From Actinomycetota bacterium (GTDB lineage: Bacteria > Actinomycetota > Acidimicrobiia > Spongiisociales > UBA5794): 53,639 bases of DNA. Positions 1 through 53,639 of the stretch are shown one piece after another; position 1 is the stretch's first letter; each line of letters starts with the position of its first letter. The stretch spans positions 1-53,639 of the forward strand of contig JAADIG010000015.1 of NCBI GenBank assembly GCA_013151445.1. Reading direction: 5' to 3'. Below the pieces are notes generated by a model. The model ran no database searches. It saw nothing but the letters and a program-made list of their open reading frames with translations, and was not told where the DNA came from. Position numbers and translations under genes: made by a program.

Positions 1-1346
1 CGGGCAGCGATGCCCTCGGTGCGGGCTGCTTCTAGTTTCTCGGTCGTGAGTTTGGGTATCGCCCACACCGCAACCAGCGTCAGAACCACCGCCGACACAA
101 AGTACGGCATGCGCAGCGCCAGGTCACGGTTTGCAAGCACCTCGGTAGTCCGCATGACAAGCCCGCCTATAAGCAGCCCAATCGGCATCATTCCCCAGGC
201 GAAAAATCGGTACACGGAGTTCACCCTGCCAAGCAGATCGTCCGGGATGATCGTCTGGCGCAGCGAGACCGTGATCACATTCCACACCATACCGGCGAGA
301 GAACCAATGATGATGAGCAGCCAGACAGCCCACCAGTCGCGGAGAAAGCCGGTGATTACTGGTAACACCCCCATGGCAACAAGTGTGAAGGCAAGGGCAG
401 TTCCCGAACCAAGTCGGGCCGCGATCCTCTTCGCCAGCACACTCCCGACGACACCGCCAACCGCGCCAGCGGTGCCAAGGTACGCCAGGACCCGTGCATC
501 GGCCCCCAAGATCTCCTGGGCCCAGAGGACGAACACTGCCGTCTGACCCGCAAAAGCGGCATTGAGGATGCCGAGGATGATCGCCATCGGCCAGAGAACG
601 GTGTGGGCGCGCAGCCACCGGAACCCCTCACGGATCTCGTCTTTCCAGTTCGGCCGCCCATCGGCGGTATCCGCCGAACGCGACGGGGCGAACGCTCCCT
701 TCATCGTTGCGACCAGCACCGCCGCAAGGAGAAAGGACACGGCATCAAAGCCGAGCGGTAGGGAGAGTGCAACACCTAGCAATACAGCACCGACAAACGG
801 GCCAATGAAGCTGTTCGACACCACCTCCGCTGCCCACATCCTGCCGTTGGCGGTCTCCAGATCGTCCGAGTCGACGATCGCCGGGAGAATGGTCTGGGAG
901 GTGTTGTCCCTCAGCACCTCGGCGAATCCAAGCAGCAAGGCTCCGACAAGCAACACCCAATACAGGGCGAGATCCTCGACGAACGGCAGCCCCTTTTCAA
1001 TAATGTCGGGGGTCGGCAGTCCATCCTGACGACCGAGCACAATGAACCCCATGATGGCGATCAGCGCTGCCCGGATAACATCCATGAGGACCATGATCTT
1101 GCGCCGGTCGAATCGGTCAGTGATAACACCCGCCGGGAGTGTGAACACCAGCCACGGGAGCCGCTGCGCTATTGCGATGCCCGCGATGAGAAGTCCGTTT
1201 CGGGTGACCGACGATGCAATCCAAGGGTACGCAATCGTACCGATACCATCACCGACATTCGAGACCACGCTGGCGGTCCACAGTTTCCAGTAGTTCGTGT
1301 CGAGGCGGGGTTTCCTCTTTTCCTCTTTGCTGGCTGGGTCACTCAC
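1..1346 (-). CDS. MFS exporter (MFS_3/EntS-like), 3' end cut by the window edge
   Basis: The reverse strand encodes an uninterrupted hydrophobic protein of at least 448 residues that runs off the window edge. It starts with GTG (VSDPASKEEKRKP) inside the end of the upstream ArsR-type gene, an 8-base overlap. Many hydrophobic segments are visible, together with the charged cytoplasmic loop TDRFDRRK that is typical of major facilitator proteins. A central loop (SADTADGRPNWKDEIREG) separates two halves. The end already reached (TEKLEAARTEG) looks like a C-terminal tail, so little is probably missing. The family exports siderophores, drugs or other small molecules; the substrate cannot be read here. 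Overlap with the regulator gene suggests co-transcription and local control. Confidence 0.8.
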   Translation of the reverse strand, partial: MSDPASKEEKRKPRLDTNYWKLWTASVVSNVGDGIGTIAYPWIASSVTRNGLLIAGIAIAQRLPWLVFTLPAGVITDRFDRRKIMVLMDVIRAALIAIMGFIVLGRQDGLPTPDIIEKGLPFVEDLALYWVLLVGALLLGFAEVLRDNTSQTILPAIVDSDDLETANGRMWAAEVVSNSFIGPFVGAVLLGVALSLPLGFDAVSFLLAAVLVATMKGAFAPSRSADTADGRPNWKDEIREGFRWLRAHTVLWPMAIILGILNAAFAGQTAVFVLWAQEILGADARVLAYLGTAGAVGGVVGSVLAKRIAARLGSGTALAFTLVAMGVLPVITGFLRDWWAVWLLIIIGSLAGMVWNVITVSLRQTIIPDDLLGRVNSVYRFFAWGMMPIGLLIGGLVMRTTEVLANRDLALRMPYFVSAVVLTLVAVWAIPKLTTEKLEAARTEGIAA

Positions 1347-1989
1347 CGGATTCCCCCTCCGAGTCGTCGGTCTCGGTCAACATGGGGCGGTCGGTCGGAT
1401 AGATCCCCGCAAGCAGTCCATAAACCGTGTCGCCACCCGGCTTCTGGTCAACGAACTCGGCGGTGAGCTCGAAAAGTCGTTTGGCGAATTCGAACGCATC
1501 GGCCTCGGTGAGACGCATCCGCCGGAGAGTGAATGCCGGAAGCGGATTTCCCTCCTCAAACATCATCTCACTTTTTGCCTCGTCGAGCATCGCTGACCTC
1601 TCAGCTTTCGGCCCCGTGTCGGGCAGAACAAAGGTGCGGCCGGTACGCCCGTAGTACTTCTCGGTCATTGCCCGTACCTTGCGGGTCCGCACGACCTTCA
1701 CCAGACCGTGTTGTTCGAGGTTCTTGAGGTGGTATCCAACCGTTCCCTTGGGTTTCCCAAGAGCCTCGGCTAGTTGAGATGTCGTCGCCGAACGTTCCAA
1801 GAGCAGGTCCAGGATGATCATGCGTGTCCGGTCGGACAGGGCCTTCATCTGTTCCGGTGTCGTCAGAAATACCAACGAGTCGAGTGCATAGTCGCGGGTC
1901 GCAGTCGGTGGGACAACGAATGGGTCCGGCGTCTTCAACGACGGTTCACGGGGAGGGATCGGACTCACTGGCTGTGGTTTGGTCGGCAT
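1339..1989 (-). CDS. ArsR-type winged-helix transcriptional regulator
   Basis: 216 residues. Residues about 40-110 form a winged helix: LTTPEQMKALSDRTRMIILD followed by the recognition region TTSQLAEALGKPKGTVGYHLKNLE and a basic wing. The long, Pro-rich N-terminus and the acidic C-terminal extension (TETDDSEGESGE) are outside the usual roughly 100-residue ArsR core. No clear metal-binding Cys cluster is present, so a metal sensor is unlikely. The gene overlaps the MFS transporter start and probably regulates it. The ATG start overlaps the upstream gene by 44 bases, so the true start may lie somewhat downstream. Confidence 0.78.
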   Translation of the reverse strand: MPTKPQPVSPIPPREPSLKTPDPFVVPPTATRDYALDSLVFLTTPEQMKALSDRTRMIILDLLLERSATTSQLAEALGKPKGTVGYHLKNLEQHGLVKVVRTRKVRAMTEKYYGRTGRTFVLPDTGPKAERSAMLDEAKSEMMFEEGNPLPAFTLRRMRLTEADAFEFAKRLFELTAEFVDQKPGGDTVYGLLAGIYPTDRPMLTETDDSEGESGE

Positions 1990-2494
1990 TTGCCGTATTG
2001 TCGGGATTTACCGCCCATTTGTCAACTGATCGTGCCCAAACCGCCAGCGCGGCCAACGAAGCAACGGCCAACAACACTCCGAACACCAGCGGAAGGCTGC
2101 TCGGTCCGGCGTCGCCATCGTCACTACCTGCAACCGTTTGCGCCGGGACGAGGCCGTCGAACACCACCGGATCGACACCGAGGTCGGTGAGTGTGACCAG
2201 GTCGGAGGTAACCACGTCAACTCCGAGTCGCGCCTCAAAGGCGACCCGCACGTCGCGAACCTCAGCGAACGTCAGTAAACCACCGTAACGCCCATCTCCC
2301 AGCGGTGACAGTGCAACCGGAGGCAGCTCTCGTCCCGCATCAACGATGCGGGCGAGCACAGCATCGGGTCCGGGAGGGGCTTCAACACTCACCTCGACGA
2401 CGAAATCACCATCCATCGACACGGCCTTGGCATCCGCATCACCAAACGGGGCACCAAGCTGAATCGTCAGAAGAAGGGCAAGAAGTAGCGGCAT
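1946..2494 (-). CDS. Hypothetical secreted protein with C-terminal membrane anchor
   Basis: 182 residues from the ATG chosen because it begins a signal peptide ([22 protein letters not shown]); the longer reading frame upstream has no protein-like composition. The middle (about residues 30-125) looks like a small beta-rich extracellular domain. A single transmembrane segment ([20 protein letters not shown]) lies near residues 138-157, followed by a cytoplasmic tail. This gives a type I membrane topology with the domain outside. I do not recognise the family. The gene is divergent from leuC, and its 3' end overlaps the ArsR-type gene. Confidence 0.6.
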
Positions 2495-2587
2495 GGCTAC
2501 CACGATACCGTCAGAAGTTGGCGAATTGGTTCCTTGCCGATCCCGTCTACCATCAATGTCTCGCTCACGAGGAGAGAGGTGACGGGC

Positions 2588-3991
2588 GTGAGGACGCTGT
2601 TCGAGAAGGTTTGGGACGACCATGTGGTTCGTCGCGCCGATGGCGAGCCCGACCTGCTCTACATTGACCTCCATCTGGTTCATGAGGTCACCTCACCGCA
2701 GGCCTTTGAGGCGCTACGGATGAGCGGTCGCACTGTGCGCCGTCCCGATCTCACGCTCGCTACGATCGACCATGGTGTCCCTACGATCGGCCGGGAACTC
2801 GGAATCCAGGACCCTCTATCGAAAAAGCAGATCGACACACTCATCGCAAACTGCGAAGGCACCGCGATCACACTTCTCGACATCGACGACCCGCGTTCGG
2901 GCATCGTGCACGTCGTCGGTCCCGAACAGGGTGTCACCCAGCCGGGGATGACGATCGTCTGTGGCGACTCACATACGTCCACACACGGAGCGTTCGGAGC
3001 GCTGGCCTTTGGGATTGGAACAAGCGAAGTCGAGCATGTGCTCGCCACCCAAACGTTGCCGCAGGCGAAACCGAAGTCGATGGCGGTCACCGTCAACGGC
3101 GACCTACCCCCTGGTGTGACGGCAAAAGACATCATCCTTGCGATCATCGCTGAGATCGGTGTCGATGGTGGTGTCGGGTATGTCATCGAATATCGCGGAT
3201 CCGCGATTGAGGCTCTGTCGATGGAGGGTCGGATGACAGTGTGCAACATGAGCATCGAGGCGGGTGCCCGAGCCGGCCTTATCGCACCGGACCAGAAGAC
3301 TTTTGACTTTGTTGAGGGACGGCCACGGGCACCCAAGGGATCTGCCTGGGATACGGCCGTTGCATACTGGTCAACGCTGCCAACAGACCCGGGTGCAACA
3401 TTTGACCGAGAGGTCATTGTCGATGCGACAACTCTCGTCCCCTACGTCTCGTGGGGCACCAATCCGGCACAGACTTTGCCCGTGACGGCATCGGTGCCAT
3501 CACCGGATGACTTCGACAGCCCTCTCGACAAGGACTCAACGCGACGGGCACTTGAGTACATGGATATCGAACCGGGGACTCCAATCACCGAGATCGCTAT
3601 CGATCGCGTATTCCTCGGTTCGTGCACGAACGGGCGTATCGAAGACCTGAGAGCAGCAGCCGCAGTTCTGAAGGGTCGCAAGGTCGCGGACCGGGTGCAC
3701 GCAATGGTTGTGCCAGGGTCGGGGTTGGTGAAGCTGCAAGCCGAGGAGGAGGGTCTCGACACCATCTTCCTGGATGCAGGTTTTGAATGGCGTGACGCGG
3801 GATGCTCCATGTGTCTGGCAATGAACCCAGACGTGTTGTCACCGGGCGAACGGTGTGCCTCAACGTCGAACCGCAACTTCGAGGGGCGCCAGGGGCGCGA
3901 CGGACGCACGCATCTCGTCAGCCCTGCCATGGCGGCGGCTGCCGCTATCGAGGGACACTTTGTCAACGTGGCCGACTGGGAGCTGTCATGA
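2588..3991 (+). CDS. leuC: 3-isopropylmalate dehydratase large subunit (LeuC)
   Basis: 467 residues, the usual length for bacterial LeuC. It is an aconitase-family [4Fe-4S] hydro-lyase that isomerises 2- to 3-isopropylmalate in leucine synthesis, together with LeuD. Visible family motifs are [18 protein letters not shown] (substrate and cluster region), [13 protein letters not shown] (first cluster Cys) and [11 protein letters not shown] (the other two). The GTG at 2588 gives the canonical N-terminus [13 protein letters not shown] and has GAGAGGTGA upstream; an in-frame GTG at 2579 is an alternative. The stop overlaps the leuD start (ATGA). leuA and leuB are not nearby. Confidence 0.93.
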
Positions 3992-4590
3992 ACCCGGTGA
4001 GCACCATCCAAGGCCAGATGGCGCCGCTCCCCCGAGCCAACGTCGATACCGACCAGATCATCCCGAAGCAGTTCCTGAAACGTGTTGAACGTTCGGGGTT
4101 CGGGCCGTTTCTGTTCTATGACTGGGCCGTCGATCCAGAAGGCGAGCTGATCGAAGATTTCGTGATTAACCGACCCGAGTACCGGGATGCCGTGGTTCTT
4201 GTCTCGGGTCCCAACTTCGGATCTGGTTCATCTCGCGAGCACGCCCCGTGGTCGCTTGAGGACTGGGGATTCCGGGCAATCATTGCCCCATCGTTCGCTG
4301 ACATCTTTTTGAATAATTGCTACAAGATCGGGCTCCTGCCGGTTGCGCTCGATCCGGACGTCGTTGATCGCCTCACCGAGGTTGCCCAAGACCCGGAGAA
4401 CTCGGTCGTCGTCGATCTCGAGACCCAGACCGTTACTGCCCGCGATGTTTCGATCCGCTTCGAGATCGACCCGTTCATCAAACACTGTTTACTGAATGGC
4501 CTGGACACCATCGCGTTGACGATGCACCACGAGAACGATATCGCGTCCTATGAGAACGCCCGGCTCGCTCATCGACCTACCGTCCAGTAG
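3988..4590 (+). CDS. leuD: 3-isopropylmalate dehydratase small subunit (LeuD)
   Basis: 200 residues, typical of bacterial LeuD. The N-terminal specificity region [20 protein letters not shown] and the [17 protein letters not shown] motif are classic. LeuD forms the swivelling domain that completes the active site of LeuC in the cytoplasm. The ATG overlaps the leuC TGA by four bases, giving translational coupling and equal output. It is clearly different from the shorter, archaeal-type small subunit at 35.4 kb in this window. Confidence 0.93.
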
Positions 4591-4949
4591 TGGATCGCCC
4601 TACCCGTCAGGAACAGGCCCGGGCGATTCTTGAACGTCAAGCCCGCAGACTCGCTTCCCAGTCACTCGGCCGCCGCGCAACCTCCACCGCCGACTTCGAA
4701 GAGGCGTTCAATCTCGAAATGATGGACCTCCACGCAGAGATCCCCGACAAGATGGCCCTGCTCCGCCTCGGCACGAATCTCGTCGGTCTGTACATTCTCG
4801 ATGATGGTGAATCGTTCCGGGTGTACCTCCAGGAGAAGGGGGAAACCTATCAGGGTTACCGAGGTCTTGATTTCGAGACGGCCCGATCCGTCGTGATCGA
4901 CCTCATCATTCAGCTCGACGGACTCCCCTTCACCCCACCAGGCATCTGA
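4590..4949 (+). CDS. Small conserved hypothetical protein coupled to leuD
   Basis: 119 residues beginning with a GTG that overlaps the last base of the leuD stop. The N-terminus is a basic helix (QEQARAILERQARRLASQSLGRRA), followed by an alpha/beta region ending QLDGLPFTPPGI. There are no Cys, no signal peptide and no membrane segments, so it is soluble. I do not recognise the family. The one-base overlap means it is translated with leuCD, but that alone does not assign it to leucine synthesis. A nested inverted repeat follows immediately. Confidence 0.6.
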   Translation: MDRPTRQEQARAILERQARRLASQSLGRRATSTADFEEAFNLEMMDLHAEIPDKMALLRLGTNLVGLYILDDGESFRVYLQEKGETYQGYRGLDFETARSVVIDLIIQLDGLPFTPPGI

Positions 4950-4958
4950 CCTCTCTCC

Positions 4959-4993
4959 CGTTTTGGCGCCCGTCAGGGCGGTATACCAAAACG
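4959..4993. terminator. Nested inverted repeat between convergent genes
   Basis: The outer arms CGTTTTGG (4959-4966) and CCAAAACG (4986-4993) match perfectly. Inside them is a second hairpin, CGCCC-gtca-GGGCG (4967-4980). It sits between the convergent ends of the leuCD operon and the phosphodiesterase gene. The T-run and A-run in the outer arms suit a bidirectional terminator. Confidence 0.6.
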
Positions 4994-5000
4994 AGGATGG

Positions 5001-5783
5001 TTAACGCTGGGCGATCACTTCGTTCAAGGTATCGGGACGGTCCGTGACGATCCCATCAACACCGACATCGAGCAGCCGGTGCATGTCGGCCGCTTCATTG
5101 ACAGTCCAACAATGCACATGGGCTCCGCAACGATGGGCGGCAGCCACAAACTTCTCGTCAATATTGATCCCCCAATAGTCAAACGGAACCTGGAACGCGC
5201 TTGCAGCAGTAGACACCGTCTTTCCGATACGAGACGCCGAGTACAGCGACAGCGCCGCGGCCGGACCTGCCGATGTCGCAACAGCGCCGCCGGTGACGCG
5301 ACGGAACTTGCCGATACGACGACCCTTAAAGGAACCAACCATGACCGATGTCTCACGCCCGTGCCGTCGAATGACATCCGCAACCGGCCATTCCATTCCC
5401 GGACCCTTGAGATCAATGTTGAAACGTACCTCGGGAAACCGTTCGAACGTCTCGTCGAGCGAAGACACAACTGCCTCGCCGCCACGCTGGGGAAATCCCG
5501 CATCGCGGTCGAACCACCACCCAGCGTCCAGGTGCTTAATGTCCTCGAACAGCCAATCTTTGACCGGACCCTTCCCGTTTGTCGTTCGGTCCAGAGTGTC
5601 ATCGTGGAACACCACCACGACACCATCGCGGGTGATCCGCACGTCCGTCTCGATGTAGCGGTATCCGAGATCAACTGCACCCGCAAAAGCGACTGCGGTG
5701 TTCTCCGGCCACAGCACGCGTGACCCACGATGGGCGAACCGAATGGGGTACTCACCATCAAGGTAGGGAACCGGTGGCTGCAT
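5001..5783 (-). CDS. Glycerophosphodiester phosphodiesterase
   Basis: 260 residues, a GDPD-family TIM barrel that hydrolyses glycerophosphodiesters to glycerol-3-phosphate and an alcohol. Catalytic and metal residues are visible: AHRG (His18, Arg19), PENT (27-29), ETDVRITRDG (Glu45, Asp47) and FHDDTLDRTTNG (His60, Asp61). The C-terminal motif GVDGIVTDRPD is also typical. There is no signal peptide, so it is cytoplasmic (UgpQ-like). The ATG at 5783 overlaps the stop of the upstream AIM24-like remnant (TGATG). Confidence 0.88.
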   Translation of the reverse strand: MQPPVPYLDGEYPIRFAHRGSRVLWPENTAVAFAGAVDLGYRYIETDVRITRDGVVVVFHDDTLDRTTNGKGPVKDWLFEDIKHLDAGWWFDRDAGFPQRGGEAVVSSLDETFERFPEVRFNIDLKGPGMEWPVADVIRRHGRETSVMVGSFKGRRIGKFRRVTGGAVATSAGPAAALSLYSASRIGKTVSTAASAFQVPFDYWGINIDEKFVAAAHRCGAHVHCWTVNEAADMHRLLDVGVDGIVTDRPDTLNEVIAQR

Positions 5784-6067
5784 CAACGTACGAACAGGGT
5801 CGAGAGTCCGCCGATCGCCGAACCCTCACCGGCACTCGAACCCCCACCGAAGGGAGCGATGCGATCAGCGAGACGCGAGAATGGCACCGACTGCAACCAG
5901 ACACGGCCACTGCCCTGGAGGGTTGTGAGGAATAACCCCTCTCCTCCAAAGAACTGCGACTTCAGGTTGCCGGCCTCGGCTATTACCGACTCGCTGGGAT
6001 CCAGTTCGATTTCAACGAACTGCAGACCATCCCCGTGAATGGTGTAGTCAACCTCATGGCTACGCAT
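5783..6067 (-). pseudogene. AIM24-like protein with central part missing
   Basis: 94 residues. The N-terminus ([30 protein letters not shown]) matches the start of AIM24/DUF124 proteins, and the remainder ([29 protein letters not shown]) matches the end. The intact family is about 220-260 residues, so the middle of the beta-barrel domain is absent, joined in frame near residues 33-36. It has a start with GAAAGGGG upstream and no internal stop, so it may be expressed as a mini-protein rather than being a dead gene. The stop overlaps the phosphodiesterase start. Family recognition is from motif memory, not a search. Confidence 0.55.
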
Positions 6068-6143
6068 GGCGCCCCTTTCACCGCAAATGACGTTTGTGTT
6101 CCGAGCCTACCAGTGGGCCATGCATGGCGGACCACCATACGCA

Positions 6144-6173
6144 TGAGAGGGACACCGCCCGGCGTCCCTCTCA
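6144..6173 (-). terminator. Hairpin downstream of the LEA-like gene
   Basis: A perfect 10-base stem, TGAGAGGGAC / GTCCCTCTCA, with a 10-base loop. It lies between the LEA-like gene's stop (6200) and the AIM24-like start (6067). There is no U-tract after it on the minus strand, so the strength of termination is uncertain. Confidence 0.5.
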
Positions 6174-6199
6174 CATCATCTTTTCGGGGTTAGAAACCG

Positions 6200-6541
6200 T
6201 CAGGAAGCGTCGCCACCAGCATCGTCGCCACCAGCATCGTCGCCACCAGCATCGTCGGCAACGGCGTCGTCGGCAACGGCATCGCCATCATCGTCGCCAT
6301 CAAACCGATCCTTAACACTCTCGACGACGTCTCCGGCCTTGTCGGCCACGTCCCCGGCAACATCCTTTGTCTTGTCCCAGGCGCCCTCGGCAACGTCCCC
6401 GGCCTTGTCAGCCACGCCCCCGGCAACATCCTTTGTCTTGTCCCAGGCGCCCTCGGCAACGTCCCCGGCCTTGTCGGCCATGTCGCCGGCCTTGTCCTTT
6501 GCGGACCCGAACAGGCCCTTAACGGTATCTAAAAATCCCAT
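6200..6541 (-). CDS. LEA-like/MT0933-type repeat protein, probably disordered
   Basis: 113 residues, starting MGFLDTVKGLFGSAKDKAGD after a good AAGGAG site. The middle is built of 11-residue amphipathic units (ADKAGDVAEGA / WDKTKDVAGGV) arranged as a 22-residue pair repeated twice, as in late-embryogenesis-abundant and YtxH-like stress proteins. The tail is acidic and repetitive (DDAGGDDAGG). There is no signal peptide or Cys. Such proteins are usually cytoplasmic and protect membranes or proteins during desiccation or osmotic stress; MT0933-type 'antitoxin' annotations cover similar sequences, but no toxin gene is adjacent. Confidence 0.65.
   Translation of the reverse strand: MGFLDTVKGLFGSAKDKAGDMADKAGDVAEGAWDKTKDVAGGVADKAGDVAEGAWDKTKDVAGDVADKAGDVVESVKDRFDGDDDGDAVADDAVADDAGGDDAGGDDAGGDAS
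6208..6252. repeat. Three perfect 15-bp tandem repeats
   Basis: The unit cgtcgccaccagcat occurs three times in a row and encodes the GGDDA repeats of the LEA-like protein's acidic tail. Such in-frame repeats can change number by slippage without breaking the frame. Confidence 0.8.
6347..6478. repeat. Two 66-bp direct repeats inside the LEA-like gene
   Basis: Two nearly identical 66-base units, each coding for 22 residues (ADKAGDVAEGAWDKTKDVAG plus two), lie head to tail. They differ by only a few bases, which suggests recent duplication. Confidence 0.8.
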
Positions 6542-6602
6542 GCACCACTCCTTGTTTGTTATTGCCAATGTACACGGAGGACAAGGAATTGTCCCCTCGA
6601 CA

Positions 6603-9122
6603 TCACGACAAAGTGGGTACGCACAGTGCTGTCGCCTCGCGGTTGCGGAGCCGAACCCGAATATCGAGCCGTTCGATCTGTTGGGCGATGTGTGTTGCCG
6701 CCGCACCGAGCGGGTGACCGGCAAGCCATGCCTTAATATCGGCAGCGACATCAGGCTCGGATCGATTCTGCACGAAATCGAACATTCGCCGCACATTCTG
6801 TCTCGGCATGGCACCTAGAACGGCATCCCACTCGACCTTGATGCGCTCCCAGGTTGCCGCACCGGTCTGGCGCTGACCGAGGAGGGTGGCAAGAAGCCAG
6901 TAGGAGTCCTGACGGCGGATTGTTCCGTCGAGCACCATTGCCAGGAGGCGCTGCGCTGCTTCGTCTTCGGGAACGGTCGCCGCGGCTCGCAGGTATCGGA
7001 TCGCCTCCTGCGGCGTCGCGGCACTCCGGTATCCCCGAAAGAAAGACTCGAAGTCGGCCATGGTCCCATCGGTCGCCACAACGTGGAGAGCGGCCGCCGC
7101 GACATCACCGTCGATCGCAGCCGTATCGGTTCGAGCCGATTCGAGGACCTCCCGAGCCATCCTCTTGGTCTCCGCATCGTTCCCGAGCGCACCCATGGCC
7201 CGCAGAACTACGCCACGTAACTGGCGATTGAGTGCCGTTTCGTCATCCGATGGCTCCCACCCGAGTTCGGCAGCAAGATCGCCGAGGATCGAACGAACGA
7301 AGGTCTGGAGCTCCTGGCGAAGATCGGTCGAAACTACATTATCCAGCTCTGCAATCCCACCAAGCACAACCGCCCAAATCGCCGGCTCGCGCTCGTTACC
7401 AATGCCAGCAACGAACTCCAGGAATGTCGAACCAGAGGTCTCGCCGGCAAGTGTGCCTGACCAGGTGTCCCATAACACCGCGGAGCGTTCGTGGCTGGTC
7501 AGCCGTGGGAGGTTCGATCGAACTACGTCGAGCAGCTCAGCGTCGTAACTTATCGAGTAGAACCCGTCTCCACCCGCATTGAGAAGCAGGTCATCATCGG
7601 CTGCGAGCACGGCCCTGTCGCCCACAATCATCCGACCGTCCCCGTGCGAGGAGCGATACCGCAGCGGCACCATCCAGCGACCCTCCCCGCCTCCGAGAAA
7701 GCGGTAGTGGTCTTGGGTCAGAACCACAGTCCCGTCTGATTGCTTGGCTGCTCGCAGGCGCGGATAACCACCCTGATAGATCCACCCGTTCATCATCTCG
7801 GCAACCGGCTCCCCCGAAGCCCGCTCGAGGGCGACCCACAGATCCGAGGTCACGGTGTTGGCGTATGCATGTTTCTTGAGATAGGCAGAAATCCCCGACC
7901 GGAAAACCTCCTCACCTAGGTATTGCTCAAGCATTCGTAACACCGATCCACCCTTTTCATACGTCAGGGTGTCGAACATGGCGTCCGCCTCGTCGGGGGA
8001 TCCAACGGACAGTTCTATCGGCCGCGTCGTCGTGAGGGCGTCAATCTCAAGCGCAGCCTGACGGCTGGTCGTAAAACCGAGCCAACGATTCCATGCTGGG
8101 CGAAAGGCAGCCACCCCCTTGTTCTCCATGAAGGTTGCAAAGGCTTCGTTGAGCCACACACCCTCCCACCAGTCCATAGTGACGAGGTCGCCGAACCACA
8201 TGTGTGCGAGTTCGTGGGCAACAACCTCGGCAACTCGATCGAGCTCGGCATGTGTGGCCGTCTTCGTATCTACCAGCAGCGCGGTCTCTCGATAGGTGAT
8301 GGCCCCGAGGTTCTCCATCGCACCCGCAGCGAAATCCGGAATGGCAAGCATGTCTACCTTTTTCCCCGGATACGCAATGCCGTAGTAGTCCGCGAAATAC
8401 CGCAAACAGAACGCTCCCGCCTCGAGTGCAAACGTTGCGAGGTCCTTCTTCCCTGGCACATGGATCACACGAAGCGCGACACCATCGACGTCGACAGGCG
8501 GTGACGCCTCAAGTTCACCGACAATAAACGCGACCAGATAGGTCGACATCTTCATGGTCGTACCGAAACGGACCTCGGTCCTACCGTCGCCAAGGGACCT
8601 TCGGCCGACCTCGGGACCATTCGTTATCGCCATGTGGTCTTCGTCGACGATGAGGGTGACCTCAAAGGTCGCCTTGAGGTCAGGCTGGTCCCAGCAGGGG
8701 AACGCCCGACGCGCATCGGTGGCCTGGAGTTGTGAGGTTGCAATCGTGCGCTCGTTACCGTCGGCGTCGGTGTACTTCGAGAGATAGAACCCACGAAGTT
8801 CGTCGTTCAAGATTCCCCTGAACGAGACGACCAGTTGGTAGCTGCCGGGGGCGATGGTTCGCCCGAGGGCGAGGGTAACTCGCTCCAGTTCCTCGTCGTA
8901 GGAAACGACCGCTTGGATCCCAACGCCGGCTCCAAGAACCCTTGCGGAGTCAATCTCCAGCTCGATGGCGTTGAGCACGATACGGTCGGTCGTTTCGATC
9001 AGGTCAAAGTGGACCACCTCATTCCCAACGAAACGGGCCCCAGGAATGTCCGGTTCCAGGACGATCTGATAGTGCGACGGCAGCACCGATCGGTCAAACC
9101 GGTAGTCGGATTCGTTCCCCAT
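6603..9122 (-). CDS. pepN: M1-family zinc aminopeptidase (aminopeptidase N-like)
   Basis: 839 residues. This cytoplasmic metallopeptidase removes N-terminal amino acids from peptides. The exopeptidase signature GAMEN is at residues 267-271, and the zinc site HELAH (303-307) has its third ligand Glu326 in NEAFA, the canonical HExxH-18-E spacing. The first 200 residues are the beta-sandwich domain and the last 350 the ERAP1-like helical domain. The ATG at 9122 (MGNESDYRFDRSVLPSHYQI) is preferred over upstream ATGs, because it matches family N-termini and the longer form reads through the divergent tetR promoter. No signal peptide is seen. Confidence 0.9.
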   Translation of the reverse strand: MGNESDYRFDRSVLPSHYQIVLEPDIPGARFVGNEVVHFDLIETTDRIVLNAIELEIDSARVLGAGVGIQAVVSYDEELERVTLALGRTIAPGSYQLVVSFRGILNDELRGFYLSKYTDADGNERTIATSQLQATDARRAFPCWDQPDLKATFEVTLIVDEDHMAITNGPEVGRRSLGDGRTEVRFGTTMKMSTYLVAFIVGELEASPPVDVDGVALRVIHVPGKKDLATFALEAGAFCLRYFADYYGIAYPGKKVDMLAIPDFAAGAMENLGAITYRETALLVDTKTATHAELDRVAEVVAHELAHMWFGDLVTMDWWEGVWLNEAFATFMENKGVAAFRPAWNRWLGFTTSRQAALEIDALTTTRPIELSVGSPDEADAMFDTLTYEKGGSVLRMLEQYLGEEVFRSGISAYLKKHAYANTVTSDLWVALERASGEPVAEMMNGWIYQGGYPRLRAAKQSDGTVVLTQDHYRFLGGGEGRWMVPLRYRSSHGDGRMIVGDRAVLAADDDLLLNAGGDGFYSISYDAELLDVVRSNLPRLTSHERSAVLWDTWSGTLAGETSGSTFLEFVAGIGNEREPAIWAVVLGGIAELDNVVSTDLRQELQTFVRSILGDLAAELGWEPSDDETALNRQLRGVVLRAMGALGNDAETKRMAREVLESARTDTAAIDGDVAAAALHVVATDGTMADFESFFRGYRSAATPQEAIRYLRAAATVPEDEAAQRLLAMVLDGTIRRQDSYWLLATLLGQRQTGAATWERIKVEWDAVLGAMPRQNVRRMFDFVQNRSEPDVAADIKAWLAGHPLGAAATHIAQQIERLDIRVRLRNREATALCVPTLS

Positions 9123-9221
9123 ATAAAACTCCCAAAAGCAGATCAACGGCCGCATGGTACCGCTCCGGTGTCGGACCGGACACCCGCCAGCGGCAACCCG
9201 ATACGGGGAGAGGAACACCGG

Positions 9222-9250
9222 TTGACACGGTGAATACGGCTCGGTACGAT
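9222..9250 (+). promoter_or_regulatory. Promoter of tetR-bcrCBAD
   Basis: A perfect -35 box TTGACA (9222-9227), 17 bases of spacing and TACGAT (9245-9250) as a -10 box. The predicted start of transcription falls inside the palindrome at 9254-9275, and the tetR ATG is at 9295. Confidence 0.7.
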
Positions 9251-9253
9251 AAA

Positions 9254-9275
9254 ACCGACCGGTCAGTCGGTCGGT
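9254..9275. promoter_or_regulatory. Putative TetR operator at the bcr promoter
   Basis: Perfect inverted arms ACCGACCG and CGGTCGGT separated by six bases (GTCAGT). The site overlaps the expected transcription start just after the -10 box, so bound repressor would block the promoter. The adjacent tetR gene is the obvious ligand. The arm ACCGACCG recurs in two sites near 24 kb. Confidence 0.7.
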
Positions 9276-9294
9276 ATGCAATCTAGGCGACAGC

Positions 9295-9906
9295 ATGACA
9301 CAGACACTCACCAAATCAGAAGCCACATCCGGACGCATCATCGCCGCGGCACGAACACTGTTTGTTGCTCGTAACTACGCCGATGTCACGACGGACATGA
9401 TTGCCCGCACCGCTGAGGTAACCAAGGGTGGCCTGTATCACCACTTCCCGAGCAAGGAACGGCTGTACCTGTCGATGATGCTCGATGACCTCGAGCGAAA
9501 GCGGCTGCTTTTCGAGAAGGCAACAACCTCACCCGGTAGCTGCCGCGACCGACTCTCACGCCTGACACGGGACTTCCTTGAACTCCCTCGCGAAGATCGC
9601 GAACTCACCCGCCTCGTGAGGCGGGACATCAACACATTCTCGGGTGAGGAACGCGATCTCCTCGTACGCGCCTACCAACGCGCTCTCCCCGAACAGGTCG
9701 AAACGATTATTGATGAAGGAATCAAGAACGGTGAACTAGCCCCCGGAGATGCGAGAATTCTCTCCTGGTCGTTTGTTGCCCTGGTCGAAGTGGTGATCGG
9801 TGAGTACGCCGACCATGTTTACGGAAGTACCCAGGCGCGTCTCGGCCATGTTGTGGATCTCTTCTTCGATGGTGCTGGCACACCACCTACTGGAGGAACA
9901 CTATGA
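9295..9906 (+). CDS. TetR-family regulator, first gene of the bcr operon
   Basis: 203 residues. The N-terminal helix-turn-helix (about residues 14-58, with RIIAAARTLFVARNYADVTT and KGGLYHHFPSKERLYLSM) is typical. The C-terminal ligand domain is of the kind found in regulators that sense acyl-CoA or aromatic CoA esters, though the ligand cannot be read from sequence. The gene follows its own palindromic operator, and its stop overlaps the bcrC ATG (ATGA). It is therefore probably autoregulated, and derepressed when an aromatic CoA thioester binds. Confidence 0.85.
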   Translation: MTQTLTKSEATSGRIIAAARTLFVARNYADVTTDMIARTAEVTKGGLYHHFPSKERLYLSMMLDDLERKRLLFEKATTSPGSCRDRLSRLTRDFLELPREDRELTRLVRRDINTFSGEERDLLVRAYQRALPEQVETIIDEGIKNGELAPGDARILSWSFVALVEVVIGEYADHVYGSTQARLGHVVDLFFDGAGTPPTGGTL

Positions 9907-11078
9907 CTATGACCGCGACGAGAATATTCACCGAATGGCGCGACAAGTCGCTCGACGATGCTCTGCTCGAATGTCGCGACATGGTCGAGGCTCCGGACTT
10001 TGAGACGGCCCGCCGCTGGCGCGAAGCGGGCGGCAAGATCGCTGGCCACTTCCAGGTCTATTTCCCTGAAGAGATCGTTCATGCAGCCGGCATGCTGCCC
10101 TTCAAGGTACGCGGCGCACCGCTGGAGGCAAACCAGGCAGACTCGCATTTCGGTTCGTACCTATGCTCGATTCTGAAGACCTCCCTGGAGTTGGCGCTCA
10201 GCGATGTGGTCGAGATGGATCTCTTCATCTCCCACCCGATCTGTGACGCAGCCCGGAACCTGGCTGCAATCTGGGGACGCAACGTCGACTATCCAAGCCA
10301 GATTCTGTACCTTCCACAGAACCCGAACTCATCGGGAAGTATCGACTACCTCACCCACGAATATGACCGAATACGACGCGTCGTAGAAGAAGTCTCGGGC
10401 CGCACGATCACCGACGAGGACCTCCAGAATTCGATCGCGGTGTTCAACGAAAATCGCCGCCTCATGCGTGAATTGTACGAAATTAAACGTGATACACCTT
10501 GGCTGATTGCAGCCGAGGACGCCTACGCCCTCGTTGCACTGGCTGGCATGGTTCCGCGTGAGGAACACAACGAACTACTCACCGAGCTCCTTCCGAAAAT
10601 CCGCGAGCGCGACAACAAACCCGAGGACCGCATCCGGGTGGTGTTTGAAGGTGGGTTCTGTGAACAGCCACCGTTTGACCTCATCAGAATGCTCGGCCGT
10701 ACCGTCTATGTCGTCGATGACGACTTCCTCATCGGTTTGCGCTGGATAACCGAAGATGTCCCCGTTGACGGAGACCCCTTGGGGAATCTCGCAACCGCCT
10801 ACATCGAACACTCGTCCTACAGCCCCGTCCAGCACGACCTGCGAAAGCCGAAAGAGGAGATGCTGAAGCAACGGATAAGTGACGCGGGGGCGGACGCTGC
10901 CATCCTGGCAGCCGCCAAGATGTGCGAGCCCGGCCTCGAAGAACAAGTTGCCTACACCCACTCCCTCGACGACGCGGAGATCTCGTACTTCCTCAGCGAG
11001 TTCGAAGAGAACATGAGCTCCTTCGATCAGCTCGAACTACAGGTCGCAACGTTCGTCGAGCACCTGCTCTTCGCATGA
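9903..11078 (+). CDS. bcrC: Benzoyl-CoA reductase, BcrC/BzdN-type subunit
   Basis: 391 residues of the HgdB/FldB/BcrBC family. With BcrB it forms the ring-reducing module of class I benzoyl-CoA reductase, which accepts electrons from the ATPase module and reduces benzoyl-CoA to cyclohexa-1,5-diene-1-carbonyl-CoA. Likely cluster cysteines are Cys88 (SYLCSILK), Cys114 (HPICDAARN) and Cys253 (EGGFCEQPP). The N-terminal motif FPEEIVHAAGMLPFKVRGAP is typical of the family. It has a strong GGAGGA site, overlaps tetR by four bases, and is followed by bcrB, bcrA and bcrD in the C-B-A-D order. 2-Hydroxyacyl-CoA dehydratases are related, but the neighbours dch, had and oah point to benzoyl-CoA. Confidence 0.87.
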   Translation: MTMTATRIFTEWRDKSLDDALLECRDMVEAPDFETARRWREAGGKIAGHFQVYFPEEIVHAAGMLPFKVRGAPLEANQADSHFGSYLCSILKTSLELALSDVVEMDLFISHPICDAARNLAAIWGRNVDYPSQILYLPQNPNSSGSIDYLTHEYDRIRRVVEEVSGRTITDEDLQNSIAVFNENRRLMRELYEIKRDTPWLIAAEDAYALVALAGMVPREEHNELLTELLPKIRERDNKPEDRIRVVFEGGFCEQPPFDLIRMLGRTVYVVDDDFLIGLRWITEDVPVDGDPLGNLATAYIEHSSYSPVQHDLRKPKEEMLKQRISDAGADAAILAAAKMCEPGLEEQVAYTHSLDDAEISYFLSEFEENMSSFDQLELQVATFVEHLLFA

Positions 11079-11106
11079 TGTTCCCAACTACTTCACGGAG
11101 GTTGAC

Positions 11107-12411
11107 ATGACGACACTCGATACAACACACGACCTGGTCGGACGTGGAAACCGCGAGGGAGCAGCGATGTTCCGCGAATGGTTTGAAGAGCTCGACAACA
11201 CGGCAAAAACCGGTGGCCAATCCGCCTACGTGTTTGTTATGGGCAGCATTAACGAGATCCTCAAGACGTTTGACCTTCCCGTCGTGTTCCCCGAGATCAA
11301 TTCGCTGCAGACCGCGGTACGCCACGTCGCGCACGAGTACCTCGAGGAAGCCGAGAACTACGGGTATTCACCCGATATCTGCGGTTACGTAAAGGCAGAC
11401 GTCGGCACACAACTGCGCGGTGGCGAACACCCCATGGCGCAGATCCCCAAACCCAGCCTCACCGTGCTCACCAACGCGTGCAACACCTACATCAAATGGG
11501 CCGAGATCTGGGAGCGTATGTACGGGACGCCTACCTTCACGATCGACATTCCCGGGACTCGTCAGGCCGGTAAACAAACCTGGCAGGGTGACCGAGATTT
11601 CGAGGCCGACCGCAAGTACGTTGAGGTCCAGCTCCGCGAGCTCATCACCCTGTGCGAAGAAGTGACCGGCAAGAAGTTCGACATCGACAAGTTCCGCGAA
11701 GTGCTCGGCTACGCCAACACGATGAGTCGGTCCTGGAAACGAATTCTCGAGCTCAACAACGCGAAACCATCCCTGTTCAGCGCCCTCACCGACGGCACCA
11801 TTTTCCTCGGTGTCGCCAACGGTTTCCGTGGCACTGAGGAGGGGGCCCAATACTTCGAACGAGTCGTCGAGGAAATGGAGTACAAGGCCGCCAACGGTAT
11901 TGGCCAGACCATCGACGAGAAGTACCGCTTGTTGTTTGTCGGTGTACCTTGTTACCCAATCTTTCGTCGCTTCAACGAGCTCTTCACCGAGTGGGGCGGG
12001 ACGTTTGTGAACTCCACGTATCTCTGGTTCGCATCGGGCGGAACCAACCGAGGGTTCGAATACGACCTCAAGGATCCGGTTGCGAGTCTCGCCGAGGGTG
12101 TGCTCGTTAGTGTGCGCGACGCCATGGACTCCATGTTCCACCAGAACGAAGTCCTTGAGGACATGGCGAATGACTTCGACGTCGACGGCATCATCTACCA
12201 CCCAATCAAAAGCTGCCGAACCGTGTCGACCGGACTTGCCGACGGCCGCAAGCACATGACGGAGAAACTCGGAATCCCGAGTCTGTTTATCGAATCCGAC
12301 ATGATGGACCGTCGAGTTGTCTCCGAAGCCCAGATGAAGAACAGAATTGATGCCTTCTTCGAAGGCCTGGAATCCCGTAGACAGCAAACGCTGTCCGACG
12401 GAAAAGGATGA
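11107..12411 (+). CDS. bcrB: Benzoyl-CoA reductase, BcrB/BzdO-type subunit
   Basis: 434 residues, the larger HgdB-type subunit of the ring-reducing module. Cysteines in the conserved positions are Cys92 (DICGYVKA), Cys125 (NACNTYIK), Cys282 (GVPCYPIF) and Cys370 (IKSCRTVS). The motif [20 protein letters not shown] near residue 61 corresponds to the substrate-side region of the family. The size matches BcrB/BzdO (about 430-440 residues). Translation starts at ATG 11107 behind GGAGGTTG, 28 bases after bcrC. Confidence 0.87.
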
Positions 12412-12421
12412 GGTGATCTCA

Positions 12422-13243
12422 GTGGCATTTGCAGCCGGAGTCGATGTTGGATCGACCCAAACTAAGGCCGTCATCGTTGACGAAGCCGGGGTCATCGTTG
12501 GACGCGCACTGATCGATACGGGTGCCAACGTTATCAAGGCCGCCGAGGATTCGTTCCTGTTGGCACTCAATGAGCATGAAATCGACGAGGAAGAAGTCGA
12601 GTACGTCGTCGGCACCGGATACGGTCGGTATCGAGTCACGTTCGGCAACACCCAGGTCACCGAGATCAGCTGTCACGGCCGTGGGGCCGTGCATCTGTTT
12701 CCGAATACTCGCACCGTCGTCGATATGGGTGGACAGGACACGAAGGCGATTTCGGTGAGCGCAGAGGGCGAGATTGTCGACTTCTGCATGAATGACAAAT
12801 GCGCCGCAGGTACCGGCCGGTTCCTCGGAGCCGCCGCGGCCGCCCTCGACATCCCCATAGACGACCTCGGGCCCGTCTCTCTCAGAAGCACAAAGCCGAT
12901 CAAGATCAGCACGACCTGTACCGTCTTTGCCGAGTCGGAGGTGCTGGCCTGGATCGGGAAGGGCAAGAAGATTGAGGACATCCTCTGGGGAGTTCACAAG
13001 TCAATCGCATCGCGTTCCGCGGGTCTGATGCGCAGAGTAGGCATCAACGACGAAATCACGTTCACCGGTGGTGTGTCCCGCAACCTTGGCATGGTGCGGG
13101 CCCTCGAAGAGCGACTCGAGAAACCACTGAACATCAGCGATGATTGCCACTACATGGGGGCACTTGGTGCGGCGCTGTTTGCGCTCGACCATGTACTGAC
13201 CGGGCGCACGCCGGTGAGTACGGTTTCGGGGGTGACACTGTGA
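12422..13243 (+). CDS. bcrA: Benzoyl-CoA reductase ATPase subunit, BcrA/BzdP-type
   Basis: 273 residues of the BadF/HgdC ASKHA-ATPase family. It hydrolyses ATP to push electrons from ferredoxin to the BcrCB module. Visible motifs are the phosphate loop [12 protein letters not shown] (residues 6-17), [22 protein letters not shown] (Cys127) and [11 protein letters not shown] (Cys166); these two cysteines hold a [4Fe-4S] cluster shared with the partner subunit. GTG 12422 was chosen for the GAGGTGATC site eight bases upstream; GTG 12413 is in frame as an alternative. It is short, like BzdP of the Azoarcus type, not like the roughly 440-residue Thauera BcrA. Confidence 0.87.
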
Positions 13244-14064
13244 TTATCACCGCAGGTCTGGATATCGGATCTACCTACACCAAGGCACTTCTGCAGAACG
13301 AGGACCATGAGATCCTCGCCAAGGCGATGCTACCTACCGGGTTTCGGCTTCAGGAAATAGCCCGAACAATCTACAACCAGGTACTCGAAGCTGCCGGGCT
13401 GAGCGAGAACGACATCTCCTATGTGATCGCTACCGGCCCGGGTCGGCACCAAGTCGACTTTAAGGATCTTCAGGTCACGGACCTGACGGCTAGTGCACGT
13501 GGAGCCAACCTCCTGTTCCCAGGTACTCGCACGATCCTTGACATCGGCGGTCAAACCATGAAGGCGAGTCGCGTTGACGAGGCGGCGAAGGTCATATCGT
13601 TTCGGCTCAACGACAAGTGCGCAGCGGGCACCGGGGCATTCCTGGAAAAGACCGCCCGTTACATGGGGTACGACATCCAGGAGATCAGCGCCCTCATGGT
13701 CACGTCGAAACAACCAGTTCCGATATCCGGTGTGTGTGCGGTGTTTGCCGAGTCGGAGGTTATTAACCACCTCTCGCTGGGTACCGCCCCCGCCGACATC
13801 ATGCAGGGTGCGATTGAATCGTTGACCGGCCGATCGGTGCAGCTCATGAAGCGGGTACGGGCAGAACCCGAGTTCACTCTCATCGGAGGCATCCTGCGTT
13901 TCGAAACGATGGGGAAAACCGTTAGCGACCTCCTCGATGCTGAAGTGAATGTCCCCGACGGGGACATGGTGCAGTTCGTACCGGCACTCGGCTGTGCGAT
14001 ACTCGGACGCCGTCGACTCGAAAAACTCGGATCTGACGGCCGTATGGCAGGAGCAGGCGTGTGA
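13240..14064 (+). CDS. bcrD: Benzoyl-CoA reductase ATPase subunit, BcrD/BzdQ-type
   Basis: 274 residues, the second ASKHA ATPase subunit. It carries [12 protein letters not shown] (residues 6-17), [22 protein letters not shown] (Cys127) and [12 protein letters not shown] (Cys166), the same cluster positions as in the A subunit. The GTG start overlaps the bcrA stop (GTGA). A pair of different ATPase subunits separates class I benzoyl-CoA reductases from 2-hydroxyacyl-CoA dehydratases, whose activator is a homodimer. The downstream 90-residue gene overlaps its stop. Confidence 0.87.
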
Positions 14065-14333
14065 GCGAGGACACGGGTTCAGAAGCAATCTATTGCTCGG
14101 CCGGGGTGCAGATCCTGCAGGCGCCCGCGCTTGAGTCGGCTGGATGGCAACGCCGCACGGTGACCGACCCGGCACGGATCGACGAACTTGACGAGCTCTA
14201 CACGGGACTGGGTTTCGAAACCACCACCACCATGTTGGACCCGTCGAGTTTCGGCGAGGCTTGCACAAGCTGTGCGGTCACGGCATGTACGACGTACATC
14301 GCCCTCTTTACCCGTAAACAGGCAACCGGCTGA
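14061..14333 (+). CDS. Small Cys-containing protein coupled to bcrD
   Basis: 90 residues, GTG start overlapping the bcrD stop by four bases. It contains an acidic helix (RIDELDELYTGLGFET) and, near residues 73-80, the cysteine cluster ACTSCAVTACTTY; another Cys lies near residue 12. The spacing is too sparse for a classic ferredoxin (no CxxCxxCxxxCP). It could bind zinc or a cluster, or assist assembly or electron delivery for the reductase. I do not recognise a named family. A strong hairpin follows, so it is the last gene of the bcr operon. Confidence 0.65.
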   Translation: MSEDTGSEAIYCSAGVQILQAPALESAGWQRRTVTDPARIDELDELYTGLGFETTTTMLDPSSFGEACTSCAVTACTTYIALFTRKQATG

Positions 14334-14340
14334 CACCACC

Positions 14341-14382
14341 CAACTCCTGAGCCTCAAGATCTATGACGTCGAGGCTCAGTTG
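14341..14382. terminator. Terminator hairpin between bcr operon and dch
   Basis: A perfect 9-base stem CTGAGCCTC (14347-14355) / GAGGCTCAG (14371-14379), extended by CAACT / AGTTG with a bulge. It lies in the 62-base gap between convergent stops and can serve both strands. Confidence 0.65.
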
Positions 14383-14395
14383 TTGGTTCACTGTG

Positions 14396-15160
14396 TTAGT
14401 TGTTGGTCCACTGCGGGGGTCGTTTGTCGATGAAGGCCGCAATTCCCTCAACACCGTCGTGTGACACCAACAGCTCCTCGCGGTAGATTCCCTCGGCGGC
14501 GGCCAGCCTCCGGTCGAAGTCCTCGAGACGCCCGTCGCGCACGGCCTTGGTCGCCATCCGCAACGAGAACGCAGACCGGGGCACAAAATGCTCGTTGATG
14601 AAACCATCAATCACAGCATCCAAACTGCCACCCTCGGCGATCACATTGACGATGCCGATGCGGCGAGCCTGCTTTGCGGTGAAGCTGCGCCCGGTCAGGA
14701 TGACATCCTCGGCGGCTCTCCCGGCCAGCAGCGCCGTCGCCGCGGGTGGAAGAACACCGAGTTGGATCTCGGGTGTGCCCAGGGTCGCCCCCTCGTCGGC
14801 AATCACGATTCCGCAGGCGAGCATCAGTTCGAGGCCACCTCCAAGACATGCACCCTGGACGCCAACAAGCGTCGGATATGGGAATCCAACAAGTGACCGA
14901 ATGACCCCTCCCAGGGCATCTAGCATCTCGGGAGCCTTGTCCGGCAGGTGCTCCTCCACACTTGCACCAAACGAGAAGTGTCGGCCAGCGCCACGGAGCA
15001 CAAGCACCCTGGCATCACTTGCAACTCGAGCCGCCTCGATGGCGGGTGCAATCTGTGCGCACAGGGCAATGTCGATCACATTGCCCGGTGGTTTGTCGAT
15101 CGTGATCGTGTGCACTGCTCCATCGCCAGACACGTCATGGCGGACCCACTCGTCGCTCAC
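14396..15160 (-). CDS. dch: Cyclohexa-1,5-dienecarbonyl-CoA hydratase (Dch)
   Basis: 254 residues of the crotonase fold. In the benzoyl-CoA pathway Dch adds water to the dienoyl-CoA made by the reductase, giving 6-hydroxycyclohex-1-ene-1-carbonyl-CoA. The stretch GRHFSFGASVEEHLPDK near residues 58-74 is characteristic of dienoyl-CoA hydratases, and GACLGGGLELMLAC near residue 104 holds the oxyanion-hole region. GTG start, overlapping the oah stop by four bases. The position beside oah and had makes this assignment much more likely than a general enoyl-CoA hydratase. Confidence 0.86.
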   Translation of the reverse strand: MSDEWVRHDVSGDGAVHTITIDKPPGNVIDIALCAQIAPAIEAARVASDARVLVLRGAGRHFSFGASVEEHLPDKAPEMLDALGGVIRSLVGFPYPTLVGVQGACLGGGLELMLACGIVIADEGATLGTPEIQLGVLPPAATALLAGRAAEDVILTGRSFTAKQARRIGIVNVIAEGGSLDAVIDGFINEHFVPRSAFSLRMATKAVRDGRLEDFDRRLAAAEGIYREELLVSHDGVEGIAAFIDKRPPQWTNN

Positions 15161-16257
15161 GAGTCTGTTTTGTATTGTGGTGAGACTGCTTCGATCAACT
15201 CGTCACCCCAGGTCTCACCGGCCGCAAGCCGACGCCGCAGATCAACAAAGTCGACTTCCCGTCCGACCTCGCGTGAACCACGGTGGAAGGCCTGGAAACC
15301 CGCCTTTGCCTCCGTCATCATGTTGAGCGATAACCACGCACGGTTGGATTCCTTGTTCTGGTCCCAGTGTTCGAGTTTCTTCTTACGCACCGATTCGGTG
15401 GTCTTGAGTGTGCAATCGGGCATGGTGTAGAGAATCTTGGTGAGCATTGCGTCCACGCCGGCATCAAGCATTGAGAAGTCGACCGTACCGGCCTTGAGCT
15501 GCACCTTTGCGGCCTGCAGATCCTCGCCCTCCTTCGGCTTTCCGTGGATGATCTTTCCCCACTTGTCCAGGTACCGGTCAGTAACAACGAGCGGGTTGGG
15601 AACAAACTCTCCGTCAACCTTAAGCACTGGGAAGATATCGTTGACAAGACCGAGACGGAGCGCTTCATGAGCGCTCCAGGGATCACACAACACACAACTC
15701 GCCATTGCATCACCCCACCCCACATACAGGTGGAGGAAATCCGTCGATCCACCATCGGGTGCCGATCCATGTTTCGGCCCGGCCTGGCCGAACCTTGCAA
15801 GATCGGATGCAAGCGTGAAGTCACACGCCATGCCAATCTCCTGTCCCCCACCGATGCGCATGCCATTCACCCGGTTGATGACGGGCTTGTCACACATCAG
15901 GATCGCCGACACCATGTCGTTGAACAACCGCATGTACTGCCGGTATTCGCCGGGACGGCCCGCGTAATACTCGGAGTACTCCTCAGTGTTCCCGCCGGTA
16001 CAGAATGCTCGGTCCCCAACCCCGGTGAAAACCACCGCAACGGCGGCGCGATCTACCGATGCTCGTCGGAACGCGAGGATCACCTCTTTCACCGACTCGG
16101 TGGTGTACGAGTTGAGCTGTTGAGGATTGTTGAGGGTGATCCACACCGCGTGAAGCCCGCCAACCGCGGCACCGGAATTGTCGAGTACCGGTCGAGTCTC
16201 ATAGAGAATCTCGTTGAACTCGCGCTCCGGCACAAGATCGTGGTCAATGAACTCCAT
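15157..16257 (-). CDS. oah: 6-Oxocyclohex-1-ene-1-carbonyl-CoA hydrolase (Oah/BamA)
   Basis: 366 residues, longer than ordinary crotonases and the standard size for the ring-opening hydrolase of the benzoyl-CoA pathway. It adds two waters to the cyclic oxo-enoyl-CoA to give 3-hydroxypimelyl-CoA. Recognisable stretches include ITLNNPQQLNSYTTESVKEV, FCTGGNTEEYSEYYAGRPGE, GPKHGSAPDGGSTDFLHLYV and NKESNRAWLSLNMMTEAKAG; these match regions long used as the bamA marker for anaerobic aromatic degradation. An AAGGTGA site precedes the ATG. It lies between had and dch in one operon. Confidence 0.93.
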   Translation of the reverse strand: MEFIDHDLVPEREFNEILYETRPVLDNSGAAVGGLHAVWITLNNPQQLNSYTTESVKEVILAFRRASVDRAAVAVVFTGVGDRAFCTGGNTEEYSEYYAGRPGEYRQYMRLFNDMVSAILMCDKPVINRVNGMRIGGGQEIGMACDFTLASDLARFGQAGPKHGSAPDGGSTDFLHLYVGWGDAMASCVLCDPWSAHEALRLGLVNDIFPVLKVDGEFVPNPLVVTDRYLDKWGKIIHGKPKEGEDLQAAKVQLKAGTVDFSMLDAGVDAMLTKILYTMPDCTLKTTESVRKKKLEHWDQNKESNRAWLSLNMMTEAKAGFQAFHRGSREVGREVDFVDLRRRLAAGETWGDELIEAVSPQYKTDS

Positions 16258-16287
16258 GGTGTTTCACCTTTCGTAGGGAGGAATTGG

Positions 16288-17355
16288 TCAGGGAATAAGA
16301 ATCGTTCTTCGAGCATCGGCTCGGCTATGGGCCTCGGCTATGGCCGTTGCGATGTCGCGCATCGGAACCTTGCGGGTGAAGGGCAGGAGCTGCACCCTGC
16401 CCGACGTCACCAGGTCGATAGCCTCGGGATACCGCTCCGGTGGACATCCCCAGCTACCGAAGGCGGTCGCGTCGAAGGCCATGAGGTTGGAGAGCCGGAT
16501 CGTTACCTTGTCCATGGTAAAACCCACCACCGCGAGAGTCGCCGCCGGGCCGAGGAGTCCGTATGCGGTTTCCTGACCCGCCGACGTCCCCGAGCACTCG
16601 AAGATCTTCCAACCGCGGCGAGACGCACCGAAGGCCTTGGCGTGTCCACGCACCTCGTCACGGACCTCACGGGCAGACAAATCGCGGGCATTGACCGTAC
16701 CGTTCGCACCGTGTTGACGCAGCAATTCAAGACGGCCCTCGTCGATGTCGACAGCGATCACGGTTGCCCCGGACGTCGCGGCGATCTGGACCGCATAGGC
16801 ACCAACACCACCGGCCCCGACAACAACAACAAAGTCCCCCTCGGATACCTCGGCGCGTCGCACGGCCTGGAGAGGTGTCGTGACGGCGTCGGCGACCACC
16901 GATAGGTCGGCAAGGTCGTATCCCTCGGGGAGGTTCTCGATCACCGAGAGTCCCCTCGTTGGAACAGTGACGTGGGTTGCGAAACCGCCATCAAGGTCGT
17001 TGCCGGGCATCTGCTGGCTGGCACACACGTTTCCTCTCCCGGAGGAACAAAGATCACACTCACCACAGGGAATGACGGCGGGCACGAGCACATCTTTCCC
17101 AAGCCATTCAGCGGCACCAGCACCGGTCTCGACAACAGTGCCACTGATCTCATGGCCGAGCACCAGTGGAAGATCGGCGCGGGTCTTGACCTGTCCGTCG
17201 ATAAAACCAAGGTCGGTATGACACAATCCACACCCCGCGACCTCGACCAGGACCTCGCCGGCTTCGGGAGGTCGTGCAGCGTCTTCAAATAACTCGAGTG
17301 GTTGCTCGGTTTCCACGAGTCGCCAAGAGTATCGATCCGAGGGTGTTTCCATCAT
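16288..17355 (-). CDS. had: 6-Hydroxycyclohex-1-ene-1-carbonyl-CoA dehydrogenase (Had)
   Basis: 355 residues, a zinc-dependent medium-chain alcohol dehydrogenase. It oxidises the hydroxy-enoyl-CoA from Dch with NAD+, before Oah opens the ring. Catalytic zinc ligands are visible at GCGLCHTD (Cys45), GHE (His68) and the downstream region. The structural zinc cysteines are PCGECDLCSSGRGNVC (Cys97, 100, 103, 111). The Rossmann motif GAGGVGAYAVQIA is near residue 177. The order had-oah-dch on one strand fixes the role. Two ATG codons are adjacent at the start, with no strong ribosome site. Confidence 0.87.
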   Translation of the reverse strand: MMETPSDRYSWRLVETEQPLELFEDAARPPEAGEVLVEVAGCGLCHTDLGFIDGQVKTRADLPLVLGHEISGTVVETGAGAAEWLGKDVLVPAVIPCGECDLCSSGRGNVCASQQMPGNDLDGGFATHVTVPTRGLSVIENLPEGYDLADLSVVADAVTTPLQAVRRAEVSEGDFVVVVGAGGVGAYAVQIAATSGATVIAVDIDEGRLELLRQHGANGTVNARDLSAREVRDEVRGHAKAFGASRRGWKIFECSGTSAGQETAYGLLGPAATLAVVGFTMDKVTIRLSNLMAFDATAFGSWGCPPERYPEAIDLVTSGRVQLLPFTRKVPMRDIATAIAEAHSRADARRTILIP

Positions 17356-17453
17356 GGCTCAACTTTCATCGCCGCGGTCCATCTCCGACACCCCACGTCG
17401 CCGCACGGTGGACCAATCGAACGTGCTCAAACCTCTGGAGGAACAGTCGAACC

Positions 17454-18437
17454 TCAGGCACGGTCGCCTGCCACATCACCAAGAGCTCGTTCGACAAACA
17501 CCGACACCATCCACTTTCGATATCGTGATCCTGTGTCGGTGTTGTCCTGCGGGCGTGCCGGTTGAGTCGCAAGGCGTGCGGCCTCTTCGAGAACTTCGTC
17601 GGTGAGTTGGCGGCCGACGATGAACTCCTCGGCCTCGATTGCTCGTAGCGGCGCCGAAGCGATACCACCGAGCACGATCCTGGCGAACACACACATGCCG
17701 GCATCATCGAACCGGGCGCTAATGGCGACGCCGAGGAGTGGGAAATCTATGGATCCCCTGCGGCGAAGCTTCCGGTAAGTCGCCCGACCGTTCCCACGCG
17801 GTAGTACCAACTCCACAAGAATCTCGTCTGCGGCGCACGTGAGATAGGACATACCATCGTTGTTGTACAGCGCCTCGATCGGGATCAGACGTTCACCCCG
17901 GACACTCGTAAGCCTCACTGACCCGCCGAGAGCGACGGCAACGGTGGCGAGATCGGATGAACTGATGGCCCAACATTTGTTGCTCCGTGGAGCCACCCAG
18001 CAGGTGTCTCCGCCGTCCTTGAGGCAGTATCCACTGGCCTGACGCCAACTATCCGACATATCGATGTAGTTGCATCGGGTATCCAGACAGAGGTTTCCTC
18101 CGACCGTTGCGCTGTTACGGATCTGTGGCGAAGCTACATCCCCTGCCGCGGCGGCAAAAACCTCGGGTACGACCGTTGAGTCGTGAATCTCGGCGAGTGT
18201 CGTTGAGGCACCGATAGTGCATGCCCCGCTCTCATCGATGCGAATCCCGTGCAGAGACTCGATCCTCGAGAGCGATACCAGCACCTCGGGGGTGATCTGG
18301 CGTCGTTTCATCTTTGGTACAACGTCGGTGCCACCACCGACAACGACGACGCTGCGTTCAGGATCGGCGAGCAACTGGGCCGCGTCTTCGAGCGTCTCCG
18401 GTGTGAGATAGTCGAACGCGGGAAGTCGAATGGTCAT
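17454..18437 (-). CDS. hcrB: 4-Hydroxybenzoyl-CoA reductase beta subunit (FAD, extra Fe-S)
   Basis: 327 residues of the FAD subunit of the xanthine-oxidase family, with VVVGGGTDVVPKMK and SATVGGNLCLDTRC as flavin-binding motifs. Between residues 117 and 160 there is an insert with cysteines at 122, 138, 146 and 155 (RCNYIDM, GYCLKDG, DTCWVAP, NKCWAIS). Such an insert carries the additional [4Fe-4S] cluster that distinguishes 4-hydroxybenzoyl-CoA reductase from ordinary molybdenum hydroxylases. It takes electrons from ferredoxin toward the reductive dehydroxylation. The start overlaps the hcrA stop (ATGA). Confidence 0.88.
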   Translation of the reverse strand: MTIRLPAFDYLTPETLEDAAQLLADPERSVVVVGGGTDVVPKMKRRQITPEVLVSLSRIESLHGIRIDESGACTIGASTTLAEIHDSTVVPEVFAAAAGDVASPQIRNSATVGGNLCLDTRCNYIDMSDSWRQASGYCLKDGGDTCWVAPRSNKCWAISSSDLATVAVALGGSVRLTSVRGERLIPIEALYNNDGMSYLTCAADEILVELVLPRGNGRATYRKLRRRGSIDFPLLGVAISARFDDAGMCVFARIVLGGIASAPLRAIEAEEFIVGRQLTDEVLEEAARLATQPARPQDNTDTGSRYRKWMVSVFVERALGDVAGDRA

Positions 18438-27400: not shown

Positions 27401-28271
27401 ACCATCACGCGGTCTACTCCTCGCCGGAGTTGGTGGCCAAGGAGTGATCATGGCGAGCATGATCGTTGCCGACGCCCTCGTCCGGGCCGGTCATGACGTG
27501 AAACAGAGCGAAGTCCACGGAATGGCTCAGCGTGGCGGTTCGGTGTTTAGCCACATCCGGTGGGGATCAGACGTCGACAGCCCCCTCGTTCCCGCAGGAA
27601 GCGCCGAGGTGCTCGCCGCATTCGAGTGGGCAGAGGCGATCCGATGGGTTGAGTACGTCCGAGATGGTGGGGCCGTTGTCGCCGATATCAGAACCATAAT
27701 CCCACCCGGTGCCTGTACCGATCGACGGTCCTGGGCGACACGATATCCCGACATAGACGCGGGTCTCTTCGATGGCCGCCACATCAAAACACGACTCATC
27801 GACGCATCGTCCACCGCCACAGAACTCGGCAACGTCCGGGCTGCGAACAGTGTGATCCTTGGTTCGGTAGCTGCCTTCCTCGATATCGACGATGTGCATT
27901 GGGAAGCAGCGATCGCCAGCCTCGTTCCCCGCGGTACCGTCGAGATCAACATTGCCGCCTTTCGTGCCGGCCGAACGGTATCGGATGCCGAGGTCCCGCA
28001 GCAGGTACCAGACCCCGACGGGTTCCCTGGGCCACACCAGATCGAGATCAGGCACGAATGGTGCAAGGGTTGCGACATTTGCTCACGATTCTGCCCCGAG
28101 TTCTGCTTGGAGGTCGACATCGATGGCAAGCTTGTCGTCGTGAACGCCGATGCGTGCACCGGCTGTCGGCTGTGTGAACTCCTGTGTCCCGATTTCGCCA
28201 TCACGATTCGACCACCGCTGGAACCTGCAATAGCAGCCGGCCCTACCGACGCAACCGGGAGCAGCACATGA
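27393..28271 (+). CDS. IorB-KorD fusion: 2-oxoacid oxidoreductase gamma domain plus dicluster ferredoxin
   Basis: 292 residues from GTG 27393, chosen because AAAGGA lies just upstream and the family N-terminus GLLLAGVGGQGVIMAS follows. Residues 8-195 are the IorB/gamma catalytic domain that partners IorA (SEVHGMAQRGGSVFSHIRWG). Residues 218-270 are a two-cluster ferredoxin with Cys224/227/230/234 and Cys255/258/261/265 (EWCKGCDICSRFCPEFCLEV, CTGCRLCELLCPDFAI). This second part looks like KorD, the delta subunit of 2-oxoglutarate:ferredoxin oxidoreductase. Since korA, korB and korC follow, the protein physically joins the Ior and Kor systems. Confidence 0.82.
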   Translation: MSEPSRGLLLAGVGGQGVIMASMIVADALVRAGHDVKQSEVHGMAQRGGSVFSHIRWGSDVDSPLVPAGSAEVLAAFEWAEAIRWVEYVRDGGAVVADIRTIIPPGACTDRRSWATRYPDIDAGLFDGRHIKTRLIDASSTATELGNVRAANSVILGSVAAFLDIDDVHWEAAIASLVPRGTVEINIAAFRAGRTVSDAEVPQQVPDPDGFPGPHQIEIRHEWCKGCDICSRFCPEFCLEVDIDGKLVVVNADACTGCRLCELLCPDFAITIRPPLEPAIAAGPTDATGSST

Positions 28272-29404
28272 GCACAGCACAACTCATCCAGGGAAACGAG
28301 GCTTGTGTGAAGGGGGCATTGGCGGCCGGGTGTAGCTTCTACGGCGGCTACCCGATCACGCCCTCGTCCGAAATCGCCGAGCAGATGGTTCGCCTCCTCC
28401 CAAAACGCGGCGGTGTCTTCATCCAGATGGAGGACGAGATCGCATCTCTCGCGTCGGTAATCGGGGCGAGCCTCGCTGGCTCCAAGGCAATGACAGCCAC
28501 GAGCGGTCCCGGCTTTTCACTCATGCAGGAACACATCGGATACGCCACGATGACCGAGGTCCCCTGTGTGATCGTGAACGTCATGCGTGGGGGACCAAGC
28601 ACCGGCCTGCCCACCTCTCCGTCACAGGGGGACGTCATGCAGGCCCGCTGGGGCACACACGGCGATCACCCTGCGATCGTCCTCGCTCCGGCCTCCGTTG
28701 GAGAGGTGTTTGACCTCACTGTGAAGGCGTTCAATCTCTCGGAACGGTTCCGCACGCCGGTGATTCTGCTTTACGATGAGATCATTGGACACACCAGGGA
28801 AAGCGTCGTACTCCCGGATTCGGTCGACATCACCAATCGGACCCATCCGGACGTCGCACCCGAAGATTTCTGGCCAAAGGAAGCTCCCCCGGCCGGTGTG
28901 CCACCGATGCCGGGCTTTGGCGATGGGTACCGCTTCCATGTCACCGGCTTGACCCACGACCATCGCGGGTTCCCGACAAATGACGGAGACATCGCGGAAG
29001 CTCTCATCACCCGACTTCACCAGAAGATCGAGACAAACCTCGACGAAATCTCGGAAGTGGAGACCTACATGCTCGACGACGCCGAGATCGCGATCTTCGC
29101 CTATGGCATCGTGGGTCGATCGGCCCGTGAAGCGGTCATACGAGCACGCGAAGCCGGCATCAAGGCAGGCTTGATCCGGCCGCTCACCATCTGGCCGTTC
29201 CCAACCGCCGAGGTCGCCGCGGCGGCGCAACAGGTCGATACCATGATTGTGGCCGAGATGAACCTGGGGCAACTTATTGGCGAGGTCGAACGTGCCGCGG
29301 CGGGTGCCACTGAGATCGTCTCCTACCTACGAGTCGACGGCGAACCCATCACACCGACGGTACTTCTTGACCTCATGATGCCGGGAACGGGAGCAAGCTC
29401 ATGA
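28268..29404 (+). CDS. korA: 2-Oxoglutarate (2-oxoacid):ferredoxin oxidoreductase alpha subunit
   Basis: 378 residues. It begins straight with the pyrimidine-binding domain (LIQGNEACVKGALAAGCSFY, GYPITPSSEIAEQM) and has no fused gamma domain, as in KorA of the four-subunit type. MRGGPSTGLPTSPSQGD and GTHGDHP are the substrate-side motifs typical of KorA/VorB. Together with KorB it decarboxylates a 2-oxoacid with CoA and gives reduced ferredoxin; in Thauera such an enzyme supplies the benzoyl-CoA reductase. ATG overlaps the stop of the fusion gene (ATGA). Confidence 0.87.
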   Translation: MSTAQLIQGNEACVKGALAAGCSFYGGYPITPSSEIAEQMVRLLPKRGGVFIQMEDEIASLASVIGASLAGSKAMTATSGPGFSLMQEHIGYATMTEVPCVIVNVMRGGPSTGLPTSPSQGDVMQARWGTHGDHPAIVLAPASVGEVFDLTVKAFNLSERFRTPVILLYDEIIGHTRESVVLPDSVDITNRTHPDVAPEDFWPKEAPPAGVPPMPGFGDGYRFHVTGLTHDHRGFPTNDGDIAEALITRLHQKIETNLDEISEVETYMLDDAEIAIFAYGIVGRSAREAVIRAREAGIKAGLIRPLTIWPFPTAEVAAAAQQVDTMIVAEMNLGQLIGEVERAAAGATEIVSYLRVDGEPITPTVLLDLMMPGTGASS

Positions 29405-30213
29405 CAGATGTGAAGACCTATCTCCGAGAGTGGGCAATGCCCCACGTGCTGTGTCCAGGATGTGCGCACGGGATCGTGCTGCGATCATTCCTAGAGTCGG
29501 TCGACCAACTCCAACTTGACCGGAACAAGGTCGCCATGGTGGCAGGCATCGGTTGCAGCAGCAGGCTTGTCGGGTACGTCGATTTCTGCACCCTGCATGG
29601 CACCCATGGGCGGGCACCAGCGTTTGCGACCGGCCTCAAGCTTGCCCGCCCCGAGCTGAATGTCGTGGTCGTGACCGGAGACGGCGACGGTCTCGCCATT
29701 GGTGGCAACCATCTCATTCACGCCGCACGTCGAAACATCGACATGACCGTTCTGATGCTCAACAACTCGATCTACGGTATGACGGGTGGCCAGGCCGCAC
29801 CGACGACACCCGAAGGGTCGGTCGCTTCGACAACTCCTCAGGGGAATACTGAGCCGAACTTCGATGCCTGCAAACTCCTCATCGGAGCAGGAGCATCGCA
29901 TGTCGTTCGGGTGCTTGCCGCAAACCCCCTTGAAATGACAAAGGTCATGGCGGACGCAATGACCCACCCGGGATTCTCCTTCATCGAGATCATCAGCGAC
30001 TGCCCCGAGTATTTCGGCCGGTACAACAAGGTTGGAGGAGGTGCAGAGATGCTGTCGTGGATGGCGGTGCGCGATGAGGGGATCACAATCCCACTAGCCA
30101 ACAAGAGTTTCGTGAAGCACGTTCCCTCGTCAGCCCCACCTTCGGGCATGAAAACCGGAGTTCTCCACAGAGAAGTCCGGCCGGTGTACGCGGGTGTCAG
30201 AGGGGAGCAGTGA
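29401..30213 (+). CDS. korB: 2-Oxoglutarate (2-oxoacid):ferredoxin oxidoreductase beta subunit
   Basis: 270 residues. This is the TPP-binding beta subunit: CPGCAHGIVLRSF near the N-terminus, GIGCSSRLVGYVDF, then VVTGDGDGLAIGGNHLIHA and LNNSIYGMTGGQAAPTT, the magnesium/TPP loop. The Cys in LCPGCAHG and GIGCSS are in place for the single [4Fe-4S] cluster of this subunit. ATG overlaps the korA stop, and the korC start overlaps its own stop (GTGA). The C-terminal end (LHREVRPVYAGVRGEQ) is unremarkable. Confidence 0.88.
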   Translation: MTDVKTYLREWAMPHVLCPGCAHGIVLRSFLESVDQLQLDRNKVAMVAGIGCSSRLVGYVDFCTLHGTHGRAPAFATGLKLARPELNVVVVTGDGDGLAIGGNHLIHAARRNIDMTVLMLNNSIYGMTGGQAAPTTPEGSVASTTPQGNTEPNFDACKLLIGAGASHVVRVLAANPLEMTKVMADAMTHPGFSFIEIISDCPEYFGRYNKVGGGAEMLSWMAVRDEGITIPLANKSFVKHVPSSAPPSGMKTGVLHREVRPVYAGVRGEQ

Positions 30214-30752
30214 CCATGGGGCGCAACGAGATCCGTATTGCGGGCGCCGGCGGTCAGGGCGTGGTCACGGCCGGGCGAATCCTTGCCGAGGCAGCGATCC
30301 TGTCCGGCAGTCACGCTACTCATTCCCAGGTCTACGGACCCCAGTCTCGCGGTGGTGCGAGCCGGTCCGACATTGTGATTGCAACCGAGCCCATCGCCTT
30401 CCCACTTGCGGACAATATTGACCTCCTGTTTGTGTTGAGCTCGGACGCCTTTGCAAAATACGAACCAGAGTTGGGACCCGACGGCACCCTCATAGTCGAC
30501 ACCCGGTGTGCACCCGAATCTCTCAATGGCGACACACCCCAGTACGCCGTTGTCGACACAGCACGAGCGGTCTCCGGGGGACAGCTCGTGACCGGCGTTG
30601 TCGCGCTCGGCGTGCTCCAGGCCCATACACAGTGTGTTGATGCGGAGGCGTTGCGTCAGGCGGTCGCAGCGCGGGTACCTGTCCAGCACACAAAGATGAA
30701 TCTCGAAGCCCTCGACGCCGGGATGGGTTTGGTCGGCGGCGAGTCATCATGA
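30210..30752 (+). CDS. korC: 2-Oxoglutarate (2-oxoacid):ferredoxin oxidoreductase gamma subunit
   Basis: 180 residues of the POR_gamma fold, with IAGAGGQGVVTAGRILAEAA (CoA-side loop) and VYGPQSRGGASRSDIVI as the family signature. It completes a KorABC complex whose delta subunit appears to be the C-terminal part of the IorB-KorD fusion. GTG 30210 overlaps korB by four bases; ATG 30216 is an in-frame alternative. The stop overlaps the start of the second tetR gene. Confidence 0.87.
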   Translation: MTMGRNEIRIAGAGGQGVVTAGRILAEAAILSGSHATHSQVYGPQSRGGASRSDIVIATEPIAFPLADNIDLLFVLSSDAFAKYEPELGPDGTLIVDTRCAPESLNGDTPQYAVVDTARAVSGGQLVTGVVALGVLQAHTQCVDAEALRQAVAARVPVQHTKMNLEALDAGMGLVGGESS

Positions 30753-31363
30753 CTGCGGTCGCCTCCACACGGGCACGGATTCGCACCGAGGCAGCCTCGC
30801 TTTTTAGTACCCAGGGATTCAACGGGACCAGCATGGCCGAACTCGCCAACGCGGTCGGTATCACCAAGTCGAGCCTCTACCACCACTTCCCATCGAAACA
30901 AGCTTTGCTCTCGGAGATCATCGAACAAACCGTGGGACGTGTAACACCCCTGGTTCAGGAGGTCGCCGACATGGACCTCCCGGTGCGCGAACGTCTCGCA
31001 CGGGCGATCACTCTCCATACGATCGAGGCCATTCGCGACCGGGACGCCATTGCCTGTTTCATCGAGGAAGGCCGCTACCTATCCCCCGACTTTATGGCGT
31101 TGCATGTCGGCAACCGGGACCGCTACGAGCAGGTGTTTCAGAAGATCTTTACCGCGGGTATCGAGTCCGGGGAGTTCATGCGCCAAGATGTCGGCATTGC
31201 GGCAAGGGCAATCCTCGGCATGTGTAACTCGGTGGTTCGCTGGTACCGCCCGGACGGTCACCAGAGTCCCGAAGAGATCGCATCTCAGTTCGCCCATCTC
31301 GCTGTCCACGGTGCCACCGCAGCTCGAGACATGGCGTCCTCCGATCAGGGGTACGTGCGATGA
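30749..31363 (+). CDS. TetR-family regulator inside the kor-CoA-transferase operon
   Basis: 204 residues. The helix-turn-helix is at about residues 8-55 (RIRTEAASLFSTQGFNGTSM, VGITKSSLYHHFPSKQALLS), followed by a ligand-binding domain resembling KstR2/FadR-type TetR proteins. It has four-base overlaps on both sides (korC and the CoA-transferase gene), so it is made as part of the operon and not from its own promoter. It could recognise the paired ACCGACCG-type sites at 24 kb, giving feedback on its own operon, or it could share them with the other TetR. Confidence 0.83.
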   Translation: MTAVASTRARIRTEAASLFSTQGFNGTSMAELANAVGITKSSLYHHFPSKQALLSEIIEQTVGRVTPLVQEVADMDLPVRERLARAITLHTIEAIRDRDAIACFIEEGRYLSPDFMALHVGNRDRYEQVFQKIFTAGIESGEFMRQDVGIAARAILGMCNSVVRWYRPDGHQSPEEIASQFAHLAVHGATAARDMASSDQGYVR

Positions 31364-32571
31364 GCGGTGCCCTTCAAGGTGTAACCGTGCTTGACCTCTC
31401 CCAGGGTGCGGCCGGGCCAACATGTGCGATGTATCTCGGAGACATGGACGCCGATGTCCTCAAGGTCGAACCCCCCGACGGGGAGTGGGGTCGTCGATTG
31501 GGCCCACCCTTTGTGGAGGGAGTGGCGGCGGCGTTTCTTGGCATGAACCGAAACAAGCGGAGCATCGTCGTCGACCTCAAGGAACGCGGAGGTTCCGAGG
31601 TTATTTTGCGGCTCGCAGAACACGCCGACGTTGCCCTGGAAAGCTTCCGACCGGGTGTCGCCGACCGTCTTGGCATTGGCTATGAGGCCATGCGTGCACG
31701 CAACCCAAAACTGATCTACGCGGCGATCTCGGCATTCGGTCAGAGTGGACCATGGCGGGACCGCCCCGGTGTTGATGGGATCGCCCAGGCCATGGGTGGC
31801 ATCATGAGTGTCACCGGCACTCCAGACGGCCCTCCGGTGAAGGTCGGTGTGCCGGCCGCCGACATGGCCGGTGGTGTGTACGCATCCCAGGCAATCCTCG
31901 CCGCCCTCTTTGCCCGAGAGCGCACGGGACAGGGGCAGCGGATCGACGTCTCGCTTCTCGACTCGCTCCTCGCGTTCCAGGTCGTGCCGCTCTCGATGTT
32001 CCTTGCGAGCGGAACCTCTCCTCAACGTCTCGGAAGTGCCGCCCCCTACGCCGCCCCGAACGAAGCCTTTACGACTCGCGACGGTCATGTCATGGTTGCG
32101 GCGTACACCGCAAAACGGTGGCCGGCACTATGTGGCGCCGTCGGACGTCCGGAACTCGCCATCGATAGCCGTTTTGATACCAACGACAAACGGGTTCGCG
32201 CTAGAGACGCTCTGCGCGAAGTCCTGGAACCGCTCTTCCAGACAAAAACGACAGCCGAGTGGATCGCCTGCCTGGACGAGGTGGACGTCCTATGCGGTCC
32301 GCTGTTGAGCTATCCCGAACTTGTCGCTGAGGAACATGTCGCAACCGGTGATGCCCTCGTCACGGTCGCACACCCGAGTTTCGGAGAGATCCGGGCACCA
32401 GCACTCCCGGGACGGTTCTCTCACACAGCCGGTGACTTCTCGGGGCCGCCACCACCGATCGCCGGTGAGCATACCGAAGCGATCCTCAGCGAGAACGGCT
32501 TCGACGAGGACGAAATCGCGCTGCTGGTTAGTACCGGTGTCGTTTCCACCGCGGTCGAACCACAGCCATGA
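31360..32571 (+). CDS. CaiB/BaiF-family (class III) CoA-transferase
   Basis: 403 residues. Family features are the N-terminal [49 protein letters not shown], the [20 protein letters not shown] stretch holding the probable nucleophilic Asp, and the [15 protein letters not shown] region. These enzymes move CoA between carboxylic acids. No aromatic acid-CoA ligase is present in the window, so this enzyme might activate the aromatic acid or a dicarboxylic acid intermediate. That is inference. ATGA overlap with the tetR gene. Confidence 0.83.
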
Positions 32572-32584
32572 CAAGGAGAAAACA

Positions 32585-33397
32585 ATGACCGACAGTCCCC
32601 AACCGAGTCCGGAGGAACAGCCAGTCCTGTATGAACGGGTCGGTGCGGTGGGAGTCCTGACACTCAACCGTCCGCAGGCGCTCAACTCGATGACCGTACC
32701 GATGCTGGAAAAGATCGGTGAGTTGCTCGACGAGATCGAGAACGACCCGGCGACCCGGGTCCTTGTCCTAACCGGATCTGGGGAAAAGGCATTCTGTGTC
32801 GGGGCCGACTTGAAGAGTCGCGGCAAGGAATTCGAGCCCGGTCTCATCCACGATCCTCTCGGTCTTCTCGTCCGCAGTGTTTTCGGTCGCCTTGAGAACC
32901 TTCACGTCCCTGTGATCATCGCAATCCGTGGTTACGCCCTCGGTGGAGGTCTCGAATTCGCCCTCGCCGGTGATATCAGAGTCGCCGCGCAAGGAGCGAG
33001 ACTCGGGTTCCCGGAGGCGAAGGTTGGGAGCCTTCCCGGGGCGGGTGGAACCCAACGCGCCACACGCCTCATCGGACCCGGATTCACCAAGGAGCTCATG
33101 TTCACCGCCGATCACATCAGCGCCGCCCGGGCTCTGGAGATGGGATTGGTGAACCGGGTCGTACCCGACGACGATCTGATGAAAGAAACAATGGCGTTGG
33201 CGGACCGAATCGCCACACGGGCCCCCCTCTCGCACGACCGAGTCAAGGTCCTGGTGAATCGCGCCACCGAAACCGACCTCGAGACCGGACTCGAACTCGA
33301 GTCAACCAGCCATGCGGTCCTTCGCGTGAGCAAGGACCGCACCGAGGGTATCCAGGCATTCATCGAGAAACGCCCACCAGAATTCCAAGGTCGATAA
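32585..33397 (+). CDS. Enoyl-CoA hydratase/isomerase family protein
   Basis: 270 residues of the crotonase fold. [17 protein letters not shown] and [20 protein letters not shown] form the oxyanion hole, and [20 protein letters not shown] contains the second catalytic Glu region. The start ATG has AAGGAGAAAAC upstream; the open frame further upstream belongs to antisense of nothing real and is ignored. It probably hydrates a 2-enoyl-CoA in beta-oxidation of the ring-fission product. It differs from dch, lacking the SFGASVEEHLPD motif. Confidence 0.85.
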
Positions 33398-33416
33398 ACA
33401 CCAGCGGAGGTAGAAC

Positions 33417-34163
33417 GTGAACGTGAAAGACAGAGTCGCCATTGTCACCGGCTCCGGCCAGGGAATCGGCGAAGGTATCGCTCGGGTCCTAGCGGGCGCC
33501 GGCGCCAGGGTCGTGGTAAATGATCTGGTCCCCGAAAGGGTTGAGGAGGTCGTCGCCGACTTCAAGGCCCGTGGTTACGATGCGACCGGCCTGGCTGCCA
33601 ACGTCGCTGTTGCGGTCGAGGCCGAGAGCCTCGTAGCAAAGGCTGTCGACACCTATGGGCGGGTGGATATTCTCGTCAACAACGTTGGCATGGCGCGAGA
33701 CGGTTGGCTCGCCAAGATGAGCGAAGAAGATTGGGACACGGTGCTCACCGTGAACCTGAAGTCCCAGTTTCTCATGTGCCGCGCCGTCGCGAAACACATG
33801 ATGGACCAGAACTACGGTCGTATCGTCAATATCTCATCCAGGGCGTGGCTCGGTGGTCCTGGCCAGGCAAACTATGCCGCTTCCAAGGGTGCAGTCATCA
33901 GCCTCACCAGGACACTGGCACTCGAGATGGCTCGATATGGTGTCACGGCGAACGCGATCGCCCCAGCGCTCGTTGACACTCCGCTCTTTCGCGGACTTAA
34001 GGAAGAGGTGCAGGAAAGGTTGATCAAGACCATCCCGGCGCGTCGAATCGGAACGCCCGAAGACATCGGTAACGCCGCGCTGTTCCTGGCATCCGACGAG
34101 GCCTCGTACGTCACCGGCCAGACACTGTACGTGTGTGGTGGCAGAAGCCTGGGGGCGGGTTGA
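33417..34163 (+). CDS. Short-chain dehydrogenase/reductase (3-oxoacyl reductase-like)
   Basis: 248 residues, a classical SDR. Cofactor motif TGSGQGIGEGIA (residues 11-22), NNVG (88-91) and the catalytic Ser140/141, Tyr153 and Lys157 (NISSRAWLGGPGQANYAASK). It resembles FabG-type 3-oxoacyl reductases and may oxidise a 3-hydroxyacyl-CoA from the preceding hydratase. GTG start behind GGAGGTAGAAC, 19 bases after the hydratase gene. Confidence 0.85.
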   Translation: MNVKDRVAIVTGSGQGIGEGIARVLAGAGARVVVNDLVPERVEEVVADFKARGYDATGLAANVAVAVEAESLVAKAVDTYGRVDILVNNVGMARDGWLAKMSEEDWDTVLTVNLKSQFLMCRAVAKHMMDQNYGRIVNISSRAWLGGPGQANYAASKGAVISLTRTLALEMARYGVTANAIAPALVDTPLFRGLKEEVQERLIKTIPARRIGTPEDIGNAALFLASDEASYVTGQTLYVCGGRSLGAG

Positions 34164-34179
34164 AAGGGGTACACACACC

Positions 34180-35454
34180 ATGGGTATGACACACGCCGAG
34201 AAGCTCCTGGCCTCCGCAGCTCACAAACCGAGCGTCACCGCCGGTGAGTTTGTTGTCGCCGATATCGACCTCGCGCTCCTCCACGACATCTTTGCGGCCC
34301 AGGTCTTTGATCTGCTGCAAGAAGTCGGAGTTCCCAACGTCTTCGACCCGGAAAAGACCGTCGTCGTTGTCGACCATCTTGTGCCGGCGCCATCGGCCGC
34401 GGCCGCAGCGGTTCATCAGAAGATTCGCAGCCACGTCGCCCGGCTCGGTATCAACGCCTTCTACGACGCTGGTGAGGGAATCTGTCACCAGCTCCTGCCC
34501 GAGCAGGGCCACGTCCGCCCCGGCATGCTGATTGTCGGCACCGATTCGCACACCACAACTCACGGAGCCCTCGGCGCCGGCGGCACGGGTATTGGTACAT
34601 CCGACATGGTGTACGCACTCGCTACCGGACGCCTCTGGTTCCGGGTTCCCGAGACGATTCGTTTCGAGATGACCGGCGATCTCCTGCCCGGGGTCTCCTG
34701 GAAAGACGTCATCCTTCACCTCGCGGGTCGGTTCGGGTCCGATGCCGCCCAGTATCGGGCAATGGAGTTTGGGGGTTCCGCGGTCAAGAATGCCAACATG
34801 TCGAGCCGTCTCACCGTGGCGAATATGGCGGTCGAGATGGGAGCCAAATTCGGTCTCTTTGCCGCCGACGAGGTCACCGATGCATACCTCAGGGATCATG
34901 GGGGTGTGGGCAGCGAGCCCTATGGCCCGGACCCTGATGCCGAGTACGAAGCCGTGCACGAGATTTCGCTCTCGGACCTCCCGCCACAGGTTGCGTTGCC
35001 CAACGAGGTAGACCGAGTCAGTTCAATCGAGGACGTGGCAGGCCTCACCATCAACCAGGCGTTCATCGGCTCATGCACAAACGGTCGTATCGAGGATCTC
35101 CAGGCGGCGGCAGCAGTTCTCGCTGGCAAGCATATCGCCCCGGGCGTCCGCCTCCTCGTCGTCCCCGCCTCACGCCAGATACTGCAAGAGGCACTGGAAA
35201 CCGGGGTGATCGCGACACTCGTCGACGCAGGGGCATCGGTACTGACACCCGGATGCGGACCCTGTTTCGGTGGGCATGGGGGGCTGCTCGGCCCGGGTGA
35301 GCGGTGCATCGGCACCCACAACCGGAACTTTATTGGGAGAATGGGGAGCGCCGATGCTGAGATCTATCTCGGCTCGCCGGCGACCGTAGCGGCTTCAGCT
35401 CTGCGCGGTCGCCTCGCCGATCCAAGAGACTTGGAGGTTAACAATGACGAGTGA
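34180..35454 (+). CDS. Aconitase/LeuC-like hydro-lyase large subunit (second copy)
   Basis: 424 residues, the shorter archaeal-type LeuC/homoaconitase large subunit. Cluster cysteines are Cys299 ([13 protein letters not shown]), Cys359 and Cys362 (GCGPCFGGHGG). VGTDSHTTTHGALGAGGTGI is the substrate region. It differs strongly in length and sequence from the leuC at 2.6 kb, so it is unlikely to be a redundant leucine enzyme. Relatives isomerise homocitrate, isopropylmalate, citrate or dimethylmalate-type acids. It follows the SDR by 16 bases; a second ATG lies six bases in. It works with the next gene. Confidence 0.8.
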   Translation: MGMTHAEKLLASAAHKPSVTAGEFVVADIDLALLHDIFAAQVFDLLQEVGVPNVFDPEKTVVVVDHLVPAPSAAAAAVHQKIRSHVARLGINAFYDAGEGICHQLLPEQGHVRPGMLIVGTDSHTTTHGALGAGGTGIGTSDMVYALATGRLWFRVPETIRFEMTGDLLPGVSWKDVILHLAGRFGSDAAQYRAMEFGGSAVKNANMSSRLTVANMAVEMGAKFGLFAADEVTDAYLRDHGGVGSEPYGPDPDAEYEAVHEISLSDLPPQVALPNEVDRVSSIEDVAGLTINQAFIGSCTNGRIEDLQAAAAVLAGKHIAPGVRLLVVPASRQILQEALETGVIATLVDAGASVLTPGCGPCFGGHGGLLGPGERCIGTHNRNFIGRMGSADAEIYLGSPATVAASALRGRLADPRDLEVNNDE

Positions 35455-35944
35455 CGTTCTTGCCGGCAAAGTCTGGCGGTTTGACCATGACATCAGTACC
35501 GACCTGTTGTCCCCCGGGGCGTATGCCGTCGACTCGGTCGAGGTTCGCAAACAGCATGTCCTGGAATCTGTGAACCCGTCCTTCGTGTCCGACGTGCAGC
35601 CTGGTGACGTCCTCGTCGTCGGTCGGAATTTTGGTTGTGGTTCGTCGCGTGAGACCGCCGCGGAGAACTTGGTCGCCCTCGGGGTTGCGTGCATCGTTGC
35701 TGAGTCGCTCGCACGAATATTCATGCGCAACGCCGTCGCGCTGGGACTCCCCGTCGTCGTATGTCCCGGTGTACATGAGAGTTTTGATGATGGCGAGCGC
35801 ATAGAAATCGACCTTGCATCGGGCCGAATAGTCAACGTCGACACCGGAGCGGAACTCCAGGGTGACTCGCTTCCACCGGAGATGCGTGAGATTCTCGCCT
35901 CCGGCGGAATACTTGCCGTGCTCAGAGCCCAGGCCGGACGCTAA
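35444..35944 (+). CDS. Aconitase/LeuD-like hydro-lyase small subunit (second copy)
   Basis: 166 residues, the archaeal-type small subunit (about 165 residues). The conserved GRNFGCGSSRETAAENLVALG motif is present. The specificity loop after STDLLSPGA reads YAVD (residues 27-30). Isopropylmalate isomerases and homoaconitases of this type usually show YLxx variants (for example YLRT in homoaconitase), so the substrate may differ from both. It overlaps the large-subunit gene by 11 bases and ends the operon. A small hairpin follows at 35957. Confidence 0.8.
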   Translation: MTSDVLAGKVWRFDHDISTDLLSPGAYAVDSVEVRKQHVLESVNPSFVSDVQPGDVLVVGRNFGCGSSRETAAENLVALGVACIVAESLARIFMRNAVALGLPVVVCPGVHESFDDGERIEIDLASGRIVNVDTGAELQGDSLPPEMREILASGGILAVLRAQAGR

Positions 35945-35956
35945 TGTCGTATCTGT

Positions 35957-35973
35957 AGCCGCTTGACGCGGCT
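35957..35973 (+). terminator. Short hairpin after the aconitase-like pair
   Basis: AGCCGC-ttgac-GCGGCT, a 6-base stem between the small-subunit gene and the PAS-LuxR regulator. There is no T-tract, so the call is weak. Confidence 0.3.
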
Positions 35974-35997
35974 CGCACACTCTCCGTATCGTCGGGA

Positions 35998-36672
35998 ATG
36001 TTTATGGCAGATGTAACAGCAGTCGACCGCACGGTCGCAGAACCTCTCGCCGAGATGCTCAACATGCTCGGTCGGACCGACGATGCCATGGTGGCGATCG
36101 ACGGGGAGATGCGAATCATCGCCTGGAATGATGCGGCCACCAGACTCTTGGGTTACGACTCGGCCGACGTTCTTGGTCGCCCGTGTCATGAGATCCTCTG
36201 CTGGCGCGATCGCTGCGGTGACACCATCTGCGATGGACAATGCCCTGCGAGCGAAGTCGGCGAGCCAGATGAGATCGTTCCAAGCAAGCAGATCCTTGGC
36301 ACTTCCGCGACGGGCAAGACCTTATGGCTGAGTGCATCGACGATCATCCCACCCATCGAGCTGCGCGACCAGTGCCGCCTGGTTCACCTGATTCGAGAGG
36401 TTGCCCTCCCACCCGAGTTGGAACGTGTCATCGTTGAACGCTTGGATGGATGGATTCCCGCCACCGCCCAGGACAACGGACACCTCGCCGTGCTCACAGC
36501 ACGCGAACGAGAAGTCCTCCAGCTCCTCACCGAGGGTCTCGATGGCTCCGCGATCGCCGAAACGCTATTCCTCTCACAGGCAACCGTCCGCAACCACATT
36601 CAACACATCCTCTCGAAACTCAACGTCCACAGCCGCGTCGAGGCGGTCGCGTTCGCCCTGCGCCGCCGGTAA
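35998..36672 (+). CDS. PAS domain-LuxR-type transcriptional regulator
   Basis: 224 residues. A PAS domain (about residues 15-125) begins LGRTDDAMVAIDGEMRIIAW and contains a Cys cluster (PCHEILCWRDRCGDTICDGQ, then CPAS) with five cysteines in about 20 residues. A LuxR-type helix-turn-helix follows (residues 160-222: LTAREREVLQLLTEGLDGSA, QATVRNHIQHILSKLNVHSR). There is no receiver domain, so it senses its signal directly; redox, oxygen or a small aromatic ligand are possible. An in-frame ATG lies at 36004. It lies just after the aromatic operon and may be its activator. It ends three bases from the converging malic enzyme gene. Confidence 0.82.
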   Translation: MFMADVTAVDRTVAEPLAEMLNMLGRTDDAMVAIDGEMRIIAWNDAATRLLGYDSADVLGRPCHEILCWRDRCGDTICDGQCPASEVGEPDEIVPSKQILGTSATGKTLWLSASTIIPPIELRDQCRLVHLIREVALPPELERVIVERLDGWIPATAQDNGHLAVLTAREREVLQLLTEGLDGSAIAETLFLSQATVRNHIQHILSKLNVHSRVEAVAFALRRR

Positions 36673-36675
36673 AGG

Positions 36676-38370
36676 TCATTCAGCGACGCGTACCGGGAGG
36701 TATTCGGGGTACCACATTTCGGCATCGATCGTCGCCTCGAGATCGTCAACCGGACCGGCAACACCCTCGGCGATTGCTTGTTTCGCGACCGCAATAGCGA
36801 CCGTTCGGGACACCACGCGGACATCTTCGATATCCGGATAGAGCTGTCCCGCGGCAATCAGTTGGGGTGCGGTAGTTCCGGCGAGCGCCTTGGCGGCCTC
36901 GAGGAACATCCCATCGGTCACCTCGCGGGCGCGAACCGACAGGATCCCCAGCCCCATACCGGGGAAGATGAACACGTTGTTGGCTTGGCCGATGGTGAAC
37001 ACGGCATCGTTGTAGTGCACCGGTGCGAACGGACTCCCCGTTGCGACCACTGCGCGACCCTCGGTCCACACAATCGCGTTCGTCGGCGTCACCTCCGCAT
37101 AACTCGTGGGGTTCGACAACGGCATGATGATCGGCCGTTCACATCCCCGGCCCATCTCTTCGATAACTTCCCTCGTGAACAACCCAGCCTGGCCGCTTAC
37201 ACCGATGAGCACCGTTGGGTGCACATTGGCGACAACATCAAGGAGCGACGGTGGGTTATCGGCGACGGTCCAATCGGCGATATTGCCGGGATCAGAGGCG
37301 AGATTCGCCTTGATGCCCTTGAGATCCCGACGACCGGAGATCAGTAAACCCCTGGAGTCAAGTACGAATATTCGTTTCCAGGCATCCGCTGGTTCGATCC
37401 CGTCGTGGATCATTGCGTACGCAATCTGGTGTGCGATCCCGTACCCCGCCGAACCGGCACCCGAGATGACGATGCGGTGCTCATGCACCGGTAGGGAGCT
37501 TGCCGCCATGATGCCCGCAACCACCATCGCAGCCGTTCCCTGGATGTCATCGTTGAACGACGTAATCCGCTTGCGATGGGTCTCCAGGTTTCGAAAGCTC
37601 GTCACGTTGGCGAAGTCTTCCCATTGGAGTAGCGCCCCCGGGTAGACCTCAAGGACCGCATCGACGAACTCGTCAATCAGTTCCTCATACTCGACACCAC
37701 GCAACCTCGGCTCCCTGTATCCAAGGTACAGCGGATCCGCAAGCAGCTCAGAATTATTGGTACCAACATCGATGGAGATGGGGATACAGCGTTCGGGATG
37801 GATGCCAGCGGCCACCGTGTAAAGGGCAAGCTTCCCGATCGGAATTCCCATGCCTCCGGCACCCTGGTCCCCGATGCCGAGGATGCGCTCGTTGTCTGTG
37901 ACAACAATCACCGGCGGCTGCATGGCTGGGCGGCCACGAAGGATCGCCGCAATCCGGCCACGGTCGCGCGGCGTGATGTACAGCCCGTGCGCCCGGCGGT
38001 AGTTGTGACTCCAGTGCGAGCACACTGCCGCAATCGTCGGGGTATAGATTATCGGTACTGACCCGGCAAGATCTTCAAGAATGAACCGGTAGAAGAGGGT
38101 CTCGTTGCGATCGAGGAGCGCATTGAGGTAGATGTTCTTGCCGATCTGTGTGGTCTTTGTTTGGTACTGGTACCGAACCCGCGCCAACTGTTCGTCGATG
38201 GTCGACACATGATCTGGCAGCAAACCAACAAGTCCCAGACGGTCGCGCTCAGCGCGCGTGAAAGCATCACCCTTGTTGAGGAAGGCATCGTGCAGGATTG
38301 CTTTTCCGGCGACGTCGACCGCCAGGTAGCGGGTGTCGTCGGCGTCATCGGTGCCATACCAAAACCTCAT
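36676..38370 (-). CDS. maeA: NAD-dependent malic enzyme (MaeA-type)
   Basis: 564 residues, the long bacterial/eukaryote-like malic enzyme. It decarboxylates malate to pyruvate, giving NADH. Motifs seen: PIIYTPTIAAVCSHW near residue 106, TDNERILGIGDQGAGGMGIP (metal and NAD region), LLQWEDFANVTSF (metal-binding Glu-Asp) and the Rossmann stretch ISGAGSAGYGIA. The ATG at 38370 is chosen because GGGTGATGTC precedes it and MRFWYGTDDADDTRY matches a compact N-terminus; the ATG at 38412 is less likely. It links the dicarboxylate pool to pyruvate and acetyl-CoA. Confidence 0.88.
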   Translation of the reverse strand: MRFWYGTDDADDTRYLAVDVAGKAILHDAFLNKGDAFTRAERDRLGLVGLLPDHVSTIDEQLARVRYQYQTKTTQIGKNIYLNALLDRNETLFYRFILEDLAGSVPIIYTPTIAAVCSHWSHNYRRAHGLYITPRDRGRIAAILRGRPAMQPPVIVVTDNERILGIGDQGAGGMGIPIGKLALYTVAAGIHPERCIPISIDVGTNNSELLADPLYLGYREPRLRGVEYEELIDEFVDAVLEVYPGALLQWEDFANVTSFRNLETHRKRITSFNDDIQGTAAMVVAGIMAASSLPVHEHRIVISGAGSAGYGIAHQIAYAMIHDGIEPADAWKRIFVLDSRGLLISGRRDLKGIKANLASDPGNIADWTVADNPPSLLDVVANVHPTVLIGVSGQAGLFTREVIEEMGRGCERPIIMPLSNPTSYAEVTPTNAIVWTEGRAVVATGSPFAPVHYNDAVFTIGQANNVFIFPGMGLGILSVRAREVTDGMFLEAAKALAGTTAPQLIAAGQLYPDIEDVRVVSRTVAIAVAKQAIAEGVAGPVDDLEATIDAEMWYPEYLPVRVAE

Positions 38371-38395
38371 GACATCACCCTTTCCACAACCAACA

Positions 38396-38443
38396 TCCCT
38401 GTGCTTCTCCACCCCGATAGTACGACTCGCGGCGCCACTTTCG
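38396..38443 (-). promoter_or_regulatory. Possible malic enzyme promoter
   Basis: On the minus strand TACTAT (38422-38417) is preceded, at 17 bases, by a poor -35 box TTCGAA. The 151-base gap between the ABC permease stop and the malic enzyme start holds nothing else I can identify. Confidence 0.3.
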
Positions 38444-38521
38444 AATTCGGAGATCTCGGGCCACCGGGTGCCAACCGAAATCCTCAGCGACTCGCACTAG
38501 GCGTCTGCGGAGGCTCGAACT

Positions 38522-39289
38522 CTAGGAAATGGCCTTGCGGAATGCTCGCGTTGCACCGGTCAATGTCACTGCCCCCAGACCGAGAGTGACGACGATGGAC
38601 TGGACAATGAGTGACCACTCCCAGCCATCGTTGACGAGCGCACGTTCGGCGTCGATGAGGTAGGACAACGGGTTGAATCGGGCAACCGTATCGAGCCAGT
38701 CCGGCAAGAGTGATGTCGGCATGAAACCAGTCGAGAGAAACAAGATCGGGAACAACAGAACGATCCCGATCACCATCGTGACCTCGGCGTTCTGAGTCCG
38801 TAGCGCCACGATGTTCGACAGCCCGGCCCAGGCCATGCCAAAGATCGAAGCCAAAAAGATCATCACGACAAGACCCGCCAGGCCGGTTTCGTACCTGGCA
38901 CCCATGGCGAAAGCGGTCACGATCACCACCGTTGCCTGCGCAACGATCCGAACACCGTCGGACAGTATCCGGCCGGTCATGATGGAGATGCGATGCACGG
39001 GCGCAATCAGGAATTTGTCAAGCATGCCGTCTTCAACATCGGAAACTGTCCCGAGCCCGGACTGAAACGCCGAGCTGAGCGCCGTCATCGCAATGATCGC
39101 CGGTACAAGGAACTGTAGGTAGGTGTCGTAGGGGAAACCGGGAAGGTCGGCAAGAGATGTGAAGATCTGGGAGAAGAGGATGAGGAACATGAGTGGCTGG
39201 AACAGCGACATGAACAAGAGAATGGGCACCCGTACGGACTTGAGGAGGTTCCGGCCGGTGATGATGAGAGTTTCGGACAACAGGCTCAT
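38522..39289 (-). CDS. ABC-2 type exporter permease (DrrB-like)
   Basis: 255 residues with six hydrophobic segments. The first cytoplasmic helix carries LLKSVRVPILLFMSLFQPLM. The central motif SGLGTVSDVEDGMLDKFLIAPVHR is typical of the ABC-2 permease family that exports drugs, lipids or polysaccharides. The ATG overlaps the stop of the ATPase gene (ATGA), so both proteins form one exporter. The substrate is unknown. No regulator is adjacent. Confidence 0.85.
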   Translation of the reverse strand: MSLLSETLIITGRNLLKSVRVPILLFMSLFQPLMFLILFSQIFTSLADLPGFPYDTYLQFLVPAIIAMTALSSAFQSGLGTVSDVEDGMLDKFLIAPVHRISIMTGRILSDGVRIVAQATVVIVTAFAMGARYETGLAGLVVMIFLASIFGMAWAGLSNIVALRTQNAEVTMVIGIVLLFPILFLSTGFMPTSLLPDWLDTVARFNPLSYLIDAERALVNDGWEWSLIVQSIVVTLGLGAVTLTGATRAFRKAIS

Positions 39290-40281
39290 GTGCGCATCCG
39301 GTTCCGTGACATCCGGCTTGGTGGTTTGACATCTTCCACCCTCAGACGGGCCCCGGTGTGTTTGAGGAATACCTGATCAAGACTTGGCTCGGCGAGTTCG
39401 AGGCGGCCGAGCTGCACACCGGTCGCATCGATAGCGCGAACTATTTCCGCAATACGGCTCCCACCGTCCTCGAGGTACACCACGACGGACTCGGCGAGTT
39501 TTTCTACGGCGTTCGTCTTGGGGAGCGCTCGCATGGCGGTGGCCATAACCTCAAGGCTGTCGGCGGCACCGTCCGAGCTCGGCACCAGCGTCACCGAGTC
39601 ACCACCGATACCCCGCTTGAGTTCGGTCGGTGAGCCCTCGACCACGATTCGACCGTTATCAATGATTGCCAGGGTGTCAGCCAACTCATCGGCCTCTTCA
39701 AGGTACTGCGTGGTCAGGAAGATCGTCATGCCGTCATCATTCAACTTGCGCAGATACGTCCACATGGCGTGACGATTCTGGGGGTCGAGGCCGGTCGTTG
39801 GTTCGTCGAGGAACAGGACGTTCGGTCGATGGATAAGGGCCTGCCCCAGGTCGAGACGCCGTGCCATACCCCCCGAGTACGTCCCCGCCCTGCGATCAGC
39901 GACCTCGGATAGGCTGATGACCTCAAGGATCGCATCGGCCTCACGCTGCGCCTCGGCCTTGGCGAGCCCGTGGAGCCTTCCCTGGAGGATCAGGTTCTCT
40001 TTCCCCGTGAGATCTCTGTCAATACCGGTCGCCTGGGCGGCGTAACCCACTCGGTTGCGGACACCCCGGGGGTTGGCCGCCACGTCAATGCCACCGACTA
40101 TTGCGGTCCCCGAAGTCTGCTCCGCCAATGTCACAAGAATACGGATCGTCGTGGTTTTGCCAGCACCGTTCGGACCAAGGAACCCGAAAATAATGCCCTC
40201 TTCGACAGTGAAAGAGATACCGTCGACGGCGCGCACGTCTCCGAAAGATTTGTAGAGATCCGTTACCTCGATAAGAGCCAT
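39286..40281 (-). CDS. ABC exporter ATP-binding protein (DrrA-like)
   Basis: 331 residues. Walker A GPNGAGKTT (residues 36-44), signature YSGGMARRLDLGQAL, and Walker B VLFLDEPTTGLDP followed by the H-loop TTQYLEEADELAD. The C-terminal extension (about residues 215-331) has the DUF4162-like region ending EPSLDQVFLKHTG, characteristic of drug-resistance ATPases such as DrrA. It is coupled to the permease by a four-base overlap. Confidence 0.9.
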   Translation of the reverse strand: MALIEVTDLYKSFGDVRAVDGISFTVEEGIIFGFLGPNGAGKTTTIRILVTLAEQTSGTAIVGGIDVAANPRGVRNRVGYAAQATGIDRDLTGKENLILQGRLHGLAKAEAQREADAILEVISLSEVADRRAGTYSGGMARRLDLGQALIHRPNVLFLDEPTTGLDPQNRHAMWTYLRKLNDDGMTIFLTTQYLEEADELADTLAIIDNGRIVVEGSPTELKRGIGGDSVTLVPSSDGAADSLEVMATAMRALPKTNAVEKLAESVVVYLEDGGSRIAEIVRAIDATGVQLGRLELAEPSLDQVFLKHTGARLRVEDVKPPSRMSRNRMRT

Positions 40282-40357
40282 GCAACGATGCTAACAACAC
40301 GCGACCCTTCAAGTTCGCGACGTCCGATGGTGTCGGGGAAACCGGTAGTGTCGCGTT

Positions 40358-40561
40358 ATGTGCAGAAGTATCAAGACACTACGTTCGCTCGACCCACCGG
40401 CCACGTCAGATGACGTTGCTGCGGCCGCTCGTCAGTTCGTCCGCAAGATCAGCGGGTACCGGGAACCATCACAAGTAAACACCGCGGCGTTCGAACAAGC
40501 CGTCACCGACATCTCGGAGATCTCGCAACGGTTGCTCGATTCGCTCGTCGTGCGCGGTTAG
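40358..40561 (+). CDS. DUF2277 small protein
   Basis: 67 residues, MCRSIKTLRSLDPPATSDDV, followed by AARQFVRKISGYREPSQVNT and a C-terminal helix. The MCRSIKTLR opening and the RKISGYR motif identify DUF2277, a small soluble family of unknown function common in actinobacteria. It is a single gene, divergent from the ABC exporter. Confidence 0.85.
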   Translation: MCRSIKTLRSLDPPATSDDVAAAARQFVRKISGYREPSQVNTAAFEQAVTDISEISQRLLDSLVVRG

Positions 40562-40591
40562 CTGCTCCGAGAATTGTCGGATCGAGAGTGC

Positions 40592-41242
40592 TTAGTCCCG
40601 GGTTTGGAGTTCGCCCGTCTTCACCGAGTCCGGGGTGTTACCCAGGATCATCTGTTCGATCGTGGCGGTAAGCAGCTCGTAACTGACCCCTCCACTTATC
40701 TTCGCCTGAATGATCCCGTTGCGGTCGATAAAGAACGTTTCGGGTAGACCGATGACACCAAAGTCAAAGGCCATCCGGGACTTGTCATCGAGCACATAGT
40801 GTGCCCGATCGCTGCGACCATACGTGTCGAGGAATCGTGATCCCGCACCGGCATCATCATTGAACAGAACACCAACAAACGTGACTCCGAGGTCGGTGAG
40901 CTCGTCCGCTGCCCGAACAAGATCCGGTTGTTCAAGGCGACACGGTGGACACCATGACGCCCAGAAGTTCAAGACGATGATGTCGCCTTCGTAGTCCGCA
41001 AGCGACAACTCGCCCGCCCGCTCAAGGTATGGCAACACGGTTGCGGGGGCCGACCGTCCGATCAATGGTGAGGCACTAATGATCTTGTCCTGGCCGAATT
41101 GGCTGGCGAACATGGCGAAGAGTACGACGGCTCCGATGAACAGGGTGGAAACAACGAGACCCATTCTCCCCTGTTTCGGCTCTTCGGCCGGCTCGGTGTT
41201 GCCGTCTGGCTCGGATTCGCTCGATGTATCGGACTGACTCAT
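40592..41242 (-). CDS. ccmG: Membrane-anchored thioredoxin-like reductant (CcmG/ResA)
   Basis: 216 residues. A cytoplasmic acidic tail (residues 1-26) is followed by one transmembrane segment (about 28-46) and an extracytoplasmic thioredoxin fold with WCPPC (Cys98, Cys101) and the cis-Pro region GLPETFFIDRNG. It keeps the heme-binding CxxCH cysteines of apocytochromes c reduced before heme ligation. The start overlaps the ccmH stop (ATGA), which places it as the last gene of the ccm operon. Confidence 0.85.
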   Translation of the reverse strand: MSQSDTSSESEPDGNTEPAEEPKQGRMGLVVSTLFIGAVVLFAMFASQFGQDKIISASPLIGRSAPATVLPYLERAGELSLADYEGDIIVLNFWASWCPPCRLEQPDLVRAADELTDLGVTFVGVLFNDDAGAGSRFLDTYGRSDRAHYVLDDKSRMAFDFGVIGLPETFFIDRNGIIQAKISGGVSYELLTATIEQMILGNTPDSVKTGELQTRD

Positions 41243-42399
41243 CCCGTTCCTCCATTGATGCGCTCACGGGCCAGCGCAAGGGCTTCTTCAATCACAGTTC
41301 TGGTCTCGTCGGGTAGCTCGGGGGCACGAAGGGCCTGTTCGAACAGCGGGACCGCGCCAGCAGGATCATTCAGGCCTTCGAGACGAACGAGTGCGAGCCA
41401 CACCTGGGCAGTCAGGTAGTCGGGGTTCACCTTCAGCGCCTCATCGAGAAAACTCGCCGCAGTGTCCGGATTGTCGGAGAGGAACGTCATCCACCCGACC
41501 GTTGCAAGCGACTCTGCATCTTTCTCACGTTCAAGGATGTAGAGGAAGTGGTCGAGAGCCTTGGAGAACTCGCCGTCGTCGAAGTACCGACGGGCCAGGG
41601 CTCGCCGCATCGCAAGAACGTCCGGGTTGTTCGCGACGATTACTTCCATTTCCTCGTTGGTCACGTCGTCAAGGTTTCTCGTGTTCCCGCTCAACACGTC
41701 GGCAACAACACCCTCGGTCGCATTCGATTGGGGATTGTTCAAACCCACGATCGCAACAACACCGATGACCGCAGCAACGAAACCGATCACCGCAGCCCCC
41801 ATCTTGATCCGCGATTCGACCCCTGTCGGTGATGACGTATCGGATTCCTTTTCCGCAAGTGCGGCACCCTCGCGCTCATAGACGTCGCGCAACTTGGCGG
41901 CGGTCTCTTCGTCGAGTTCCCCGTCGGCTATCTGTCGGTCAAGATCCACAATGTCTGCCTTGACCTGCTCGACGCGCTGCTCCACGACTCGACTGTCGAC
42001 AGCTATGTTTGCCCCACCGCGTCGGCGTCGGTAGATCACGTAACCTCCGAGGAGGACCATCGCGGTCGGGACACCCCACAAGATAAGTGCAATCCCACTA
42101 CGACCAGGATCAAGAATTGCCTTGTCACCGTAGGAACTCGCCCAGAATTCGTAGACGTCATCGTCGGTCCAGCCCTCGGCGATCTTCTCCGTGATGAAGT
42201 CAATGCCGTCGAGGGCGACCTTGCTGGGGGACTGATCCAGGCTCAGCCCGCGACATACCGGGCAAACAAGGGTCTTGCTGAGTGCATCGACTCGCTGCTC
42301 ATCCGACGGTGCAGTGGCGGCAGGTCGGAGCGCCAGCACCATAATCAGGACCGCGGCGATCGGCAGCGCAATCCGCAGGATCCGGCGCAGCTCACGCAT
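41239..42399 (-). CDS. ccmH: CcmH-CcmI type fusion (apocytochrome c ligation)
   Basis: 386 residues. The N-terminal signal anchor is followed by the CcmH domain with the redox motif TLVCPVCRGLSLDQS (Cys46, Cys49) and EKIAEGWTDDDVYEFWASSY. Two further membrane segments are near residues 100-120 and 200-220. A C-terminal TPR-like region (about 250-385: ALARRYFDDGEFSKALDHFL) corresponds to CcmI, the apocytochrome-binding chaperone. The fusion brings thiol reduction and apocytochrome delivery together. It overlaps ccmF by eight bases. Confidence 0.87.
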   Translation of the reverse strand: MRELRRILRIALPIAAVLIMVLALRPAATAPSDEQRVDALSKTLVCPVCRGLSLDQSPSKVALDGIDFITEKIAEGWTDDDVYEFWASSYGDKAILDPGRSGIALILWGVPTAMVLLGGYVIYRRRRGGANIAVDSRVVEQRVEQVKADIVDLDRQIADGELDEETAAKLRDVYEREGAALAEKESDTSSPTGVESRIKMGAAVIGFVAAVIGVVAIVGLNNPQSNATEGVVADVLSGNTRNLDDVTNEEMEVIVANNPDVLAMRRALARRYFDDGEFSKALDHFLYILEREKDAESLATVGWMTFLSDNPDTAASFLDEALKVNPDYLTAQVWLALVRLEGLNDPAGAVPLFEQALRAPELPDETRTVIEEALALARERINGGTG

Positions 42400-44404
42400 C
42401 GATGGGGACCTTCCGTTTGGATCTCCGGCTCACAACCGAGAGCACGCCGCCAAGACTCGTCACCCCGCCACCGAGCCACACCATCCACATCACCGGGAAG
42501 ACAAAGACGTCAATGACGGGGTTCTCGGCGCTTCCGGCGGAGATGCGAACGTAAACATCTTCAACAATCGTGGTGTACACCGATGGAGTGCCGATCGGTG
42601 TCGCAGAGTTCTTGTACACGTTGGTGCTCGGTGCGAGCGTTTTGAGCCGCGTCGAACACGATGCATCAAGAATGCCCACCTCGATTCCACGCACGACTCG
42701 GTGTGGGTCCTGACGTTCAAACGGGCCGTCATAGGTGATGCAATAACCTTCGACGGGAACAGATTCGCCGACTCTGAGTTCAATCGTCGACTGTGATGCG
42801 AGACCGGTCGTCGCCGCGATTCCGATCGCCATGATCGCAACACCAAGGTGCGAAAGTTGACCTCCCCAGAATCCGGGTTCATTCTTGACTACGCGGACAA
42901 AACTGCCCCACATGCCGATCCCCGTCTTGGCGACTTGGCTAATCCTCGTCCACAGCAAGCGGGTGATGGCCGCCGCGATAAACGAGGACAGGATGATTGC
43001 GATGATGGTTGGGACGGATCGAACCCCGATGACGACAAGGCCGGCACCAACAATAAGCGCGGCCGTCATCGGTGAGCGGAGGCGGGTCCAGACCACCTTC
43101 ATGCTTGCAACACGGTACGGCATGATCGGACCAACACCGATGGCGAGGAGGAGAACGAGGACGATCGGCAGTGTTATCCGATCGTAGAACGGTCGACCGA
43201 CCGTGACCCGGTTTCCGTTGATGGCTTCCATGACTGTCGGGGCCAACGTGCCAAGGAGAATGGCGAGTCCCCACACGGCGAGCAGCAGGTTGTTCAGCAG
43301 GAACACACCCTCTCTGCTCACCAGCGATTCGACACGGGGGGCTTGGGCAACCAGATGTGCCCTGAAAGCGAAAAGCGCGAATGACCCGAGCACGATAAAC
43401 GCCAAGAAAATAAGGATCGCTGGCCCAATGCCGGACTGGCTAAAGGCGTGTACGGAAAACACCACACCGGACCGGGTCAGGAAGGTTGCGAGGATCGTAA
43501 GCGAGAACGTCGCAATGACCAGGACAATGTTCCATGCCTGGAGCATCCCGCGGCGCCGCTGGATGACCGACGAGTGAATAAATGCCGTCGCGGCAAGCCA
43601 GGGAATGAGTGTGCCATTCTCGACCGGGTCCCAAGCCCAATAGCCGCCCCATCCGAGAACCTCGTAGGACCACCAACCTCCGAGTATGAGGCCAATCGTG
43701 AGGAACACCCAGGCAAGCACCGACCAGCGGCGGGTTCGTTCCAGCCATCCGTTGCCACTCTCCCCACGCAGAAGGGCGGAAATCGCAAACGCAAACGGTG
43801 CCGTCATACCAACAAACCCGAGATACAACATCGGTGGGTGTATCGCCATCAGAATATGGTTCTGGAGCAGGGCGTTCGGGCCAAGACCGTTGAGCGGAGC
43901 GACCGATGACGCCAACGGGAACCACGAACTGGCCTGACAGCCAACTTCCGCTGCCGCGGTACAAACCCGGAACGGGTTCGCAACGGTGATCATGGCGCCA
44001 AACCAGAACAAGGCTACGGCCCCAATTATCCCGAGGGCCCCGGCGCCAAGACCATCACCGTTACTGACAGTGCGGTAGACAAGCCAGGCAAACACCGTGA
44101 CCAGCAGACCCCACAGCAGCACGCTGCCCTCCAAGGCAGCCCATCCACTGGCTAGGAGGAAGATGAAGGGGGTTTCGGTTGCGGTATTCGAGGCGATGTA
44201 CTCGATGGAGTAGTCGTGCAGAACAATTCCCAGCTCAAGGAATCCCATCGCCGCGATGCCCCCGCCAAGAAGCAACCGAACCGGGAGCCGGAGGGCATCG
44301 GACGCACCCTCACCGGTCGTAACTCGGCGAAGCCCGGCCACGGTAAGCCATGCGGCCCCGACGGCCGCAACGACGAGGGAGAGAAAGCCGCCAAGCGCTA
44401 TCAC
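42392..44404 (-). CDS. ccmF: Cytochrome c heme lyase subunit CcmF
   Basis: 670 residues with about 14-15 membrane segments. The heme-handling WWD domain is GGWWSYEVLGWGGYWAWDPV (residues 242-261), followed by ENGTLIPWL; conserved His residues flank it (for example QNHILMAIHPPMLYLG near 181-196). It transfers heme from CcmE to apocytochrome c outside the membrane. GTG start overlaps the ccmE stop by four bases. Confidence 0.92.
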   Translation of the reverse strand: MIALGGFLSLVVAAVGAAWLTVAGLRRVTTGEGASDALRLPVRLLLGGGIAAMGFLELGIVLHDYSIEYIASNTATETPFIFLLASGWAALEGSVLLWGLLVTVFAWLVYRTVSNGDGLGAGALGIIGAVALFWFGAMITVANPFRVCTAAAEVGCQASSWFPLASSVAPLNGLGPNALLQNHILMAIHPPMLYLGFVGMTAPFAFAISALLRGESGNGWLERTRRWSVLAWVFLTIGLILGGWWSYEVLGWGGYWAWDPVENGTLIPWLAATAFIHSSVIQRRRGMLQAWNIVLVIATFSLTILATFLTRSGVVFSVHAFSQSGIGPAILIFLAFIVLGSFALFAFRAHLVAQAPRVESLVSREGVFLLNNLLLAVWGLAILLGTLAPTVMEAINGNRVTVGRPFYDRITLPIVLVLLLAIGVGPIMPYRVASMKVVWTRLRSPMTAALIVGAGLVVIGVRSVPTIIAIILSSFIAAAITRLLWTRISQVAKTGIGMWGSFVRVVKNEPGFWGGQLSHLGVAIMAIGIAATTGLASQSTIELRVGESVPVEGYCITYDGPFERQDPHRVVRGIEVGILDASCSTRLKTLAPSTNVYKNSATPIGTPSVYTTIVEDVYVRISAGSAENPVIDVFVFPVMWMVWLGGGVTSLGGVLSVVSRRSKRKVPIDA

Positions 44405-44811
44405 TGGTCACCGTTCACAGGTTCGTAGTCGTAAACTTCACCGTCGTCCGCGACATACGTTTCGTCGTGTTTCACCAACATGGTGTCACTCCGGAATACC
44501 GAACCGTCCCAAGATCCTTCAAGCACAACGCCGATTCCTTCCTGGAAGAGCCCCTGTGGGGCACCGGTGTGGACCACACCAACAGACTCGCGCCCGTCGG
44601 TAACGGTGAATTCGACACCGGCATCGGTCGTGGAGACGCTGCCCTCAAGCACCTCGCCACCGATGCGGAACCGTTCCTGTTCGATCTGGCCGGAAACGAT
44701 ATCGGTTGGTGTGTAGAAGTACACAAGACTGTCTGAGAGTGTCAAGAGGACCGCAAGTAGGACACCAAGAATGGCGACTGCGGGGATCAAGAACCGGACA
44801 TATCGTTTCAC
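44401..44811 (-). CDS. ccmE: Heme chaperone CcmE
   Basis: 136 residues from the GTG that overlaps the ccmD stop (GTGA); the longer frame starting at 44853 would overlap all of the end of ccmD. One N-terminal membrane anchor (RFLIPAVAILGVLLAVLLTL), then the beta-barrel. The heme-binding motif is KHDETY with His115 and Tyr119, the classical His form, not the Cys form found in some archaea and sulfate reducers. Confidence 0.88.
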   Translation of the reverse strand: MKRYVRFLIPAVAILGVLLAVLLTLSDSLVYFYTPTDIVSGQIEQERFRIGGEVLEGSVSTTDAGVEFTVTDGRESVGVVHTGAPQGLFQEGIGVVLEGSWDGSVFRSDTMLVKHDETYVADDGEVYDYEPVNGDQ

Positions 44812-44921
44812 TGTTGTTTCGCCTTTAGGCTCTTCGCCCGTCTTTGCAGCCACAGGAAGTAGCCGCCAATAATTCCGTACCCAATGGCAGACGCGACGAC
44901 GGCGTATCCCATGTCACTCAT
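44808..44921 (-). CDS. ccmD: CcmD, small membrane protein
   Basis: 37 residues: MSDMGYAVVASAIGYGIIGG, then a short segment ending QRRAKSLKAKQQ. One membrane helix followed by a basic cytoplasmic tail, the typical CcmD pattern. It releases holo-CcmE from CcmABC. The ATG overlaps the ccmC stop and the TGA overlaps the ccmE GTG start, so it is firmly placed in the operon. Confidence 0.85.
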   Translation of the reverse strand: MSDMGYAVVASAIGYGIIGGYFLWLQRRAKSLKAKQQ

Positions 44922-45658
44922 GAGGCCCCGCCCATCTGAGGTATCTGCACGGCATCACCCGCAACAAACCCGTCGGAACCAACCGCCACTTCGAGAGCGG
45001 CATCCTCAAGCTTTGCGATCTGCATTCGGCGTCGCACAAGCGACACCAATAGGAACTGCATGGCAAGCATCACGGTGAGCAGGGCGAATGCCATCTCACC
45101 CTCGATCTTTGGGGAGGCCGGACTCAGAATCGTGGCACCCTGATGCAGCGAGTTCCACCACACCACCGAGAAGTGGGTTATGGGGATCATCGCGAGGGCG
45201 ACCACGCCGAGGACAGCGGATCGGTTTGCGCGGGTTTCTGGGTTGGGGATTGCTCGCCGCAGCGCCAGGTAGCCGAGATACACGAAGAACATCACCGCCG
45301 ACATTGTCAGGCGCGCATCCCATACCCAAAAGGACCCCCAGGTCGTCTGTCCCCAGATCATGCCGACAACGATGACGACACCGAACAGAATGACACCCAC
45401 CTCTGCGGAAGCGGCGGCGAGACGATCAAACGAGGCGCGCCGCGTGATGACATAGAGCAACGAACCGAGTGCCGTCAGGGCGAACGCCACATAGGCGGCA
45501 ACAACGGACCCGACGTGCAGGTAGATCATTCGAGTCAGATCGCCCTGGATTCGATCGGGTGGCGACGTGAAGGAGAGAACAATGCCAACAAGGAGAAGTG
45601 CGACTGTCAGCACGTCGACGCCGCGAAACACTCTCACTGTGGCCTGCGATTGGTTCAT
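44918..45658 (-). CDS. ccmC: Heme handling protein CcmC
   Basis: 246 residues with six membrane segments. The WWD motif WGQTTWGSFWVWDARLT lies at residues 102-118, flanked by His48 (YLHVGSV) and His162 (THFSVVWWNSLHQG). CcmC binds heme and attaches it to CcmE. ATG overlaps the ccmB stop (ATGA). The C-terminal tail (after residue 205) is longer than in E. coli. Confidence 0.9.
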   Translation of the reverse strand: MNQSQATVRVFRGVDVLTVALLLVGIVLSFTSPPDRIQGDLTRMIYLHVGSVVAAYVAFALTALGSLLYVITRRASFDRLAAASAEVGVILFGVVIVVGMIWGQTTWGSFWVWDARLTMSAVMFFVYLGYLALRRAIPNPETRANRSAVLGVVALAMIPITHFSVVWWNSLHQGATILSPASPKIEGEMAFALLTVMLAMQFLLVSLVRRRMQIAKLEDAALEVAVGSDGFVAGDAVQIPQMGGAS

Positions 45659-46323
45659 GGGTTCTCCTGGAGCGGTCGTGCGGCGAGGACACCGATGATG
45701 ATCACGACCAGATCGACCATCAACATGAGGACGATCCAGCGAAGGATACCGCGGTTTGTGATCAATACGTCCAGGGTCTTGGAGGCACCGAGAAGCAACG
45801 GAATCGCGAGCGGGGCAACGATGAGCGGCACCAGGGCCGTCCCCGTTTCGAGGTCATGTGCGATCCATCCTGCGAGCGTGCCCAGGGCTGCAAGTCCTAT
45901 GCCAACGAGTATGACCACGATCGGTACCGACCACCACATCGGTACCGAGAACCCGAGGAACAGAAATCCGACGAGACCGACGATCACCTCAAAGACGATC
46001 AGGAACACAGCCGAGGCTGCGGCCTGTCCCACCCACATTGCGCCAGGATCCGCCCCGGTGAGGGCCAACATATCCCTCTGGGCCGGTGTCTCGGCGGCCG
46101 TGCGACGCACCGCAACCAACGTGCCAAACAGAAATATCACACCCCAAAGAATGGCGGGACCCGCCTTGGCGAGAGTGTCGGAGTTTGCGCTGAGCACGAA
46201 TCCGATGAGGACAATCGCGGTTGCCCCGAACGGAATGGTGACCCCAAGAACCTCAGCGGTCCTTCGTTCGCGGCGGAGATCACGAACCAGAACTGTTCTC
46301 ACCTGATGCCAGAAACCGTTCAT
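45655..46323 (-). CDS. ccmB: Heme exporter/ABC permease CcmB
   Basis: 222 residues with six membrane segments. VRTVLVRDLRRERRTAEVLG is the typical N-terminal cytoplasmic stretch of CcmB. It forms the ABC complex CcmABCD that uses ATP to release heme-loaded CcmE. The start overlaps the ccmA stop by four bases. Confidence 0.87.
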   Translation of the reverse strand: MNGFWHQVRTVLVRDLRRERRTAEVLGVTIPFGATAIVLIGFVLSANSDTLAKAGPAILWGVIFLFGTLVAVRRTAAETPAQRDMLALTGADPGAMWVGQAAASAVFLIVFEVIVGLVGFLFLGFSVPMWWSVPIVVILVGIGLAALGTLAGWIAHDLETGTALVPLIVAPLAIPLLLGASKTLDVLITNRGILRWIVLMLMVDLVVIIIGVLAARPLQENP

Positions 46324-46955
46324 AACAGACGCCCGCCGACCAACTCGACGTTGCGATGTGTCATCTGGGACACTCGCTCGCGGTCGTGGGAGACCACCAG
46401 GGTGGCACCACCCCTGTCGACGACAGAAGCCGCAAGGTATTCAACAAGTTCGCCCGCAGGACCATCGAGAGCGGAGTGCGGCTCATCGAGGAGCAGCAGG
46501 TCCGGTTGCACCAGAATCTGGTATGCGATCTCTGCACGCCGCTGCATACCGTGGGAACAGTGACGGGCCTGCCGCGAAATGACGTTGCCAAGACCGACCT
46601 CAGCGAGGGCGTCACCAACCCGGTCCACCGGCTCACCCCTCATCCCCACAAGGAACGACAGATTCTCCAGGAGAGATAGTGTCGGGTACAACGCCGGGGT
46701 ATGTCCGATCATGCCTATGCGTCTGCGCACGAGCGACAGATCGGTGCCACCCGAGGAGCCCAGGATGTCGACTGTCCCACCTGTCGACCGGCTAAGGAGT
46801 GCAACCAATCGAAGCAATGTTGTCTTACCGGCTCCGTTCGCTCCGAACAAACCTACCGCTTCACCTTCCCCAACGGTGAGTGTCACTGATCTGAGGATCA
46901 GCGACTTGCCCGCACTGAATGCGACGTCTTGAAGAGAAACTAGAGGGGCCGACAT
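46320..46955 (-). CDS. ccmA: ATPase CcmA of the CcmABC complex
   Basis: 211 residues from ATG 46955 (MSAPLVSLQDVAFSAGKSLI); a longer frame from 47012 reads into the promoter region and is not preferred. Walker A GANGAGKTT (residues 38-46), signature region HCSHGMQRRAEIA, Walker B LLLLDEPHSALD and VVSHDRE as the H-loop. Its hydrolysis of ATP drives release of holo-CcmE. First gene of the ccm operon. Confidence 0.88.
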   Translation of the reverse strand: MSAPLVSLQDVAFSAGKSLILRSVTLTVGEGEAVGLFGANGAGKTTLLRLVALLSRSTGGTVDILGSSGGTDLSLVRRRIGMIGHTPALYPTLSLLENLSFLVGMRGEPVDRVGDALAEVGLGNVISRQARHCSHGMQRRAEIAYQILVQPDLLLLDEPHSALDGPAGELVEYLAASVVDRGGATLVVSHDRERVSQMTHRNVELVGGRLL

Positions 46956-46964
46956 ACTGGAAGG

Positions 46965-46970
46965 ATTGTA
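46965..46970 (-). promoter_or_regulatory. Possible -10 box of the ccm operon
   Basis: TACAAT on the minus strand, nine bases before the ccmA ATG. This would give an almost leaderless transcript. No good -35 box was seen, so the call is tentative. The 154-base gap to the divergent thioredoxin gene shows no other feature I can support. Confidence 0.35.
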
Positions 46971-47109
46971 CGAGAGACCCTGCGTCAGCGAGAATCCTGG
47001 TACTACGAACACGGATTGTTACCGTGTGCGTGAATTGCACCACTGACCGGGGGAATGCGGAGACGCCTCTCGGCGTTGAACCGACGGACTACGAAAGAGG
47101 GGCCGGAAC

Positions 47110-47514
47110 ATGGCAACTATTAACCTCACAAAAGACAACTTCGAAGATACGATCACCGGGAACGATGTCGTTCTCGTGGACTTCTGGGCCGAGTGGTGTG
47201 GACCATGTCGACAGTTCGGCCCGACCTTCGAAAAGGTTTCCGAGCAGTACCCGAACGCAGTGTTCGCCAAGGTCGATACCGAGGCCGAACAGGAGCTGGC
47301 GGGCTACTTCAAAATCCGTTCGATTCCAACACTGATGGTGTTCCGCGAGCAGATCGGGGTATTCAGCCAGCCGGGTGCACTCCCCGAGGAGGCACTCATC
47401 GACCTTATTGATCAAACCCTGGCACTCGACATGGACCCGATCAAGGCCGAGGTCGAGGCGCACAACAGCGAAGACCAACAAAGTGCTGAAACAACGGCCG
47501 CAACAGCCGACTGA
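47110..47514 (+). CDS. trxA: Thioredoxin
   Basis: 134 residues. Canonical cytoplasmic thioredoxin: VLVDFWAEWCGPC with the active site WCGPC (Cys30, Cys33), then KVDTEAEQELAGYFKIRSIP with the cis-Pro. A C-terminal extension of about 28 residues (ALDMDPIKAEVEAHNSEDQQ on) is longer than the roughly 105-residue E. coli protein. There is no signal peptide, so it is distinct from CcmG. A strong hairpin follows. Confidence 0.9.
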   Translation: MATINLTKDNFEDTITGNDVVLVDFWAEWCGPCRQFGPTFEKVSEQYPNAVFAKVDTEAEQELAGYFKIRSIPTLMVFREQIGVFSQPGALPEEALIDLIDQTLALDMDPIKAEVEAHNSEDQQSAETTAATAD

Positions 47515-47534
47515 CAGATGCATATCCAACAGGT

Positions 47535-47563
47535 TGAGGGTCACGGGTCTACCGTGACCCTCA
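47535..47563. terminator. Strong terminator hairpin after thioredoxin
   Basis: A perfect 12-base stem TGAGGGTCACGG / CCGTGACCCTCA around a five-base loop, between the convergent thioredoxin and DUF2007 genes. It can serve both strands. Confidence 0.75.
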
Positions 47564-47583
47564 GCCGCGTTCGGAGCGAGGGA

Positions 47584-47820
47584 TCAGTCCTGGGCTGATT
47601 CCGCTGCGTCCCCTTTCGAAAGAGCAGCGATCGCCTCGGCACTGCGCCCGTTCTCAACAAGTACCTGAAGCAACTGGGGTCCTCCGAGCATCGCGGGGTC
47701 GTGTTGGATCACCGAGGGGATATCGGCATCGATCAAGACTGCCCAAATCCGCTCCGCCTGCTCCTCGGTGGCACAGGTTGCGACAACTACGGGTTCGTGC
47801 ACACGACGACCGAATATCAT
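47584..47820 (-). CDS. DUF2007-like small protein
   Basis: 78 residues, beginning MIFGRRVHEPVVVATCATEE. The pattern 'VVVATCATEEQAERIWAVL' followed by IPSVIQHDPAMLGGPQLLQV is the DUF2007 (signal-transducing PII-like ferredoxin-fold) type, which binds no known ligand. The ATG overlaps the pmbA stop (ATGA), so it is translated with the TldD/TldE pair. Confidence 0.7.
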   Translation of the reverse strand: MIFGRRVHEPVVVATCATEEQAERIWAVLIDADIPSVIQHDPAMLGGPQLLQVLVENGRSAEAIAALSKGDAAESAQD

Positions 47821-49148
47821 CCGTCGGTCCCACCGGTGAAGTGCCAGCTTGCGAGATGCATGCTCGGCGCATGCATCAATGCCGGCCCAAACTCTGAATC
47901 TGCCCAGCGGGCATCATTCCCAAGACCGAGTATTCGCTCCGGTCCCAACGCATCGACGAACGATTGCGTAAACCGGAGCCCGTTTACGGCACCGGAAATC
48001 TTTCCATTCTCAATCATGAAGGTGCCGTTTCGGGTAAGGCCGGTCACAGCCAGCGACTTCGGATCGAGTACTCGGCAATAATTGAAGGTCGCGACGTACA
48101 GTCCTCGCTCAACATCAGCAATCATCTCATCGACCGTTCGCTCACCCTGGTCAATGAACACCTGGGTCGCCATCGGTCCGAACCCGTCACCGCCGGGCAC
48201 CGCGTTGCCTGTGGACTCGAGGCCCGCTTTCGCGGCCGTCCGTCGGTCATACGTCAAACCCCTGGTGACACCACCTGTCACCAGGTCAACACGTCGTCGG
48301 GACGTCCCCTCTACGTCGAACGGCACTTCCAGACCACGATCGTCGAGAGCGTCGTCCGCCATGGTGAATGCCTCGTCAAACTGCTGGGTCCCTAACTCGA
48401 CGAAGGACATCCCCTCGTTGTAGACCTTCGCATTGAACCCATACGCCCCAAGAAATATCGCGATCGTGGCAACACATTCCTGGGACAATACGACCTCGTA
48501 GTCGCCCGGTTTGACGTCGTACGTGTCGACAGAGTCCACGGCCCGCTGCGCTGCGAGAGCACCAACAGCCATCGCGTCGATGCCCGCCAGATCCCGGCTC
48601 GTCTGATGGCCCGAACCGGCGGAGTGCCCCGTTTGATGAATGCCATCAAGGATCGCCGTTGTCGCCCGGCCAGCCGCAAAGTGACCGTTGGTATTAACGA
48701 AGAACACCTCGGCAGCCGACGTCGAACAGTATCCGGCAGCCTTCATCGAGGGTCCGGCGTCGACGAACTCCTTGACTTTCCTGGCACGGTCCTCGGGGGC
48801 AGCTTGCGCGGTCTCTGCATCCCAATGTTCGATGGCTGGTGTAATCGCAGGATTCTTGACACCGGGCCATTCCGGATCGATGGGTTGGCGCTGTGCAGCG
48901 TCGATCGCGGTGGCAACGAGACGTTCGAGCGTTTCTTCGTCCGTGACCGTCCCGCTGGCGGATGCCACCCTCCCATCGAGAGCCACCCGCAGAGACATCA
49001 AGCTGATCTCCTCGGAGACGTTCTGATGGATGAATGAGTTTGCAAACCGGGTGAGCGATTCCACACCGGTCACAAGCCGAATCTCCGCTTCCACACCGTT
49101 CCCAACCCGGTCGAGAACCTTCTCAAGCATGTCGTGTCGATGTGTCAT
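47817..49148 (-). CDS. pmbA: TldE/PmbA metalloprotease-family subunit
   Basis: 443 residues of the TldD/PmbA family but without the HExxxH zinc motif, as expected for TldE (PmbA), the partner that builds the chamber with TldD. The ATG at 49148 overlaps the tldD stop (ATGA); the longer frame upstream is antisense-like sequence within tldD. Typical motifs: TSRRRVDLVTGGVTRGLTYD and ERGLYVATFNYCRVLDPKSL. The TldD/E complex degrades unfolded peptides and matures some microcins. Confidence 0.87.
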   Translation of the reverse strand: MTHRHDMLEKVLDRVGNGVEAEIRLVTGVESLTRFANSFIHQNVSEEISLMSLRVALDGRVASASGTVTDEETLERLVATAIDAAQRQPIDPEWPGVKNPAITPAIEHWDAETAQAAPEDRARKVKEFVDAGPSMKAAGYCSTSAAEVFFVNTNGHFAAGRATTAILDGIHQTGHSAGSGHQTSRDLAGIDAMAVGALAAQRAVDSVDTYDVKPGDYEVVLSQECVATIAIFLGAYGFNAKVYNEGMSFVELGTQQFDEAFTMADDALDDRGLEVPFDVEGTSRRRVDLVTGGVTRGLTYDRRTAAKAGLESTGNAVPGGDGFGPMATQVFIDQGERTVDEMIADVERGLYVATFNYCRVLDPKSLAVTGLTRNGTFMIENGKISGAVNGLRFTQSFVDALGPERILGLGNDARWADSEFGPALMHAPSMHLASWHFTGGTDG

Positions 49149-50584
49149 GCGCGTACTCCCACTCGAACGTTCGAGAATCTGGCGGGTGAAGCTGAGTGTC
49201 CCGTGTGACCCACCTGCATCGGCTGGCCCTTCCCACAATTCGGCGTGCCCCAGTGCACCCATTCCTCTCCACCAGCGAGGCGGTCGAGGGTCCCCCAGAA
49301 AACCGGTGTAATCCCGGTGTACGTCGGGTTCTTGAGCATTCGACCCCGCTTGCCCTTCTTGATTTCCCAAGCGATCTCGGTCCCGAACTGAAAGTTCAGA
49401 CGTTTGTCGTCGATCGACCAGGACCGGTTCGTCGCCATGTACACGCCGTCGTCGGTGTCCGCAATGATGTCGTCCAATGTGCCCTCCCCCGGCAGCAGGC
49501 CAACATTCGTCATCCGCACCATCGGGAGGCGGCTGTACCCATCCGCACGCACCATCCCACCCGGAGGCAAGCCGGCTCGTGCCGCTGAGTCACGGCCCGA
49601 TAGAACCCCAACCCACGTACCGTTCTTCACGATGTCGACCCGCTGTGCGGGAGTTCCTTCATCGTCGTACCCGAAACTCCCGAGGGCACCCGGCAGGGTC
49701 GCATCGGCGGTGATGTTCATCAGTTCAGAACCGTATCGGTGGGTGCGGAGCTTTTCGAGTTCGAGATGTGAGGTGCCCGCAAACGCGGCTTCCCATCCGA
49801 GGATGCGGTCGAGTTCGATGGCATGACCGACCGACTCGTGGATCTGCAGTGCTAGTTGGGAGCCTTCGAGAATCAGCGCAGTCTCGCGTTCCTCCATGAC
49901 GTCGGCAGCCAGGAGTTGAACGGCCTCCTCGGCCACACGCTGTGCATTGCCTTCGTAGTCCCAAAGGCGAACCATCTCATATCCACCCGTGGCGTATTGT
50001 CCGAAACTTTGCGGATACGACCTGCGCTGGGTTTCCTGCTCACCGATGGCCGTGGCGTCGTAACCCCCACCCGACTCCACAATGTGCTGATGGATCTCCG
50101 AGCCCTGGGACGATACAAACCACTTGTTCGTGTCGTAGAACGCCAAACCTGCGCGGGCGAGTGCGATACCGGCCACATCTTGCATCGTCTTTGAGACACG
50201 TATCAACATGTCGACCTTGTCACCAAGGGGAACAGCGAACGGATCCTCGTCGTGGGGGGTCTCCCATGAGGCCTGCACCACTGGTACGTCTGCGAGAGCA
50301 ATCGGCTCGCCGGGGACCATGGCGGATGCCCTGGCAATCTCGGATGCCCGTTCGCCGGCGACCCTAGCCGCCGCGTTCGTGATCGACGGTGTCGCGAAAA
50401 AGCCCCAGGAGGAACCGATGAGTGCCCGCACTCCGATCCCCGCGCTTTCGCTTGAACCCACTGATTCAACAGCCTGGTTGAGCACCTCCATGGACTCCTC
50501 TTTGGAGATCACGACACGTGCGTCGGCGTACGTGGCACCGGCGGCAAGCGCCCCTTCAACAGCCGCCCTGGCGTATTCGAACAC
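49145..50584 (-). CDS. tldD: TldD metalloprotease subunit
   Basis: 479 residues. The zinc site HESVGH (residues 249-254), followed by AIELDRILGWEAAFAGTSH, is the TldD signature, and GYDDEGTPAQRVDIVKNGTW is also characteristic. GTG start. It is coupled to pmbA by a four-base overlap, consistent with a 1:1 TldD/TldE complex. No microcin- or RiPP-like precursor gene was noticed close by. Confidence 0.9.
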   Translation of the reverse strand: MFEYARAAVEGALAAGATYADARVVISKEESMEVLNQAVESVGSSESAGIGVRALIGSSWGFFATPSITNAAARVAGERASEIARASAMVPGEPIALADVPVVQASWETPHDEDPFAVPLGDKVDMLIRVSKTMQDVAGIALARAGLAFYDTNKWFVSSQGSEIHQHIVESGGGYDATAIGEQETQRRSYPQSFGQYATGGYEMVRLWDYEGNAQRVAEEAVQLLAADVMEERETALILEGSQLALQIHESVGHAIELDRILGWEAAFAGTSHLELEKLRTHRYGSELMNITADATLPGALGSFGYDDEGTPAQRVDIVKNGTWVGVLSGRDSAARAGLPPGGMVRADGYSRLPMVRMTNVGLLPGEGTLDDIIADTDDGVYMATNRSWSIDDKRLNFQFGTEIAWEIKKGKRGRMLKNPTYTGITPVFWGTLDRLAGGEEWVHWGTPNCGKGQPMQVGHTGHSASPARFSNVRVGVRA

Positions 50585-50738
50585 CGCTCATCCTCCAGAA
50601 TCTTCGGACCGAAATCAGGGTTTCAGCTTAGTGATACAACGGTTGCTTCAACCCACGCGGTGGTGTGCTGGCGCGATGTTTCTCCTCGTCGCGTGTGCAC
50701 GACCCGCGGATAGTCGAGATACAACTAGGTTGGTCGGT

Positions 50739-51812
50739 ATGCAGGCGACACCCCAGACTGTCCGCACGTCGCGGCGCGAGGATCTCATCACGATCGCGTT
50801 CGGGACGTGGATGATGGTTGGACTCATGGTCGATGCGTTCTCGCATTCGACCGATGCCTCGCTGGAGACGTTCTGGACCTGGTCGCATGCGGCGTTCTAC
50901 TCGGGCTTCACCGTGACCGCGGTTTGGATCGTGCACCTGTGCCTGGCGCGCCGAAGGCCGACCGGCTGGTTGCTCGATTGGGCACCCCCCGGGTATCGCA
51001 CGGCATTTCTCGGCCTCGGTGTATTCGCCCTTGGTGGTGTCGGTGACGCCGGATGGCACACGGCGTTCGGTGTAGAAACCGGGATCGATGCGCTGCTCTC
51101 ACCCACTCATCTTCTCCTGTTCACCGGGATGCTGGCGGTGGTGTCGGCACCGTTTCGCGCTGCCTGGGGTGATACGGCAATACCGATAGCACCTTCGTTT
51201 GGCTCGTTTTTCCCCGCGTTGCTTTCGATGACGTTCTCGACGACGCTCGTGGCATTCTTCTTCGAGTATCTCTGGCTCCCCACGAACGTCTCTATTGCGC
51301 AAACCGCGTTCGAGTCCCAGATCGACCGCGGTGAAAAGATCGCGGTGTTGGGTGTTGCGGGCGCTGTCATTGCAACCATCGTTCTCATGACCGGCCCCAT
51401 CGTGGCGAGCCGCCGGTGGCGACTGCCCCCCGGTTCGGTGACGATCGTTTTCGTCGTCACCAACGCCCTCCTTGCTTTCGGGTTCGACAACACCTCTGCG
51501 AGCCTGTTGCCGACAGTGATCGCAGGTTTGGTCGCTGATGCATCGCTCACTCTGAAAGCCCCCCGATGGGTGTTCCTCACCGCGACTCCGCTCCTTCTCT
51601 GGCTGACGTTCTACTTCCAGGTCGCCCAGACGCGTGCTGGTCTTGGGTGGCCCCCGGAGATCTGGGGAGGCTCGATCGTGTTTGCGGTCCTCGCCAGCCT
51701 CGCAATCGATCAGATCCTGCGCTCCGGTGAAACCCTGGCCCGAGTCGTCGCTCAGGCGTCGGGAGGGGGACACGACCCCCACACGGTCGACACCTTTGCC
51801 AGACCCGAGTGA
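50739..51812 (+). CDS. Polytopic membrane protein of unknown function
   Basis: 357 residues with about nine hydrophobic segments (for example TIAFGTWMMVGLMVDAFSHS, AFLGLGVFALGGVGDAGWHT). ATG 50739 is preferred because the open frame further upstream lies antisense to tldD. It carries several His and Asp in membrane segments (DAFSHS, WSHAAFYSG, GDAGWHTAFG, SPTHLLLF), reminiscent of metal-handling membrane proteins, but I do not recognise the family. It overlaps the following hydrolase gene, so the two are co-transcribed. Confidence 0.6.
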   Translation: MQATPQTVRTSRREDLITIAFGTWMMVGLMVDAFSHSTDASLETFWTWSHAAFYSGFTVTAVWIVHLCLARRRPTGWLLDWAPPGYRTAFLGLGVFALGGVGDAGWHTAFGVETGIDALLSPTHLLLFTGMLAVVSAPFRAAWGDTAIPIAPSFGSFFPALLSMTFSTTLVAFFFEYLWLPTNVSIAQTAFESQIDRGEKIAVLGVAGAVIATIVLMTGPIVASRRWRLPPGSVTIVFVVTNALLAFGFDNTSASLLPTVIAGLVADASLTLKAPRWVFLTATPLLLWLTFYFQVAQTRAGLGWPPEIWGGSIVFAVLASLAIDQILRSGETLARVVAQASGGGHDPHTVDTFARPE

Positions 51813-53335
51813 CTTCGATGCGAACACCGACACACTCCCGATACGGACGTGTCGCGGTGATCGTGTTGGGTCTCGGTCTCGCTGGGTCCGCGTGCACATC
51901 CGCGTCCCCGGTTTCCACAACTGATGCATCCCCCACAACGACGGTTGTATCGCATCCGATCGGTTCCCAGACCACCACCACATCTCCACCACCGGTCGCG
52001 CCAAACGTCACATCAGACATTGCATCGGCGCTGAGTGCGTACTTCGACGAGCCTACCGCAACGAATCGCGACACCGTTGCAGCGCTGCTGCAACTCAAGC
52101 GTGCAACCAGCGCGGAGATGAGCACGCTCCTCCTCCGGGCGATCAGCTTTCCTGCGGCGCCTGCGGGACGCGAGACCATCACCGCCTCGATCGGGTTCAA
52201 CCAGAATCGCCAGGTCCTTATCCGGACGCCACTGGGTTATGACCCGACTCGGAGTTATCCAACCATCGTCGCCTATCACACGTGGGGCGGGACCGCGGAC
52301 CGAATGCTGGACCGGGTTGAGGACCTGCTCGGCGACGCCGTAGAGAACTACATCGTTGCCGCCCCCGACGACTATCGACAGACGGTGCTCGACGCCCCAC
52401 CCCCGGTGTCTGCCGAACACGTCGCGGTGTGGGATGCCGTCAAGCGGGCCCGCAACGTCGACAGCGATCGCCTCTATCTCATGGGGTATTCCCTCGGCGG
52501 CGAGACGGTGATGACGACGGCCGCGATGCACGGCCAACGCATCGCGGCGGGCATCGGCATGGCGAACACGTTTGCGTTCCCGCCCGATGTTGTGGGGCTC
52601 TGGGAGACGTTTGCCGAGAACATCCGCAACGTCCCGCTGCTGCATGTCTGGGGTGATAAGGACAACGCGGACATCCCCGGTCTCAACTTTCGTGATGCGT
52701 CCGAGGGGCTTGCGGCACTCAACCGTCGTTTCCGTGAACTCGCCAACGTCATCGGTCTCAACAACTACACCGGCATCGAACTTCCCGGTGTCGACCATGG
52801 TGGTGTGACACTCGACACCCGGACAATCGTCGATTTCTTCAGCGTGACCCGCGGCCCTATGCCGACGGAAATCAACCACAGTTTCCGTTACATTCACCAG
52901 GCCGACACCGCATGGGTCGAGGGTCACGAATGGGAGGGTGCGGACTGGCTCGAAGCATCACCCGAAGTGATCGTCTCCCCCGGGGAAACTGAACGCGACG
53001 CCGAGGGTCGCGCCATTGCGGAGCTGCTCGGCTCGATCAAGGCATCGGCCATCGACAACGTCATCGAACTGAACACCACTCACCTGTCCGACCTCACGGT
53101 GTGGCTCACCGACGACCTCGTGGACTTCGACAGACCGATCACCGTCATCCACAACAGTGTCGAAGTGTTCTCGGGGCTGGTCACGAGGGACTACGCGGTC
53201 GCCCTCATCCAGGCAGAACGAAACTACGACTTCTCAAGAATCCGCTGGGCCGGCATCAGAATCGTCAACGGCGAAGCCCACATCGTCACCACTGCCGATG
53301 ACTTCCCAGACGTCGCCCGCGAAATCCGTTTGTAA
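51809..53335 (+). CDS. Lipoprotein alpha/beta-hydrolase (esterase/PHB-depolymerase-like)
   Basis: 508 residues from GTG 51809 (overlapping the previous stop); ATG 51818 is an alternative. Signal peptide with lipobox LAGSAC (lipidated Cys29), then a Thr/Ser/Pro-rich linker to about residue 65. The hydrolase core has AYHTWGGTADRM (oxyanion region, residues 155-166) and the nucleophile elbow GYSLGGE with Ser228. A His (VDHGG) follows. The 150-residue C-terminal part is of unknown type. It is likely anchored outside the membrane and acts on esters, but the substrate is not evident. Confidence 0.72.
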   Translation: MTSMRTPTHSRYGRVAVIVLGLGLAGSACTSASPVSTTDASPTTTVVSHPIGSQTTTTSPPPVAPNVTSDIASALSAYFDEPTATNRDTVAALLQLKRATSAEMSTLLLRAISFPAAPAGRETITASIGFNQNRQVLIRTPLGYDPTRSYPTIVAYHTWGGTADRMLDRVEDLLGDAVENYIVAAPDDYRQTVLDAPPPVSAEHVAVWDAVKRARNVDSDRLYLMGYSLGGETVMTTAAMHGQRIAAGIGMANTFAFPPDVVGLWETFAENIRNVPLLHVWGDKDNADIPGLNFRDASEGLAALNRRFRELANVIGLNNYTGIELPGVDHGGVTLDTRTIVDFFSVTRGPMPTEINHSFRYIHQADTAWVEGHEWEGADWLEASPEVIVSPGETERDAEGRAIAELLGSIKASAIDNVIELNTTHLSDLTVWLTDDLVDFDRPITVIHNSVEVFSGLVTRDYAVALIQAERNYDFSRIRWAGIRIVNGEAHIVTTADDFPDVAREIRL

Positions 53336-53451
53336 CACTGCGGTCCCGCCCACACCACCACCGCTGGCTCGCGCGGCGTATTGTGAAAGAACTGTCCGGG
53401 ACCCGGAATGCCACGAACTACCGTCGTACGATCGTGAAGAGGAAGGTGCAC

Positions 53452-53639
53452 ATGAGCCATAGCCGACTCCTGGCACTTTCGGCCGCGGTGGCCATCGTTG
53501 CGGCTGCATGCGGGGTTGCGGAGTCACCGAGCGCCGGAGTGTCAGACATCCCGTCGACGACGATTGGCCAGGTAACGTCGGCGGCTCCCACGCCTCCCCC
53601 GACTCAGCCAACGATCGTTGCCGAGTTTGAGCTGACCGC
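53452..53639 (+). CDS. Secreted lipoprotein, 3' end beyond the window
   Basis: 62 residues are visible, starting at ATG 53452 behind GAGGAAGGTG. The signal peptide MSHSRLLALSAAVAIVAAACG carries a lipobox (AAAC, with Cys20). It is followed by a Ser/Thr/Pro-rich linker (TSAAPTPPPTQPTIVAEFEL). The mature domain is not in the window, so its function cannot be stated. Confidence 0.7.
   Translation, partial: MSHSRLLALSAAVAIVAAACGVAESPSAGVSDIPSTTIGQVTSAAPTPPPTQPTIVAEFELT

Follow-up and report, generated by a model that had tools for sequence, protein, structure and literature searches.

Gene content and origin of the island

The window, by which we mean the whole stretch of 53,639 nucleotides that was analyzed, contains an island (positions 9295 to 36672) encoding a four-subunit class I aryl-CoA reductase, the enzymes Dch, Had, and Oah, a divergent three-subunit enzyme that is probably a 4-hydroxybenzoyl-CoA reductase (Hcr), and a module of further enzymes that occupies about half of the island. 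The reductase, Dch, Had, Oah, and Hcr genes are intact open reading frames (ORFs), and the best E values of these 10 enzyme ORFs exclude chance matches: 2.5e-29 for HcrC (Pfam) and, among the other nine, from 1.3e-59 for the weakest to 1.9e-258 for HcrA. An assembly artifact can be ruled out as well, since positions 1620 to 13532 of the window are colinear, at 69 to 83% DNA identity, with the separate public record BMS3Bbin02 and since the gene set of the island was seen again in four relatives (G013, G059, G009, and G069).

The host genome belongs to a lineage of the Acidimicrobiia (Actinomycetota). BMS3Bbin02, which NCBI leaves unclassified, is a genus-mate of the host and the closest named record for BcrC (91%). 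In a BcrC tree, from which one duplicate record was omitted (L036, labeled Armatimonadetes, a duplicate of G040:C266), the window protein falls within a 26-row clade (support 100) in which every named row comes from the Acidimicrobiia or from elsewhere in the Actinomycetota, except for L042, labeled Gemmatimonadetes. This position makes the contig actinobacterial, as the sequence-only reading had supposed, and not proteobacterial, the placement it had named as counting against it.

An MBR-type class I reductase

Immediately 5' of the reductase operon lies a gene for a TetR-family regulator (9295 to 9906, plus strand), which is generic in sequence: all of its matches to NCBIfam TetR models were under the cutoff, and its best PDB match was DarR (52 bits), with just 32 bits for MbdR (4uds). 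A TetR gene is also found 5' of bcrC in acidimicrobial loci. The two ring-reducing and two ATPase subunits recognized in the sequence-only reading are all present on the plus strand (9903 to 14064), as an MbdN-like subunit (BcrC, 9903 to 11078), an MbdO-like active-site subunit (BcrB, 11107 to 12411), an MbdQ-like ATPase/activase (12347 to 13243, with homology from about 12428), and an MbdP-like ATPase/activase (13144 to 14064, with homology from about 13243). The top PDB matches of the four were, respectively, MbdN (9g87_B, 523 bits), MbdO (9g87_A, 539 bits), MbdQ (405 bits), and MbdP (315 bits). BcrC scored only 90 bits against BzdN and BcrB 88 bits against BzdO; the MbdQ-like subunit scored 217 bits against the Had activase and 158 against MbdP, and the MbdP-like subunit scored 192 bits against MbdQ. 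Identity to the four solved Mbd subunits was 54 to 70% (57.8% to MbdN, 69.9% to MbdQ, and 58.3% to MbdP), versus 26 to 28% to BzdN, BzdO, and HadC.

By these comparisons the enzyme is a class I reductase of the MBR (3-methylbenzoyl-CoA reductase, Mbd) type, which has been little studied, with its catalysis predicted. Being neither Bcr nor Bzd type, its four subunits reached none of the NCBIfam equivalog cutoffs of the Bcr and Bzd models that matched (score/cutoff, for example: TIGR02263, 251/421; TIGR02260, 212/487; TIGR02259, 214/578; TIGR02261, 140/313; TIGR03190, 88/454; TIGR03192, 181/380). The class I assignment of the sequence-only reading therefore stands, with the qualification that the enzyme belongs neither to the Bcr type of Thauera nor to the Bzd type of Azoarcus. 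The active-site cysteine triad is kept, with C92, C125, and C370 of BcrB aligned to C95, C128, and C380 of BzdO, given as [4Fe-4S] ligands in the available part of PMC11971306. BcrC retains C88, C114, and C341; the remaining three cysteines of the double-cubane set in BzdN are missing from it, as they are from the aligned MbdN chain. With three of six conserved in the alignment, it departs from the Bzd type.

Ring-opening enzymes and a probable 4-hydroxybenzoyl-CoA reductase

The three ring-opening enzymes of the sequence-only reading were recovered on the minus strand. Oah (6-oxocyclohex-1-ene-1-carbonyl-CoA hydrolase, which opens the ring; 15157 to 16257) and Had (16288 to 17355) exceeded their equivalog cutoffs (TIGR03200, 567 bits against 464; TIGR03201, 468 bits against 339). 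The gene at 14396 to 15160 is a probable cyclohexa-1,5-diene-1-carbonyl-CoA hydratase (Dch); TIGR03189 was its top model, although its 211 bits did not reach the equivalog cutoff of 292.5, and relatives show the same linkage with Oah and Had.

The same strand encodes HcrB, the FAD and extra [4Fe-4S] subunit (17454 to 18437), HcrA, the molybdopterin subunit (18434 to 20878, with a likely start at about 20809), and HcrC, the 2x[2Fe-2S] subunit (20806 to 21282; Pfam Fer2 and Fer2_2). Neither HcrA (TIGR03194, 860 bits against 994.55; 1rm6_A, 621 bits) nor HcrB (TIGR03195, 245 bits against 404.55; top PDB match 1rm6_B, 168 bits) reached the NCBIfam equivalog cutoff for its subunit of the enzyme. 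All five cysteines of the cysteine-rich insert of 1rm6_B are aligned in HcrB, an insert that presumably holds the extra [4Fe-4S] cluster. The three subunits claimed earlier are thus present, and HcrABC is probably a divergent 4-hydroxybenzoyl-CoA reductase. Structure 1rm6, which we take to be the Thauera aromatica enzyme, shares with it the three subunits and the cysteine-rich beta insert with its aligned cysteines; the window differs in the subthreshold alpha and beta subunits and in a C-A-B order of transcription adjoining PrpF.

A conserved module linked to the reductase

The remainder of the island, from PrpF to the small hydratase subunit, had been left uninterpreted in the sequence-only reading. 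Three of its genes lie on the minus strand and encode a PrpF-family double-bond isomerase (21282 to 22466; PF04303, 347 bits; OMA tautomerase, 279, and PrpF, 240, both below the cutoffs), a thiolase of the BbsB/lipid-transfer type (22439 to 23581; best NCBIfam thiolase model, 372 bits, with none of those listed over the cutoff), and a Zn-ribbon/OB-fold thiolase partner of the BbsA/ChsH2 type (23574 to 24026; OB_ChsH2_C and zf-ChsH2 domains; BbsA model, 81 bits against 250). On the plus strand follows a LeuA/homocitrate synthase-like acetyl-CoA condensing enzyme (24192 to 25589) with an HMGL-like domain, which reached no equivalog cutoff and had homocitrate synthase as its top PDB match (114 bits). 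Since the ordinary citrate synthase family has three matches in the genome, citrate need not be the product of this enzyme.

Two 2-oxoacid:ferredoxin oxidoreductases come next: IOR alpha (25586 to 27400; TIGR03336, 664 bits against 651) and an IOR beta with a 2x[4Fe-4S] ferredoxin domain fused to its C terminus (27267 to 28271, with homology from about 27414; POR and Fer4 domains), and then the 2-oxoglutarate-type KorA (alpha; 28184 to 29404, with a likely start at about 28268; PRK08659, 574 bits against 411), KorB (29401 to 30213; PRK09628, 266 bits against 364), and KorC (gamma; 30210 to 30752; PRK08537, 131 bits against 235). A search of all six frames of the window for CxxCxxCxxxC motifs found them only in the IOR alpha C terminus and the IOR beta ferredoxin domain and hence yielded no stand-alone ferredoxin.

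A second TetR-family regulator (30749 to 31363), whose NCBIfam TetR matches were all under the cutoff and whose position is kept in relatives, precedes a CaiB-type CoA-transferase (31360 to 32571; succinate-glutarate type, 284 bits, and mesaconate type, 273, below the cutoffs), an enoyl-CoA hydratase (32585 to 33397, in an ORF open from 32321; PRK07657, 252 bits against 363), and a short-chain dehydrogenase/reductase (SDR) resembling 3-hydroxyacyl-CoA dehydrogenases (33417 to 34163), which matched FabG/acetoacetyl-CoA reductase models and passed cutoffs of an SDR subfamily only. The last enzyme is a hydratase with a LeuC/HacA-family large subunit (34135 to 35454; TIGR01343, 546 bits against 386) and a LeuD/DmdB-family small subunit (35444 to 35944; TIGR02087, 158 bits against 109); the true leuC is a separate gene at 2534 to 3991 (TIGR00170, 777 bits). 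A PAS-LuxR regulator (35998 to 36672; PAS and LuxR-type helix-turn-helix models), syntenic in the same four relatives, terminates the conserved island; all genes from LeuA onward are on the plus strand. No acyl-CoA dehydrogenase was found among the island genes scanned, and the glutaryl-CoA step must therefore be encoded elsewhere. Several lower-pathway proteins, like Dch, HcrA, and HcrB, score below curated cutoffs.

Distribution and genomic context

Of the 99 relatives, 21 carried reductase homologs (at least 55% identity), with G000 counted. The earlier remark that such a pathway would be unusual in an actinobacterium holds for the phylum, where the reductase occurred in 5 of 396 sampled genomes (G000 included), but not for its own lineage, in which it recurs. 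The BcrC family is found across many phyla, and the gene order of the island is kept across families. A LeuA ortholog was present in 20 of the 21 reductase-bearing genomes and in none of the 78 others (Fisher P = 5e-20, uncorrected for shared ancestry). In two Gemmatimonadota loci (L083 and L088), bcr is followed by LeuA and IOR genes, which also lie near it in a Chloroflexi locus (L087); a LeuA-like match occurred in just 4 of 80 named-genome loci, many of which are short contigs. Six relatives with a diverged reductase have the LeuA ortholog without an Oah over the cutoff.

No CoA ligase was found among the window genes scanned. A benzoate-CoA ligase family protein (613 bits, above the cutoff) is encoded elsewhere in the host genome, and in the sister genome G001 such a gene lies within the island. 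The host also encodes the aerobic proteins BoxB (843 bits) and BoxC (884 bits), both above their cutoffs, and cytochrome oxidases; no narG over the cutoff was found in the genome. Given the ligase, BoxB/BoxC, and the oxidases, the host is probably an oxygen-flexible benzoyl-CoA degrader. BoxB was present in 14 of the 21 reductase carriers, a heme-copper oxidase in 19, and both in 14.

Proposed pathway and alternatives

We consider it likely, with a probability of roughly three in four, that the island encodes the central oxygen-independent benzoyl-CoA degradation pathway of an acidimicrobial actinobacterium, centered on the MBR-type reductase. Benzoate or 4-hydroxybenzoate would be activated by a CoA ligase encoded outside the island, and HcrABC would remove the hydroxyl at position 4. 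The MbdQP-like ATPase pair would push ferredoxin electrons into the MbdNO-like catalytic pair to form a cyclic dienoyl-CoA, which Dch, Had, and Oah would hydrate, oxidize, and open to 3-hydroxypimelyl-CoA; flux would then continue through the SDR and thiolase to glutaryl-CoA and acetyl-CoA. We infer that the module combines lower-pathway enzymes with a dedicated supply of reduced ferredoxin, in which KOR and IOR, fed by the LeuA-like condensing enzyme and the LeuCD-like hydratase, would re-reduce the low-potential ferredoxin needed by both reductases. Under oxygen, the same benzoyl-CoA may enter the Box route.

It is scarcely credible that a double-cubane reductase or a 2-hydroxyacyl-CoA dehydratase merely resembling a benzoyl-CoA reductase is encoded here; kinship with the dehydratases was the second outcome that the sequence-only reading had named as refuting it. 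The superfamily is shared and models of both families match as well, but MbdNOPQ are the top solved matches by a wide margin, with the catalytic subunits at 523 and 539 bits against 138 for HadC and 125 for HadB. Two distinct activases are present, whereas 2-hydroxyacyl-CoA dehydratases have a single one, and linkage to Dch, Oah, Had, and Hcr is kept in relatives. It is unlikely, too, that the module only travels with bcr and constitutes a catabolic or anabolic pathway of its own. Its lack of an assigned substrate, the two TetR regulators, and the divergent operons would fit such an arrangement, and the thiolase, SDR, and enoyl-CoA hydratase could serve the Box route; however, LeuA tracks the reductase among the relatives and accompanies bcr in Gemmatimonadota and Chloroflexi, and just two-thirds of the reductase carriers (14 of 21) have Box genes.

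In known pathways, methylated dicarboxylates are the substrates of PrpF and LeuD/DmdB-type enzymes, and the presence of such enzymes beside an MBR-type reductase could point, as in Azoarcus CIB, to 3-methylbenzoyl-CoA or a different substituted aryl-CoA as the compound reduced, with PrpF and the LeuCD-like and LeuA-like enzymes handling methyl-branched dicarboxylates after ring opening. The TetR gene 5' of the reductase agrees with this, since the mbd cluster has a TetR regulator, MbdR, in the available part of PMC4424350, although the two regulators are distant. We regard a substituted substrate as quite unlikely: HcrABC and the benzoate-CoA ligase family protein indicate unsubstituted benzoyl-CoA, which Mbd enzymes also convert in vitro (PMC4424350, in the part available), and the occurrence of module genes in relatives without an Oah over the cutoff means that the module is not bound to a single ring-opening product. 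Benzoyl-CoA, rather than methylbenzoyl-CoA, thus appears to be the substrate of the proposed pathway.

Comparison with known systems and implications

The mbd system of Azoarcus CIB has the closest counterparts of all four reductase subunits and shares with the island the cluster-ligand pattern of the BcrC-like subunit and the presence of a TetR regulator; in the available text of PMC4424350, its operon also encodes an upper pathway to a hydroxymethylpimelyl-CoA. The window differs in its acidimicrobial host, its linked Hcr, its divergent TetR regulator, and the lack of a CoA ligase among the genes scanned, and probably also in the linked LeuA-IOR-KOR-LeuCD-PrpF module. With the Thauera bcrCBAD and Azoarcus bzdNOPQ pathways it shares the reaction sequence and class I chemistry, but not close reductase sequences or, in the case of bzdNOPQ, the full set of double-cubane cysteines. 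The KOR link resembles the electron supply of Thauera. Some marine-sediment members of the acidimicrobial order UBA5794 have been reported to carry bbsA, bcrBC, and boxBC, and box genes, there named bcrB and bcrC, are listed as possibly acquired by transfer (PMC12008989); the island, the MBR assignment, Oah, Had, Hcr, and the lower module are absent from the description in the available part of that paper.

The biochemistry of ATP-dependent anaerobic dearomatization comes mainly from Proteobacteria, and the presence of a complete and conserved pathway of the MBR type in one lineage of the Acidimicrobiia widens the set of possible benzoyl-CoA dearomatizers. More tentatively, and at somewhat less than even odds, the main role of the MBR family may not lie in methylbenzoate degradation by denitrifying Proteobacteria, and its members may instead be aryl-CoA reductases with a wide distribution among uncultured Actinomycetota, Chloroflexota, Gemmatimonadota, Planctomycetota, and Acidobacteriota. 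The acidimicrobial enzyme would have an obligate partner module not described before (PrpF, thiolase, LeuA-like enzyme, IOR, KOR, CaiB, enoyl-CoA hydratase, SDR, and LeuCD-like hydratase), either a loop dedicated to oxidizing acetyl-CoA and reducing ferredoxin or a new lower pathway, and mostly facultative cells would feed both this enzyme and the aerobic Box route from a single pool of benzoyl-CoA. Carriers with both BoxB and a heme-copper oxidase raise the question of how cells equipped for oxygen make use of a reductase that is sensitive to it, and the LeuA-IOR-KOR-LeuCD-PrpF module offers a concrete genetic handle on the low-potential electron source for class I reductases.

Reductase type

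The four reductase genes, located by profile searches at positions 9903 to 14064 on the plus strand, belong to an island bounded by a TetR gene at its start (9295) and a PAS-LuxR gene at its end (36672). Among PDB chains, the best solved match of each subunit was a subunit of 3-methylbenzoyl-CoA reductase (MBR): MbdN (523 bits), MbdO (539 bits), MbdQ (405 bits), and MbdP (315 bits). Over the aligned segments, identity was 54 to 70% to the Mbd chains versus 26 to 28% to BzdN, BzdO, and HadC; these proteins were compared by sequence alignment, and the Thauera Bcr type was judged by model scores alone. In the alignment, the [4Fe-4S] cysteines of BzdO, as given in passages of PMC11971306, are kept in the BcrB-like subunit, and the position of BzdO His131 is occupied by Tyr128 (Phe in MbdO). 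The BcrC-like subunit retains three of the six double-cubane cysteines of BzdN, and the aligned MbdN chain lacks the same three. Class I enzymes are spoken of as BCR, MBR, and BZD types in passages of PMC11971306, and the subunit matches, the identities, and the cysteine pattern together indicate that, judged by sequence, the window reductase is of the MBR type. The reading of BcrA to BcrD as relatives of 2-hydroxyacyl-CoA dehydratases, which the sequence-only reading had named as a refuting outcome, is ruled out for the two catalytic subunits, whose best PDB matches are MbdN and MbdO. Orthology of the TetR protein to MbdR was not supported, the match being 32 bits.

Island layout and predicted pathway

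The minus strand holds, from 24026 to 14396 in transcription order, genes for ThlA (a thiolase partner), ThlB (a thiolase), PrpF, HcrC, HcrA, HcrB, Had, Oah, and Dch. The plus strand from 24192 to 35944 begins with a LeuA-like gene, IOR alpha, IOR beta with a fused ferredoxin domain, KorA, KorB, and KorC, followed by TetR, CaiB, ECH, SDR, LeuC-like, and LeuD-like genes. Oah and Had passed their NCBIfam equivalog cut-offs; for Dch, HcrA, and HcrB, the corresponding models were top-ranked yet scored below theirs.

Read from its enzyme families, the island would convert benzoyl-CoA to 3-hydroxypimelyl-CoA, and the SDR and thiolase may carry on to glutaryl-CoA; profile searches found no enzyme for the glutaryl-CoA step among the island genes. 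Our confidence in this predicted pathway as a whole is high. KOR and IOR might recharge ferredoxin for the benzoyl-CoA and 4-hydroxybenzoyl-CoA reductases, a tentative role, at somewhat less than even odds, that draws on family knowledge and linkage. No free ferredoxin was found by motif in the window. For the LeuA-like, LeuCD-like, and PrpF proteins, we conjecture roles in condensing, hydrating, and moving the double bond of a tricarboxylate or branched dicarboxylate. Three matches to the citrate-synthase family PF00285 in the source genome (G000) weaken the case for the LeuA-like protein as a citrate maker and as the only citrate synthase of the cell.

A repeat scan of 6000 to 38500 returned short tandem repeats at 6208 to 6517, one partial palindrome at 24988 to 25033, inside the LeuA gene, and nothing else. 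The tandem repeats have 15-nt and 33/66-nt periods and lie just past the 3' end of an aminopeptidase-like open reading frame (ORF) at 6603 to 9341. Downstream of the island, the minus strand carries cytochrome c maturation-type genes at 40592 to 47012 (CcmA-like, a weak CcmB match, CcmF/NrfE-like, and DsbE-like). Two adjoining plus-strand ORFs at 50208 to 51812 (534 aa) and 51809 to 53335 (508 aa) had no match at E of 1e-30 or below in NCBIfam, nor at E of 1e-5 or below in Pfam; they may be genuine but uncharacterized genes, or ORFs that arose by chance at high GC.

Host and distribution of the reductase

The source genome is a 3.07-Mb draft, 98% complete, with no 16S match for placement. A BcrC tree was built by a quick method from 98 rows: the window, 94 rows from homologous loci, and 3 PDB segments. 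It drew on loci L001 to L105 minus 11, namely, the window itself (L001), two fragments (L015 and L024), two HAD-like sequences at 25 to 26% identity (L022 and L023), and presumed duplicates of the relatives G002, G029, G014, G005, G040, and G022 (L025, L026, L028, L035, L036, and L038, respectively). The window BcrC fell in a 26-row clade (support of 100 by this method) whose rows are named Acidimicrobiia or other Actinomycetota or are relatives, plus one named Gemmatimonadetes; the PDB MbdN lay inside the wider BcrC family on a long branch, its place unsure. Proteobacterial contamination or a chimera is ruled out by this actinobacterial clade and by a separate, colinear record, and the actinobacterial host proposed earlier is upheld by the clade. 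The Gemmatimonadetes-labelled MAG (L042) has a BcrC that nests within the Acidimicrobiia clade, and L036, labelled Armatimonadetes, is a presumed duplicate of G040 and absent from the tree; transfer, mis-binning, and mislabelling are alternatives for both labels. BMS3Bbin02, taken to be the genus-mate G002, is left unclassified in the NCBI taxonomy, and we take its order to be UBA5794; the string BMS3Bbin does not occur in PMC12008989.

BcrC matches at E up to 0.001 occurred in 23 of the 99 relatives (G000 included): 15 at 76 to 100% identity (one as two fragments), 6 at 55 to 57%, and 2 at 25 to 26%. The last two were not counted, leaving 21 carriers, 15 close and 6 diverged. Among 396 evenly drawn Actinomycetota, 81 had BcrC matches, of which 5 (G000 included) reached at least 55%; the other 76 were at most 34% identical, save one 63-residue fragment at 37%. 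The suggestion that such an island is unusual in an actinobacterium does not hold for the relatives, in which it recurs; in the sample of the phylum, the reductase is rare. A scan of named genomes gave 205 related loci; among the best 80, which were taken further, BcrC identities of 64 to 74% included Planctomycetota, Gemmatimonadota, Acidobacteriota, Chloroflexi, Gammaproteobacteria, Bdellovibrionales, and Marinimicrobia. Seven non-actinobacterial loci (L042, L043, L051, L053, L082, L083, and L095) have further BcrB-like (24 to 30%) and activase-like (31 to 42%) genes near the MBR-type set.

One sentence among passages of PMC12008989 credits some members of UBA5794 with bcrBC, bbsA, and boxBC; in the excerpts of open PMC papers searched, it alone named bcr genes in Acidimicrobiia, and PMC12206884 contains both terms in unrelated passages. 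Passages of PMC6472368 describe class I bcr genes in Dehalococcoidia, Anaerolineae, Deltaproteobacteria, Aminicenantes, TA06, and archaeal MAGs.

Conservation of the island

The gene set is conserved in the relatives G013, G059, and G009, although in G013 and G059 Hcr lies beyond TetR; it is rearranged in G069, and G029 has no Hcr between Had and PrpF. Among the matches listed, best first, a LeuA-like orthologue (65 to 100% identity; next listed matches at most 135 bits and 37%) was present in 20 of 21 carriers versus none of 78 others (Fisher p = 5e-20, kinship ignored). The sole exception was G052, whose bcr contig stops at 16.9 kb. Within the best 80 of the 205 named loci, many on short contigs, four had a LeuA-like match (L026, L083, L087, and L088): LeuA-like and IOR genes follow bcr in L083 and L088 (Gemmatimonadota) and lie near it in L087 (Chloroflexi). 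In the actinobacterial L091, KorB-KorC-CaiB-ECH-SDR-ThlB-PrpF stand ahead of bcr.

Among the matches listed, best first, Oah exceeded its cut-off in 11 of the 15 close carriers; no diverged carrier (of 6) and no other genome (of 78) reached it. Four close carriers were without it: in G036 a piece of 103 residues scoring 123 bits sits where a contig ends, whereas G022, G032, and G052 gave generic crotonase scores only. The four diverged carriers examined (G007, G077, G017, and G021) retain Hcr and LeuA-IOR-PrpF-thiolase genes, and the lack of Oah in diverged carriers counts against the pathway reading, as do the missing glutaryl-CoA enzyme, free ferredoxin, and NarG match. In loci L149 to L156 (from these four genomes), L136, and L137, the MBR-type reductase is 55 to 57% identical and is accompanied by Hcr and LeuA-IOR-PrpF-thiolase genes, while no Oah scored over cut-off in the genomes.

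Oxygen and the aerobic route

G000 also encodes a benzoate-CoA ligase family protein (613 bits; cut-off, 375), BoxB (843 bits; cut-off, 499), and BoxC (884 bits; cut-off, 712), with roughly 2.4 kb between the BoxB/BoxC genes and a gene for cytochrome oxidase subunit I. BoxB scored over cut-off in 14 of 21 carriers versus 5 of 78 others, and COX1 was present in 19 of 22 (the 21 plus G108), being absent in G052, G059, and G108. Nitrate as an acceptor through NarG was dropped, as NarG had no match over cut-off in G000. In the sister genome G001, the island (L120, 6564 to 17605; L121, 3843 to 8609) includes genes for BoxB, BoxC, and a protein of the benzoate-CoA ligase family. It also encodes a phenol-carboxylation-like pair: a UbiD protein that comes close to the phenylphosphate carboxylase beta model (417 of 469 bits), and a protein matched to a model titled hypothetical protein, presumably phenylphosphate-synthase-like. 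This locus would thus combine the aerobic and the anaerobic route for benzoyl-CoA.
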